DNA of 36,453 bases from assembly GCA_036504895.1 (NCBI GenBank), contig DASXUJ010000021.1, positions 1-36,453 of the forward strand, in the 5' to 3' direction. This stretch comes from Syntrophorhabdaceae bacterium (lineage in GTDB: Bacteria > Desulfobacterota > Syntrophorhabdia > Syntrophorhabdales > Syntrophorhabdaceae). Under the pieces are notes generated by a model. The model was not told the origin of the DNA. It searched no databases and saw only the letters and a program-made list of their open reading frames with translations. This document shows, piece after piece, positions 1-36,453 of the stretch. The position numbers and the translations under genes were made by a program. Every line of letters starts with the position of its first letter. Within the stretch, counting starts at the first letter, position 1.

Positions 1-328
1 CGCTTGACTTGGGAAGGACTCCGCCCCACTACCGGGCTAAAGGGTATTTAGACCCAACAGCCAAAATGATTCGTGGTCGCCTTGAATGGACCAGACGCTG
101 CCCGATCAGTGGCCGAAGATGTATGCGAATTTCCATTCGCAATATACTAGCATTCTTCACTGAATACCAATATTTTCCATTATCTTTATTCAAGCCATCG
201 TATAATTGTTCTTCATCCTATACATTTATCCTGCTAAACATCGGAATGATAGTCTAAAACACCAATTAATATGGATACTTATACTGATCACAATTGGAAC
301 TAGGGAGGGAGTTGCGGCATTAATGTTA

Positions 329-359
329 TTGACAGGCTTTACTGGATATGATTTATAAT
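329..359 (+). promoter_or_regulatory. sigma-70-type promoter for the membrane-protein gene
   Basis: TTGACA at 329-334 and TATAAT at 354-359 both match the vegetative consensus exactly. The 19-nt spacer is longer than the preferred 17, which should weaken the promoter. Transcription would begin near 366 and leave a leader of about 85 nt before the ATG at 450. Confidence 0.55.
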
Positions 360-370
360 TGTGTTTTTTT

Positions 371-403
371 AAGTACGACAGTCATGTAATGGCTGTACTT
401 TTT
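371..403 (+). terminator. Leader hairpin followed by a T-run
   Basis: AAGTAC at 371-376 pairs with GTACTT at 395-400, and the run of T continues to 403. The placement is odd, because the hairpin lies immediately after the predicted transcription start. It may be an attenuator, or it may terminate upstream transcription. Confidence 0.35.
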
Positions 404-449
404 CAGGTACCATTGTCCCTTTCAGAACATTATTTATCGGAGGAGAGAT

Positions 450-1724
450 ATGAGCCAGTTTATAGTAAAGAGGCAGTTCAAGAGTCTCCTTGCCACGGGG
501 GTATGCGCCGCGGTGGCTTGTTTTGTGATCACTTTGATCTATTGGCCCCTGTGGGGTGCTGCGGCGAAGGCGATCATCTCCTGGGGAGCGGGGGAAGGAC
601 TCGCGGCGGTGGAGCCGAAAGTGGCGGCCAAATATTTCTCCTGCTTTGCGGAAGCGACTTTCTTTTGGTTTGTGATCAACGCCTGGATATGGCATACCCT
701 CATTTTCGGCCTTTACGGAAAGACTTCCGTCACCGAGCGGCAGCCGGGGGCGGGCATCTTCTATAGCCTCGTGGGCGTCCTCTCCGGATTGGCCGGATTT
801 CTGCTCATCGTCGGTTTCCTCGGCATATGGTGGAAGCCCTTCAGCTTCGGGATTCTCTTCACGCCTCAAACCGCAAGTGACGTGCAGCTCGCGATAGAAG
901 GGTGGGAAGCGAGCAATTTCTTCGCCCTCACCGTCATCATGGTCCAGATCCCCTTTGTCTCTCTCCTCCAGAAATGGCCTTTCGCCGGCAATATAAAGGC
1001 CCCCTGGGATGGGTTCGGCGTATGGACCATGAGTATGCTTGCCGCCGTGATCGTATGGATGGGGGCAATCGTCCCGAGCTTTATGAAGCTCTCCATAGGT
1101 GCCCATGAGATCACCTCTGTGCCCCACGGCTCTTTTCCCACCTTCGTGGCATTCTGCCAGGGCTTCATCTGGTGTCTCCTCATTCCCGCGGAAGGCGGCG
1201 AGACATATCCCATGAAGTTTTTTGCCAAAAAGCAGCCCTGGATGGGCCTTTGCGGCTTTGTCCTCGCCTTGTTGGTAGGCTTCGGCCTCCGTGCCCTTTT
1301 AAGGCCCGTGGTGACTTCCCTCAACCTCCTTCCGGGCGCACCAATAGACCTCGTGATCGCGTCCCTCATTCTGAGCGGCGTCGTCGCCATGCTCATGTGG
1401 CACCATCTGTTCGACGATTTCCCCACGCCCCAGATGGTGCCGAATCAGGCCGCACGGATCCTTTCCAGGTTTTGCATCTGGGTAGTCCTTGGCGCCGTAC
1501 TCGGCGTGGCATGGATCAAGACCTTCAAAATGCTCCCCTTCGGCGCATCGGACCTCGGCCTCGGCTTCCCCACCATGGGAATCCTCGCCGGCCAATTCGC
1601 CTTCCTCATGGCCTTCCTCTATTTCAACACCTTCTTCGACAAGTGGCCGCTCGTGAGAAAGGTCCCGATGACAGTGGTACAGCAACAGCAGCAGCCGAAA
1701 AAGAAGGCGGCGTCGGGAAGGTAG
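450..1724 (+). CDS. Multi-pass membrane protein of unknown function
   Basis: This 424-residue protein is dominated by long hydrophobic segments, roughly nine to eleven predicted membrane passes. The first is near residues 13-40 and the last near 370-390. Short charged loops separate them, and the C-terminus is a soluble tail with a run of five glutamines followed by lysines and a final Ser-Gly-Arg. The ATG at 450 follows a strong ribosome-binding site, GGAGGAGA. No transporter signature motif (MFS, ABC, APC) and no catalytic motif was recognised, and aromatic residues (Trp, Phe) are abundant in the membrane parts. The gene stands alone behind its own promoter, and the following 280 nt are a repeat element, so neighbours give no functional clue. 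It is certainly coding, given the clean frame and the coding-like base composition, but the role is unknown. Confidence 0.85.
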   Translation: MSQFIVKRQFKSLLATGVCAAVACFVITLIYWPLWGAAAKAIISWGAGEGLAAVEPKVAAKYFSCFAEATFFWFVINAWIWHTLIFGLYGKTSVTERQPGAGIFYSLVGVLSGLAGFLLIVGFLGIWWKPFSFGILFTPQTASDVQLAIEGWEASNFFALTVIMVQIPFVSLLQKWPFAGNIKAPWDGFGVWTMSMLAAVIVWMGAIVPSFMKLSIGAHEITSVPHGSFPTFVAFCQGFIWCLLIPAEGGETYPMKFFAKKQPWMGLCGFVLALLVGFGLRALLRPVVTSLNLLPGAPIDLVIASLILSGVVAMLMWHHLFDDFPTPQMVPNQAARILSRFCIWVVLGAVLGVAWIKTFKMLPFGASDLGLGFPTMGILAGQFAFLMAFLYFNTFFDKWPLVRKVPMTVVQQQQQPKKKAASGR

Positions 1725-1730
1725 AGGCGG

Positions 1731-2006
1731 TTAATGCGTGGAAGCGTTCATGCGTGAATGCGGAAAAGCAAACGCATCTAAACTAATGAAAGAAGAGAGA
1801 CTAACGGCTGTGTTGTTGGTCTCTGCCTAGCTCGCACCGGGCACCATTGGGAAGATGGAGAGCGGAATAACAGAATGCGTTGTCATGTCTCTCCCCAGCT
1901 CGCACCGCGAGCGAGAAGGGGAGGCTCGGCGGGCTTTGCCCGTCGAGGGGGCGACGCAAGCCCCTAGAGTTGTGCGACGCAAGCCCCTATAGTTTGCGCA
2001 AGCCCA
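1731..2006 (+). repeat. Double-hairpin repeat, family 1, copy 1 (expanded copy)
   Basis: This is the longest copy of a repeat also found at 2996-3118 (same orientation) and 31557-31735 (opposite orientation). The outer part at 1735-1758 matches copy 2. About 125 nt of extra sequence follow, with a partial stem motif near 1829. The core then has stem 1 (1898-1903 with 1907-1912, loop ACC) and stem 2 (1925-1934 with 1938-1947, loop TTT). Downstream the unit GCGACGCAAGCCCC is repeated at 1951 and 1974, with a decayed third unit at 1996. The element ends within about 15 nt of the next gene's start codon. Confidence 0.8.
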
Positions 2007-2019
2007 ATTGATAGTGTAT

Positions 2020-2397
2020 ATGACACGACAGGATATCCATAAGGAGATTGTCAGAGAGTTCCGCGACTGCCTCGGGAACCGGAAGGATTTCGGGGCGGCG
2101 CGGAAGTATCTTGCTCCAACCTATATACGGCATAATCCGCCTTCGAATGAGGGGATCGAGGCGTTCGAGGAGTGTGCCGGCGCTTGCAAAAAAGACCCTC
2201 CCGATTTAACCAATGAAGTCATCCGTGTCTTAGCAGACGGGGATTACGTGGTCCTCCACGTCCATTCCTTCGAGCCTCCGGATATACATGTGGCAGTGGT
2301 GGAAATCTACCGCTTTGAAAACGGCTTTATCGCGGAGCAGTGGGATGTGGCTCAAATAATCCCTGCCACGTCATCCTGTCCGGACCGCATGTTCTGA
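2020..2397 (+). CDS. SnoaL-like (NTF2 fold) small protein
   Basis: The protein has about 125 residues and the pattern of SnoaL-like/NTF2 proteins. An N-terminal helix is followed by YIRHNPPSNEGIEAFEEC, close to the family pattern Y-I-x-H-N-P-x-x-x-x-G. The C-terminal strands include an acidic, aromatic segment (FIAEQWDVAQ) typical of the E-x-W-D element of this fold. The family includes small hydrolase- or isomerase-like enzymes acting on diverse ligands, so no substrate can be assigned. ATG at 2020 is preferred over in-frame TTG at 2008. No good ribosome-binding site precedes it, because a family-1 repeat ends just upstream, so its promoter and translation signals may have been disturbed. 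The gene is monocistronic and converges on the next gene. Confidence 0.7.
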   Translation: MTRQDIHKEIVREFRDCLGNRKDFGAARKYLAPTYIRHNPPSNEGIEAFEECAGACKKDPPDLTNEVIRVLADGDYVVLHVHSFEPPDIHVAVVEIYRFENGFIAEQWDVAQIIPATSSCPDRMF

Positions 2398-2415
2398 GCC
2401 GTCTGCATTGTTCAA

Positions 2416-2769
2416 TTATTTCGATTTCATAATCTGAAAAAAACGGGTGAAAAGACCCGGACCCGACTCCGGCGCGCAGGTCGTCTTCTTTTCGATCGTG
2501 CACACGAGAAAGGCCTCATATTCTTTCAAGGCTGCATCTTCGTACAGGGGTGCGAGAGCCGGAGTGATATTGTTCTTCCGCGAGAGCTGCCGCAGGATCT
2601 CAGCCGCGGTCTCCTTATCCGGGGCCCTCTGCTCCCTCGCAAGGGCAGAAAAAATCATATCGAGGCCGATGACGCTCACCTCTCTCCCATCGGCCAGAGA
2701 GAGATTCCGGAGCCACGTAATGGGCCCGCCCCCGCAGCACGTCTTCTTTTTGTTGGCGATCATGTACAC
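2416..2769 (-). CDS. Small conserved-looking CCGG protein, unknown function
   Basis: This protein has about 115-117 residues and begins with a basic stretch and a Cys-Cys-Gly-Gly motif (KKKTCCGGG). A region resembling a small alpha/beta domain follows, and there are further cysteines at FLVCTIEKKTTC. Vicinal and paired cysteines suggest metal binding or redox activity, but no family was recognised with confidence. Two starts are possible: GTG at 2769 and ATG at 2763. No Shine-Dalgarno sequence is visible, and a TATACT hexamer on the same strand at 2775-2780 lies only 5 nt before the GTG, which would fit a leaderless message. It converges on the SnoaL-like gene. Confidence 0.55.
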   Translation of the reverse strand: MYMIANKKKTCCGGGPITWLRNLSLADGREVSVIGLDMIFSALAREQRAPDKETAAEILRQLSRKNNITPALAPLYEDAALKEYEAFLVCTIEKKTTCAPESGPGLFTRFFQIMKSK

Positions 2770-2844
2770 GAATCAGTATAGCACACGGGGCCGGGCAGGG
2801 AAAATGGGGGGTTAAACGGCGGTAAAAAGCTCGTTACCAATAAA

Positions 2845-3155
2845 TTATGATTGTTTCTTGAGTTTCCTGAGAATAGCTTTAGCCAGATAGTCGTTGATCT
2901 CCTGATGTCTCGGAACAGGCTGAACCGCTTTTGAATCGGGATTTTGGTACCAGTCGTGTTTCCCACCATGGCGGACCAATATGCAGCCCATAGAAGGTAA
3001 AAGCGGTTTATGCGTAGAAGCGTTCATGCGTGAATGCGTGATGTAGCTCGCACCGCGAGCGAGAAGGGGAGGCTCGGCGGGCTTTTGCCCGTCGAGGGGG
3101 CGACGCAAGCCCCAATAATGGCAAGAAGCTCCCTTACCACATCGGCGCGCTTCAC
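2845..3155 (-). pseudogene. hicA: HicA-type mRNA interferase toxin, split by a repeat insertion
   Basis: HicA toxins are RNA-binding ribonucleases of about 60 residues. The N-terminus is read from GTG at 3155 as MKRADVVRELLAI, matching the family start MKR-x-D-L-I-x-x-L. The C-terminus is read in another frame at about 2991-2845, with GCILVRHGGKHDWY carrying the catalytic histidine region, then PVPRHQEINDYLAK. Between the two halves lies a family-1 repeat of about 125 bp. Reading on from the N-terminus hits TGA at 3024-3026. The GTG start overlaps the hicB stop by 4 nt (GTGA), the usual translationally coupled layout. Joined without the insert, the two pieces give a protein of normal length. 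The toxin is therefore almost certainly inactive. Confidence 0.85.
2996..3118 (+). repeat. Double-hairpin repeat, family 1, copy 2 (inside hicA)
   Basis: This copy has stem 1 at 3046-3051 with 3055-3060 (loop ACC) and stem 2 at 3073-3082 with 3087-3096 (loop TTTT), then GCGACGCAAGCCCC at 3100-3113. It lies in the same orientation as copy 1 and is nearly identical over the hairpin core and the GCGTTCATGCGTGAATGCG segment. Its ends fall inside the hicA reading frame, so the boundaries are known to within a few bases from where HicA homology stops and resumes. Confidence 0.85.
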
Positions 3156-3343
3156 GCTACCTGCAGCTCCCCTAGTTTCCGGATAGCCGGAATCTCGCCG
3201 CTGGTCATGTCTTTGTGAAGTTCAATGAGGTTCTCCTTAAGCTCATCCAAACTCATGCCTTGCGTCATGTACTCGGGATATTCTTCGATATAGCCCAGCC
3301 AATACTCTCCGTCCTGCCAATATACATATCGAATATTATACAT
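3152..3343 (-). CDS. hicB: HicB-family antitoxin
   Basis: This 63-residue protein starts MYNIRYVYWQDGEYWLGYIEEYPEY and continues with GMSLDELKENLIELH, the characteristic partial RNase-H-like fold of the HicB N-terminal domain (strand, W-x-G-Y, then S-L-E-E-L-x-x-N-L). Short HicB proteins of this size lack a C-terminal DNA-binding domain and neutralise HicA by direct binding. The start is supported by a strong ribosome-binding site (GAGGAGGAG) just upstream. It is the first gene of a hicB-hicA pair and its stop overlaps the hicA start by 4 nt. Because hicA is disrupted, this antitoxin is probably an orphan now. The frame itself appears intact. Confidence 0.85.
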   Translation of the reverse strand: MYNIRYVYWQDGEYWLGYIEEYPEYMTQGMSLDELKENLIELHKDMTSGEIPAIRKLGELQVA

Positions 3344-3449
3344 ATCTCCTCCTCGTTCACGACGGTAACTAATTATAACTCATTACCAATATCCATGGGA
3401 ATGTAATAACTCAAGATTCATTGAACCGGCTGAGGGGGCTGCGCTCCCG

Positions 3450-4826
3450 CTACCCCTTCCCTTCCGTCCCTGCCAGCACTTTTTGGCTGATGGTTTCGAG
3501 GCCTTCGTTTTTCACGCCCACGGGAAAGAGGGCGACGAGGATCATGCAGATAAAGCAGGGGATGGAGAAGACTATGAAGAATTGGCTGAAGCTGAATCCG
3601 GCCATCTGTACCGCCCCTCCCAGGAGAGGTCCCATGATCGAGCCCAACCTCCCTATGGCGTAGGCCCATCCGGCCCCGGTCGAGCGAAACCGGGTGGGAT
3701 AGATCTCGCCGGCGACCACGTGGAGCGCCGCGGGTACGCCGACCATGAAAATTCCTGTCGCTGCTCCGGCGATATAGAGGGCCGGGGCGGAGGTGACGAA
3801 GCCGAAGAGGATTACCGATATGCCTCCCACCAGGAAACTTACGCACAGGCCCAATTTTCGTCCGAACCTGTCCATGAGGCAGCCGAGAAGGACCCCTCCT
3901 ACCGCGGCCCCCATGGCCTGGACAATGCCGTAGCTGTAGCTCTTTACGAGAGACAGGCCCGTGTTGGCGAGAAGCGAGGGAAGCCATGTGGAGAGCCCGT
4001 AGAGGGCGAGCATATTAAAAAGATAGGTGCCCCATATAAGAAGCGTCATGGTCCGGAGGCCCGGCTTCAGGAGTTCCCTGAAGCCCACATTGGTGAGCGC
4101 CCCGGATTGGGCGAAGCTGTCATGGGTCCACGCGCAGGGCTCGAAGCATGCCGCCCTTTCTATGTTCTTAAGCTCGCCTATGGCCTCGGGGAAGCGTCTT
4201 TTCCCGGCGAGAAAGCGGACCGACTCGGGCAGGGCGGCCTTGATAAGGGGGAGAAGAAAGAGGGGCAGCACTCCGATGAGAAGCACCGCACGCCAGCCGA
4301 AACGGGGCACGAGCGCCATGGAGACGAGACCGGCAACGACCCATCCTATGGTAAAGCCGCCGCCCACGACCGTGAGAAACCGTGCCCTGATCTTCGAGGG
4401 CGCGAATTCACCGAGAAGGGTCACGGTAAGGGGGATTACCCCGCCGATGGCCAGGCCGGAAAGAAAGCGAAGCACGCAGAACGCCTTGAAATTGGGGGCG
4501 AAATAGGCGGCGCCGTTGAATACGGAAAAGGCCGCGACAATGAGAAGAATGGCATTCTTCCTCCCCAGGCGGTCGGAGACCATGCCGAGCCCGGCTGCGC
4601 CGATCATGAGTCCCAGGAAGCCGTAGGAGATCATGGCGCCCCCTTCGAGAGGCGTGAGATGCCACTCTTTCAAGGCAGGGGGGAGAATGTAGGCGATGAT
4701 CTGAGAGCTGTATCCTGCAAAGATGGTGATTAAGGTGCCGAGCACGAGAAGGCGCAGGTGGAACCGGCCGAATTTCAGGTGGTCGAGCCATTCGAAGGCG
4801 CAGACGGGGGAAGCCTTTTCTTGCAT
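3450..4826 (-). CDS. MFS transporter, aromatic acid:H+ symporter-like
   Basis: This 458-residue protein has 12 predicted membrane helices in two halves. The major facilitator signature is visible after helix 2 (GMVSDRLGRKN) and is repeated in the second half (GCLMDRFGRKLG). The segment GEFAPSKIRARF after helix 4 is typical of the sugar/aromatic-acid branches. The N-terminal start (FEWLDHLKFGRFHLRLL) resembles the AAHS group that includes PcaK and BenK, which take up benzoate-type acids with protons. Substrate assignment is inference. The start ATG at 4826 has a GAGG about 10 nt upstream. The gene is divergent from the chemotaxis receptor, and no aromatic-degradation genes are adjacent. Confidence 0.85.
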   Translation of the reverse strand: MQEKASPVCAFEWLDHLKFGRFHLRLLVLGTLITIFAGYSSQIIAYILPPALKEWHLTPLEGGAMISYGFLGLMIGAAGLGMVSDRLGRKNAILLIVAAFSVFNGAAYFAPNFKAFCVLRFLSGLAIGGVIPLTVTLLGEFAPSKIRARFLTVVGGGFTIGWVVAGLVSMALVPRFGWRAVLLIGVLPLFLLPLIKAALPESVRFLAGKRRFPEAIGELKNIERAACFEPCAWTHDSFAQSGALTNVGFRELLKPGLRTMTLLIWGTYLFNMLALYGLSTWLPSLLANTGLSLVKSYSYGIVQAMGAAVGGVLLGCLMDRFGRKLGLCVSFLVGGISVILFGFVTSAPALYIAGAATGIFMVGVPAALHVVAGEIYPTRFRSTGAGWAYAIGRLGSIMGPLLGGAVQMAGFSFSQFFIVFSIPCFICMILVALFPVGVKNEGLETISQKVLAGTEGKG

Positions 4827-5264
4827 ACGGGATTAACCTCATTGTGCGTCATTTTGGAGAATTTTGCAAGCCTTTTTGTATACGGAGCAGCCCTTGTTGG
4901 CTTTCCTTCCAATGCCTTTCTTGAGTGGCATCAGTCGCGAAAAGTGAGGCGATTACTCGTCCCATGGTCTGGAAACGTGGGTGCCCACGAATAAACCCAT
5001 CCCTTAGCCCGCTGCACTTAATGATAATATTTCGCCTTTGCCCCTAAAAGGGCTTAAGCAAACGCGCGGAGCGCCGAAGAACAAAACATACGGCACAAGT
5101 AATGGGATACTGAATTTATTTTCCCTGTTATTGCGCATCGAGACCGTCACCTCGAGGTCTTCATTCGCAGACCGTACACGCTGACGTAGACACCGTGAGC
5201 CGGCCCACCATGATTTTTATCTCGCCAATGGCCACGAAATCGTATTTTACGAGGAGGCGCATCA
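4827..5264. other. Divergent intergenic region
   Basis: This 438-nt gap lies between the divergent transporter and chemotaxis-receptor genes and must hold both promoters. Consensus sigma-70 or sigma-28 sites were looked for and no convincing pair was found. An AT-rich patch near 5020-5035 could be a -10 element. No small gene is supported. Confidence 0.4.
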
Positions 5265-6899
5265 ATGAAACTTTTCACGGACGTAAAAATCGGCAAAAGG
5301 CTTGCAATCGGATTCGGCATCGCCCTCTCCCTGACTGCGGTTAACCTTATTATCGGGATAATCCTTCTGGGCGGTATTAGTGGCAATCTGGACCAGATCG
5401 TGGCTCATGACAATGTCAAGATAAAGTATGCAAACGATATACGGTCGGCCCTCGCGGACATCACCGCCCTTTCGGGCGAGATAGCGAGGGCGGACAACGA
5501 GAAGGATCGACTCGACGCGAAAAAGAAGGTAGACGAGCTGCGGCCTAAATATAAGAACGCAATGGAAGAGCTTGCGCGACTGGAGACTCACCCGGAAGGA
5601 AGGAGCCTCATCGCGAGCCTCGGCGAAGAGGTATCGAAGGGGAAGGAGGCCAACAATAAAGTGATCGAGTTGGGCCTCGCGGGTAACACGAAGGAGGCGA
5701 CCGCGAGTTACTCGGAAGCCAAAAAGACCTTGAAACAATATCTCGACGGGGCCGATGCAGTGATACTGTATAACGAAAATACCACACGGCAGGCATATCA
5801 AACCGCCAAAAAAAGGGCATCGACGGGGCGCATCGCCTTCATCATACTGGGGGCATTTACCATGCTCGTCGGCGTGTGGCTCTCTCGTGCCATTACCCGG
5901 AGCATCACCATCCCGATTTTGCGTTCTTCGGAACATATAGATCTTATGGCAAAGGGTGATTTTTCCATATCCGTATCCGGTCATGCGTTAAAAAGAGGTG
6001 ATGAAATGGGCCTCTTCGCTAAATCCATGGAAGCGATGAACAAGAACATAGCAAAAATACTGATGGAGATGAAATCTTCCGCCGCGAGTGTGGCGTCCGC
6101 GAGCGCGCAGCTCAGCGCCTCGGCCGGGACGCTCTCGGGTGGGGCGGGGCACCAGGTAGACATGGCGACCCAGGTCGCGACCGCTTCCACCCAGATGAAT
6201 CAGGCCACCGAGGATATCGCGAAAAATTCGAACGGCATTGCCCAATCCGCGGGAGAAGCGGTGAAGATCGCCAGGGGAGGGCAGGACATTGTGGAGAAGG
6301 CAATCCGGGAGGTGAACCTGATCGCCGAAACCGTGGACACGGTCTCACAATTCGTAAGGGAACTGGGTCGTGAATCGGACAGGATCGGGAATATCGTCAC
6401 CACCATCAATGAGATTGCAGATCAAACCAACCTCCTGGCCCTGAACGCAGCAATCGAGGCGGCGCGGGCGGGAGAGCACGGAAGGGGATTCGCGGTAGTT
6501 GCCGACGAGGTGAAGAAGCTCGCGGAAAGGACCACCGCCTCCACGACGGAGATAGGAACCATGATTACCACCGTGAAGAACGGCGTGGAGAAGACCGTAG
6601 ACTCCATGGACCAGACAAAGCGAAATGTCGAATCCGGGGTTGAATTTTCGTCCCAGGCACAGGCCGCGCTCAAAGACATCATCACCAGCATCGACAGCCT
6701 CTATGATGGAATTCAGCAGACCGCCAGTTCCATAGAAGAAATGAGCGCAACCACGGCGGAGATCACCGAGGACATAAACAAAATATCGGATGTGACAAAG
6801 GAAACGCTCTCCTCCTCGGAGGACATATCGGGAGCAGCAACAGGGCTATCAGGTCTCGCCGAGTATTTGAAAGAGACGGTGCGGATGTTCAAAGTGTGA
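5265..6899 (+). CDS. Methyl-accepting chemotaxis protein
   Basis: The protein has 544 residues in the classical order: a short cytoplasmic start, membrane helix 1 (about residues 12-36), a periplasmic helical sensor of about 150 residues rich in Glu, Lys and Ala (four-helix-bundle type), membrane helix 2 (about 189-211), a HAMP linker, and a long coiled-coil signalling domain. The highly conserved hairpin tip reads [20 protein letters not shown], then [17 protein letters not shown], near residues 383-425. It is expected to relay ligand signals to CheA/CheW. No C-terminal CheR-binding pentapeptide is evident. The ATG at 5265 follows GAGGAGG. The gene ends just before a perfect palindromic terminator. 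The ligand is unknown; the neighbouring aromatic-acid-type carrier is only a weak hint. Confidence 0.95.
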
Positions 6900-6920
6900 T
6901 GCCTTTCAATAACCCCTAAT

Positions 6921-6962
6921 AAAAGGGAGCCTCCGGATTCGCGAATCCGGAGGCTCCCTTTT
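6921..6962. terminator. Perfect 42-bp palindromic bidirectional terminator
   Basis: Arms 6921-6941 and 6942-6962 are perfectly complementary with no spacer. The palindrome begins with AAAA and ends with TTTT, so an RNA from either strand forms a GC-rich hairpin followed by U residues. It sits between the convergent chemotaxis-receptor and lipoprotein genes and serves both. Confidence 0.9.
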
Positions 6963-7009
6963 ATAATTCAGTGGTCGGTCGGGCTAAGTTAACCCGGCCG
7001 CAGTCGGGC

Positions 7010-7627
7010 TTATTGATACACAGGCTTCATATGGGTCGGTGCTTTCAGGTCGAGGCTTGCGACTACGCCTGCGCGGGAGGTTATCTCCGTGAAGGACTTG
7101 CTGCGTCCGTAGAGGCTCTGGAGGTCGTCTTTCGACAGGTGGACGATGATGTATTCGAGGAACCCGCCGTTCTCCCTGCACTGGGAATAATCCCTGACCG
7201 GCCAGTAGACGCCGAAGGAGACACCCTCAACGCCTGTCGCCTCGATATCGGTTCTCTTCACGTAGGCGAGGTACTTTTCCACGTAGGTGCCCATGACTTT
7301 CGAGAACCGCTCCTCAGGTTTGGAGGTACTTTCGTTGAAGACGATCTCCGGGGGCCTTACATTTACCATGAGGTAATAATGGCCGTTGTTCTTCGGGTCT
7401 TTGACGGTGGTAAAACCGATCCCTTCCCGGTAGATGTTGATCTGGTCACTCCTCAATCTCGTATAGATGTCGTGGAGGACGGGCTTGTTTTTTTCATAGA
7501 GGTTTTTCAGCTGGATTTCCTCGTAGGAATTCTTGATGCTTTCGTCCTCGGTCTTTGCCATGTGCACCGGTCCCGTGGTGCATGAAACGAGAAACAGGCA
7601 GATCAGGGCTAACAATGCTTTTTTCAT
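7010..7627 (-). CDS. Lipoprotein of unknown function
   Basis: This 205-residue protein has a lipoprotein signal peptide (MKKALLALICLFLVSC), with the lipobox L-V-S-C giving lipidated Cys16. The mature part is soluble, starts with a charged helical segment, and then alternates strands and helices. It shows no metal-binding or catalytic signature. The start ATG follows AGGAGAAGAAGG. The final residue of the coding part lies close to the shared palindromic terminator. No homologous family was recognised. Position +2 after the lipidated Cys is Thr, not Asp, which argues for outer-membrane sorting if Lol rules apply. Confidence 0.8.
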   Translation of the reverse strand: MKKALLALICLFLVSCTTGPVHMAKTEDESIKNSYEEIQLKNLYEKNKPVLHDIYTRLRSDQINIYREGIGFTTVKDPKNNGHYYLMVNVRPPEIVFNESTSKPEERFSKVMGTYVEKYLAYVKRTDIEATGVEGVSFGVYWPVRDYSQCRENGGFLEYIIVHLSKDDLQSLYGRSKSFTEITSRAGVVASLDLKAPTHMKPVYQ

Positions 7628-7653
7628 TTCCTTCTTCTCCTTTTTTTAAAAAA

Positions 7654-7968
7654 TCACTTCAAAACATCGGGCATGACCGCATCTGGAGGAGAATCAGGAG
7701 GGGCTCGTGAGATGTGATGTGCTAACAGCGGTGATGCAGGGACAAAGGGGTTTGCGGTCCGGGCGATCGGCGTTGCTTCGGGATCGTCTCCCGTGACGGA
7801 TGAAAAATTGCCGTGAAGGGGAAAATCGACATTATCATCCCCGAAAAAAATGCGCGTACCGTCCAGGGTCTCACGATTGGCCTTGGATGAGGCGATCAGA
7901 CATCCCGTTGCGAGAAGGAGTGCCAGGAGCAGGACCCAGAGGTTTCGGCCGGTAAACCCTATCCGCAC
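7654..7968 (-). CDS. Possible second small lipoprotein
   Basis: The frame is open from 8163, but the plausible protein starts at GTG 7968 (about 104 residues). It then reads as a short basic start, a hydrophobic stretch and the lipobox ATGC near residue 22 (LLLALLLATGC), followed by a low-complexity, Pro/Ala-rich tail. A GAGG directly abuts the GTG, which is too close for an ideal ribosome-binding site. It lies 26 nt upstream of the lipoprotein gene on the same strand, so the two could form an operon. The tail has no recognisable domain, and the upstream part of the frame reads like non-coding sequence. It could be a decayed gene. Confidence 0.35.
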   Translation of the reverse strand: MRIGFTGRNLWVLLLALLLATGCLIASSKANRETLDGTRIFFGDDNVDFPLHGNFSSVTGDDPEATPIARTANPFVPASPLLAHHISRAPPDSPPDAVMPDVLK

Positions 7969-8266
7969 CTCATATGTTCCGCTCCGCCTGCCTCCGCGAA
8001 CAGGACATGGATGGAAGGGAAAGAAACCTCCCCACGGACGTCCCGCTCCTCCTGCTCTTCCCACTGCGAAATTTACCATGGCCGCAAAAGGGTCACTACA
8101 ACGGTCTTCTTGTTTCGGCTCATTCTCTCCAAAAGGCGACGCGCAAAATCTATCGCACGGCACCTAATTGTAGAATTCTTCCGGGGCCGGTGTCAAATGT
8201 GAGCCGTTCCGCGGCTCCCGTTGAAATTGCCGGTAACCGTCAACTCAGGCCAAAAACCTTCTTTAG

Positions 8267-8455
8267 CCGCAGATAACTGCGGATAAAACCGGATGAAGGC
8301 AGATGAACTGACAATGAGTGGGATTTGACCGGCCGACCCTGGCCGGTCAAATACTCTCGGCCCTGCGGGCCGGAGAGTGTCCAACCGGCAGTGTCTCCGG
8401 TTGGACGGAAGAGACGCTTTCATCCGCCGTGCTATCCGGTTTTATCTGTGGCGGG
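8267..8455. repeat. Branched multi-hairpin palindromic element
   Basis: An outer 12-bp perfect stem (8283-8294 with 8434-8445) encloses three successive hairpins. These are 8324-8334/8341-8351 (11 bp, perfect), 8353-8363/8367-8378 (one bulged base) and 8379-8388/8397-8406 (10 bp, perfect). A further small hairpin, CCGCAG-ATAA-CTGCGG, lies on the left flank at 8267-8282. None is followed by a T-run, so they are not terminators. The arrangement resembles a multi-branched RNA or a palindromic mobile repeat. It occupies most of the 654-nt gap between the possible small lipoprotein gene and the thiolase-like gene. Confidence 0.75.
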
Positions 8456-8622
8456 AAAAGGGGTTTGAACTGAGACTGAGGACTTACCATTGCCGCCCTT
8501 TTCTCTTTGCATTTTACGGCCGCCTTAGTTTAAAATAATCAGACTCCCCGGACATTCTCGACGGTCGGGCCGGTTTTGAATACGGTTAGGGGCGAAATGC
8601 GTAAAAAATACGGAATGGGGTT

Positions 8623-9774
8623 ATGATGGTAAAAACAGCTATTGTAGGGGCGGCCGAATCCGATATCGGCTACACTCCGGACAAGACGCTCCTCCAACTG
8701 ATCGCTCAGGCGACGAAGAGGGCGCTCGATGACGCGGGGCTTGCGAAGAGTGATATCGACGGCTTTTTCTGTTCAGGATGGATCACCATGGAGTCTCTCA
8801 TGGTGGCGGAGTATCTCGGCATAAGTCCCGCATATTCAGACAGCACCATGCCGGGAGGCGCCTCATTTGAGTTCCATGTGGAGCACGCGGTTGCCGCCAT
8901 TTCCGCGGGTCTCTGCGAGGTAGCCCTTATCTGTTATGCCGAGACCCGTTTGTCGGACCGTAAGAGGGGCATGGGCATGAACTTTGCCACGGGCTCCGCC
9001 CAGGAGCCGGAGGAGCAGTTCGAAGCGCCCTACGGCTGCTGGATACCGATTCCCACCTACGCACTCGCGGCCCAGCGCCACATGTACCAATACGGGACTA
9101 CAAGCGAGCAGCTTGCCCAGATCGCCGTGGCGACCCGGAAATGGGCGAGCCTCAATCCCGTTGCCTCCATGCGCGATCCCCTCACGATCGAAGATGTCCT
9201 CGCTTCACCCATGATGAGCACCCCTCTCAGGCTGAGGGACTGCTGCCTCGTGAGCGACGGGGGCGGCGCAGTGATCATCACCACCGCGGAGCGGGCGAGG
9301 GACCTGAAGAAAAAGCCCGTCTGGGTCCTCGGATGCGGTGAGGCCCATACCCACAGGTCGATCTCGGGTATGCCCGATCTCACGGTCAGCCCGGCGAAGC
9401 TTTCGGGGGAGCGCGCCTTTCGCATGGCGGGACTCAGCCCTTCCCATATCGACGTACTCGAGCTTTACGACTCTTTCACCATCACGGTCCTCCTCGAGCT
9501 CGAAGACCTCGGGTTTTGCCCCAAGGGAGAGGGCGGCCGGTTCGTGGAGGGCCAACGCCTCGCGCCCGGAGGGAGCCTGCCTACCAATACGGGCGGCGGC
9601 GGCCTTTCGTGCGTGCACACGGGCATGTTCGGCATCTTCCTCCTCATCGAGGCAGCGCGGCAGCTTTGGGGCGAAGGAGCGGCCAGGCAGGTTGCAGGGG
9701 CGAAGACCGCGCTCTGTAACGGCATCGGCGGCTCTCTCTCGTCGAGCGGCACCGTTATTCTGGGGGTGGACTGA
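8623..9774 (+). CDS. Thiolase-like protein (SCP2/DUF35-partner type)
   Basis: This 383-residue protein has the two-halved thiolase fold typical of the SCP2-type group (KTAIVGAAESDIG start; GLSCVHTGMFG late). The nucleophilic cysteine normally found in the first half is absent. The aligned stretch reads MPGGASFEFHVEHA, with Ala/Ser near residues 80-81. The histidine in LSCVHTG is kept. Members of this group pair with a DUF35 OB-fold protein and act as acyl-CoA condensing or retro-aldol enzymes, for example Ltp2 with ChsH2 in steroid side-chain breakdown, or the archaeal thiolase/HMG-CoA synthase complex. The partner lies 1 nt downstream, so they are co-translated. The exact reaction is unknown. 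The start used is the first of two tandem ATG codons; the ribosome-binding site is weak. Confidence 0.85.
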   Translation: MMVKTAIVGAAESDIGYTPDKTLLQLIAQATKRALDDAGLAKSDIDGFFCSGWITMESLMVAEYLGISPAYSDSTMPGGASFEFHVEHAVAAISAGLCEVALICYAETRLSDRKRGMGMNFATGSAQEPEEQFEAPYGCWIPIPTYALAAQRHMYQYGTTSEQLAQIAVATRKWASLNPVASMRDPLTIEDVLASPMMSTPLRLRDCCLVSDGGGAVIITTAERARDLKKKPVWVLGCGEAHTHRSISGMPDLTVSPAKLSGERAFRMAGLSPSHIDVLELYDSFTITVLLELEDLGFCPKGEGGRFVEGQRLAPGGSLPTNTGGGGLSCVHTGMFGIFLLIEAARQLWGEGAARQVAGAKTALCNGIGGSLSSSGTVILGVD

Positions 9775-9775
9775 T

Positions 9776-10189
9776 ATGGAAAAGACGTACAAGAAGCCGC
9801 TTCCCCACATTCACGGGGAAACAAAAGCATATTGGGACGCCGCAAAACGGCATGAGCTGGTGATGCGTCGCTGCCGCTGCTGCAATGAATACTATTTTTA
9901 TCCCCGCGACTTCTGCCCCTCCTGCTTTTCCTTCGACGTGGAGTGGGCCAGGGTGAGCGGCAGAGGCATCCTCTATTCCTTCACCGTCTGTCACCGTCCC
10001 GCGCAAGGCTTCGAGGAGGGCGGCCCCTACAATATCTCACTCGTGGAACTGGAGGAAGGGGTAAGGATGATGAGTACGGTGGTGGGATGTGCAGATGAGG
10101 ATCTGAAGGTAGGAATGGCCCTCGAGGTGGTCTTTGACGATGTGACGGAAGAGGTCACGCTGCCTAAATTCAGGCCGCCCGCGCCTTAG
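9776..10189 (+). CDS. DUF35 OB-fold/zinc-ribbon acyl-CoA-associated protein
   Basis: This 137-residue protein starts with MEKTYKKPLP. An N-terminal helical hook (FW/YW-type: ETKAYWDAAKRHEL) is followed by a rubredoxin-like zinc ribbon with four cysteines (CRCC near residues 33-36 and CPSC near 49-52), then an OB-fold beta domain ending before a Pro-rich tail. This is the domain order of DUF35 (OB_aCoA_assoc) proteins, which bind thiolase-like partners and acyl-CoA. The start codon lies 1 nt after the thiolase-like stop, so a functional complex is expected. A longer in-frame opening upstream overlaps the thiolase gene and is rejected in favour of this family-consistent start. Confidence 0.9.
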   Translation: MEKTYKKPLPHIHGETKAYWDAAKRHELVMRRCRCCNEYYFYPRDFCPSCFSFDVEWARVSGRGILYSFTVCHRPAQGFEEGGPYNISLVELEEGVRMMSTVVGCADEDLKVGMALEVVFDDVTEEVTLPKFRPPAP

Positions 10190-10197
10190 GCGCGGGT

Positions 10198-10584
10198 TTA
10201 CTTCTCCCGCCATTCACCGCCGCAGGCCTTGACGCATAACGAGCGGGGATTCTGAAGGTATCCCTTCCAATGCTCGTCGCTCGGTCCCTGCTCCTTACCC
10301 GCAATGCGAAGCCCGTAGGTCCAGGTCCTCGCAGGCTCAAAAGTATCCGGCCCCTGGGCAAGGATAAAATAATTTGTCGTGGCTTGAGACCACAGCTCAA
10401 AAGGCACCACGCTGCCGTCCCGGCCGGTACAGTTCCCCTCCGCCCTATTCCGGTCCACCTCCACCACGCACGATCTGTCGCCCGGAGCACTTACAAACGT
10501 AGTGAGCTTAGAAGAAGCGCACCCCGAGAGAGCAAGGACGAGGCAGAGTAATAAAGGGAAAGAGGAAGAAAAGGTTTTCAACAA
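10198..10584 (-). CDS. Small lipoprotein of unknown function
   Basis: This 128-residue protein has a signal peptide ending in lipobox ALSGC (lipidated Cys near residue 22). The mature part has several cysteines (SCVVEVD, NCTGRDG, LCVKACGG) that could form disulfides in the periplasm, and no recognised catalytic motif. The gene converges on the DUF35 gene with only 8 nt between the stops. Upstream lies the heptad-repeat intergenic region and then ctpA on the same strand. The function is unknown. Confidence 0.75.
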   Translation of the reverse strand: MLKTFSSSFPLLLCLVLALSGCASSKLTTFVSAPGDRSCVVEVDRNRAEGNCTGRDGSVVPFELWSQATTNYFILAQGPDTFEPARTWTYGLRIAGKEQGPSDEHWKGYLQNPRSLCVKACGGEWREK

Positions 10585-10603
10585 TCACCAATTAATAAAA
10601 GCA

Positions 10604-10762
10604 GTCGCTAGTCGCTAGTCGTTAGTAATAAGGGCAGTCTCTAGTCTCTAGTCGTTAGTAAAAGATAAAAACAAAAACCATCATGTCTCTCACTAAGGAC
10701 TACGCGCTAGCGACTGCCCTTTGCCGCTGCCTTACGCCTTTCACTATCGACTAGAGACTGCC
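10604..10762. repeat. Heptad tandem repeats arranged as nested inverted repeats
   Basis: Two arrays of 7-bp units (GTCGCTA twice then GTCGTTA at 10604-10626; GTCTCTA twice then GTCGTTA at 10637-10659) lie about 45-90 nt before their inverted counterparts (10704-10718 and 10749-10762). GGCAGTCTCTAGTC pairs with GACTAGAGACTGCC. The structure sits between ctpA and the small lipoprotein gene. The same motif recurs at 13819-13839. Confidence 0.75.
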
Positions 10763-10769
10763 TCAATTA

Positions 10770-12119
10770 TTATTTGCCTCTCAACGCGTCCCAGCCTTTC
10801 AATATCTGGAGGCCCATGTGGAGCTGGAAGTCTTCGTCTTCTGCTACTTTTGCTTCATTCGGGTTTTTCGGGTTGCCCGAATTATTTTTCTTGTCCTTAT
10901 CCTCCGGGGGCTTGACGGGAGGTGCAATCTTCTCCGGGGGCAGGTTCTTCTCGAGGAGGTCCTTTTCCGTGATGGGGTTGAACTTCTCCTTGCCTCTTGT
11001 CAGGTTCGCGTCCACCACGATATCCGGAGAGACGCCCTCTCCCTGGATGGAGCGGCCTTTGGGCGTATAATATTTGGCGGTGGTGAGGCGGACCGCCGAG
11101 CCGTCGGAGAGGGGGAATATGGTCTGTACCGAACCTTTGCCGAAAGTCTTCTTGCCCACGATAATTGCCCGCTTATAATCCTGAAGCGCCCCTGCGACGA
11201 TCTCGGAGGCGCTCGCGCTGCCTTCGTTCACTATCACCACCATGGGTCCCTTGTAATCGGAGGCGTTCTTATGGGCGTAGAATTTCATCTTGCTGTCTTC
11301 TTTTTTTCTCCCCTCGATGTAGACGATGAGCCCGTCTTCCAGAAAGCGGTCCGATACCTCCACCGCCTGCTCGAGGAGTCCTCCGGGATCGTTTCTCAGG
11401 TCGAGGAGTATCCCCTTCAGGGGCTGCTTATCCTTCGACTGTTTCTCCAGCTCCTTAAAGGCGTTGTCCAGGTCCTTCGCCGTCTTCTCCTGGAATTGGG
11501 CGATCCTGATATAGCCGTAATTGTCGTCGAGAATCCGGTATTTTACACTCTTCACCTGGATCACATCTCTGACCACGGTAAATTCCTTAGGGGCCTGAAA
11601 GCCCTCCCGCCATATGGTGAGAACTACGGGTTTCCCCTTGGCGCCCCGGATGATCTTGACCACGTCCATGATGCTCATCCCTTTTGAGGGGCGGTTATCG
11701 ATCCTGATGATCTGGTCGCCCGCTTTGAGGCCTACTTTATATGCAGGGGTATCTTCGATGGGCGTGATGACGGTAGGGAAGCCGTCCTTTATGCTGATCT
11801 CGATGCCTATGCCCCCGAACTCGCCTTTCGTCTCAGTCTGCATATCCTTATACATATCAGGAGGCAGGAACGAGGAATGGGGGTCGAGAGACTCGAGAAT
11901 GCCCTTGATGGCGGCATAGACCAGGTCTTTATCCTTTACCTTATCCACATAGCTCTTTTTCACCAGATCTATCACATCGGAGAAGGTTTTCAGGTACTCG
12001 TACATCTCTTTATCATCCGCAGTGGTGAGAACCTTTCTTCCCTGGGCCCCGAACATAAACCCGAGGATAAAAATGCAGAGAAACACCACGCTCAGAAATA
12101 TCTTTGTCTTTTTGCCCAT
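10770..12119 (-). CDS. ctpA: S41-family carboxy-terminal processing peptidase
   Basis: This 449-residue protein has an N-terminal membrane anchor or signal (FLSVVFLCIFILGFMFG). A helical region and a PDZ domain follow (GIGIEISIKDGFPTVITPIE, then AGDQIIRID), then the S41 protease core. The catalytic serine is in NEGSASASEIVAGAL (near residue 303), and the lysine lies about 25 residues later in GKKTFGKGSVQ, giving the Ser-Lys dyad. Such enzymes trim the C-termini of periplasmic proteins and act in cell-envelope quality control. The C-terminal tail is long, Lys/Pro-rich and low-complexity. ATG at 12119 is chosen because AGGAGG lies at the right distance; an in-frame start at 12143 lies upstream of this site. 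It is transcribed from a promoter at 12149-12177. Confidence 0.95.
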   Translation of the reverse strand: MGKKTKIFLSVVFLCIFILGFMFGAQGRKVLTTADDKEMYEYLKTFSDVIDLVKKSYVDKVKDKDLVYAAIKGILESLDPHSSFLPPDMYKDMQTETKGEFGGIGIEISIKDGFPTVITPIEDTPAYKVGLKAGDQIIRIDNRPSKGMSIMDVVKIIRGAKGKPVVLTIWREGFQAPKEFTVVRDVIQVKSVKYRILDDNYGYIRIAQFQEKTAKDLDNAFKELEKQSKDKQPLKGILLDLRNDPGGLLEQAVEVSDRFLEDGLIVYIEGRKKEDSKMKFYAHKNASDYKGPMVVIVNEGSASASEIVAGALQDYKRAIIVGKKTFGKGSVQTIFPLSDGSAVRLTTAKYYTPKGRSIQGEGVSPDIVVDANLTRGKEKFNPITEKDLLEKNLPPEKIAPPVKPPEDKDKKNNSGNPKNPNEAKVAEDEDFQLHMGLQILKGWDALRGK

Positions 12120-12148
12120 TAAGGTAACCTCCTGAATATTCAATAACT

Positions 12149-12177
12149 ATAGTACAACAAACCACACGAACTTTCAA
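12149..12177 (-). promoter_or_regulatory. Sigma-70 promoter of ctpA
   Basis: On the minus strand, TTGAAA (12172-12177) and TACTAT (12149-12154) are separated by exactly 17 nt. Transcription would start near 12142, leaving a short leader that carries the AGGAGG site. Confidence 0.65.
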
Positions 12178-12207
12178 TCTCATTCATCTCTATGCTATTC
12201 TTGTGCC

Positions 12208-13260
12208 ATGGAAACGGTCTTTGTGGCCATGAGCGGGGGGATGGACAGCTCTTTCGCCGCCTACATGCTCAAACAACAGGGGTATGAGGTGGTAGGCATT
12301 ACATTTCAGCTCCTCCCCGCCTACATCAAAAATGTGAATAATCCGAAGGCATGCTGCTCCATCGAAACGGTGGCGAGGGCGAGGAAGGTGGCTGACGACC
12401 TCTCCATCGCGCACTATGTACTTAATCTGAGGGAGGAATTCGAGCGGCACGTGATCGAGCCCTTCATCCGGGAGTACAGGGAAGGGAGGACGCCCAACCC
12501 CTGCATCCTGTGCAATAAGCACATAAAGTTTTCCGCCTTCTTTCGGAAAGCCCTCGCCATGGGGGCCCACAAGGTGGCGACCGGCCACTACGGGCGTATC
12601 GCAAAGACCCCTGCCGGCCCACGGCTCAGAAAAGCCGCCGACAGGGCAAAAGACCAGTCCTACTTCCTCTATCCCATAGAACAGGGGGTCCTCGGGCAGC
12701 TCCTTTTCCCCCTGGGAAATGAGACGAAGGAGGAGCTTAAAAAGCAGGCCCACCTTATAGGATGGGAGGCGGGCAGGGTGAAAGAGAGCCAGGATATCTG
12801 CTTTGTACCGGATAACGATTACCGGCAGTTTCTCTCGCCCTTTGTGGAGCTGAAACAGGGGCCCGCCTATTTTGTGGACGGCACCCTCCTGGGACGCCAC
12901 GACGGCGTCCATCTCTATACCCTCGGCCAGAGAAGAGGCCTCGCCATCCCCTTCAGGGAGCCCCTCTACGTGGTGGAGATGAGATGTGAGGAAAATGCCC
13001 TGATCCTCGGGACAAAGGAGCATACGAAGAAGAGAAGGCTCAGCGCGGGGGAGGTGAATCTCCTCGGGAAGCCCTCAGGGCAGGCCATGGGAAAGGTCCG
13101 TTACCGGCAGCGAGATGTGCCCTGCACCTACCGCTTCTCCCGCGGCCTGCTCGACGTGGAATTCGCGGAGCCCATACACGCCATCACCCCCGGGCAATCG
13201 GTAGTCCTCTATGAAGATGACATGGTAGTCGCGGGCGGGGTAATCAAGGAAGCAGGCTAG
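12208..13260 (+). CDS. mnmA: tRNA-specific 2-thiouridylase
   Basis: This 350-residue enzyme thiolates U34 of tRNAs for Lys, Glu and Gln. The PP-loop ATP-binding motif SGGMDS is at residues 9-14. NPCILCNKHIKF places the catalytic cysteine at 102, TGHYGRI follows near 126, KDQSYFLY near 149, and ESQDICF places the second catalytic cysteine near 198. Residue 99 is Cys, where E. coli MnmA has Asp, giving a C-x2-C pair plus Cys198 that could hold an Fe-S cluster. The C-terminal beta-barrel domain is complete. No ribosome-binding site precedes ATG 12208. A TATTCT at 12196-12201 lies 6 nt before it, so a leaderless message is possible. It is divergent from ctpA. Confidence 0.95.
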   Translation: METVFVAMSGGMDSSFAAYMLKQQGYEVVGITFQLLPAYIKNVNNPKACCSIETVARARKVADDLSIAHYVLNLREEFERHVIEPFIREYREGRTPNPCILCNKHIKFSAFFRKALAMGAHKVATGHYGRIAKTPAGPRLRKAADRAKDQSYFLYPIEQGVLGQLLFPLGNETKEELKKQAHLIGWEAGRVKESQDICFVPDNDYRQFLSPFVELKQGPAYFVDGTLLGRHDGVHLYTLGQRRGLAIPFREPLYVVEMRCEENALILGTKEHTKKRRLSAGEVNLLGKPSGQAMGKVRYRQRDVPCTYRFSRGLLDVEFAEPIHAITPGQSVVLYEDDMVVAGGVIKEAG

Positions 13261-13396
13261 CGCTCCGGCAGGTCTCTATTCGTTGACAGGAAAGGATTTG
13301 TAGCCTTCCCGGGAGAAAGAAAGCAGTTGACAAGGTGAGGCTGATGGTATAGAAAGGTAGTATAAAGGCGTTACTCATGCAAAAGGGGGTACTTAC

Positions 13397-13681
13397 ATGT
13401 CCGTATACGTGATGTTCACCAAGCTTACCGATGAGGGAAGAAAAACCATAAAAAATAACGCAGAGAGAATAAGGGAAGTGAGCAAGGAAGTGGAAAGGAT
13501 GGGCGCCAAGGTAATTGCCCAGTATGCGGTACTGGGAGAGTACGATTTCGTGACTATCCTGGAGGCGGCAAACAACGAAGCGATCTCCAAGGTATCGGTC
13601 GAGCTAGGCTCAAGAGGCACCGCCCACTTCGAAACCCACGCCGCCATCCCCGTATTCGAGTTCATAGAGAAAATGACGTAA
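13397..13681 (+). CDS. GYD-domain small protein
   Basis: This 94-residue protein fits the GYD family. It begins MSVYVMFTKLTDEGRKTIK, has the defining Gly-x-Tyr-Asp element as VLGEYDFVTILEA near residue 50, and a C-terminal segment RGTAHFETHAAIPVFEF. These are ferredoxin-like-fold proteins of unknown biochemical role, often stand-alone. A GGGGGT precedes the start codon. TTGACA at 13327 with TATAGA 15 nt downstream could be its promoter, though the spacing is short. A terminator follows the gene. Confidence 0.8.
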   Translation: MSVYVMFTKLTDEGRKTIKNNAERIREVSKEVERMGAKVIAQYAVLGEYDFVTILEAANNEAISKVSVELGSRGTAHFETHAAIPVFEFIEKMT

Positions 13682-13709
13682 GAGCTACACCCCCGTTAAA
13701 AAAGCCCAT

Positions 13710-13743
13710 AGGCCGGCTCCCTCAAAAGGACGCCCGGCCTTTT
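13710..13743 (+). terminator. Rho-independent terminator of the GYD gene
   Basis: AGGCCGG (13710-13716) pairs with CCGGCCT (13734-13740) and is followed by a T-run to 13743. It is placed 28 nt after the stop codon. Confidence 0.7.
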
Positions 13744-13818
13744 ACATTTATAAGTCGTCGTTTACTGACAAATAACGGAAATCGAATATCGAATAACGGG
13801 CAGAACTTCCGTCCACGA

Positions 13819-13839
13819 TCGACTAGAGACTAGAGACTG
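13819..13839. repeat. Heptad repeat overlapping the 3' end of dtd
   Basis: TCGACTAGAGACTAGAGACTG is the inverse complement of the GTCTCTA heptads at 10637-10650. It forms the last codons and the stop of dtd. Two intergenic regions of this window therefore share the same 7-bp tandem motif. Confidence 0.7.
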
Positions 13840-14275
13840 TTCTTTCGATTATCATAGTTACCGGTCCGTCATTCACCAAAAAGACCTCCATGTCCGCCTG
13901 GAACACCCCTGTCTCCACTTTTTCCGTTTTTCGGCGTGCCTTTTCCACGAAGAGGGCGAACATTTTTCGTGCTTCTTCCGCGGGCATGGCATCGGAGAAG
14001 GAGGGCCTGCGGCCTTTCGAGCAATCGCCGTAGAGGGTGAACTGGGAGACGAGGAGAAGCTCTCCGTCTATATCGAGGAGAGATTTATCGAGTTTTCCCT
14101 CCTCCGTCTCGAAAATCCGCAGGTTTATAATTTTATCGACCATCCATTCCGCTTCGCCCTCTCCGTCATGCCTGCCGATGCCGACGAATACGAGGAGGCC
14201 CGCCTTGATGCTGCCCTTCACCACGCCCGCCACTTCCACGCGGGCCTCCTTGACCCGCTGCACCACCGCTCTCAT
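13823..14275 (-). CDS. dtd: D-aminoacyl-tRNA deacylase
   Basis: This 150-residue enzyme removes mischarged D-amino acids (and Gly from tRNA-Ala) from tRNAs. It begins MRAVVQRVKEARVEV, carries the SQFTLYGD active-site motif near residue 77 and the NDGPVT cross-subunit Gly-Pro motif near residue 134, and also has GRRPSFSDA. These are the family hallmarks, and the length is normal. The C-terminus is odd: after the usual end the protein continues with RTVSSL, and these codons and the TAG stop come from a heptad repeat (13819-13839) also found near 10640. The repeat has thus replaced or extended the natural end without touching the active site. Confidence 0.95.
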   Translation of the reverse strand: MRAVVQRVKEARVEVAGVVKGSIKAGLLVFVGIGRHDGEGEAEWMVDKIINLRIFETEEGKLDKSLLDIDGELLLVSQFTLYGDCSKGRRPSFSDAMPAEEARKMFALFVEKARRKTEKVETGVFQADMEVFLVNDGPVTMIIERTVSSL

Positions 14276-14299
14276 AGCTCGTCACCCTCTCATTAATTG

Positions 14300-14337
14300 A
14301 AAGGGGTTGAGAACCCTTTCGCGGTCTCAACCCCTTT
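14300..14337 (-). terminator. Terminator hairpin of the EF-G-like gene
   Basis: A 13-bp perfect stem (14300-14312 with 14325-14337) encloses a 12-nt loop between the EF-G-like stop and the dtd start on the same strand. The stem is flanked by A and T residues, but the T-run after it is weak, so partial read-through into dtd is possible. Confidence 0.65.
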
Positions 14338-14369
14338 GGAAGACTCTTATCAGGAACAGCCCGGCCGGT

Positions 14370-16466
14370 TTACTTCTCCAGGAGCTCCTTCTCTTTTCTC
14401 GCGGCCTCCACCACCTTCGGGAGGATATGGGCCGGAACTTCTTCATAATGGGAGAACTCCATGGTGAATGTGCCCCTGCCCCCGGTCATGGACTTAAGAT
14501 CCGGCGCATATTTCAGCATCTCCGCCATGGGTACCGCTGCCTTGACTACCTGGTTGTTTCCCTTCGATTCGACGCCGATGATCTTGCCCCTTCTCGAATT
14601 GAGGTCTCCCATGATATCGCCCATGTGCTCGTCGGGGACGATGACCTCGATCTTCATGATCGGCTCGAGGAGGGTAGGGCTGCACATCTCGAGGCCCTTC
14701 TTGAATCCCATGGATGCGGCGATCTTGAATGCCATTTCGGAAGAGTCTACATCGTGGTAGGAGCCGTCGTAGAGGGTGATCCTGAAATCGGTCACGGGAT
14801 ACCCGGCGAGGGTGCCCTGGTTCATGGCTTCCACCACGCCTTTTTCCACGGCGGGGATATATTGCCTCGGGATGGCGCCGCCCACGACCTTATCCACGAA
14901 CTCAAATCCCGTCCCATGCGGCAGGGGCTCGAGCTCGAGCCACGTGTCGCCGTACTGGCCTTTGCCGCCCGATTGCTTCTTGTATTTGCCCTGGACCTTG
15001 GTCCTGCCCCGGATCGTCTCTTTGTAAGGCACTTTCGGTTCATGAAGCTCGACCTCTACGCCGAATTTTCTCTTCAGCTTCTCCACGATCACTTCGATAT
15101 GGACCTGACCCATGCCGGAGAGGATGAACTCCTTGGTCTGCTCCTCACGGCTATATTTCACGGTCTGGTCCTCTTCCATAAGCCGCGAGAGGGAGGTGTT
15201 CAGCTTGTCCTCGTCGCCCTTTGCCTTGGGTTGGAGAGAGAAAGATATGAGGGGCGGTGCGGCTACTACACCTTCATATTTAATGGGGGCTTTTTCGTCG
15301 CACAAGGTGTCGCCCGTGCCGGAGCTCTTCAGTTTTGCCACTACGGCGATATCGCCGGCCGAGGCAAAGCCTGCGGATTTCTGCTTCTTCCCCACGAGAT
15401 AGAAGATCTGGCCGATCCTCTCCTTCTCATCGGTTCCTGTATTGAGGACCGTCATATCCGGATGGATTTCACCCGAATAAACCCTGAAAAGGGTGAGCTT
15501 GCCTGCGAAGGGGTCCGTAATGGTCTTGAAGATAAAGGCGCTGAAAGGCTGATCAGCGGCGACCTTTCTCTTTACCGGCTGTTTCGTTCTCGGGTCGATC
15601 CCTTCGACCTCTCCTTTAAATGTGGGAGGCGGGAAATACTTCCCGATCGTATCGAGGAGCATGGGGATGCCGATGTTCTTTGCTGCCGAGCCCACGACCA
15701 CAGGCACGATCTTCCGCGTCCATATACCCTGGCGGAGGCACTTCTCTATCTCCTCCTCCGAGATCTCGTCTCCATTGAGGTAGCGCTCCATCACTTCGTC
15801 GTCCGTCTCCACCGCGGTCTCGATAAGCTTCTCCCGGTAGGAGGCGGCGTCGTCGGCCATTTCCGCCGGGATTGCAACGGTATCATAGGAGCCGGACCCG
15901 TCGCCCTTGAAGATATACGCCTTCATGGCGAGAAGATCGACCATGCCCTTGAAATTTTCCTCCTTGCCTATGGGAAGCTGGATCGCCAGGACCGAGGCAT
16001 CGGAAAAGGTCTTCTGCACGCCCGCGAGAGCGCGGTCGAAATCAGCCCTTTCGCGGTCCATCTTGTTGAGGAAGATTACCACCGGTATGCCGAATTCCTT
16101 CGCATACCCCCACACCTTCTCCGTCTGCACCTGAACACCCGAAACCGCGCCGACTACGATCACCGCGCCGTCGACGACCCTCATGCACGATTTCGCGTCT
16201 GCCACGAAATTGTCGTCTCCCGGAGTATCGATGAAGTTGATCTTGTTCTTGCCCCATTCGAAAGCAGCGATGGAAGAGGAGATTGTGACCTTCCGGTCGA
16301 TCTCCTCGGGCTCATAATCCATGAGCGAGGTGCCGTCGTCTACCCTGCCAAGCCTCGTATTCTCTCCTGAAAGAAAAAGCATCGCCTCGACAATTGATGT
16401 CTTGCCCTCCCCTCCGTGCGAAAATATACCTGCGTTTCTGATTGTATCAGGCTCATACTTTTTCAT
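14370..16466 (-). CDS. EF-G paralogue (EF-G2-like translational GTPase)
   Basis: This protein of about 698 residues has the full EF-G order: G domain, domain II, III, IV and V. The P-loop is SHGGEGKT at about residues 16-23, G4 is NKMD, and the C-terminal half has GGKGQYGD and NSRRGKI. Two features mark it as the second-type EF-G and not the housekeeping FusA. The P-loop is unlike AHIDAGKT, and G3 reads DTPGD at residues 80-84 where classical EF-G has DTPGH with the catalytic His. Other EF-G2 proteins also lose this His. Its role may be in a specialised translation or recycling step with slow GTPase activity. ATG at 16466 follows GGAG at 9 nt; an upstream in-frame start adds 26 unrelated residues and is not preferred. 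No rpsL/rpsG/tuf neighbours are present. Confidence 0.9.
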   Translation of the reverse strand: MKKYEPDTIRNAGIFSHGGEGKTSIVEAMLFLSGENTRLGRVDDGTSLMDYEPEEIDRKVTISSSIAAFEWGKNKINFIDTPGDDNFVADAKSCMRVVDGAVIVVGAVSGVQVQTEKVWGYAKEFGIPVVIFLNKMDRERADFDRALAGVQKTFSDASVLAIQLPIGKEENFKGMVDLLAMKAYIFKGDGSGSYDTVAIPAEMADDAASYREKLIETAVETDDEVMERYLNGDEISEEEIEKCLRQGIWTRKIVPVVVGSAAKNIGIPMLLDTIGKYFPPPTFKGEVEGIDPRTKQPVKRKVAADQPFSAFIFKTITDPFAGKLTLFRVYSGEIHPDMTVLNTGTDEKERIGQIFYLVGKKQKSAGFASAGDIAVVAKLKSSGTGDTLCDEKAPIKYEGVVAAPPLISFSLQPKAKGDEDKLNTSLSRLMEEDQTVKYSREEQTKEFILSGMGQVHIEVIVEKLKRKFGVEVELHEPKVPYKETIRGRTKVQGKYKKQSGGKGQYGDTWLELEPLPHGTGFEFVDKVVGGAIPRQYIPAVEKGVVEAMNQGTLAGYPVTDFRITLYDGSYHDVDSSEMAFKIAASMGFKKGLEMCSPTLLEPIMKIEVIVPDEHMGDIMGDLNSRRGKIIGVESKGNNQVVKAAVPMAEMLKYAPDLKSMTGGRGTFTMEFSHYEEVPAHILPKVVEAARKEKELLEK

Positions 16467-16603
16467 GAAGACTCCTTTTCCCCGATATTCGATGTGACTG
16501 AATCCTGTGAATTTTACACTCCCTTCTTCCAAAAAATCAAGCATTTAAAGCAGGGTCGGGGGGTGGCGGAGGGGCGTTGGCGGTTTATCCCCGTGCACGC
16601 TCC

Positions 16604-16718
16604 GGGTAGAGAAAACTTGGCGCGGAAAAAGGGGCGAATGCTTCCCCCCCATCCCCCCTTACTTTGACTCGGGGGGTACTACCTCGCCCCTTTTTCCGCT
16701 GAGTTTTCTTCGCTACCC
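16604..16718. repeat. Long imperfect hairpin element
   Basis: A 115-nt inverted repeat. GCGGAAAAAGGGGCGA (16622-16637) pairs perfectly with 16684-16699, and the stem is extended by 16611-16616/16703-16708 and 16604-16609/16713-16718. An inner C-run (16644-16650) can pair with the G-run at 16671-16676. It lies between two divergent genes, so it is not a conventional terminator. Confidence 0.75.
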
Positions 16719-16846
16719 TGCGCTTAACGCACCGAGAGGGAACAGGCCATATCCCCTCCTGGGGATAATTAATTTGGAAATAGTGGAATCAGAGCCTAAA
16801 AGGCCCAGCCTGATAATAAATGGAATTGAGTGGCTGACTCGGTGGG

Positions 16847-16873
16847 TAAAGTATTCTATGCCGGTGCCGATAA
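16847..16873 (+). promoter_or_regulatory. Sigma-28 (FliA) promoter of the motAB operon
   Basis: TAAA (16847-16850), a 15-nt spacer and GCCGATAA (16866-16873) match the flagellar sigma-28 consensus exactly. It lies about 135 nt upstream of motA. This ties the operon, including the degenerate HD-GYP gene, to late flagellar gene expression. Confidence 0.9.
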
Positions 16874-16885
16874 CTGAGTTACCGG
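16867..16885. promoter_or_regulatory. Palindromic operator-like site over the sigma-28 -10 element
   Basis: A 19-bp near-palindrome, CCG-x-TAACT-x-AGTTA-x-CGG, has eight of nine arm positions paired. It overlaps the -10 element and the likely start of transcription. The position is typical of a repressor site, but chance overlap with the promoter motif is possible. Confidence 0.35.
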
Positions 16886-17007
16886 ACCTTTGGAGACAAG
16901 CGGAGAGATATTCTGTGTGAAGGGGGTTTCACGGAAGTGGCGGCTTTGAGATCGGGTAATCGGGATATTATGAGGATGGGTTATTTACACCGTGGAGGGG
17001 AGAGTAC

Positions 17008-17871
17008 ATGTTCGTCATTGTAGGCGTTTTTGTGGTGCTTGGGGCGGTACTGGGGGGATTTGCCCTTGAGGGCGGACCATTTCTCGTGCTTATGCAGTTT
17101 GCCGAGTTTCTCATCATCGGCGGCGCTGCGTTGGGGGCGCTGATGATATCGGCCCCTACGAGCCTTCTCAAGAAGATCATCGGGAAAATGCTCCAGACCC
17201 TGAAGGGTTCTTCCATCGACTCCCAGACGTATCTTGACCTTTTGAAACTGATGTACGAGATATTTCAGGTGAGCCGTAAGGATGGCCTTATCGCGCTGGA
17301 GACGCACATCGAGAAGCCGGAGGAGAGCTCCATCTTTACCCAGTATCCCCGGTTCGTCGCCCAGCACCACCAGCTTCATTTCATGTGCGATACTTTCCGT
17401 CTCGTGGTATTGGGAGGAGTGCCCGCCCATGATATGGAGGCCCTTATGGATGGCGATATCGAAACCCACCACAGTGAAGGCATGAAGCCGGGCATGATCC
17501 TCCAGAAGATCGGCGACTCCATGCCGGGTCTCGGGATTGTTGCCGCGGTGCTGGGAATCGTGATCACCATGGGCGCGATCAACGGACCTCCGGAGGAGAT
17601 AGGCCATAAGGTGGCCGCGGCACTGGTGGGGACCTTCCTGGGGATCTTCATCTCCTACGGTTTTCTCCAGCCCCTCGCGACAAATATCGATATCATTAAT
17701 GACGAGGAATCGAAGGTGTTTGAGGCGATCAAGGCAGGCATGATCGCCTTTGCAAAGGGATTTAACCCGATAATCTCGGTGGAATTCGCGCGGCGGGCAA
17801 TACCCGGGGAAATGAGGCCCGGTTTCCAGGAGATGGAAGATTACGTAAAAGGCAGGAAGGTAAATGGATGA
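17008..17871 (+). CDS. motA: Flagellar motor stator protein MotA
   Basis: This 287-residue inner-membrane protein has four predicted membrane helices. Helices 1 and 2 are near residues 1-50 (FVIVGVFVVLGAVLGGFALE), followed by a large cytoplasmic loop with the conserved charged torque region (about 85-165). Helices 3 and 4 include PGLGIVAAVLGIVITMG and the segment around residue 210. MotA forms the proton-driven stator with MotB. GGAGGGGAGA precedes ATG 17008. Its stop overlaps the start of motB by 8 nt, so translation is coupled. It is the first gene of a sigma-28-driven operon. Confidence 0.95.
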   Translation: MFVIVGVFVVLGAVLGGFALEGGPFLVLMQFAEFLIIGGAALGALMISAPTSLLKKIIGKMLQTLKGSSIDSQTYLDLLKLMYEIFQVSRKDGLIALETHIEKPEESSIFTQYPRFVAQHHQLHFMCDTFRLVVLGGVPAHDMEALMDGDIETHHSEGMKPGMILQKIGDSMPGLGIVAAVLGIVITMGAINGPPEEIGHKVAAALVGTFLGIFISYGFLQPLATNIDIINDEESKVFEAIKAGMIAFAKGFNPIISVEFARRAIPGEMRPGFQEMEDYVKGRKVNG

Positions 17872-18715
17872 AGAACATAACGCCCCGGTAAGAATAATTA
17901 TAAAGAAAAAGAGGGGCCATGGGGGCGGACACCACGGCGGGGCCTGGAAGGTGGCCTACGCCGATTTCGTTACCGCAATGATGGCCCTTTTCATCGTGCT
18001 CTGGATCGTGGGGCAGAGCGCCGCGGTCAAACAGGCGATCTCCGCCTATTTCAAAGACCCCGGCGTCTTTACGAGCACGAAAGGGGGACTCCTTTCGGAC
18101 GCGCAGAAGACTGCTGCGTTGCCTCCTCCTCCGGTCCCGTTTGAGGCGGGCGGCGCTGCCGCGGAGATGGAGAAGCTGAAGGCGGAAGCGGCAACCATTG
18201 AGAAAGCCATTTCGGGCACGCCCGAATTCAAGAAGTTTGTCGACAAGATCCATCTAACGGTAACTGAAGAAGGGCTGCGGATCGATCTTGTCGAGGCTTC
18301 CGAAGGGCTTTTTTTCGACATCGGCAAGGCCCAGTGCAAACCGGAGACGGTGAAGCTCCTCAAGGTGATCGCCGGCCATCTCGCCATGTTGCAGAATCCC
18401 GTGGTAATCGAAGGGTACACGGACGCGCGACCGTACGTCGCCTCCGGCTATTCCAACTGGGATTTGAGCACGGACCGGGCAAACAGCGCGAGGAATATCA
18501 TGGAGAACGGCGGGCTCAGGAAGAACCAGATCGTCCAGGTAAGGGGCTTTGCGGACAGGAAACTGAGAGTGCCCGACAAGCCCATGGATTTTTCGAACAG
18601 GAGAGTGAGTATCCTCGTTCCGCCCGAGAAACCGGCCACCCCCGCCAAGGCGGAAGTGAAAACCTCACCCCCGCCGAATCCCGCTGCCCCTGCTTCAGGG
18701 AATAAAGGGAAATGA
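17864..18715 (+). CDS. motB: Flagellar motor stator protein MotB
   Basis: This 283-residue protein has a basic, Gly/His-rich cytoplasmic start (KKKRGHGGGHHGG) and one membrane helix AYADFVTAMMALFIVLWIVG carrying the essential proton-binding aspartate at residue 34. A linker follows, then an OmpA-like peptidoglycan-binding domain at about residues 125-260 (NWDLSTDRANSARNIM and FADRKL). The C-terminus is Pro/Ala/Lys-rich. The proton-type Asp context suggests H+ coupling, though Na+ use cannot be excluded. It overlaps motA by 8 nt and the next gene by 4 nt (ATGA). Confidence 0.95.
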   Translation: MDEEHNAPVRIIIKKKRGHGGGHHGGAWKVAYADFVTAMMALFIVLWIVGQSAAVKQAISAYFKDPGVFTSTKGGLLSDAQKTAALPPPPVPFEAGGAAAEMEKLKAEAATIEKAISGTPEFKKFVDKIHLTVTEEGLRIDLVEASEGLFFDIGKAQCKPETVKLLKVIAGHLAMLQNPVVIEGYTDARPYVASGYSNWDLSTDRANSARNIMENGGLRKNQIVQVRGFADRKLRVPDKPMDFSNRRVSILVPPEKPATPAKAEVKTSPPPNPAAPASGNKGK

Positions 18716-19905
18716 CCGAAGAGGGCCGGAAATTCAGAATAGTAATAGTCGACGATAACGAGGCGGAGCTTCGCGCCTTGCTGGGCATCCTGTGGCAGGA
18801 CCCCCAGCTTAAGGTCGTCCACGGGGGGAGCATCGCCGAGGGTACCCTCTTAAGCCTCGAAACAAACCCCGACCTCGTAATGAGCGGATTCACCGATCTC
18901 GAAGACTCCATCGAGCTTATAAGGCGGGTGAAAGAGGATCTCGATCCCCCTCACCCCACCTTCCTCATCGTCTATGAGAGGGATCAGCTCCCCGATTTCG
19001 GGAGGGGCCACCACGAAGGGGCAGACGACTACATCGAGAGGTCTCTCTGCCGCAAGGTCCTGCTCCCGAAGGTCCGCACCCTCCTCAAGATGCGCTGCCT
19101 GCAGGTGGCCCTCAAGGAAGAGAAGAGCAGGCTCGAGACGGCAAACGAGCTTCTCGAAAGAAATTTCAAGGAGATGACCGCCATTCTCCTCAAGATCCTG
19201 GAGGTCCGCATGCCGGGCACCAGCGACCGGGCGGAGACGGCAAAGGCCGCCGCAGAATTCCTCGCCCAGAGACTGGAATTGAACAAAGAAGCGCGAAAAA
19301 GCCTCATTTTCGCAGCCCTCATGCACGAGATGGGTAAAGTCGGTCTCCCCGATACCTTGATCGATAAGAACCTGAGAAACGTTCCGACGGGATTGATGCC
19401 CATTTTTCAGCAATACGCGACGGTAGGTTCCATGATCATCTCCACGATCACAGGCTACCGGGATTCGGCGGAGGCAGTCTATCACCAGTTGGAGAATTAT
19501 GACGGCACAGGCGCCCCTGAAGGTCTCATGGGCGAACAGATCCCCTTGGGGGCAAGGGTGCTGAGGGCAATACTCTTCGCCGAAGAGCTCTGTGCCGACG
19601 GCGGACCCGTAGAGGCCGTGGTCGAAGGCGTACGGAGAAATATGCACAGGGTCCTCGACCCGAGGGTTGCCAATCCTCTCATAGAATTTCTCTTAGACAG
19701 GAGAAAAAAAGAAGGCGGAAAGATGAAGCTCCCCCTCGAAGGCTTAAAACCCGGAATGGTGGTAGCCGAGGACGTCTACGCCGCAAGCGGAGTAAAGCTC
19801 CTCCCCAAAGGCGTACAGCTCCAGGAAAAGATCCTCTCCCTCCTCATGGAAAGAAACCGTACGGATCCCATAGTGGGAGGGGTTTATATCGCAAGAGATA
19901 ACTAA
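18712..19905 (+). CDS. Degenerate response-regulator/HD-GYP protein
   Basis: This 397-residue protein has a receiver-like domain (1-125), a coiled coil (about 128-152), an HD-GYP-like domain (155-330) and a C-terminal beta module (338-397). The receiver keeps the acidic pair D15-D16 but has Ser58-Gly59 where the phosphorylated Asp should be, and Glu-Arg in place of the conserved Lys-Pro (YIERS). In the HD-GYP domain the HD pair is His205-Glu206, the HHE-x-x-DG motif reads QLENYDG (both His lost), and GYP is GAP. Metal binding and c-di-GMP hydrolysis are therefore unlikely. Co-translation with motB (ATGA overlap) suggests a motor-associated role, perhaps sensing c-di-GMP or binding the stator. 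The fold is clear; the activity is inferred to be lost. Confidence 0.85.
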   Translation: MTEEGRKFRIVIVDDNEAELRALLGILWQDPQLKVVHGGSIAEGTLLSLETNPDLVMSGFTDLEDSIELIRRVKEDLDPPHPTFLIVYERDQLPDFGRGHHEGADDYIERSLCRKVLLPKVRTLLKMRCLQVALKEEKSRLETANELLERNFKEMTAILLKILEVRMPGTSDRAETAKAAAEFLAQRLELNKEARKSLIFAALMHEMGKVGLPDTLIDKNLRNVPTGLMPIFQQYATVGSMIISTITGYRDSAEAVYHQLENYDGTGAPEGLMGEQIPLGARVLRAILFAEELCADGGPVEAVVEGVRRNMHRVLDPRVANPLIEFLLDRRKKEGGKMKLPLEGLKPGMVVAEDVYAASGVKLLPKGVQLQEKILSLLMERNRTDPIVGGVYIARDN

Positions 19906-20260
19906 GGGGAAGAAATTTAGACGAACCCCTGCAGCCCCTTCGCAGGTCGCCCGAGAAGCAGCTCACTCGGCCCACCCACCAGAGCACGTTGCAATTATCA
20001 AGAATTATAAATCCTGAAGCCATAACCGAAATGCCGACCCTGTGGGCATCCGTCCAGCCTTCCGAATAGGCATCCGTGGCATAGGTTGCCTATTCCCGCT
20101 TTCAGATGCGGCATTCAATGGATAGGCGGGAATTTTATCCTTGAAATCTTTTGCGCCCTAACGCACAATAGATTCGGTACCCGGAGAAGTGTGGCGACGG
20201 TATATGGTAATCCAGTCAGCCAACCAAAATTGACCCTGATAAGGGTTGAAAGGAGCCTAT
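19906..20260. other. Gap with a decayed family-2 repeat and alternative hairpins
   Basis: 19932-19988 resembles the conserved CAGCCCC...CCCACC segment of the family-2 repeats but is diverged. GAATAGGCA (20064-20072) pairs with 20087-20095, while ATTCCCGC (20092-20099) pairs with 20126-20133. The two hairpins share 20092-20095 and exclude each other. No gene is supported. Confidence 0.45.
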
Positions 20261-20755
20261 ATGAAATCGTCGTATCGGATTGCATTTGTTCTCCTCCTGG
20301 CCTTTCTTCTTGGTGCGTGCCAACCGCAACAACGGACCTTCACCGAGGGAGAAAAGGAAACGGTCAGGAAAGAAGTCAAAGATCAGTTCAATCAACTGAT
20401 CTCGGCAGTAAATCAGTCGAATGCGGATGCATGGTCCAAGTATTATAGCAAGGACGAGTTTCTATCAGCAACGGCCGGCACAGATTATTATGCTACCCGA
20501 AGTGCGTGGGTAGATCTGATCACGAAACATTTCGCAATGCGAGATCGTCAGCACGTTGAGCCTCTCGAAGTACGAGTTACCCCACTGGCCCCAAACGTAG
20601 CCCTTATGACAAGCCGGGAGAATTCGGAGATGACGTTGAAAAGTGGAAAGCATACCAAATCCAAACATGTTTTCACGATGATATGGAAAAAAGAACCGGA
20701 GGGCTGGAAGATCGTCCATTCTCAGGAATCGTGGACGGACGAGCAAGTCAAATGA
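20261..20755 (+). CDS. SnoaL/DUF4440-like lipoprotein
   Basis: This 164-residue protein has a lipoprotein signal with lipobox LLGAC (lipidated Cys near residue 20). The mature part has the NTF2/SnoaL pattern: helix VRKEVKDQFNQLISAVNQSNADAWSKYYS, then strands, ending MIWKKEPEGWKIVHSQESW, the characteristic final strand of DUF4440-type domains. Extracytoplasmic members may bind small ligands or act as immunity-like proteins, but no role can be assigned. AAAGGAG precedes ATG 20261; an earlier in-frame ATG at 20246 would add only five residues and lacks a site. Confidence 0.75.
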   Translation: MKSSYRIAFVLLLAFLLGACQPQQRTFTEGEKETVRKEVKDQFNQLISAVNQSNADAWSKYYSKDEFLSATAGTDYYATRSAWVDLITKHFAMRDRQHVEPLEVRVTPLAPNVALMTSRENSEMTLKSGKHTKSKHVFTMIWKKEPEGWKIVHSQESWTDEQVK

Positions 20756-21447
20756 TATTTATTAAGTGAAAATGCCTCATTTTGGCCTCTGCATATATAC
20801 GGAAATTTAGAAATCGGACGCGCAATATCGATTGAAATGACGAAGCACGAGCGTCCCTCTGCCATCCTATATTTCTATGGGGGCGCGCGCATGCCGGCAA
20901 CGCCGTCACCGGAGCCTTCCGCTGCAGGGTCCCCCAGCCCCTACGCAAGTCGCTCCAGAAGTAGCCCCCTTAAGCCCACCCGTCAGGGCGAGTGAAGTTG
21001 TTTCAAAACTTTCTCCAAAACCCGAACCAGTGGCGGTTTATCCAACGAAAGATATGCAGCGTTGCCCTACTATGAGGATGAATTGCCTATTATAAACAGA
21101 CGAAAAGAGGGGAGCAAAGACCCCATTTAAATAATGATGCCGTCGTAATGCCCTTATATGATTGAAAAGTGCCTCGAATTTAGATGAAAGCACTCGGTTT
21201 TACTGGTGGCTCCGGCATTGATGTGCGGCATACCTGATTTCTCGTGACATTCGACAGTATAAGCGAACACATCATGGTTGACCTTTCATAAAGTATGGAG
21301 CATAATAGATTTCGATTGGGAGACAAGAAACCTCCCGGCAGTAAGCCCAGCCGATAAGAGAAGAGAGTTCTCTCCCGCTCTTTTGAATGTTCAGAATTTA
21401 ATAATTCGATCGACCTACTTGACCGCCTTAAGGAGAAGAGGAATAAG
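20756..21447. other. Long intergenic region with a family-2 repeat
   Basis: 20885-21005 is a copy of the family-2 repeat, listed separately. The remaining 440 nt have no supported gene. A short hairpin (GGGAG at about 21320 with CTCCC) lies upstream of the next gene, but it does not match a known riboswitch that could be recognised here. Confidence 0.5.
20885..21005 (+). repeat. Family-2 intergenic repeat, copy C
   Basis: The sequence is very similar to 23657-23775 in the same orientation, including GCCGTCACCGG, CCTTCCGCTGCAGG and AGCCCCCTTAAGCCCACC. It lacks the left part of copy A. Confidence 0.8.
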
Positions 21448-23400
21448 ATGACAAAGAAATACACTCATTCTGAAAGATTCAGAGGATTCAGAGGATTTTA
21501 TAAATATGGGACCAATCTGACCTTGCCTGCGCTTTTCGTTGTGCTGGTTTTATCAGTGTTCGCTCATCAATGTTATGGTTTCTCAATGGTCGCCTCCCCC
21601 AGGATTTCCGCCTCCCCCGCCTCTCTCAACTTCGGGAATGTAAAATCCGGCGCCACATCTTCAGTTAAAACGATCACGGTGAAAAACACGGGCACCTCGG
21701 ACCTTGTGATAGGAAGCATTGACATCACAGGGACCAACGCCTCCGAATTCAGCCAAACAAACGATTGCACAATGATTACGGCAGGTGCTTCATGCGTCGT
21801 CAGCGGAACATTTGCGCCCACAACCCCCTTTGGAAAAAAGAGTGCGGTAGTGAGTATTATCTCTAACGACCCCGTGAAGCCGAATTTAAATGTGAAGGTC
21901 TCGGGTAGCGCTCCTCCTCCCAGGGTTTCTGCCTCCCCTGTGTCCCTCAGTTTCGGTAGTGTAAGACCTGGAGCCACATCTTCACTTAAGACGATCACGG
22001 TGAAAAACACGGGCACCTCCGATCTTGTGATAGGAAGCATCGACATCACAGGGACCAACGCCTCCGAATTCAGCCAAACAAACAATTGCACGAACATTAC
22101 GGCAGGTGCTTCATGCGTCGTCAGCGGAACATTTGCGCCCACACCTCCCTCCGGCAATAAGAGCGCAATAGTGAGTATTACCTCTAACGACCCTGCGAAG
22201 CTCACCGTAAACGTGAAGCTTTCGGGAACTACTGCAGTGGTCCCCAGGGACGCGGGGGGCGTATTACTGACGAGCGGTCGGTTCGGAGCTCTCATGGTCG
22301 GCGGCAGGGCCGGTGAGATGCTTCTCCCTATGGTTGACCGGGATGGGTCGGGCAACGCCACAAGGATAACCTGAGCACTGTATATGAATAATGATACCGG
22401 CAACAGCGCCGTGGTGTACCTTGGCGAAGACGGCAGGCCGACGAAGACCGTCATGGGCGACTTCATCCTGCTCTTTTCCAACTGGAGCGCGAATGGCACA
22501 ACCGTTAATATTGCAAAAATCTACACACCCACCAATTACATTGAGGTGTTCAAGGGGGTGAATGTAGCCACGAACATCGCTGCAAATAACGCCAATCGCG
22601 AAGTTTCGTCATACGTTGCGCCGATGACCTGTTTACCGGTATGCGGCAATGACACTCAAACTCTGGCGGAGCTCCTCAAGTTGTCCGGGTTGCTCATATC
22701 GGACGGTCTTTGCGTGGTCGCCATTCCGGCTTCTCTTGCGACAATGGCCCTTCCCTGCGCCGGGGCAGTCGTGGCCACGGCATCGTTCCTGATGGGCGAT
22801 GAAGCATGGCTTGGAATTCAAGGGATGGATGCTGGTTTTCTGGCTATGGATGCCGCTGAATGCCTTGGTGCAAACGCGTTGTCCTGCGTGTCACTCTTCT
22901 CGGGTGTGGGCTCGCAGATATTAGATGTATATGGAAAAGAACTGGATGACAACAGCACTCTCGTGGGTGTAGCCTTCGCTGCGCTCACAGATCCAAACCG
23001 ACCTGGCGGTGTGGTCCAGCCGGGAGGTGGACTCCCCGTGGTACCATCAGGCGAATATGAGTGCACTCCGGGTGGCGCAATGCATTATGCGCCATGCCTC
23101 GTCGGCGGCGTCAGAGAGTGCCGGAGCGACTACACATGGAGCCCCTGTGCGCCTACGCCTGTGTGTGGAAACGGGAGATGCGAGAGCGGAGAAACGTCGT
23201 TCAACTGCCCAGGTGATTGCGCCAACCGCACATGCCCCAATAGAGACAGCACCTGTTGCACGATGAGCGGCGGCAGCCAGATCCAGGTGATCAAAGTTCC
23301 CACAAGTTGCAGGCACTGCCCCAACGACAACACGACATATGCAGGCTACGGAGAGAATGGTTACTATGTGTGCGATTGCGACGATTGTAGAAGCTGGTAA
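21448..23400 (+). pseudogene. Surface protein with tandem Ig-like repeats, interrupted by TGA
   Basis: A 308-residue frame (21448-22374) and a 338-residue frame (22384-23400) lie in the same reading phase, separated only by TGA at 22372-22374 and three codons. The first part has a signal-like hydrophobic segment and two 107-residue ASPM/SPD-2/Hydin-type Ig repeats (SASPASLNFGNV, then NTGTSDLVIGSIDITGTNAS). The second continues with a beta-rich segment, two hydrophobic patches and a Cys-rich tail with CGNGRCESGETSFNCPGDC, a motif of secreted proteins. The second frame has no ribosome-binding site, so this is most simply one gene with a nonsense mutation. Two separate genes, or recoding of TGA, are less likely. 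AAGGAGAAGAGG precedes ATG 21448. Confidence 0.65.
21598..22239 (+). repeat. Two direct 321-bp coding repeats
   Basis: 21598-21918 and 21919-22239 encode successive Ig-like domains. From about 21679 and 22000 onward the two copies are almost identical at the DNA level, including third codon positions, which points to recent duplication or gene conversion. Confidence 0.85.
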
Positions 23401-23493
23401 GATTAGGGTCGCGGATGGAGAGGTCCATAACCACATCACTACTGCGGCCTAACCTTTAGATTTGCGAAAGGGCGAGATTGTTGGGGGTAGGAC

Positions 23494-23775
23494 GGCTGGG
23501 CTTAAGGGGGCTACTCCTTCAGCTCCGGCTGCTTAAGGGACTGGACCCAAGGCGTTCCCAGGCCCCTCGCGCTCAGCGCGCAGTTTATTATTAACGTGTG
23601 GCACGAGGGTTGTTCGCGAACCGATTGGTTCTGCCGGGCCTGATCCACCTATCCGAACGCGCGTGCCGGCTTGCCGTCACCGGAACCTTCCGCTGCAGGC
23701 TTCCCCAGCCCCTACGCAGTCGCTCCAGAAGCAGCCCCCTTAAGCCCACCCGCCAGGGCGAGTTAAGGTGTTTTC
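23494..23775 (+). repeat. Family-2 repeat, copy A, with terminal inverted repeats
   Basis: GGCTGGGCTTAAGGGGGCT at 23494-23512 (arm extends to 23515) pairs with 23730-23750 with two mismatches, giving a unit of about 257 bp like a small non-autonomous element. Its middle (about 23520-23695) is homologous to the inverse complement of 25590-25780, and its right part to copy C. It fills the 506-nt gap between the broken surface-protein gene and the RsbW-GNAT gene; no gene is seen there. Confidence 0.8.
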
Positions 23776-23906
23776 AGGCGGTAATGATCATACCCCGCAC
23801 AAAGAATTCGTTCGACAGAAGAATAAAGGAAACACCTAGTTGACGAGCGTGACAAGCTCGGCTGAGACTGGGGGTAATTCACGTTGGTCAACTACCGACG
23901 TGTTTT

Positions 23907-25427
23907 CTAAGTCTCTATGGCTGTCCCCGATTTCCCGCCGATGCGGTCATTAACGTACGCGACTATTTCCTTTGCCATAGGGGAATGCAATTTTATCCTG
24001 GAAGGATCGATAATCAGGTTATTCAGGTATTGGAGTATCAGCGTGTCTTCGAAGTGAAGGCAAGGGATGATCCCGCCCATGAAGAATCCCAGTTTTTCTA
24101 TCTCTTCACACATGAGAATCGTGGCCGGGTCCCCCAAATCCAGGAAGAGAGTAAAATGATCGATTCTTTTGGCACAGAGGTCTCTCAGGTGGTCTCGAAG
24201 GACTCTTATGACATCCTCGCCGTGTTGGCGAATCACGATCTCCGCACTATTTATTTCGGAATACACCTTTACTTCCATCACCGACAGGTCTGCCATGGGA
24301 ACTATTTTGGATGATGTGTGGAAATTCCTGGTCAGGCCGAGATTCGAGTATATCCGGCGCAAGACGGGCTCGTGATGGGAAGGGAGGAACACCGATGTGA
24401 CCGGGAGCTCAAGGACGGGTTGAAAACAATATACCAGGCTCTCCCGCTGGGAGAGTTGCTCCTGGATCCCCTTGAACGCTATATCAGCCGGAGCGTAACC
24501 GAGAACCACGCCGCAGTCTTTATAGCCGGTTTTCTCCGTCATTTTCTGGGTCGCACTGTGGACCGTGACCGACCTCCCGTAAAGAGCCCTGATACCCATG
24601 TTTTTGGCTGTGTCATTAAGAAGTCTTTGCATTCCCGTAAAGATATCTTTGCCTCTGAAGCTTGGTTTCACTGCACCTTTTCCCGTCTCAGCCACGATAT
24701 CGTCACGTTTTTCCCTGGTCATGGCCAGGTGTCCGACAATTTCTCCTTCTTCAGATACTGCGACCACCGATGTGATGAGACCTTCCTGATTATACTCGGC
24801 AAGCCTTTCCGGGTAGTACATCACGTCCGACAGGTATGAATATCCGTATGTCCGATAGAAGAGCCTGGATACTTCCAGTGCTTCGGACGACTTCATCAGC
24901 CTCAACTCGACTGAAAGGGACAAGTCAGGCACAGCCTTGTCGGCGATTGGTTTCAGAGACGGGGGAGGCTCCGGATACTCGCCCAGCTCCACGACGCTCC
25001 TGGCCGGAAGGCGTTTGATGAGGTGCAGTTCTTTCCCTCCCTTCCCCAGGTTACAGAGAAACACCTCGTCAACACATTTCGCCATAATAAAAGATCCGAG
25101 GCCTTTCGAAAGTATCTCCTCAACGTCCGTGGGCGCTTCGTATTCGGGGAGGCGGCTAAGATCGTAAGGCAAGCCCATGTCTTTAACTATGATCTCCATA
25201 CCCCCTGCCGACGGCTCGAAGATAATCTGAAATGATTGCTCTGTCGACTCGAAAGCATGCTCGATTACATTTGTAACAGCCTCCTCGAGGGCCAGAACGA
25301 TCATTTCCTGATCATTGCTGCCGAATCCTGTTTCCCTTGCGAACTCTCTTGCGAAAGCCTGGATTGCAGGCAAATATGATAGTTCACTCGTGACGGTAAG
25401 ACTCGAGCTTCCGTGTATCATGCCCAT
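23907..25427 (-). CDS. RsbW-like ATPase/GNAT acetyltransferase fusion
   Basis: This 506-residue protein has three parts. Residues 1-150 form a GHKL ATPase of the anti-sigma/RsbW type, with the N-box LALEEAVTNVIEHAF near 45-59 and the G-box GLGSFIMAK near 108-116. Residues 185-330 resemble a GNAT acetyltransferase (VVAVSEEGEIVGHLAM, then VKPSFRGKDIFTGM as the acetyl-CoA loop). Residues 330-506 form an alpha/beta domain ending LGFFMGGIIPCLHFEDTLILQYL, GNAT-like in style. It could link partner-switching phosphorylation to acetylation, but the partners are unknown. No anti-anti-sigma gene is adjacent. The ATG at 25427 follows GGAGGGATGGGC-like purines. It stands alone, bracketed by inverted copies of the family-2 repeat. 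Confidence 0.8.
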   Translation of the reverse strand: MGMIHGSSSLTVTSELSYLPAIQAFAREFARETGFGSNDQEMIVLALEEAVTNVIEHAFESTEQSFQIIFEPSAGGMEIIVKDMGLPYDLSRLPEYEAPTDVEEILSKGLGSFIMAKCVDEVFLCNLGKGGKELHLIKRLPARSVVELGEYPEPPPSLKPIADKAVPDLSLSVELRLMKSSEALEVSRLFYRTYGYSYLSDVMYYPERLAEYNQEGLITSVVAVSEEGEIVGHLAMTREKRDDIVAETGKGAVKPSFRGKDIFTGMQRLLNDTAKNMGIRALYGRSVTVHSATQKMTEKTGYKDCGVVLGYAPADIAFKGIQEQLSQRESLVYCFQPVLELPVTSVFLPSHHEPVLRRIYSNLGLTRNFHTSSKIVPMADLSVMEVKVYSEINSAEIVIRQHGEDVIRVLRDHLRDLCAKRIDHFTLFLDLGDPATILMCEEIEKLGFFMGGIIPCLHFEDTLILQYLNNLIIDPSRIKLHSPMAKEIVAYVNDRIGGKSGTAIET

Positions 25428-25589
25428 CCCTCCTGTTCTGTGTGAGTCTATTATGCTTCAATCCCTGCTGGTTTTCAAGTTGAAACATCGTGCAATGCGA
25501 GAGAAGTAGGGAGTAGGGGGACGCTCTGGAAATGTTGACCTTTGAGACATAAGATGCCCATCATGGCGATCATACTTGATTTCCTCCCG

Positions 25590-25780
25590 CAATTGCAGGG
25601 TTCCGGTGACGGCGTAGCCGGCACGCGCGCCGGATAGTTGGATGAGACCCCTCCAAACCAACTGGTTTTCGGACGACCACTATTCCTTACCTCAAAAACA
25701 AACTTCGCACTGAGCGCGAGGAGACCGGGAGCGTCTTGGGTCCAGACCCGGAGCAGCCGGAGCGGAAGGAATAATCCCCG
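25590..25780 (-). repeat. Family-2 repeat, copy B (inverted)
   Basis: The inverse complement aligns with 23520-23695 over about 180 bp, with shared blocks CTCCGGCTGCT, CTGGACCCAAG, CTCGCGCTCAG, GCGCGTGCCGGC and GCCGTCACCGGAACC. Together with copy A it forms long inverted repeats around the RsbW-GNAT gene. The rest of the 540-nt gap upstream of that gene shows no supported coding sequence. Confidence 0.8.
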
Positions 25781-25892
25781 CAGCCAGACCATCCCGTTCC
25801 CGACATACTCACCCCGCTTCAGCATTTTTTAGGGGTATATGGCTGCCATGGCTCTTCCCCTGCTGCGGGATGCCTTAGGATGATTACAAAAC

Positions 25893-25928
25893 AAAAGGCC
25901 CGAAACCGTCACCGGTCTCAGGCCTTTA
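25893..25928 (-). terminator. Terminator of rpoD
   Basis: On the minus strand AAAGGCCTGAGACCGG pairs with the following GGTTTCGGGCCTTT arm around a short loop, then T-rich sequence. It lies 40 nt after the rpoD stop. Confidence 0.85.
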
Positions 25929-25967
25929 TTAAGCTGTATTGTCGCGCCCTTTGGGGCGCGGGGTATT

Positions 25968-27479
25968 CTATTCCAGGAAGCTTTCCAGTCTCTTTCTTCT
26001 TGATGGATGTTTCAACTTTCTTAGGGCTTTTGCCTCGATCTGCCGGATTCTCTCTCTTGTGAGGCCGAAGACTTCTCCCACCTCTTCCAGGGTGTAATCC
26101 GTCTTTTCGCCTATGCCGAGTCTCATCCTTATCACCTTTTCCTCTCTCGGGGTGAGGGTCGAAAGGACCTTGTAGATCTCTTCCTTAAGAGAGATGCCTA
26201 CCAGCTCGGTAAAGGGCGACGGGGATTTCGGGTCGGCGATGAAGTCTCCCAGCTTCGACTCGTCGTCGCCTATGGGGGTCTCTATGGAGATCGGCTCGTT
26301 CGAGACCTTCATGATCTTGCGTACTTTTTCCAAGGGCAGGCCTGCCTTGCCGGAGATCTCTTCGAGGTTCGGCTCCCTTCCCAGCTCCTGGAAGAGGGAG
26401 ATGGTCACCTTGGTAATCTTGTTCATGGTTTCGAGGACGTGGACGGGCACCCTGATCGTGCGGGCGTAGTCTGCGATGGCCCTCGTGATGGCCTGCCGGA
26501 TCCACCATGTGGAGTAGGTGGAGAACTTGTAGCCTTTCTGGTAATCGTATTTCTCCGCTGCCTTCATGAGACCCATGTTGCCTTCCTGAATGAGATCGAG
26601 GAAGGAAAGGCCCCTGTTCAGGTACTTTTTGGCGATATTGATGACCAGTCTCAGGTTTGCCTGGATCAGCCTGTTTTTCACCACCTTCAGGCCGTTTTCT
26701 ATATCGCTTATCTGGCCGAAAGTCTTTCTAATCGCCACTCCTTCATGCTCGTCCAGGGTCTTCAGGTGTCTCGCCGTCTTGCGCACGATTTCTTCGAGGA
26801 CCTTCTTGTTCAGGTTGAGGTTCGCAAGGGATTCTTCGATTTTTGCATCGAGGGCTTTCACCTTCTTTTCGTTCTGCTTTTTCGCCAGCTCGTCCGTACC
26901 GGGGGCTTGGCCCATAAACTCCCTTTTCTTGTCGAAGCTCGTCTTTATGGTATTGATCAGGAAAAGGGTCCTTTTCTTATACTTCTCCTCGTCCTTTTTC
27001 GTATAATTCATCTCATCGATATTCTTGATCACATCCACGATGGCCACGCCGTCCTTCTTGATGAGCGACGCAAGCTCCTGAAGCTCGTGGATGGCCTGGG
27101 GAAGCCCGAATAGGAGATTTCTTACCTTTTTCTCCCCTTCCTCGATCTTCTTTGCGATCAGGTACTCTTCCTCGGAGGTGAGCAGAGAAACGCGGCCGAT
27201 ATCCTTGAGATATGCCCAGATGATGTTGTCGGTCCGCTCGGAAGGGAACCTCTCGATCTCTCCCCATTCCTGGGGCTCTTCAGGGGTCTCGATCTTCTCT
27301 TTTATGGTCTCTACGATATCTATGTTGGATTCGGAAAGGAAATCGAATATGTCTTCTATGTCCTCGGGAGAAAATATATTCTGAGGAAGATAGTCGTTAA
27401 TTTCGTCGGGGGTAAGGTATCCCTTTTCCATACCCATATCCACAAGATGTTTGATTTCTGTATAATTTTTTATACTCAT
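25968..27479 (-). CDS. rpoD: Primary sigma factor (RpoD/sigma-70)
   Basis: This 503-residue protein has a region 1.1-like N-terminus ([20 protein letters not shown]), region 1.2 ([18 protein letters not shown]), and a compact non-conserved insert. Region 2 reads [20 protein letters not shown], then [21 protein letters not shown] and [17 protein letters not shown]. Region 3 follows, and region 4 has the helix-turn-helix [20 protein letters not shown] that reads -35 elements. It is somewhat shorter than E. coli RpoD because the non-conserved region is reduced. It directs housekeeping transcription, consistent with the many TTGACA/TATAAT-like promoters in this window. It is monocistronic with its own promoter and terminator; dnaG is not adjacent here. 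Confidence 0.97.
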
Positions 27480-27564
27480 CTCTTATCTCCAAATGTTAAA
27501 AAAGCCTCTGCCAAAAACGCAAAAAAGGCTCTTTTCGGACTTCTCTTTCCGAAAAACGTGAATG

Positions 27565-27593
27565 AATATAGGTACTATTTTCTAAGTCGTCAA
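27565..27593 (-). promoter_or_regulatory. Promoter of rpoD
   Basis: On the minus strand TTGACG (27588-27593) and TATATT (27565-27570) are 17 nt apart, about 85 nt before the start codon. A weak GCCT/AGGC hairpin lies in the leader at about 27500-27535. Confidence 0.7.
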
Positions 27594-27757
27594 TGACCTG
27601 CGTGATCGGAGATACCCGCCGCGGTCGGTGTGAGAGACTCATATGCTTATTACCTTATAACAGATTTCCGGTTCGAAGTCAACACTTCCCCTTACCCGCT
27701 CCGACCTGAAAACAGGACTGCGGACCTGAGGATCTAAGAATAAGAACCCGAATAAGA

Positions 27758-27786
27758 TTGACTACCACGACAATAACATATATAAG
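27758..27786 (+). promoter_or_regulatory. Promoter of the universal stress gene
   Basis: TTGACT (27758-27763) and TATAAG (27781-27786) are 17 nt apart, and the AAGGAGG ribosome-binding site follows at 27805-27811. The 338-nt gap from rpoD therefore holds two divergent promoters and no gene. Confidence 0.7.
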
Positions 27787-27817
27787 AAACCAAAGTCACG
27801 AAAAAAGGAGGTTCCCC

Positions 27818-28273
27818 ATGTTTACGAAAATTCTATATCCCGTGGATTTTTCCCCCTATGCGGAAGAGATTCTCGAATATGCCGTGGCCATCGCCGGCCG
27901 TTTTAACTCGGAGCTCCACATGATCCACGTAATTCCGAACCTCAACTATTTTACGCCCTATGAGTCCTTCCTTACGCCTGAGAATATGGTTTCCATTGAG
28001 CGCAATATTGAAAGCGAAGTGGAGAGGGATTTCGGCACCCTCACGGAAAAGCTTACGATCCCGGTGAAGAAGGTGACGCGGACCGGGGTAACATTTGTGG
28101 AGATTATCGAATATGTGAAAGAAGCGGGCATCGATCTCGTGGTAATGGGAACCCATGGCCGAAGCGGTATAGAGCATATACTTATAGGCAGTGTGGCGGA
28201 AAAGGTTGTGCGGAAAGCCCCCTGCCCCGTGCTCACCGTGAGACCGAGGGACAGAAAATTTGCCATGCTTTAG
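27818..28273 (+). CDS. Universal stress protein, UspA family
   Basis: This 151-residue single-domain protein starts MFTKILYPVDFSPYAEEIL. It has the ATP-binding signature GTHGRSGIEHILIGSVAEKV near residues 110-130 (G-x2-G-x9-G-[ST]) and ends CPVLTVRPRD, as in ATP-binding Usp proteins. Such proteins aid survival under starvation, oxidative or energy stress. ATG 27818 is chosen because AAGGAGG lies 6 nt upstream; a longer frame has an unrelated N-terminus. It is divergent from rpoD and convergent with the Rrf2 gene. Confidence 0.93.
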   Translation: MFTKILYPVDFSPYAEEILEYAVAIAGRFNSELHMIHVIPNLNYFTPYESFLTPENMVSIERNIESEVERDFGTLTEKLTIPVKKVTRTGVTFVEIIEYVKEAGIDLVVMGTHGRSGIEHILIGSVAEKVVRKAPCPVLTVRPRDRKFAML

Positions 28274-28341
28274 AATCTTAATTAATCCTCAAAACCTTCA
28301 GCATGCCGGGTGCCTGCCCGTTCACAGCGGACCTCTCCGCG

Positions 28342-28779
28342 TTATACGGGAATTCCCCGTTCACGCGCCTCCTCGCATATGTTGTTGATGGTGACGGAGT
28401 CGAAGTAGTCCATCAGCCGGTGGGAGGCTTCGCTCCAGACGTCCGATACCACACATTTCCCATACCGGTCGCACGCTTTTGGTCCTCGTTTTTCACCGGA
28501 GCAGAAGACGAGCTGGATATTCTTTCCGTCCACCGCCCGCACCACGTCGCCTATCGTGATCTCCTCGGGCCGCCTTGAGAGATAGTAACCCCCCGTAGGG
28601 CCCCGTACACTTTTGATGATGCCGGCTTTTTTGAGCTTCTGAAAAATCTGCTCGATATATCGTGGGGAAATGCCCTGGCGCTCCGAAATGCATCGCACCT
28701 GGGCGGGGCTGCCTGCCGAATTATAGGCAATGTCACAGAGAGACCTCAGTCCGTACCGGATTTGCGTGGAAATTTTCAC
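28342..28779 (-). CDS. Rrf2-family regulator with three cysteines
   Basis: This 145-residue protein has the winged helix-turn-helix of Rrf2 (STQIRYGLRSLCDIAYNS, then ISERQGISPRYIEQIFQKLKKAGII and the wing VRGPTGGYYLSR). Three cysteines follow in FCSGEKRGPKACDRYGKC, spaced C-x9-C-x5-C, where IscR has C-x5-C-x5-C. An Fe-S or other redox-sensing cofactor is likely. Isc/Suf genes are not adjacent, so its targets are unknown; the divergent L,D-transpeptidase gene is 400 nt away. The first ATG gives the family-standard N-terminus MKISTQIRYGL. Confidence 0.9.
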   Translation of the reverse strand: MKISTQIRYGLRSLCDIAYNSAGSPAQVRCISERQGISPRYIEQIFQKLKKAGIIKSVRGPTGGYYLSRRPEEITIGDVVRAVDGKNIQLVFCSGEKRGPKACDRYGKCVVSDVWSEASHRLMDYFDSVTINNICEEARERGIPV

Positions 28780-29185
28780 GTTACGCCCCTTTTCTATAGA
28801 ATTTTACTCACCTGCGACCGCGCCGGTATCCATGGAAGGAAGAAACATCCCTTCCCGGAACTATCCCTGACTCGGAAGCCGCGTATCTGCCTGTTTCTCA
28901 AGGGGCGCATTTATCCCGCCTATTCCCCCCGCAGTTTTCGCGATCACGGGTCCGACCTTTCGCTCTCCCTCGTCGGGCCGGATTTGGGGGATCCTCTATG
29001 CCCCGATAGATATCTGCTGAATGAACGGGTGCAGGCGCCAAAGATTCTCTCCTGAGAGGTCATGGATCAGCCTGCTTTAGGTTTATAACATAATCTGTCA
29101 AGTACAAAAACAGTTATTTTATTCCCATACTGCAACTTCTCTTGAAAAATCGACCCGATTCGTATTAACATGAAATGCGGTCTCT
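28780..29185. other. Divergent intergenic region
   Basis: This 406-nt gap lies between the Rrf2 and L,D-transpeptidase genes. A 97-codon opening exists on the plus strand but has no ribosome-binding site or recognisable domain and is not called. The last 120 nt are AT-rich, with TTGAAA and TATTAA 15 nt apart at about 29142-29168 as a weak promoter candidate. Confidence 0.4.
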
Positions 29186-30235
29186 ATGAGAATCCTTCTC
29201 TACTTGCCCTTACTGTTCTTTGCTACCGTCGTTTCGGGGGCCGATCTCATTGTCGGCGGTGAAACCCGCTACACGGTTCAGAAAGGAGAGCGCCTTGAAC
29301 TCATCGGCGCCCGGCTCGGGGTGTTCTGGAAGAATATCGCAAGGGAGAACGGTCTCGACCCCGAGGCAAAAGTTTCTCCCGGCCAGCAGATCAAGGTCAC
29401 TACGCGGAAGATTGTGCCCCGTGTGGTGGAAGACGGGATAATCATCAATATCGCGGACAGGACCCTTTACCTCTTTAAGAAGGGACAGCTCTCTACTTTC
29501 CCCGTGGGCCTGGGCCTTCCCCTTGAAAACGATTTCGGCGACTGGCGCACCCCCATCGGCAAATTCACGATCGTCGGCAAACGGAAAAACCCTATATGGT
29601 ATGTCCCCGAGTCGATCCAGATGGAGATGGCCTTCAACGGCAAAACCGTTGAGGAGGCCGTCCCGCCTGGACCGAAAAACCCTCTGGGCAGGTATGCCAT
29701 AATTACCTCCATACCCGGCGTTCTTATTCACGAGACCATCAGGCCCACGAGCGTCTACCGCTACCAGAGCCATGGGTGCATAAGGATGCTGCCGGAGAGT
29801 ATGGAAAAACTCTTTCCTGAGATTCAAAAAGGCGCCAAAGGGGAGCTTATCTACGAACCGGTGAAGGTCGCGGTGGGTGATGACGGCAAGACCTACCTTG
29901 AAGTGAGGACGGATACCTACAGGAAAGTGGTCTCCATGCGGGACCACGCATGGAAGCGCATAGAGGAGAAAGGACTCGCCGGAACGGTCGATAAAGACCG
30001 GGTGGAGCAGGTAATTAAGGAAAAATCAGGCGTCGCTCATAACGTATCAACCGGTTCCAGGGTCGCCGAGGCCGGCCAGGACGTGCCGAAAAAGGAATTT
30101 CTTCAGAAGGTCTTCGACCTTTTCACCCCGGGATCGAAAAAAGCGGGTCCTTCCGGCGTTCAGGGGCCGGGGGGTCGAGGTATTCTCATCCAGAAACCGC
30201 TATCAAGGGTGAGCTTCTTCTTTTCCGCAGTATAA
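29186..30235 (+). CDS. LysM-YkuD L,D-transpeptidase
   Basis: This 349-residue exported protein has a signal peptide (residues 1-18). A LysM-like module follows (TRYTVQKGERLELIGARLGV, then SPGQQIKV), and the YkuD catalytic domain spans about 85-225. The active site reads SHGCIRM near residue 195, with the upstream histidine in LIHETIR. The enzyme would form 3-3 cross-links in peptidoglycan or attach proteins to it. The C-terminal 100 residues are charged and low-complexity. No ribosome-binding site is obvious before ATG 29186. Its last 76 bp overlap the 3' end of the opposite-strand amidohydrolase gene. Confidence 0.92.
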   Translation: MRILLYLPLLFFATVVSGADLIVGGETRYTVQKGERLELIGARLGVFWKNIARENGLDPEAKVSPGQQIKVTTRKIVPRVVEDGIIINIADRTLYLFKKGQLSTFPVGLGLPLENDFGDWRTPIGKFTIVGKRKNPIWYVPESIQMEMAFNGKTVEEAVPPGPKNPLGRYAIITSIPGVLIHETIRPTSVYRYQSHGCIRMLPESMEKLFPEIQKGAKGELIYEPVKVAVGDDGKTYLEVRTDTYRKVVSMRDHAWKRIEEKGLAGTVDKDRVEQVIKEKSGVAHNVSTGSRVAEAGQDVPKKEFLQKVFDLFTPGSKKAGPSGVQGPGGRGILIQKPLSRVSFFFSAV

Positions 30236-31053
30236 TCGGATTTCAATATATTGATATAAAGCTCGGGAGGGCCGACTTTCGGCAAAGAAACGACCCATGT
30301 GGCAAGGGTGCATACTTTTCTCGCAGGCCCGCATTCCTGACGGATCGCACCGATCCTTCCCGCGCTTCTGTCTTCGCTCAGGGAGATGAATCCGTCGAGG
30401 TCAAAAGAAGCGGAGCCGTTCGCCAGAAGCCGGTTGATCCGTTTGAGCCGGTCCCTGCTTTTTCTCGTGGGCCGCTCGTTCGCCTTCTTCAGACTCTCGT
30501 CCGTATAATGGTTCGCATGGGTGAGCACGCCGTTCGCGGTGACCTTGATCGAAGTTTTTCCTCCCGGCGCCACCTCGATGAGAGCGGCCTTGGTGGAATC
30601 GGCTACCAGGTAAAAGGCGGGGTGACTTGTCGCAAAGAGCGTCCCCTCGGCGACCAGGGCATCCACGGTCGCAAAAGAGGTAAGGAGCCTCTCCGTAAGG
30701 TCCTCTTTTGCGACCAGCCTCTTCTCGTCGGGAAGGCTTGCCGCAGATGCGTTTACCACCGTGAGCCCTTTTTCGTTGATACCCGCCACCACATATCCAT
30801 CCCGTTCAGGATCGAAAAGAGCGGCAAAGGCAAGACCCTTTTCCCGGCAGACCGCCCGGAATTCGGTAACAAGACCCATGGAGTTATCCCGGTTTTTCGC
30901 CACGACCGTCCCTCCCTTGCCGTTCACTTTTGTGCCCGTCGCCGCCCAGATGGTGCAGCCCAGGGAAGGACGGGGCATAAGGGCAAGAAGAATCGAGGCA
31001 GCCAATGCGAGGGAACCGCAGGTCCGAGCGGGAGAGCCCATCACCGGCCTCAA
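30160..31053 (-). CDS. C45-type Ntn amidohydrolase/acyltransferase, exported
   Basis: This 297-residue protein has a cleavable signal (LALAASILLALMPRPSLG) followed directly by Cys33 in GCTIWAATG. In the acyl-CoA:6-aminopenicillanate acyltransferase-like group the residue exposed after processing is the nucleophile, which fits here. VAKNRDNSMG and the later GVLTHANHY match conserved substrate-pocket motifs. The likely role is hydrolysis of a linear amide in the periplasm; peptidoglycan- or signal-derived amides are possible. Its start overlaps the preceding deoxyribosyltransferase stop by 4 nt. Its 3' end overlaps the L,D-transpeptidase gene for 76 bp in antisense. The length fits the family. 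Confidence 0.8.
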   Translation of the reverse strand: MRPVMGSPARTCGSLALAASILLALMPRPSLGCTIWAATGTKVNGKGGTVVAKNRDNSMGLVTEFRAVCREKGLAFAALFDPERDGYVVAGINEKGLTVVNASAASLPDEKRLVAKEDLTERLLTSFATVDALVAEGTLFATSHPAFYLVADSTKAALIEVAPGGKTSIKVTANGVLTHANHYTDESLKKANERPTRKSRDRLKRINRLLANGSASFDLDGFISLSEDRSAGRIGAIRQECGPARKVCTLATWVVSLPKVGPPELYINILKSDYTAEKKKLTLDSGFWMRIPRPPGP

Positions 31054-31529
31054 TTATTTGCCGGCGAAGGAGGCAGCCGGTCTTTCGACAAAGAAAGCCA
31101 TTCAAGGGTGCGTACGAGCATTTCCATCCTCCCGGCCTCAAGCACATGATCGAAACGCTCCTTCGCGGCCCCCAGGAGCATGGCATTGGCCAAATCGCAG
31201 GAACCGGCCGAAATGAGAATCACAGGCATATTCATACAGTGGGCATAACCCGCCTCAAACGCGGTCCCCGTATCATCATCGTCAACCAGGGCCATCACCA
31301 CATCGCATTCCTCCAGGAGGCCGATGCAGGAGTCCTTTATAGTCTCGCTCATCGCAACTTTGGCCTCCGGATCGTGCTCCACGTTCGGGCTATGGTCAAA
31401 GGGGTCCATCACGGAAATATCCCCCTCACCACTCCGCGCCATAAGGGCTTCCCGAAGCTTCGCGAGGAACTCGATCTTGAAAGATTCCTGTTCGGGGGTA
31501 AAGCAGGGGTGGGCGAAATAGACGCGCAT
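31050..31529 (-). CDS. Nucleoside 2-deoxyribosyltransferase-like protein
   Basis: This 159-residue protein fits the nucleoside 2-deoxyribosyltransferase superfamily. It starts MRVYFAHPCFTPEQ, has the DPFDHSP loop, and then CDVVMALVDDDDTGTAFEAGYA, where the Glu is the usual nucleophile and the Gly-Thr-A-x-E-A-G-Y pattern is diagnostic. Classical members exchange bases between deoxynucleosides, while relatives hydrolyse nucleotides or NAD-like compounds. Linkage to an exported amidohydrolase is unusual. TATAAT on the same strand (31536-31541) lies 6 nt before the ATG and no ribosome-binding site is seen, so the mRNA may be leaderless. Confidence 0.85.
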   Translation of the reverse strand: MRVYFAHPCFTPEQESFKIEFLAKLREALMARSGEGDISVMDPFDHSPNVEHDPEAKVAMSETIKDSCIGLLEECDVVMALVDDDDTGTAFEAGYAHCMNMPVILISAGSCDLANAMLLGAAKERFDHVLEAGRMEMLVRTLEWLSLSKDRLPPSPANN

Positions 31530-31556
31530 CTATACATTATACAATAAAATGGAAGT

Positions 31557-31735
31557 TGCTGCTATTGACGGGGCTCACGTCGCACAATTGATTGGGGCTC
31601 AGGTCGCACAATCTATTGGGGCTCACGTCGCCCCCTCGGTCGGCAAAAGCCGACCGAGCCTCCCCCCGCTTAAGGCGCCTACTGTTGGTCTCGCCCGCGG
31701 TGCGGGCTACATCACGCGGGAAAGCTGGGATTATT
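31557..31735 (-). repeat. Double-hairpin repeat, family 1, copy 3 (inverted)
   Basis: Read on the minus strand, this has the same order as copies 1 and 2. Stem 1 is GCCCGC-ACC-GCGGGC (31693-31707) and stem 2 is 31635-31644/31649-31658 with loop TTTT. The tail is three 24-bp units starting at 31570, 31594 and 31618. The stems differ from the other copies at paired positions while pairing is kept. Confidence 0.8.
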
Positions 31736-31900
31736 ATGGTCGCGGTGACTTGCGCTTGATCTCACCGGGACGAGGATACTTTTTTTCGCTCTTTTGGAGG
31801 ATTCACGGCTATGACTGGGGCTTGCTGGTGTGCATCTTCTTATAACATCATGTATTAGGTCTCTGGTTTTTCTTCCCTGCTAACTTATCGATTGCGCTTC

Positions 31901-32102
31901 ACGGGGACGGGAGGGCTCTATATTCCCTGCGCCTTGCGAGCACCGTTGGGTTTACCCACTCGGTGAGGAGAAACGTTCCGAAGGACAGCCACCCATGTTT
32001 GAGGAGGCACGACGAGTTGGGTGGCTGAGTGCCGGACGAGCCGTCTTTTAGTGGGTAACGGGCGCAGCCGAAGCAGGGAATATAGAGCCCTCCCGTCCCC
32101 GT
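31901..32102. mobile_element. 202-bp element with perfect 30-bp terminal inverted repeats
   Basis: The arms 31901-31930 and 32073-32102 are exact inverse complements. Inside, TTACCCACT (31952-31960) pairs with 32050-32058, and CAGCCACCC (31986-31994) pairs with 32019-32027. An alternative local hairpin, CACCG (31941-31945) with CGGTG (31961-31965), is also possible. The element could be a miniature transposable element or the gene of a highly structured RNA. No reading frame in it is protein-like, and no target-site duplication was recognised. Confidence 0.75.
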
Positions 32103-32151
32103 GGTTCCCAAACAATCTTGTCATGCAGTTGGTGGCCGAACGCCCGCTCCT

Positions 32152-33102
32152 CTATTTCCCTTTCTTCTCCAGTTCGTCCAATAATGGAATCCCCTTTTCC
32201 GGGTTTTCCAAGTTGGTTACTCCGAAAAGGTAGGGGCCGGACTGGCGGATTACCAGGCCCCTGTATAAGGGGTCTTTGGCGGCGAGGGTGAAGGTGCCTT
32301 TCTTTTCGATATTTCTGGGCTCTACCTTCGCGGCCCTTAAGCTGTTTATGTAGAGGTCCAGGGTCTGGCGGGCTGCTTCGGGGGAATCGCCCAGGACTAC
32401 GAAGACCTTTACGGTCTTATTATCCAGGGTCGCTTCCGCGGTGAGGCCTTTTTTGAAGAAGGCATAGCCGAGAAGGCTTTCGGCAATGTATTTCTCTGTT
32501 TTGAGGACTACCTGGGGGATGTTGAGGAGGCCGATCTCTTTGGGCGGCCTTGCAGGCGAAGGCAGCTCTTTTCCGATGGCGGCAGCGCATGCCATGAAGG
32601 CTGCTTTATCGGGTGTGCCTTCTCCGGAGGCCGATATGCGGGCAAAGTGGCTGTCCTGGTAGAACATGAGTTGACTGCCGTCAAAAAAGCCTTCCGCGCC
32701 TGCCTTTACGGTCTCGGCGTCAGGGCTCCGGTAATTTGAATAAATGCCGAAGGCATCGATCGCGGAGCCCATCCGGTACAGGTCGACGGCGAGCGCTTCT
32801 TTTGTGCCCGACTTCCCGTATACTGCATATGCGAGGGCTTCGAACCCGTAGGGCATATAGAGCTCTGCCTCGCCGTTAATGTGCTCATAGAGGTTCTCTT
32901 TCGTAAAAAGCTCTACCTTGCCTTCCCTTACCCACCCCTTTGCGAAGCCGGAAGCGGGCAGGAGCTGCTCTATGGCGGGCACATTAGTGGCGGCCCCATA
33001 AGCGCGGGTGGCGCCGTCGGAGAGGAGGGAAAAAAATATGAGCGCACCGATCACGCATGCCAGGGTGCAGGTCCGTGCGCGACGAGTGGTCCGGGTACCC
33101 AT
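32152..33102 (-). CDS. DUF6599-like exported protein
   Basis: This 316-residue protein has a basic start and a hydrophobic signal segment (LACVIGALIFFSLLSDGATRAYG). The mature part shows the pattern LPASGFAKGWVREG, then LYEHINGEAELYMPYGFEALAYAVY, and a matching C-terminal half, as in the DUF6599 group of bacterial exported proteins of unknown role. ATG 33102 is used because GGAGG lies 6 nt upstream; a start 21 nt earlier lacks this spacing. It lies 13 nt downstream of the Tat-exported aldo/keto reductase gene, so the two form an operon. No catalytic motif is visible. Confidence 0.75.
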   Translation of the reverse strand: MGTRTTRRARTCTLACVIGALIFFSLLSDGATRAYGAATNVPAIEQLLPASGFAKGWVREGKVELFTKENLYEHINGEAELYMPYGFEALAYAVYGKSGTKEALAVDLYRMGSAIDAFGIYSNYRSPDAETVKAGAEGFFDGSQLMFYQDSHFARISASGEGTPDKAAFMACAAAIGKELPSPARPPKEIGLLNIPQVVLKTEKYIAESLLGYAFFKKGLTAEATLDNKTVKVFVVLGDSPEAARQTLDLYINSLRAAKVEPRNIEKKGTFTLAAKDPLYRGLVIRQSGPYLFGVTNLENPEKGIPLLDELEKKGK

Positions 33103-33115
33103 GTCCGCCTCCTTC

Positions 33116-34252
33116 TTATGCAAAGAGAGACTTTGCCCTTTTCATCTTGAGGCCGATGTCCAGGCCGTGGGCGCATTGAGCGACGCATACCTCGCAGGCT
33201 CCGCAGGCGGAGGCCGACGATGCCGTCCCGATCTCAGCGTAGGTGGAACGGGCAAGGTCAAGAGCGCCGTAACTCTCGGCGTATAGAAGGCTCCGGTTAA
33301 TGATGCTTATGGCCACCTTCTTCGGACAGGTAGGCTCGCAGATTGCGCAGAGATGACAATAGACGCCTTTGACGGCCTCCGCATATCGGTCCAGTACCCT
33401 CGCGTCACGGGCGGTGAATCTCATGCCCATGACCGACATGTCTTCCTGAAGCATGCTCATATCCTTCATTCCCGGTATTGCGTGGGTCACATTCTGATCC
33501 ATGAGGGCCCATTTCAGGGCGGCCTGGTGAGGGCTCATCTTGCCGAGGGCCTCGGTCTTATACCCACCCGCCTGGGTCTTCATGGCCGTAATGCCTACGC
33601 CTGCCTTTGCGGCGCGGGCGATCGCCTCTTTTACTGCAGGAGCGCTCTTAAAGTTGTATCCTACAAGGGCGGTGTCGAAGAGCCTTTCAGGGTCGGCGAG
33701 AAGCGCGTCCAGGACCTCCGCCTGGTCCGTGTGGGTCGTGACGCCGAAAAACCTCACCTTTCCCTCCTTCCTCAATTCGAGTAGGGCGGCCCGCGTTTCG
33801 GGCTCCATGATCCTCGTCTTGTCCTTGCCCGTGAGGTTATGGAGCTGGATCACATCGATACGGTCGGTCTTCAGCTTGGAAAGGCTCGTCTCCACGTCGG
33901 TGATGATATCTTTTCTTGAAATGGAGCCGGGTTGGGTTTTAGTGGCGACAAAGACCTTGTCCCTGCGGCCCTTGAGTGCCCGGCCCACGATCTCCTCGTT
34001 TCTGCCGTTCATATAGCGGCGGGCGGTATCCACGTAATTGATGCCGAGGTCGAAGGCGGCTTCCATCACCTCGTGCTCCGGGGTGAGCATGGCCCCGAAG
34101 CTCACTACCGTCACTTTCAGTCCGGTCCTGCCCAGGATGCGGTACACCGGACCGGCCCCCTCGGCCCCCGATGCGCCGCGAAGGCCTGTCAGTCCGGCTG
34201 CGGCGGAAGCGGCGCCCACAATACCTATTTTCAAAAAGTCGCGTCGTTTCAT
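33116..34252 (-). CDS. Tat-exported aldo/keto reductase with Fe-S domain
   Basis: This 378-residue protein has a twin-arginine signal MKRRDFLK followed by a hydrophobic Ala/Gly-rich segment. The TIM-barrel aldo/keto reductase domain has the tetrad Asp and Tyr in NYVDTARRYMNGRNEE, Lys in VFVATKTQ and His in VIQLHNL. The last 80 residues hold two Cys clusters (CHLCAICEPTCP and CGACEVCVAQC), each of 4Fe-4S type. Such proteins are expected to fold with cofactors in the cytoplasm before Tat export and to take electrons through the Fe-S centres. The substrate is unknown. ATG 34252 follows GGAGG. It heads an operon with the DUF6599-like gene. Confidence 0.92.
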   Translation of the reverse strand: MKRRDFLKIGIVGAASAAAGLTGLRGASGAEGAGPVYRILGRTGLKVTVVSFGAMLTPEHEVMEAAFDLGINYVDTARRYMNGRNEEIVGRALKGRRDKVFVATKTQPGSISRKDIITDVETSLSKLKTDRIDVIQLHNLTGKDKTRIMEPETRAALLELRKEGKVRFFGVTTHTDQAEVLDALLADPERLFDTALVGYNFKSAPAVKEAIARAAKAGVGITAMKTQAGGYKTEALGKMSPHQAALKWALMDQNVTHAIPGMKDMSMLQEDMSVMGMRFTARDARVLDRYAEAVKGVYCHLCAICEPTCPKKVAISIINRSLLYAESYGALDLARSTYAEIGTASSASACGACEVCVAQCAHGLDIGLKMKRAKSLFA

Positions 34253-34340
34253 AAATGCCTCCTCGCTGCACACTTTGTTGGTCTTAATATGGATGACTAT
34301 ACATTATCCTATTATGGTGCAAAGGGGTATTCAATAATAG

Positions 34341-34407
34341 AAGGGCCCCCGTCGTCCATCTCAGTCCCGGCCGGCAAAAGGCGAATCGCCATGTGCCGGG
34401 GGACCTT
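34341..34407 (-). terminator. Imperfect hairpin after the cupin gene
   Basis: AAGGGCCCCCG (34341-34351) pairs with 34397-34407 with one mismatch. It reaches the cupin stop codon and precedes the reductase start on the same strand, so it may terminate the upstream cupin transcript. Confidence 0.5.
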
Positions 34408-34775
34408 CAGGGTTTCGCGTAATCGGCCATGCCCTGGAAGTCAACGATTACCACCGGCTTGTCGCCTACGACCCACGCGTCGTGGCCCAGGGGCAGGACG
34501 GATACGTCTCCTGGTCCGCACTCGAACTCCGTGCCGTCATCCATACGCACCTTAAGGATACCGGAAACATGGTACTGGAAATGGGGCGCCTCACAGCTCG
34601 CCGTGCCGGCTATGGGTTTCACCGACGTCGACCATCTCCACCCCGGCTCCAGGGTGGCGCGGCCGACGGTCACCCCTCCTATGGTAAGGAGTTCGACTTT
34701 GCCCTTCGGAAAGGACCTTATCTGGTCCGTCTGCCCGAAATTCTTCCGCTCCGCCTTCTCAAATTTCTCATTCAT
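34407..34775 (-). CDS. Cupin-domain protein
   Basis: This 122-residue single cupin domain carries the two conserved motifs. Motif 1, WRWSTSVKPIAGTASCEAPHFQYHVSG, keeps one His, and motif 2 (GPGDVSVLPLGHDAWVVGD) keeps the final His. Metal binding is plausible but weaker than in canonical cupins, because motif 1 lacks the usual H-x-H pair. A role as an isomerase, dioxygenase or ligand-binding regulator cannot be decided. Its start overlaps the preceding lipoprotein stop by 4 nt, so the two are coupled. The length is normal for small cupins. Confidence 0.85.
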   Translation of the reverse strand: MNEKFEKAERKNFGQTDQIRSFPKGKVELLTIGGVTVGRATLEPGWRWSTSVKPIAGTASCEAPHFQYHVSGILKVRMDDGTEFECGPGDVSVLPLGHDAWVVGDKPVVIVDFQGMADYAKP

Positions 34776-35461
34776 GGGGTACCCTCCTTAAGGCCTCCGG
34801 CCTCTTCCACCTCCCCGCCCGCGGGGAGAGTTATCTGAGTCTCCATCGCTGTGCCTATATAAGGTTTGCACGCTTCGAGCAGGACAGGGAGGATTATCCC
34901 CAGATCGGTGATATAGCCTGTGCTCGAGGCGAAGGTCTTCCAAAGGGGGACGATCTCGCTGCGCATCTGAAAAGGTTCCCGGCTCACCGCCATGAGCACG
35001 AGAAAGCGCCGGGAGGGAGTAGCCGGCACCCCGCGAGCCGGAGGGAAAGAGCCCCTGGAGGCGACGGCAGTGATTGGCTGCGAAGAAGGCACGTCATACT
35101 GCACCGGTATCAATGCCTTTTGATCCGGACCCGCAGCCGCGAGACGGGGTTCGCAGGAAGGCGGGCCTGAGCCGAGGCCCCAGGCAGCGAGGAGCACCAT
35201 ATCGGCGGTATCGATGCTCTCGGCTTCATAAAAACCGATATCTTCGAGGGCATCCGCGAGAACCGGCGCGAAATCTTCAAATCGGGGCAGACTATGGTCC
35301 ATATCCTTATTGCAGGGCAGGAGCACATACCTTACGTTTCCGGACGAACTGTAGTAGACGGTGGAGATGACGGCGACACGGTATTCGTATCTTCCCGCAG
35401 CGCATCCCGAGAGGGCAAGGGAGAGGAGGCCGAAGGCGGCCAGGAGGCGAAATCGTTCCAT
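34772..35461 (-). CDS. Lipoprotein of unknown function
   Basis: This 229-residue protein has the lipobox LALSGC (lipidated Cys near residue 20). The mature part starts as an alpha/beta domain (YEYRVAVISTVYYSSSGNVRYV, then DALEDIGFYEAESIDTADMVL), reminiscent of DUF4136-type lipoproteins, and ends in a low-complexity Gly/Pro tail. The ribosome-binding site is poor and lies just after a perfect 21-bp hairpin (35469-35525), so translation may depend on that structure. It is co-translated with the cupin gene. Confidence 0.75.
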   Translation of the reverse strand: MERFRLLAAFGLLSLALSGCAAGRYEYRVAVISTVYYSSSGNVRYVLLPCNKDMDHSLPRFEDFAPVLADALEDIGFYEAESIDTADMVLLAAWGLGSGPPSCEPRLAAAGPDQKALIPVQYDVPSSQPITAVASRGSFPPARGVPATPSRRFLVLMAVSREPFQMRSEIVPLWKTFASSTGYITDLGIILPVLLEACKPYIGTAMETQITLPAGGEVEEAGGLKEGTP

Positions 35462-35468
35462 CTGAATC

Positions 35469-35525
35469 CGAATATAAGCATAAGCCGGACTGGAGACAAC
35501 CCGATCCGGCTTATGCTTATATTCG
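35469..35525. terminator. Perfect 21-bp hairpin between two minus-strand genes
   Basis: Arms 35469-35489 and 35505-35525 pair perfectly around a 15-nt loop. The hairpin lies 11 nt after the stop of the Gly/Pro/Tyr-rich gene and 8 nt before the next start codon. No T-run follows, so it may instead be an RNA-stability or translation-control element. Confidence 0.65.
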
Positions 35526-35536
35526 AAAGAAGACCG

Positions 35537-36337
35537 CTACTGATTAAGGGGTACCCATGCCTTATGGGAAGGCACCCATGTTCCTCCCACCCATTGGCCC
35601 GGGAGCGTAACCCACTGTCCGGGAGGGGGCTCTTCCTGTCGGCCTGAGTTGTCGACAGTCTCGTCCTGGGGCGCTGATGGGGTGGAATCGGACGTGAGCG
35701 CCGGGTCCGGGTAGGCCAGCGGCGGGGACGAATCCCCAGGATCGGGTACGTACATGGTCGACGCGCCCGCATAGACACCCCAACCGCCATAATATCCATA
35801 AGGCAGTGAATAGGGGTAATACGCGGGGCCCCACCAGAATGGGCTTCCCCACCAGGGGTAGAAGGGCCAGGACGAGTAATAAGGCCAACGGGGATAGTAG
35901 CCGTAATAATTCCAGGAGCGCCAGTAGGGGCGGTACCCATAATAGGGCCTTCCGGGATAACCCGGTTGATACCCGGGATAACCCGGCCTGTACCCCGGAT
36001 AGCCGGGCCTGTACCCAGGTCTATACCCCGGATAACCCGGTCGATACCCGGGATTTCCCGGATAATAGCCTGCATGGGGACCTCTGTAGCCGGAGCTATA
36101 GGGGCGATAGCCGCCATAACCGGGACGGCCTGTCGAATACCCGCCATGACCTCCACCGCTGTGTCCACCGGTGTAGCCGCCTCCGACTCTCGCTCCACCA
36201 CCGCCGTGACCTCCACCGCCGTGACCTCCACCGCTTCCCCCGCTGTGTCCACCACCCGCGCGGGCATAAGTGAATGACGGCAGGACCATGAGCATGGTCA
36301 GCGCCAAGGCTAATACGATGTAAGTATATCTTTTCAT
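35537..36337 (-). CDS. Gly/Pro/Tyr-rich secreted protein
   Basis: This 266-residue protein has a clear signal peptide (LALALTMLMVLPSFTYA). Residues 27-70 are a Gly/His-rich stretch (GGGHGGGGHGGGGARVGG). Next comes an array of Pro-Gly-Tyr units (RPGYPGY and variants, about 90-130), a Trp/Tyr-rich segment, and a C-terminal part ending in repeated GQWVTLPGQWVGGTWVP-like units. Such composition is typical of envelope or matrix proteins whose order comes from repeats; the final segment resembles YXWGxxVP/DUF-like tails of outer-membrane-associated proteins. No enzyme motif exists. A GGGGG lies before the ATG. It is transcribed toward the 21-bp hairpin. Confidence 0.75.
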   Translation of the reverse strand: MKRYTYIVLALALTMLMVLPSFTYARAGGGHSGGSGGGHGGGGHGGGGARVGGGYTGGHSGGGHGGYSTGRPGYGGYRPYSSGYRGPHAGYYPGNPGYRPGYPGYRPGYRPGYPGYRPGYPGYQPGYPGRPYYGYRPYWRSWNYYGYYPRWPYYSSWPFYPWWGSPFWWGPAYYPYSLPYGYYGGWGVYAGASTMYVPDPGDSSPPLAYPDPALTSDSTPSAPQDETVDNSGRQEEPPPGQWVTLPGQWVGGTWVPSHKAWVPLNQ

Positions 36338-36453
36338 ATCCGAACCCCCGGGAAGGTCTTTATAAGGCCCCGCCTCAAGAATACTCTAGCAATTTCCGTG
36401 CCTTTTGGTCAAGAATTACAAGATTCGAAAAAGAAAAGGATTTATAAAAAACG

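What the first reader, a model, noticed from the sequence alone, without database searches (positions are those of the whole stretch)
1898..31707. Three-copy intergenic repeat folding into two hairpins with compensatory changes
The copies at 1898-1947, 3046-3096 and, inverted, 31635-31707 share the order stem 1 (loop ACC), GGGGAGG, stem 2 (loop TTT/TTTT), GGGGGCGACG. Stem 1 is GCTCGC/GCGAGC in two copies and GCCCGC/GCGGGC in the third. Stem 2 changes at three or more paired positions while pairing is kept. Paired substitutions imply that the folded form is selected, as in REP/REPIN-type elements or a small RNA family.
Basis: seen in the sequence. Interest (0 to 1): 0.75.

Follow-up and report, generated by a model that had tools for sequence, protein, structure and literature searches.

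The report
Mobile two-hairpin repeat across bacterial phyla
The three look-alike spacers are copies of an about 80-letter hairpin-forming DNA repeat found, sometimes over a hundred times per genome, in distantly related groundwater and sediment bacteria; some copies sit inside working genes without breaking the reading frame, some are flanked by a second copy of a gene's end, and no enzyme that moves it could be recognised.

Summary
The window's genome holds at least 78 copies; the element also occurs in MAGs labelled Nitrospirae, Syntrophorhabdales and other deltaproteobacteria, Acidobacteria, Bdellovibrionales, Chitinivibrionia and Peribacteria, 2-133 copies in 12 genomes counted, but patchily (3 of 118 sampled species in one phylum). 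Both stems covary strongly; the centre of stem 1 is either two standard pairs (46 of 104) or a tandem G.A pair (46 of 104). No Rfam match was found. It behaves as a non-autonomous mobile repeat, not a small-RNA family: patchy copy number, in-frame inserts of 26-27 residues in PurN, a MiaB-like protein and PriA, a sharp 3' end. It is not a RAYT-driven REP/REPIN: 0 of 36 Y1-transposase loci carry it nearby, two copy-rich relatives have no Y1 match, near pairs are head-to-tail (17 of 17). Outside the window's genome it is mostly sense-oriented (114 against 18). New: 33 of 377 copies have long direct repeats (2.0 expected), several being the duplicated 3' end of the upstream gene or of a tRNA; in 12 protein genes the two copies differ by 23 synonymous and 2 non-synonymous codons. 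Closest kin: Rickettsia palindromic elements and CGTC REPs.

The parts
1893..1972 (+). copy 1, whole core: H1, GAGAA GGGGAGG, H2, H3, AT-rich tail
   Evidence: covariance model match 1893-1970, 90.4 bits, E 7.9e-25 in the window; this model was built with own-genome copies, copy 1 among them
1898..1912 (+). H1 of copy 1: GCTCGC-ACC-GCGAGC
   Evidence: sequence; covariation on 104 copies; not the minimum-energy pairing of this copy alone
1925..1947 (+). H2 of copy 1: CTCGGCGGGC-TTT-GCCCGTCGAG
   Evidence: sequence; covariation; fold
1948..1964 (+). H3 of copy 1: GGGGC-GACGCAA-GCCCC, predicted; nearly invariant, so no covariation test possible
   Evidence: RNAfold in 6 of 6 folded sense-strand copies
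1973..2016 (+). two extra tail units (GCGACGCAAGCCCC... and a shorter one) behind copy 1
   Evidence: (D4); extent read by eye
3041..3121 (+). copy 2, whole core
   Evidence: match 3041-3119, 91.7 bits, E 3.4e-25
3046..3060 (+). H1 of copy 2
3073..3096 (+). H2 of copy 2: CTCGGCGGGC-TTTT-GCCCGTCGAG
2993..3038 (+). leader of copy 2, 91% identical to 1717-1762 upstream of copy 1
   Evidence: D7
31610..31712 (-). copy 3, type-B core with insert
   Evidence: match 31612-31687, 62.2 bits, E 1.4e-16, the part with H1 lying beyond the insert
31693..31707 (-). H1 of copy 3: GCCCGC-ACC-GCGGGC
   Evidence: not the minimum-energy pairing of this copy alone
31666..31688 (-). type-B insert CCAACAGTAGGCGCCTTAAGCGG, seen in several other copies of this genome
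31635..31658 (-). H2 of copy 3: CTCGGTCGGC-TTTT-GCCGACCGAG
31560..31609 (-). two extra tail units behind copy 3
   Evidence: (weak match 31564-31593); extent read by eye

Best explanation
A non-autonomous mobile DNA repeat. Its unit is a core of about 78-84 nt: H1, a GAGAR/GTTGAG linker, GGGGAGG, H2, then GGGGCGACGYRAGCCCC (probably a third hairpin) and an AT-rich end TWTAATWG. It folds back on itself in single-stranded DNA or RNA; some protein that handles the folded form, not identified here, inserts it with a sharp 3' end. Survivors are copies in short intergenic gaps, usually sense to the flanking genes, and copies in frame inside genes at sites that tolerate 26-27 extra residues. Some copies carry behind them a long duplicate of the neighbouring gene's 3' end, so that the gene stays whole; such duplicates would also let ordinary homologous recombination carry the element with the gene end into other strains. 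SHOWN: structure, copy number, patchiness, in-frame copies in genes, the clustering of direct-repeat starts at the element's 3' end, sense bias outside the own genome, mostly synonymous divergence of the duplicated gene ends, Y1 transposase not detected in some copy-rich genomes and reverse transcriptase not detected in others. INFERRED: the act of insertion, the enzyme, a single-stranded intermediate, spread by recombination.
For: At least 78 copies in the window's genome, 61 and 1 in two congeners; 32 of 60 genomes positive, own included; 0 of 16 from other families of the phylum; 3 of 118 sampled species in the phylum of G060, G060 included; 2-133 copies in 12 genomes of other groups. Covariation. 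In-frame inserts against solved homologues: PurN, unaligned gap of 32 residues against 5 in 3auf; MiaB-like, 60 against 34 in 7mjv (the N-terminal match there is weak); PriA, 35 against 8 in 4nl4; an iron-sulfur oxidoreductase, 35 against 1 in 9bov. A copy between the two helicase domains of a UvrD-type protein. Direct repeats: score 20 or more in 33 of 377 copies against 2.0 expected from mismatched pairs; of the 41 scoring 16 or more, 27 start from 4 nt before to 8 nt after the model end. Tandem cores at 77 nt period in G194. Clustering of neighbour genes gave no recurring transposase-like family (read by eye, clusters in at least 3 loci).
Against: No empty site was seen at DNA level: the two congeners are only 67-78% identical in the gene matches. 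Intragenic inserts of 26-27 residues leave no room for a long duplication, so one insertion mode does not explain both classes. 344 of 377 copies show no direct repeat of score 20, and 12 of the 33 that do have it at another offset, partly array neighbours. Every genome here is a MAG or unnamed assembly; none was shown to be an isolate. The own genome shows no sense bias (9 against 14). The enzyme is unknown, and the two strongest no-Y1 genomes do have reverse transcriptases (G005 1, G037 3); only G039 (15 copies, 84% complete) has neither.
Confidence: 0.77

Rival explanations
1. GTAG REP/REPIN mobilised by a RAYT (Y1 HUH transposase).
For: Hairpins; GTAG directly before stem 1 in 31 of 61 own-genome copies; 7 Y1_Tnp matches in the own genome and matches in 31 of 44 genomes searched, own included, among them most copy-rich ones.
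Against: 0 of 36 held Y1 loci have a copy in their flanks; one has its own perfect 27-nt inverted ends. G005 (99% complete, 77 copies) and G037 (97%, 67 copies) have no Y1_Tnp match. Near pairs in the own genome are head-to-tail 17 of 17. GTAG in only 14 of 316 copies elsewhere.
Confidence: 0.09
2. A cis-acting RNA element (5' leader or intercistronic stabiliser/translation element) kept by selection, with copies spread by duplication.
For: Outside the own genome, between genes of one direction it is sense 114 times and antisense 18 times, p 3e-18; 87 of 155 sense downstream genes start within 30 nt of the model end. Strong covariation.
Against: Neighbour genes are mostly unrelated; in-frame intragenic copies; 0 to at least 78 copies between relatives; no bias in the own genome. 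The bias can also arise from purging of antisense copies, whose CCUCCCC would face Shine-Dalgarno sequences (inference).
Confidence: 0.12
3. Retrotransposon-like (SINE-like) element inserted by target-primed reverse transcription.
For: Sharp 3' end, variable 5' extension and long variable direct repeats. G005 and G037, copy-rich without Y1, have PF00078 matches.
Against: No PF00078 match in the own genome (completeness 100), G002 or G018, all copy-rich. Intragenic copies lack the repeats.
Confidence: 0.06
4. The direct repeats are metagenome assembly chimaeras of strain variants, or local tandem duplications, and say nothing about insertion.
For: The sources are MAGs; synonymous differences look like strain variation; several repeats are parts of arrays (L011, L185, L419).
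Against: Similar 3' junction in unrelated assemblies, tRNA ends included; four of 12 gene-end repeats have no codon difference; plain tandem duplication predicts mostly non-synonymous drift in the displaced copy, seen in 2 of 25 differing codons.
Confidence: 0.15

Closest known systems
Rickettsia palindromic elements (RPE)
   Same: Short palindromic repeats, intergenic and in frame inside unrelated genes (PMC10969869, passages seen; PMC3733652, parts 1-3 of 8 and passages seen).
   Different: Core of about 80 nt with two covarying hairpins and conserved linkers, found under several phylum labels, sense bias, gene-end repeats; RPEs are described there as about 150 bp and from Rickettsia. No sequence comparison was made.
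CGTC-tagged REPs (Di Nocera 2013, PMC3733652)
   Same: Authors found no dedicated transposase; several phyla; intragenic copies, many of the paper's in replication and repair genes, as here in PriA and two UvrD-type helicases.
   Different: CGTC REPs have an 8-9 bp stem almost always beginning with A/T pairs next to CGTC and are mostly head-to-head pairs; here CGTC on the minus strand is separated from the H2 stem and near pairs in the own genome are head-to-tail.
GTAG REPs and REPINs with RAYTs
   Same: Many intergenic hairpins; GTAG before stem 1 in half of the own-genome copies.
   Different: No RAYT locus with the element, no inverted near pairs in the own genome, tag rare elsewhere, two different hairpins per unit.
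Integrative elements that enter gene or tRNA 3' ends (recalled knowledge, no call)
   Same: A duplicated, mostly synonymously differing 3' end of a conserved gene or tRNA flanks the insert and the gene stays whole.
   Different: The insert is about 80-200 nt, shows no gene, and each copy has a different target gene.

Membership tests
GTAG REP / REPIN | GTAG (or close) directly 5' of the palindrome | tested here: inconclusive
   31 of 61 own-genome copies, 14 of 316 elsewhere, where CCAG is commonest with 119
GTAG REP / REPIN | pairs in inverted orientation | tested here: not met
   own genome only: 17 of 17 neighbours under 250 nt head-to-tail, one opposite pair at 907 nt; 69 places typed, fragments left out
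GTAG REP / REPIN | RAYT gene in the genome, flanked by the repeat | tested here: not met
   0 of 36 held Y1 loci; G005 and G037 without Y1_Tnp match
CGTC REP | CGTC next to an 8-9 bp stem starting with A/T pairs | tested here: not met
   consensus of 104 copies read against the description in PMC3733652
RPE-type palindromic element | in-frame insertion in unrelated protein genes | tested here: met
RPE-type palindromic element | sequence relationship to an RPE family | not tested
   no RPE sequences were compared
Rfam RNA family | match above a curated threshold | tested here: not met
   0 in the window; in 9 loci holding copies only a neighbouring tRNA and a sub-threshold PhrS match
MITE | terminal inverted repeats and a fixed short target duplication | tested here: not met
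   ends YAGC... and ...TAATWG are not inverted repeats, by eye on the profiles; the 30 repeats with a start near the 3' end are 14-114 nt long
integrative element at gene ends | uses a site-specific recombinase | not testable with these tools
   the unit shows no gene; host recombinases were not examined

The most novel reading that the evidence does not exclude
A hitherto undescribed class of coding-free mini-element that enters the 3' ends of conserved genes and tRNAs and arrives with a replacement gene end, so that each insertion leaves a working, synonymously recoded end plus the displaced old end; it moves between species by recombination at that duplicated end, and spreads within genomes as a folded single strand handled by host enzymes.
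Probability: 0.28. Interest if true: 0.86.

Novelty: new variant of a known kind. Interest (0 to 1): 0.67.

Why it matters
In 2013 the authors who defined CGTC REPs left open what moves them (PMC3733652). This family offers hundreds of copies under several phylum labels, a sharp 3' end, in-frame inserts in enzymes such as PurN and PriA, and duplicated gene ends that may record how copies arrive, so the insertion mechanism becomes testable. The covariance model also gives annotators a way to stop calling these stretches genes or gene extensions, and to correct start and end calls of neighbouring genes.

Tried and rejected
RAYT association: PF01797 in the own genome and in 44 genomes, own included; flanks of all 36 loci held scanned: no locus with the element. 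Reverse transcriptase: PF00078 in the same 44: absent from several copy-rich genomes, present in the two copy-rich ones that lack Y1; so neither enzyme is common to all, but exclusion of both rests on G039 alone. Neighbour-gene clustering for an autonomous parent: common paralogous families only. Viral contigs (exact pattern), plasmids and phages (82-nt copy 2): no match. Rfam: none. DNA-level empty sites in congeners: too diverged. Orthologous copies in G060/G061/G062: PurN gave the one convincing shared site; too few to measure compensation in place. Sigma-70 promoter in the tail (TATAAT): no -35 at the right place, read by eye, not pursued. Literature: the searches listed nothing that I could recognise as this repeat; open-licence papers only, and titles and abstract starts only were seen except for the papers named. 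RepRanger paper PMC12306157: outline with abstract only. PMC8266576 and PMC10969869: passages. PMC3733652: parts 1-3 of 8 and passages.

Rows dropped: of 110 references selected, six were left out of alignment A1 by hand, four unusually long, two (L087, L146:388-466) of ordinary length; type-B copies were excluded. In one search the printed total 23/18 includes one row whose second copy reads N and whose frame is the element array itself; without it 23/2 (12 genes). The 12 genes were picked by me: those of the 30 repeats starting near the 3' end that have a sense reading frame through a readable repeat, 11 genes, plus L011, whose repeat starts 23 nt downstream.

Full report
CHECK. The genome carries 55 exact matches of the linker pattern and none in the reversed control, 58 blastn places, fragments included, and at least 78 covariance-model matches, 78 being the number of candidates scored. 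The finding is real.

STRUCTURE. From 104 copies (28 of the own genome, 76 of other genomes) the consensus is YAGC-H1-GC(GAGAR or GTTGAG)-GGGGAGG-H2-GGGGCGACGYRAGCCCC-TWTAATWG. The linker letters inside the search pattern look invariant partly because the scan demanded them. H1 and H2 covary: 87.4% of cells paired, 12 of 16 pairs with changes on both sides (shuffles 9.5, 19 of 500 as high), 185 doubly changed cells against 40.3, covariation score 0.327 against 0.118, 0 of 500 as high. The two central pairs of H1 are both standard in 46 of 104 copies and a tandem G.A/A.G in another 46; 12 copies are otherwise. Tandem G.A pairs are a known stable motif in RNA and DNA (recalled), so these exceptions may also speak for folding. 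Of six sense-strand copies folded singly as RNA, H2 and a third hairpin GGGGC-GACGYRA-GCCCC appear in all six, H1 as drawn in three; L068 folds no better than 26 of 200 shuffles. The third hairpin hardly varies, so covariation cannot test it. Conservation at the 3' end stops about eight bases behind CCCC.

DISTRIBUTION. Of 60 genomes near the window's, own included, 32 are positive; copies range from 0 to at least 78, with 78, 61 and 1 in three species of the same genus and none in 16 genomes of other families of the phylum. Contig coordinates show that G031 is Syntrophorhabdus sp. PtaU1.Bin058 (same family) and G002 (same genus) the MAG labelled Syntrophus sp. SW.010 (compare), so the window's genome belongs with the Syntrophorhabdaceae (kinship from the tool, name from record titles). 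Model counts in 12 of these genomes run from 2 to 133 (150 candidates scored each). In the phylum of G060 3 of 118 sampled species, G060 included, are positive. Genomes with two or three copies (Acidobacteria, Chitinivibrionia, Peribacteria) are MAGs and could owe them to contaminating contigs. Viral contigs, plasmids and phages: none.

INSIDE GENES. Several copies lie in frame within real genes. Against solved structures the extra length is 27 residues in PurN, 26 in a MiaB-like methylthiotransferase, 27 in PriA (antisense frame), 34 in an iron-sulfur flavoprotein; 26-27 residues are 78-81 bases, the core. A UvrD-type helicase carries one copy between its N- and C-terminal helicase domains and, read by eye, a second one downstream. 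PurN carries a copy at the same place in G060 and G061, whose proteins are 74% identical; their H2 is identical, so this copy probably predates the split. Many other in-ORF cases are spurious reading frames or N-terminal over-calls and are not counted as intragenic.

CONTEXT. Leaving out the own genome, gaps between genes of one direction hold the element sense 114 times and antisense 18 times (p 3e-18); the downstream gene is sense in 155 of 204, the upstream gene in 145 of 204; 87 of 155 sense downstream genes start within 30 nt of the model end (simple longest-ORF gene calls; 9 edge copies and 103 in-ORF copies, 61 sense and 42 antisense, set aside; in G063 the in-ORF copies are mostly antisense, 18 of 20). 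The own genome shows none of this (9 sense, 14 antisense). The copies are not independent: three Nitrospirota MAGs supply many of them.

DIRECT REPEATS. For each of 377 copies the 300 nt upstream were compared with about 114 nt downstream. A repeat scoring 20 or more is found in 33, against 2.0 in mismatched pairs. Of 41 scoring 16 or more, 27 start between 4 nt before and 8 nt behind the model end, 14 elsewhere, several of these being array neighbours. The 30 near-end repeats scoring 14 or more have their first copy 0 to 259 nt upstream of H1. Targets include the 3' end of a tRNA-Pro (L388) and, by eye, further tRNA ends (L395; L122, L133, L296, L098), and the 3' ends of protein genes: L7/L12, S19, MraZ, PlsX, a flagellar rod protein, ribose-phosphate pyrophosphokinase, YceG and others. 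In 12 such genes I compared the two ends codon by codon from the start of the repeat to the stop codon: of 171 codons 25 differ, 23 synonymously, where 20.6% is expected by chance (P 3e-14), and the differences lie towards the gene's end (p 1e-4). L149 alone supplies nine of the 25. Four of the 12 have no difference. A displaced gene end that had drifted would show mostly non-synonymous changes, so both ends were probably functional until brought together. The simplest reading is import of a gene end plus element by homologous recombination through an already duplicated end, which also explains the polarity; integrase-like entry at gene ends is the bolder reading.

MECHANISM. G005 and G037 are copy-rich without a Y1_Tnp match, and none of 36 Y1 loci held has the element in its flanks. 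The own genome, G002 and G018 are copy-rich without a PF00078 match, though G005 and G037 have some; G039 (15 copies, 84% complete) has neither. Most copy-rich genomes do have Y1 genes, so a trans-acting Y1 enzyme is made unlikely, not excluded. No recurring neighbour gene suggests an autonomous parent. I favour a non-autonomous repeat moved by host or unrecognised enzymes acting on the folded strand. In this it resembles CGTC REPs, for which the authors found no dedicated transposase, and RPEs, which enter genes in frame; Di Nocera et al. also report many intragenic REPs in replication and repair genes (PMC3733652), matched here by PriA and two UvrD-type helicases.

VERDICT. The family is a new variant of short palindromic mobile repeats. 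The gene-end repeats are the surprising part and the least secure, since the genomes are MAGs.

Noticed in passing
window 1973-2016 and 31560-31609 (minus): Extra tail units GCGACGYRAGCCCC plus AT-rich spacer behind some copies, with differing spacers; not easily explained by simple tandem duplication.
   Followed up: partly
window 31666-31688 (minus); also L007, L008, L017, L027, L224: Type-B copies carry an insert CCAACAGTAGGCGCC-TTWA-GGCGR between H1 and GGGGAGG that can form a further hairpin (by eye).
   Followed up: no
L001, L015, L043, L020, L229 and other own-genome loci, about 90 nt upstream of H1: Many own-genome copies share degenerate leaders with AAAAAGY and GCGTGATGTAGC, perhaps a lineage-specific 5' structured module; several Nitrospirota copies instead have a hairpin of the type AGATACCCACGGGC..GCCCGTGGGTATCT.
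   Followed up: partly
L185 3287-3381 and 7135-7230: Syntrophaceae bog_1155 copies have a longer, branched-looking H2.
   Followed up: no
L065 860-886 and 1903-1929: One RAYT-like gene of the own genome is flanked by its own perfect 27-nt inverted repeats, unrelated to this element.
   Followed up: no
window 21598-21897 and 21919-22218: Two 300-nt direct repeats, 86% identical, within open reading frames.
   Followed up: no
window 20885-21003, 23491-23773, 25599-25779: Further dispersed GC-rich repeats in direct and inverted arrangement (D5, D6, I1, I5, I6, I11), perhaps another repeat family of this genome.
   Followed up: no
window 1828-1845: TAGCTCGCACCGGGCACC looks like a truncated left end of an older copy of the element.
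   Followed up: no
G194 contig C48 59050-59508; G196 contig C8 507-751: Head-to-tail arrays of bare cores with a period of 77-84 nt.
   Followed up: partly

What the first reader, a model, noticed from the sequence alone, without database searches (positions are those of the whole stretch)
2845..3343. A family-1 repeat splits the hicA toxin and leaves an orphan antitoxin
The HicA N-terminus is read from GTG 3155 and its C-terminus resumes in another frame at about 2991. The repeat lies between them, and the uninterrupted sequence would give a normal-length HicA. This dates the repeat as able to insert into genes and gives nearly exact element boundaries. Insertion into a toxin gene may have been tolerated because it disarms the module.
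Basis: partly seen in the sequence, partly recalled or inferred. Interest (0 to 1): 0.7.

Follow-up and report, generated by a model that had tools for sequence, protein, structure and literature searches.

The report
Hairpin repeat inserted in hicA toxin
In this bacterium one copy of a common, protein-less hairpin repeat has landed inside the toxin gene of a small toxin-antitoxin pair, cutting off the toxin's first helix and leaving the antitoxin intact; this is an ordinary kind of event, but the repeat family is widespread and seems undescribed.

Summary
On the minus strand an intact hicB (3152-3343) overlaps the GTG start of hicA (3155-3153). hicA codons 1-12 (3155-3120) and 13-60 (2991-2845) are separated by a 126-nt repeat (2992-3117), with an "AT" on both sides. 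Uninterrupted hicA relatives behind the same type of HicB align across 12|13 with no gap or overlap, which fixes the site to within 2 nt and makes a misassembly unlikely. The insert shifts the frame. Two refinements. First, the repeat supplies an ATG (3027) overlapping the stop of the N-terminal frame (ATGA), giving a 60-aa chimera that keeps Gly22/His24 but loses helix 1 (AlphaFold pLDDT 49 there, 91 in an intact relative): the toxin is probably dead, not proven. Second, of 85 copies scored in the genome nearly all are intergenic; hicA is the only verified genic insertion. The repeat is a three-hairpin element, 87 copies here, found in related families of the order and patchily in Nitrospirae, Syntrophus and other MAGs. 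It is not in Rfam, has no terminal inverted repeats, and neither neighbourhood nor co-occurrence links it to a Y1/RAYT transposase. Its mobiliser is unknown.

The parts
3152..3343 (-). hicB antitoxin gene, intact, 63 aa; stop overlaps the hicA start
3120..3155 (-). hicA codons 1-12 (GTG start; VKRADVVRELLA)
   Evidence: register with intact relatives
2992..3117 (+). inserted repeat copy, 126 nt, antisense to hicA; 'AT' on both sides at 2990-2991 and 3118-3119
2993..3038 (+). 5' module of the repeat, subfamily shared with 1717-1762 and contig C3
3046..3060 (+). hairpin 1 (GCTCGC-ACC-GCGAGC)
3073..3096 (+). hairpin 2 (CTCGGCGGGC-TTTT-GCCCGTCGAG), with two-sided changes across copies
3097..3113 (+). 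hairpin 3 (GGGGC-GACGCAA-GCCCC)
2845..2991 (-). hicA from codon 13 to the stop (MGCILVRHGGKHDWY...)
3024..3155 (-). frame from the hicA GTG into the repeat, 43 aa, ending at TGA 3026-3024
2845..3027 (-). 60-aa chimeric frame from the repeat's ATG 3027 into hicA; overlaps the previous stop (ATGA); no Shine-Dalgarno seen
1717..1972 (+). second copy of the same subfamily (5' module 1717-1762; hairpins 1887-1972)
31610..31718 (-). third copy of the family in the window, with the extra hairpin

Best explanation
A non-autonomous interspersed hairpin repeat (126 nt, no gene of its own, no terminal inverted repeats) inserted antisense between codons 12 and 13 of hicA in a hicB-hicA operon. Shown: intact hicB, hicA split in exact register, frameshift, and membership of the insert in a multicopy repeat family. 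Inferred: the insertion removes helix 1 and so inactivates the toxin; losing a toxin whose antitoxin stays is tolerated, so this allele survived where most other insertions into genes would have been purged. The enzyme that moves the repeat is unknown.
For: Register of the two pieces against intact relatives; 57 to 87 copies of the insert elsewhere in the genome, 82 of 85 of them intergenic; hicB frame and ribosome-binding site intact; helix 1 predicted in an intact relative (pLDDT 91.3, residues 3-13) and largely lost in the chimera (residues 1-10 pLDDT 49); Leu10 of helix 1 is a core residue in B. pseudomallei HicA (PMC3969222).
Against: No uninterrupted DNA of this locus was found, even in the same genus. 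Toxicity was not measured, and the repeat supplies a coupled ATG. The structure models rest on six sequences. Both hicA pieces are free of further damage, so the insertion is either recent or the remnant is still used.
Confidence: 0.85

Rival explanations
1. The insertion re-started rather than killed hicA: ribosomes leaving the 43-aa frame re-initiate at the overlapping ATG 3027 and make a 60-aa HicA with a new N-terminus that still needs HicB.
For: ATGA overlap at 3027-3024, the same length as an intact HicA, Gly22 and His24 positions kept; frame otherwise undamaged.
Against: No Shine-Dalgarno before ATG 3027; the new residues MNASTHKPLLPS contain two prolines and helix 1 is not predicted with confidence.
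Confidence: 0.1
2. The repeat is a REP/BIME element moved by a RAYT (Y1) transposase.
For: Small, palindromic, intergenic and multicopy; GTAG precedes hairpin 1 in 37 of 63 copies scored in this genome; seven Y1 genes in the genome.
Against: None of the seven Y1 genes has a repeat nearby, and only one Y1 gene was seen in the 120 motif-selected loci. G005 has at least 38 copies and G039 at least 15, with no Y1 match. The GTAG tag is nearly absent outside this genome. The hairpins are in direct, not inverted, order.
Confidence: 0.15
3. Assembly artefact: the two flanks were joined wrongly at a repeat.
For: Several copies lie at contig ends (C66, C8), so repeats do break this assembly.
Against: The two flanks are two pieces of one gene in exact register, which a wrong join between different loci would not give.
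Confidence: 0.02

Closest known systems
HicAB type II toxin-antitoxin systems (HicA, PF07927)
   Same: HicA fold positions Gly22 and His24, hicB overlapping hicA, two-gene operon
   Different: Antitoxin gene first; toxin gene split by a repeat; this HicB is short and matches Pfam only below threshold
REP/BIME elements with RAYT transposases (PMC2817692, PMC3733652)
   Same: Multicopy, hairpin-forming, mostly intergenic, rarely inside genes
   Different: Three direct-order hairpins over 126 nt or more instead of a 20-40 nt palindrome; GTAG tag not conserved; no Y1 link in neighbourhood or co-occurrence
CGTC-tagged REPs and Rickettsia RPEs (PMC3733652)
   Same: Palindromic repeats without a dedicated transposase, sometimes inside genes
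   Different: CGTC does not adjoin a stem here; the hicA insert frameshifts instead of adding residues in frame
MITEs
   Same: Size, lack of coding capacity, possible structured transcript
   Different: No terminal inverted repeats in the hicA copy; 2-nt AT on both sides at most

Membership tests
HicAB toxin-antitoxin (interrupted member) | HicA domain with Gly22/His24 positions | tested here: met
   PMC3969222
HicAB toxin-antitoxin (interrupted member) | adjacent HicB-like antitoxin | tested here: met
   Pfam alone is sub-threshold
HicAB toxin-antitoxin (interrupted member) | active toxin neutralised by HicB | not testable with these tools
   gene split; needs expression
REP/RAYT | 20-40 nt palindrome tagged GTAG | tested here: not met
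   126-nt three-hairpin unit; GTAG in 37 of 63 own copies scored and in 1 of about 55 elsewhere
REP/RAYT | Y1 transposase gene flanked by the repeat | tested here: not met
CGTC REP | CGTC next to an 8-9 bp stem | tested here: not met
   CGTC of the antisense strand lies in the loop of hairpin 3 (sequence)
MITE | terminal inverted repeats | tested here: not met
   ends AGAAGGTAAAAG... and, reversed, TATTGGGGCTTG...
MITE | target duplication of fixed length | tested here: inconclusive
   AT on both sides in hicA; no empty site found; most other copies show no detectable duplication
Rfam RNA family | match to a curated model | tested here: not met
   no match to the repeat

The most novel reading that the evidence does not exclude
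The repeat is a mobile, structured, protein-less element that spreads within and between phyla by a route involving neither Y1/RAYT transposases nor terminal inverted repeats; in hicA it also installed a coupled start codon that swaps the toxin's first 12 residues.
Probability: 0.12. Interest if true: 0.65.

Novelty: new member of a known kind. Interest (0 to 1): 0.32.

Why it matters
The hicA copy gives a near-exact edge for a repeat family that otherwise sits in intergenic DNA that does not align between species, and shows that it can enter a gene. The family is common in this order and occurs in Nitrospirae and other subsurface MAGs, yet it is not in Rfam, its core motif was not found in a relevant paper, and its mobiliser is unknown. 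As a toxin knock-out it is an ordinary case of toxin-antitoxin decay.

Tried and rejected
(1) Y1/RAYT mobiliser: seven Y1 genes found, none near the repeat; co-occurrence fails. (2) Rfam at gathering and permissive thresholds: nothing on the repeat. (3) Phage or plasmid carriage: no match. (4) Empty site by DNA synteny: same-genus and same-family genomes share almost no alignable DNA around hicBA except the repeats. (5) Long flanking duplications as the insertion signature: real in a handful of copies (L172, L177, L209, L087, L082) but absent in most of 156 solitary copies and partly at tRNA or gene ends. (6) Literature: only an unrelated paper holds the core motif; none couples 'interspersed repeat' with Syntrophorhabdus.

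Full report
Observation. The minus strand of 2845-3343 was read in all frames. hicB (3152-3343, 63 aa) is intact, has a strong ribosome-binding site, and its stop codon overlaps the GTG at 3155. From that GTG the frame reads VKRADVVRELLA, then runs into unrelated sequence and ends at TGA 3026-3024. The HicA domain resumes at 2991 (MGCILVRHGGKHDWY...), Pfam HicA_toxin E 1.1e-10.

Site. HicB matches were found in 11 of 99 genomes searched, this genome included, and several of these HicBs lie directly upstream of an intact hicA in the same order. Their HicAs (MKRKELIKKITS|VGCVLVRHG...) align with the two window pieces with no gap or overlap: piece 1 ends at residue 12 and piece 2 starts at residue 13. 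The pieces were compared separately and not joined. The 128 nt between codons 12 and 13 consist of a 126-nt repeat (2992-3117) and one of two AT dinucleotides. A 2-nt match has a chance of about 1/16, so no target duplication is claimed. A misassembly would not place two pieces of one gene in exact register.

What is left of the toxin. The insert shifts the frame. The repeat supplies an ATG at 3027 that overlaps the TGA of the N-terminal frame (ATGA). From it a 60-aa frame reads MNASTHKPLLPS followed by HicA from codon 13. It keeps the positions of Gly22 and His24, which are needed for toxicity in B. pseudomallei HicA, where the helix-1 residue Leu10 lies in the hydrophobic core (PMC3969222). 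AlphaFold on six sequences gives an intact relative mean pLDDT 91.3 with a helix at 3-13; it gives the chimera 69.5, with residues 1-10 at 49 and only 9-12 helical. There is no Shine-Dalgarno before ATG 3027. Inactivation is therefore likely but not shown. The genome has four other HicA-family matches but no second match to this HicB, so 'orphan' holds for this HicB type.

The repeat. blastn finds 57 matches in the 4.35-Mb genome and a covariance model 87. The core is three hairpins in direct order; hairpin 2 has changes on both sides at several pairs, hairpin 1 at one pair, and hairpin 3 is nearly invariant. An extra hairpin (CCAACAGTAGGCGCC...) occurs in some copies after hairpin 1 or after hairpin 2. 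The 5' part varies between subfamilies; the hicA copy belongs to one shared with window 1717-1964 and contig C3. After GAGCCCC the sequence follows a weak NNTAATNG and then becomes random. Of 85 copies scored, 82 are intergenic with no fixed orientation to neighbours, and the other three look like gene-start or edge effects. The hicA copy counts as intergenic in that tally because the gene is broken; it is the only verified insertion into a gene, though other split genes could be missed without homologues.

Distribution. The repeat was found in 33 of 60 genomes of the relatives search, this genome included, all in the same order. In a draw of 118 genomes across the phylum only three had it: this one, a family member, and a single copy elsewhere. 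The core motif GAGGGGGCGACGYRAGCCCC also occurs in MAGs named Nitrospirae, Syntrophus, Deltaproteobacteria, Acidobacteria and Bdellovibrionales, mostly with the same hairpin context. It is absent from viral contigs, and the repeat has no match in the phage and plasmid collections. Binning errors in MAGs may inflate the spread.

Mobiliser. REPs are held to be moved by RAYT (Y1) transposases whose genes REPs flank (PMC2817692). Here the seven Y1 genes have no repeat nearby. G005 (at least 38 copies) and G039 (at least 15) have no Y1 match. The GTAG tag is not conserved outside this genome. CGTC REPs are described as lacking a dedicated transposase (PMC3733652), the nearest parallel, but CGTC does not adjoin a stem here. 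The hicA copy has no terminal inverted repeats. Intragenic REPs are known and are described as encoding added residues (PMC3733652); this insert frameshifts.

Verdict. The finding is real and its coordinates are good. As biology it is an ordinary repeat insertion into a dispensable toxin gene, with the refinement of a repeat-supplied start codon. The more interesting object is the repeat family, whose means of movement is unknown.

Noticed in passing
L172, L177, L209, L087, L082, around repeat copies: A few copies are flanked by long direct duplications of host sequence (29 to about 170 nt; tRNA regions, the 3' ends of rplL and hpt), the right copy starting just after the repeat's 3' end.
   Followed up: partly
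window 31887-32116: A 44-nt inverted repeat pair 142 nt apart (86% complementary), next to another copy of the repeat.
   Followed up: no
genomes G002 and G020: Matches at identical contig coordinates (G002:C89/G020:C67, C146/C104, C58/C43), so one of the two MAGs probably holds the other's contigs.
   Followed up: no
window 1711-1724: The last codons and stop of the gene 450-1724 resemble the repeat's 5' module in copy C3, so the repeat may supply the gene's end.
   Followed up: no
window 20885-25779: A second dispersed repeat family with copies near 20.9, 23.5-23.7 and 25.6-25.8 kb in both orientations.
   Followed up: no
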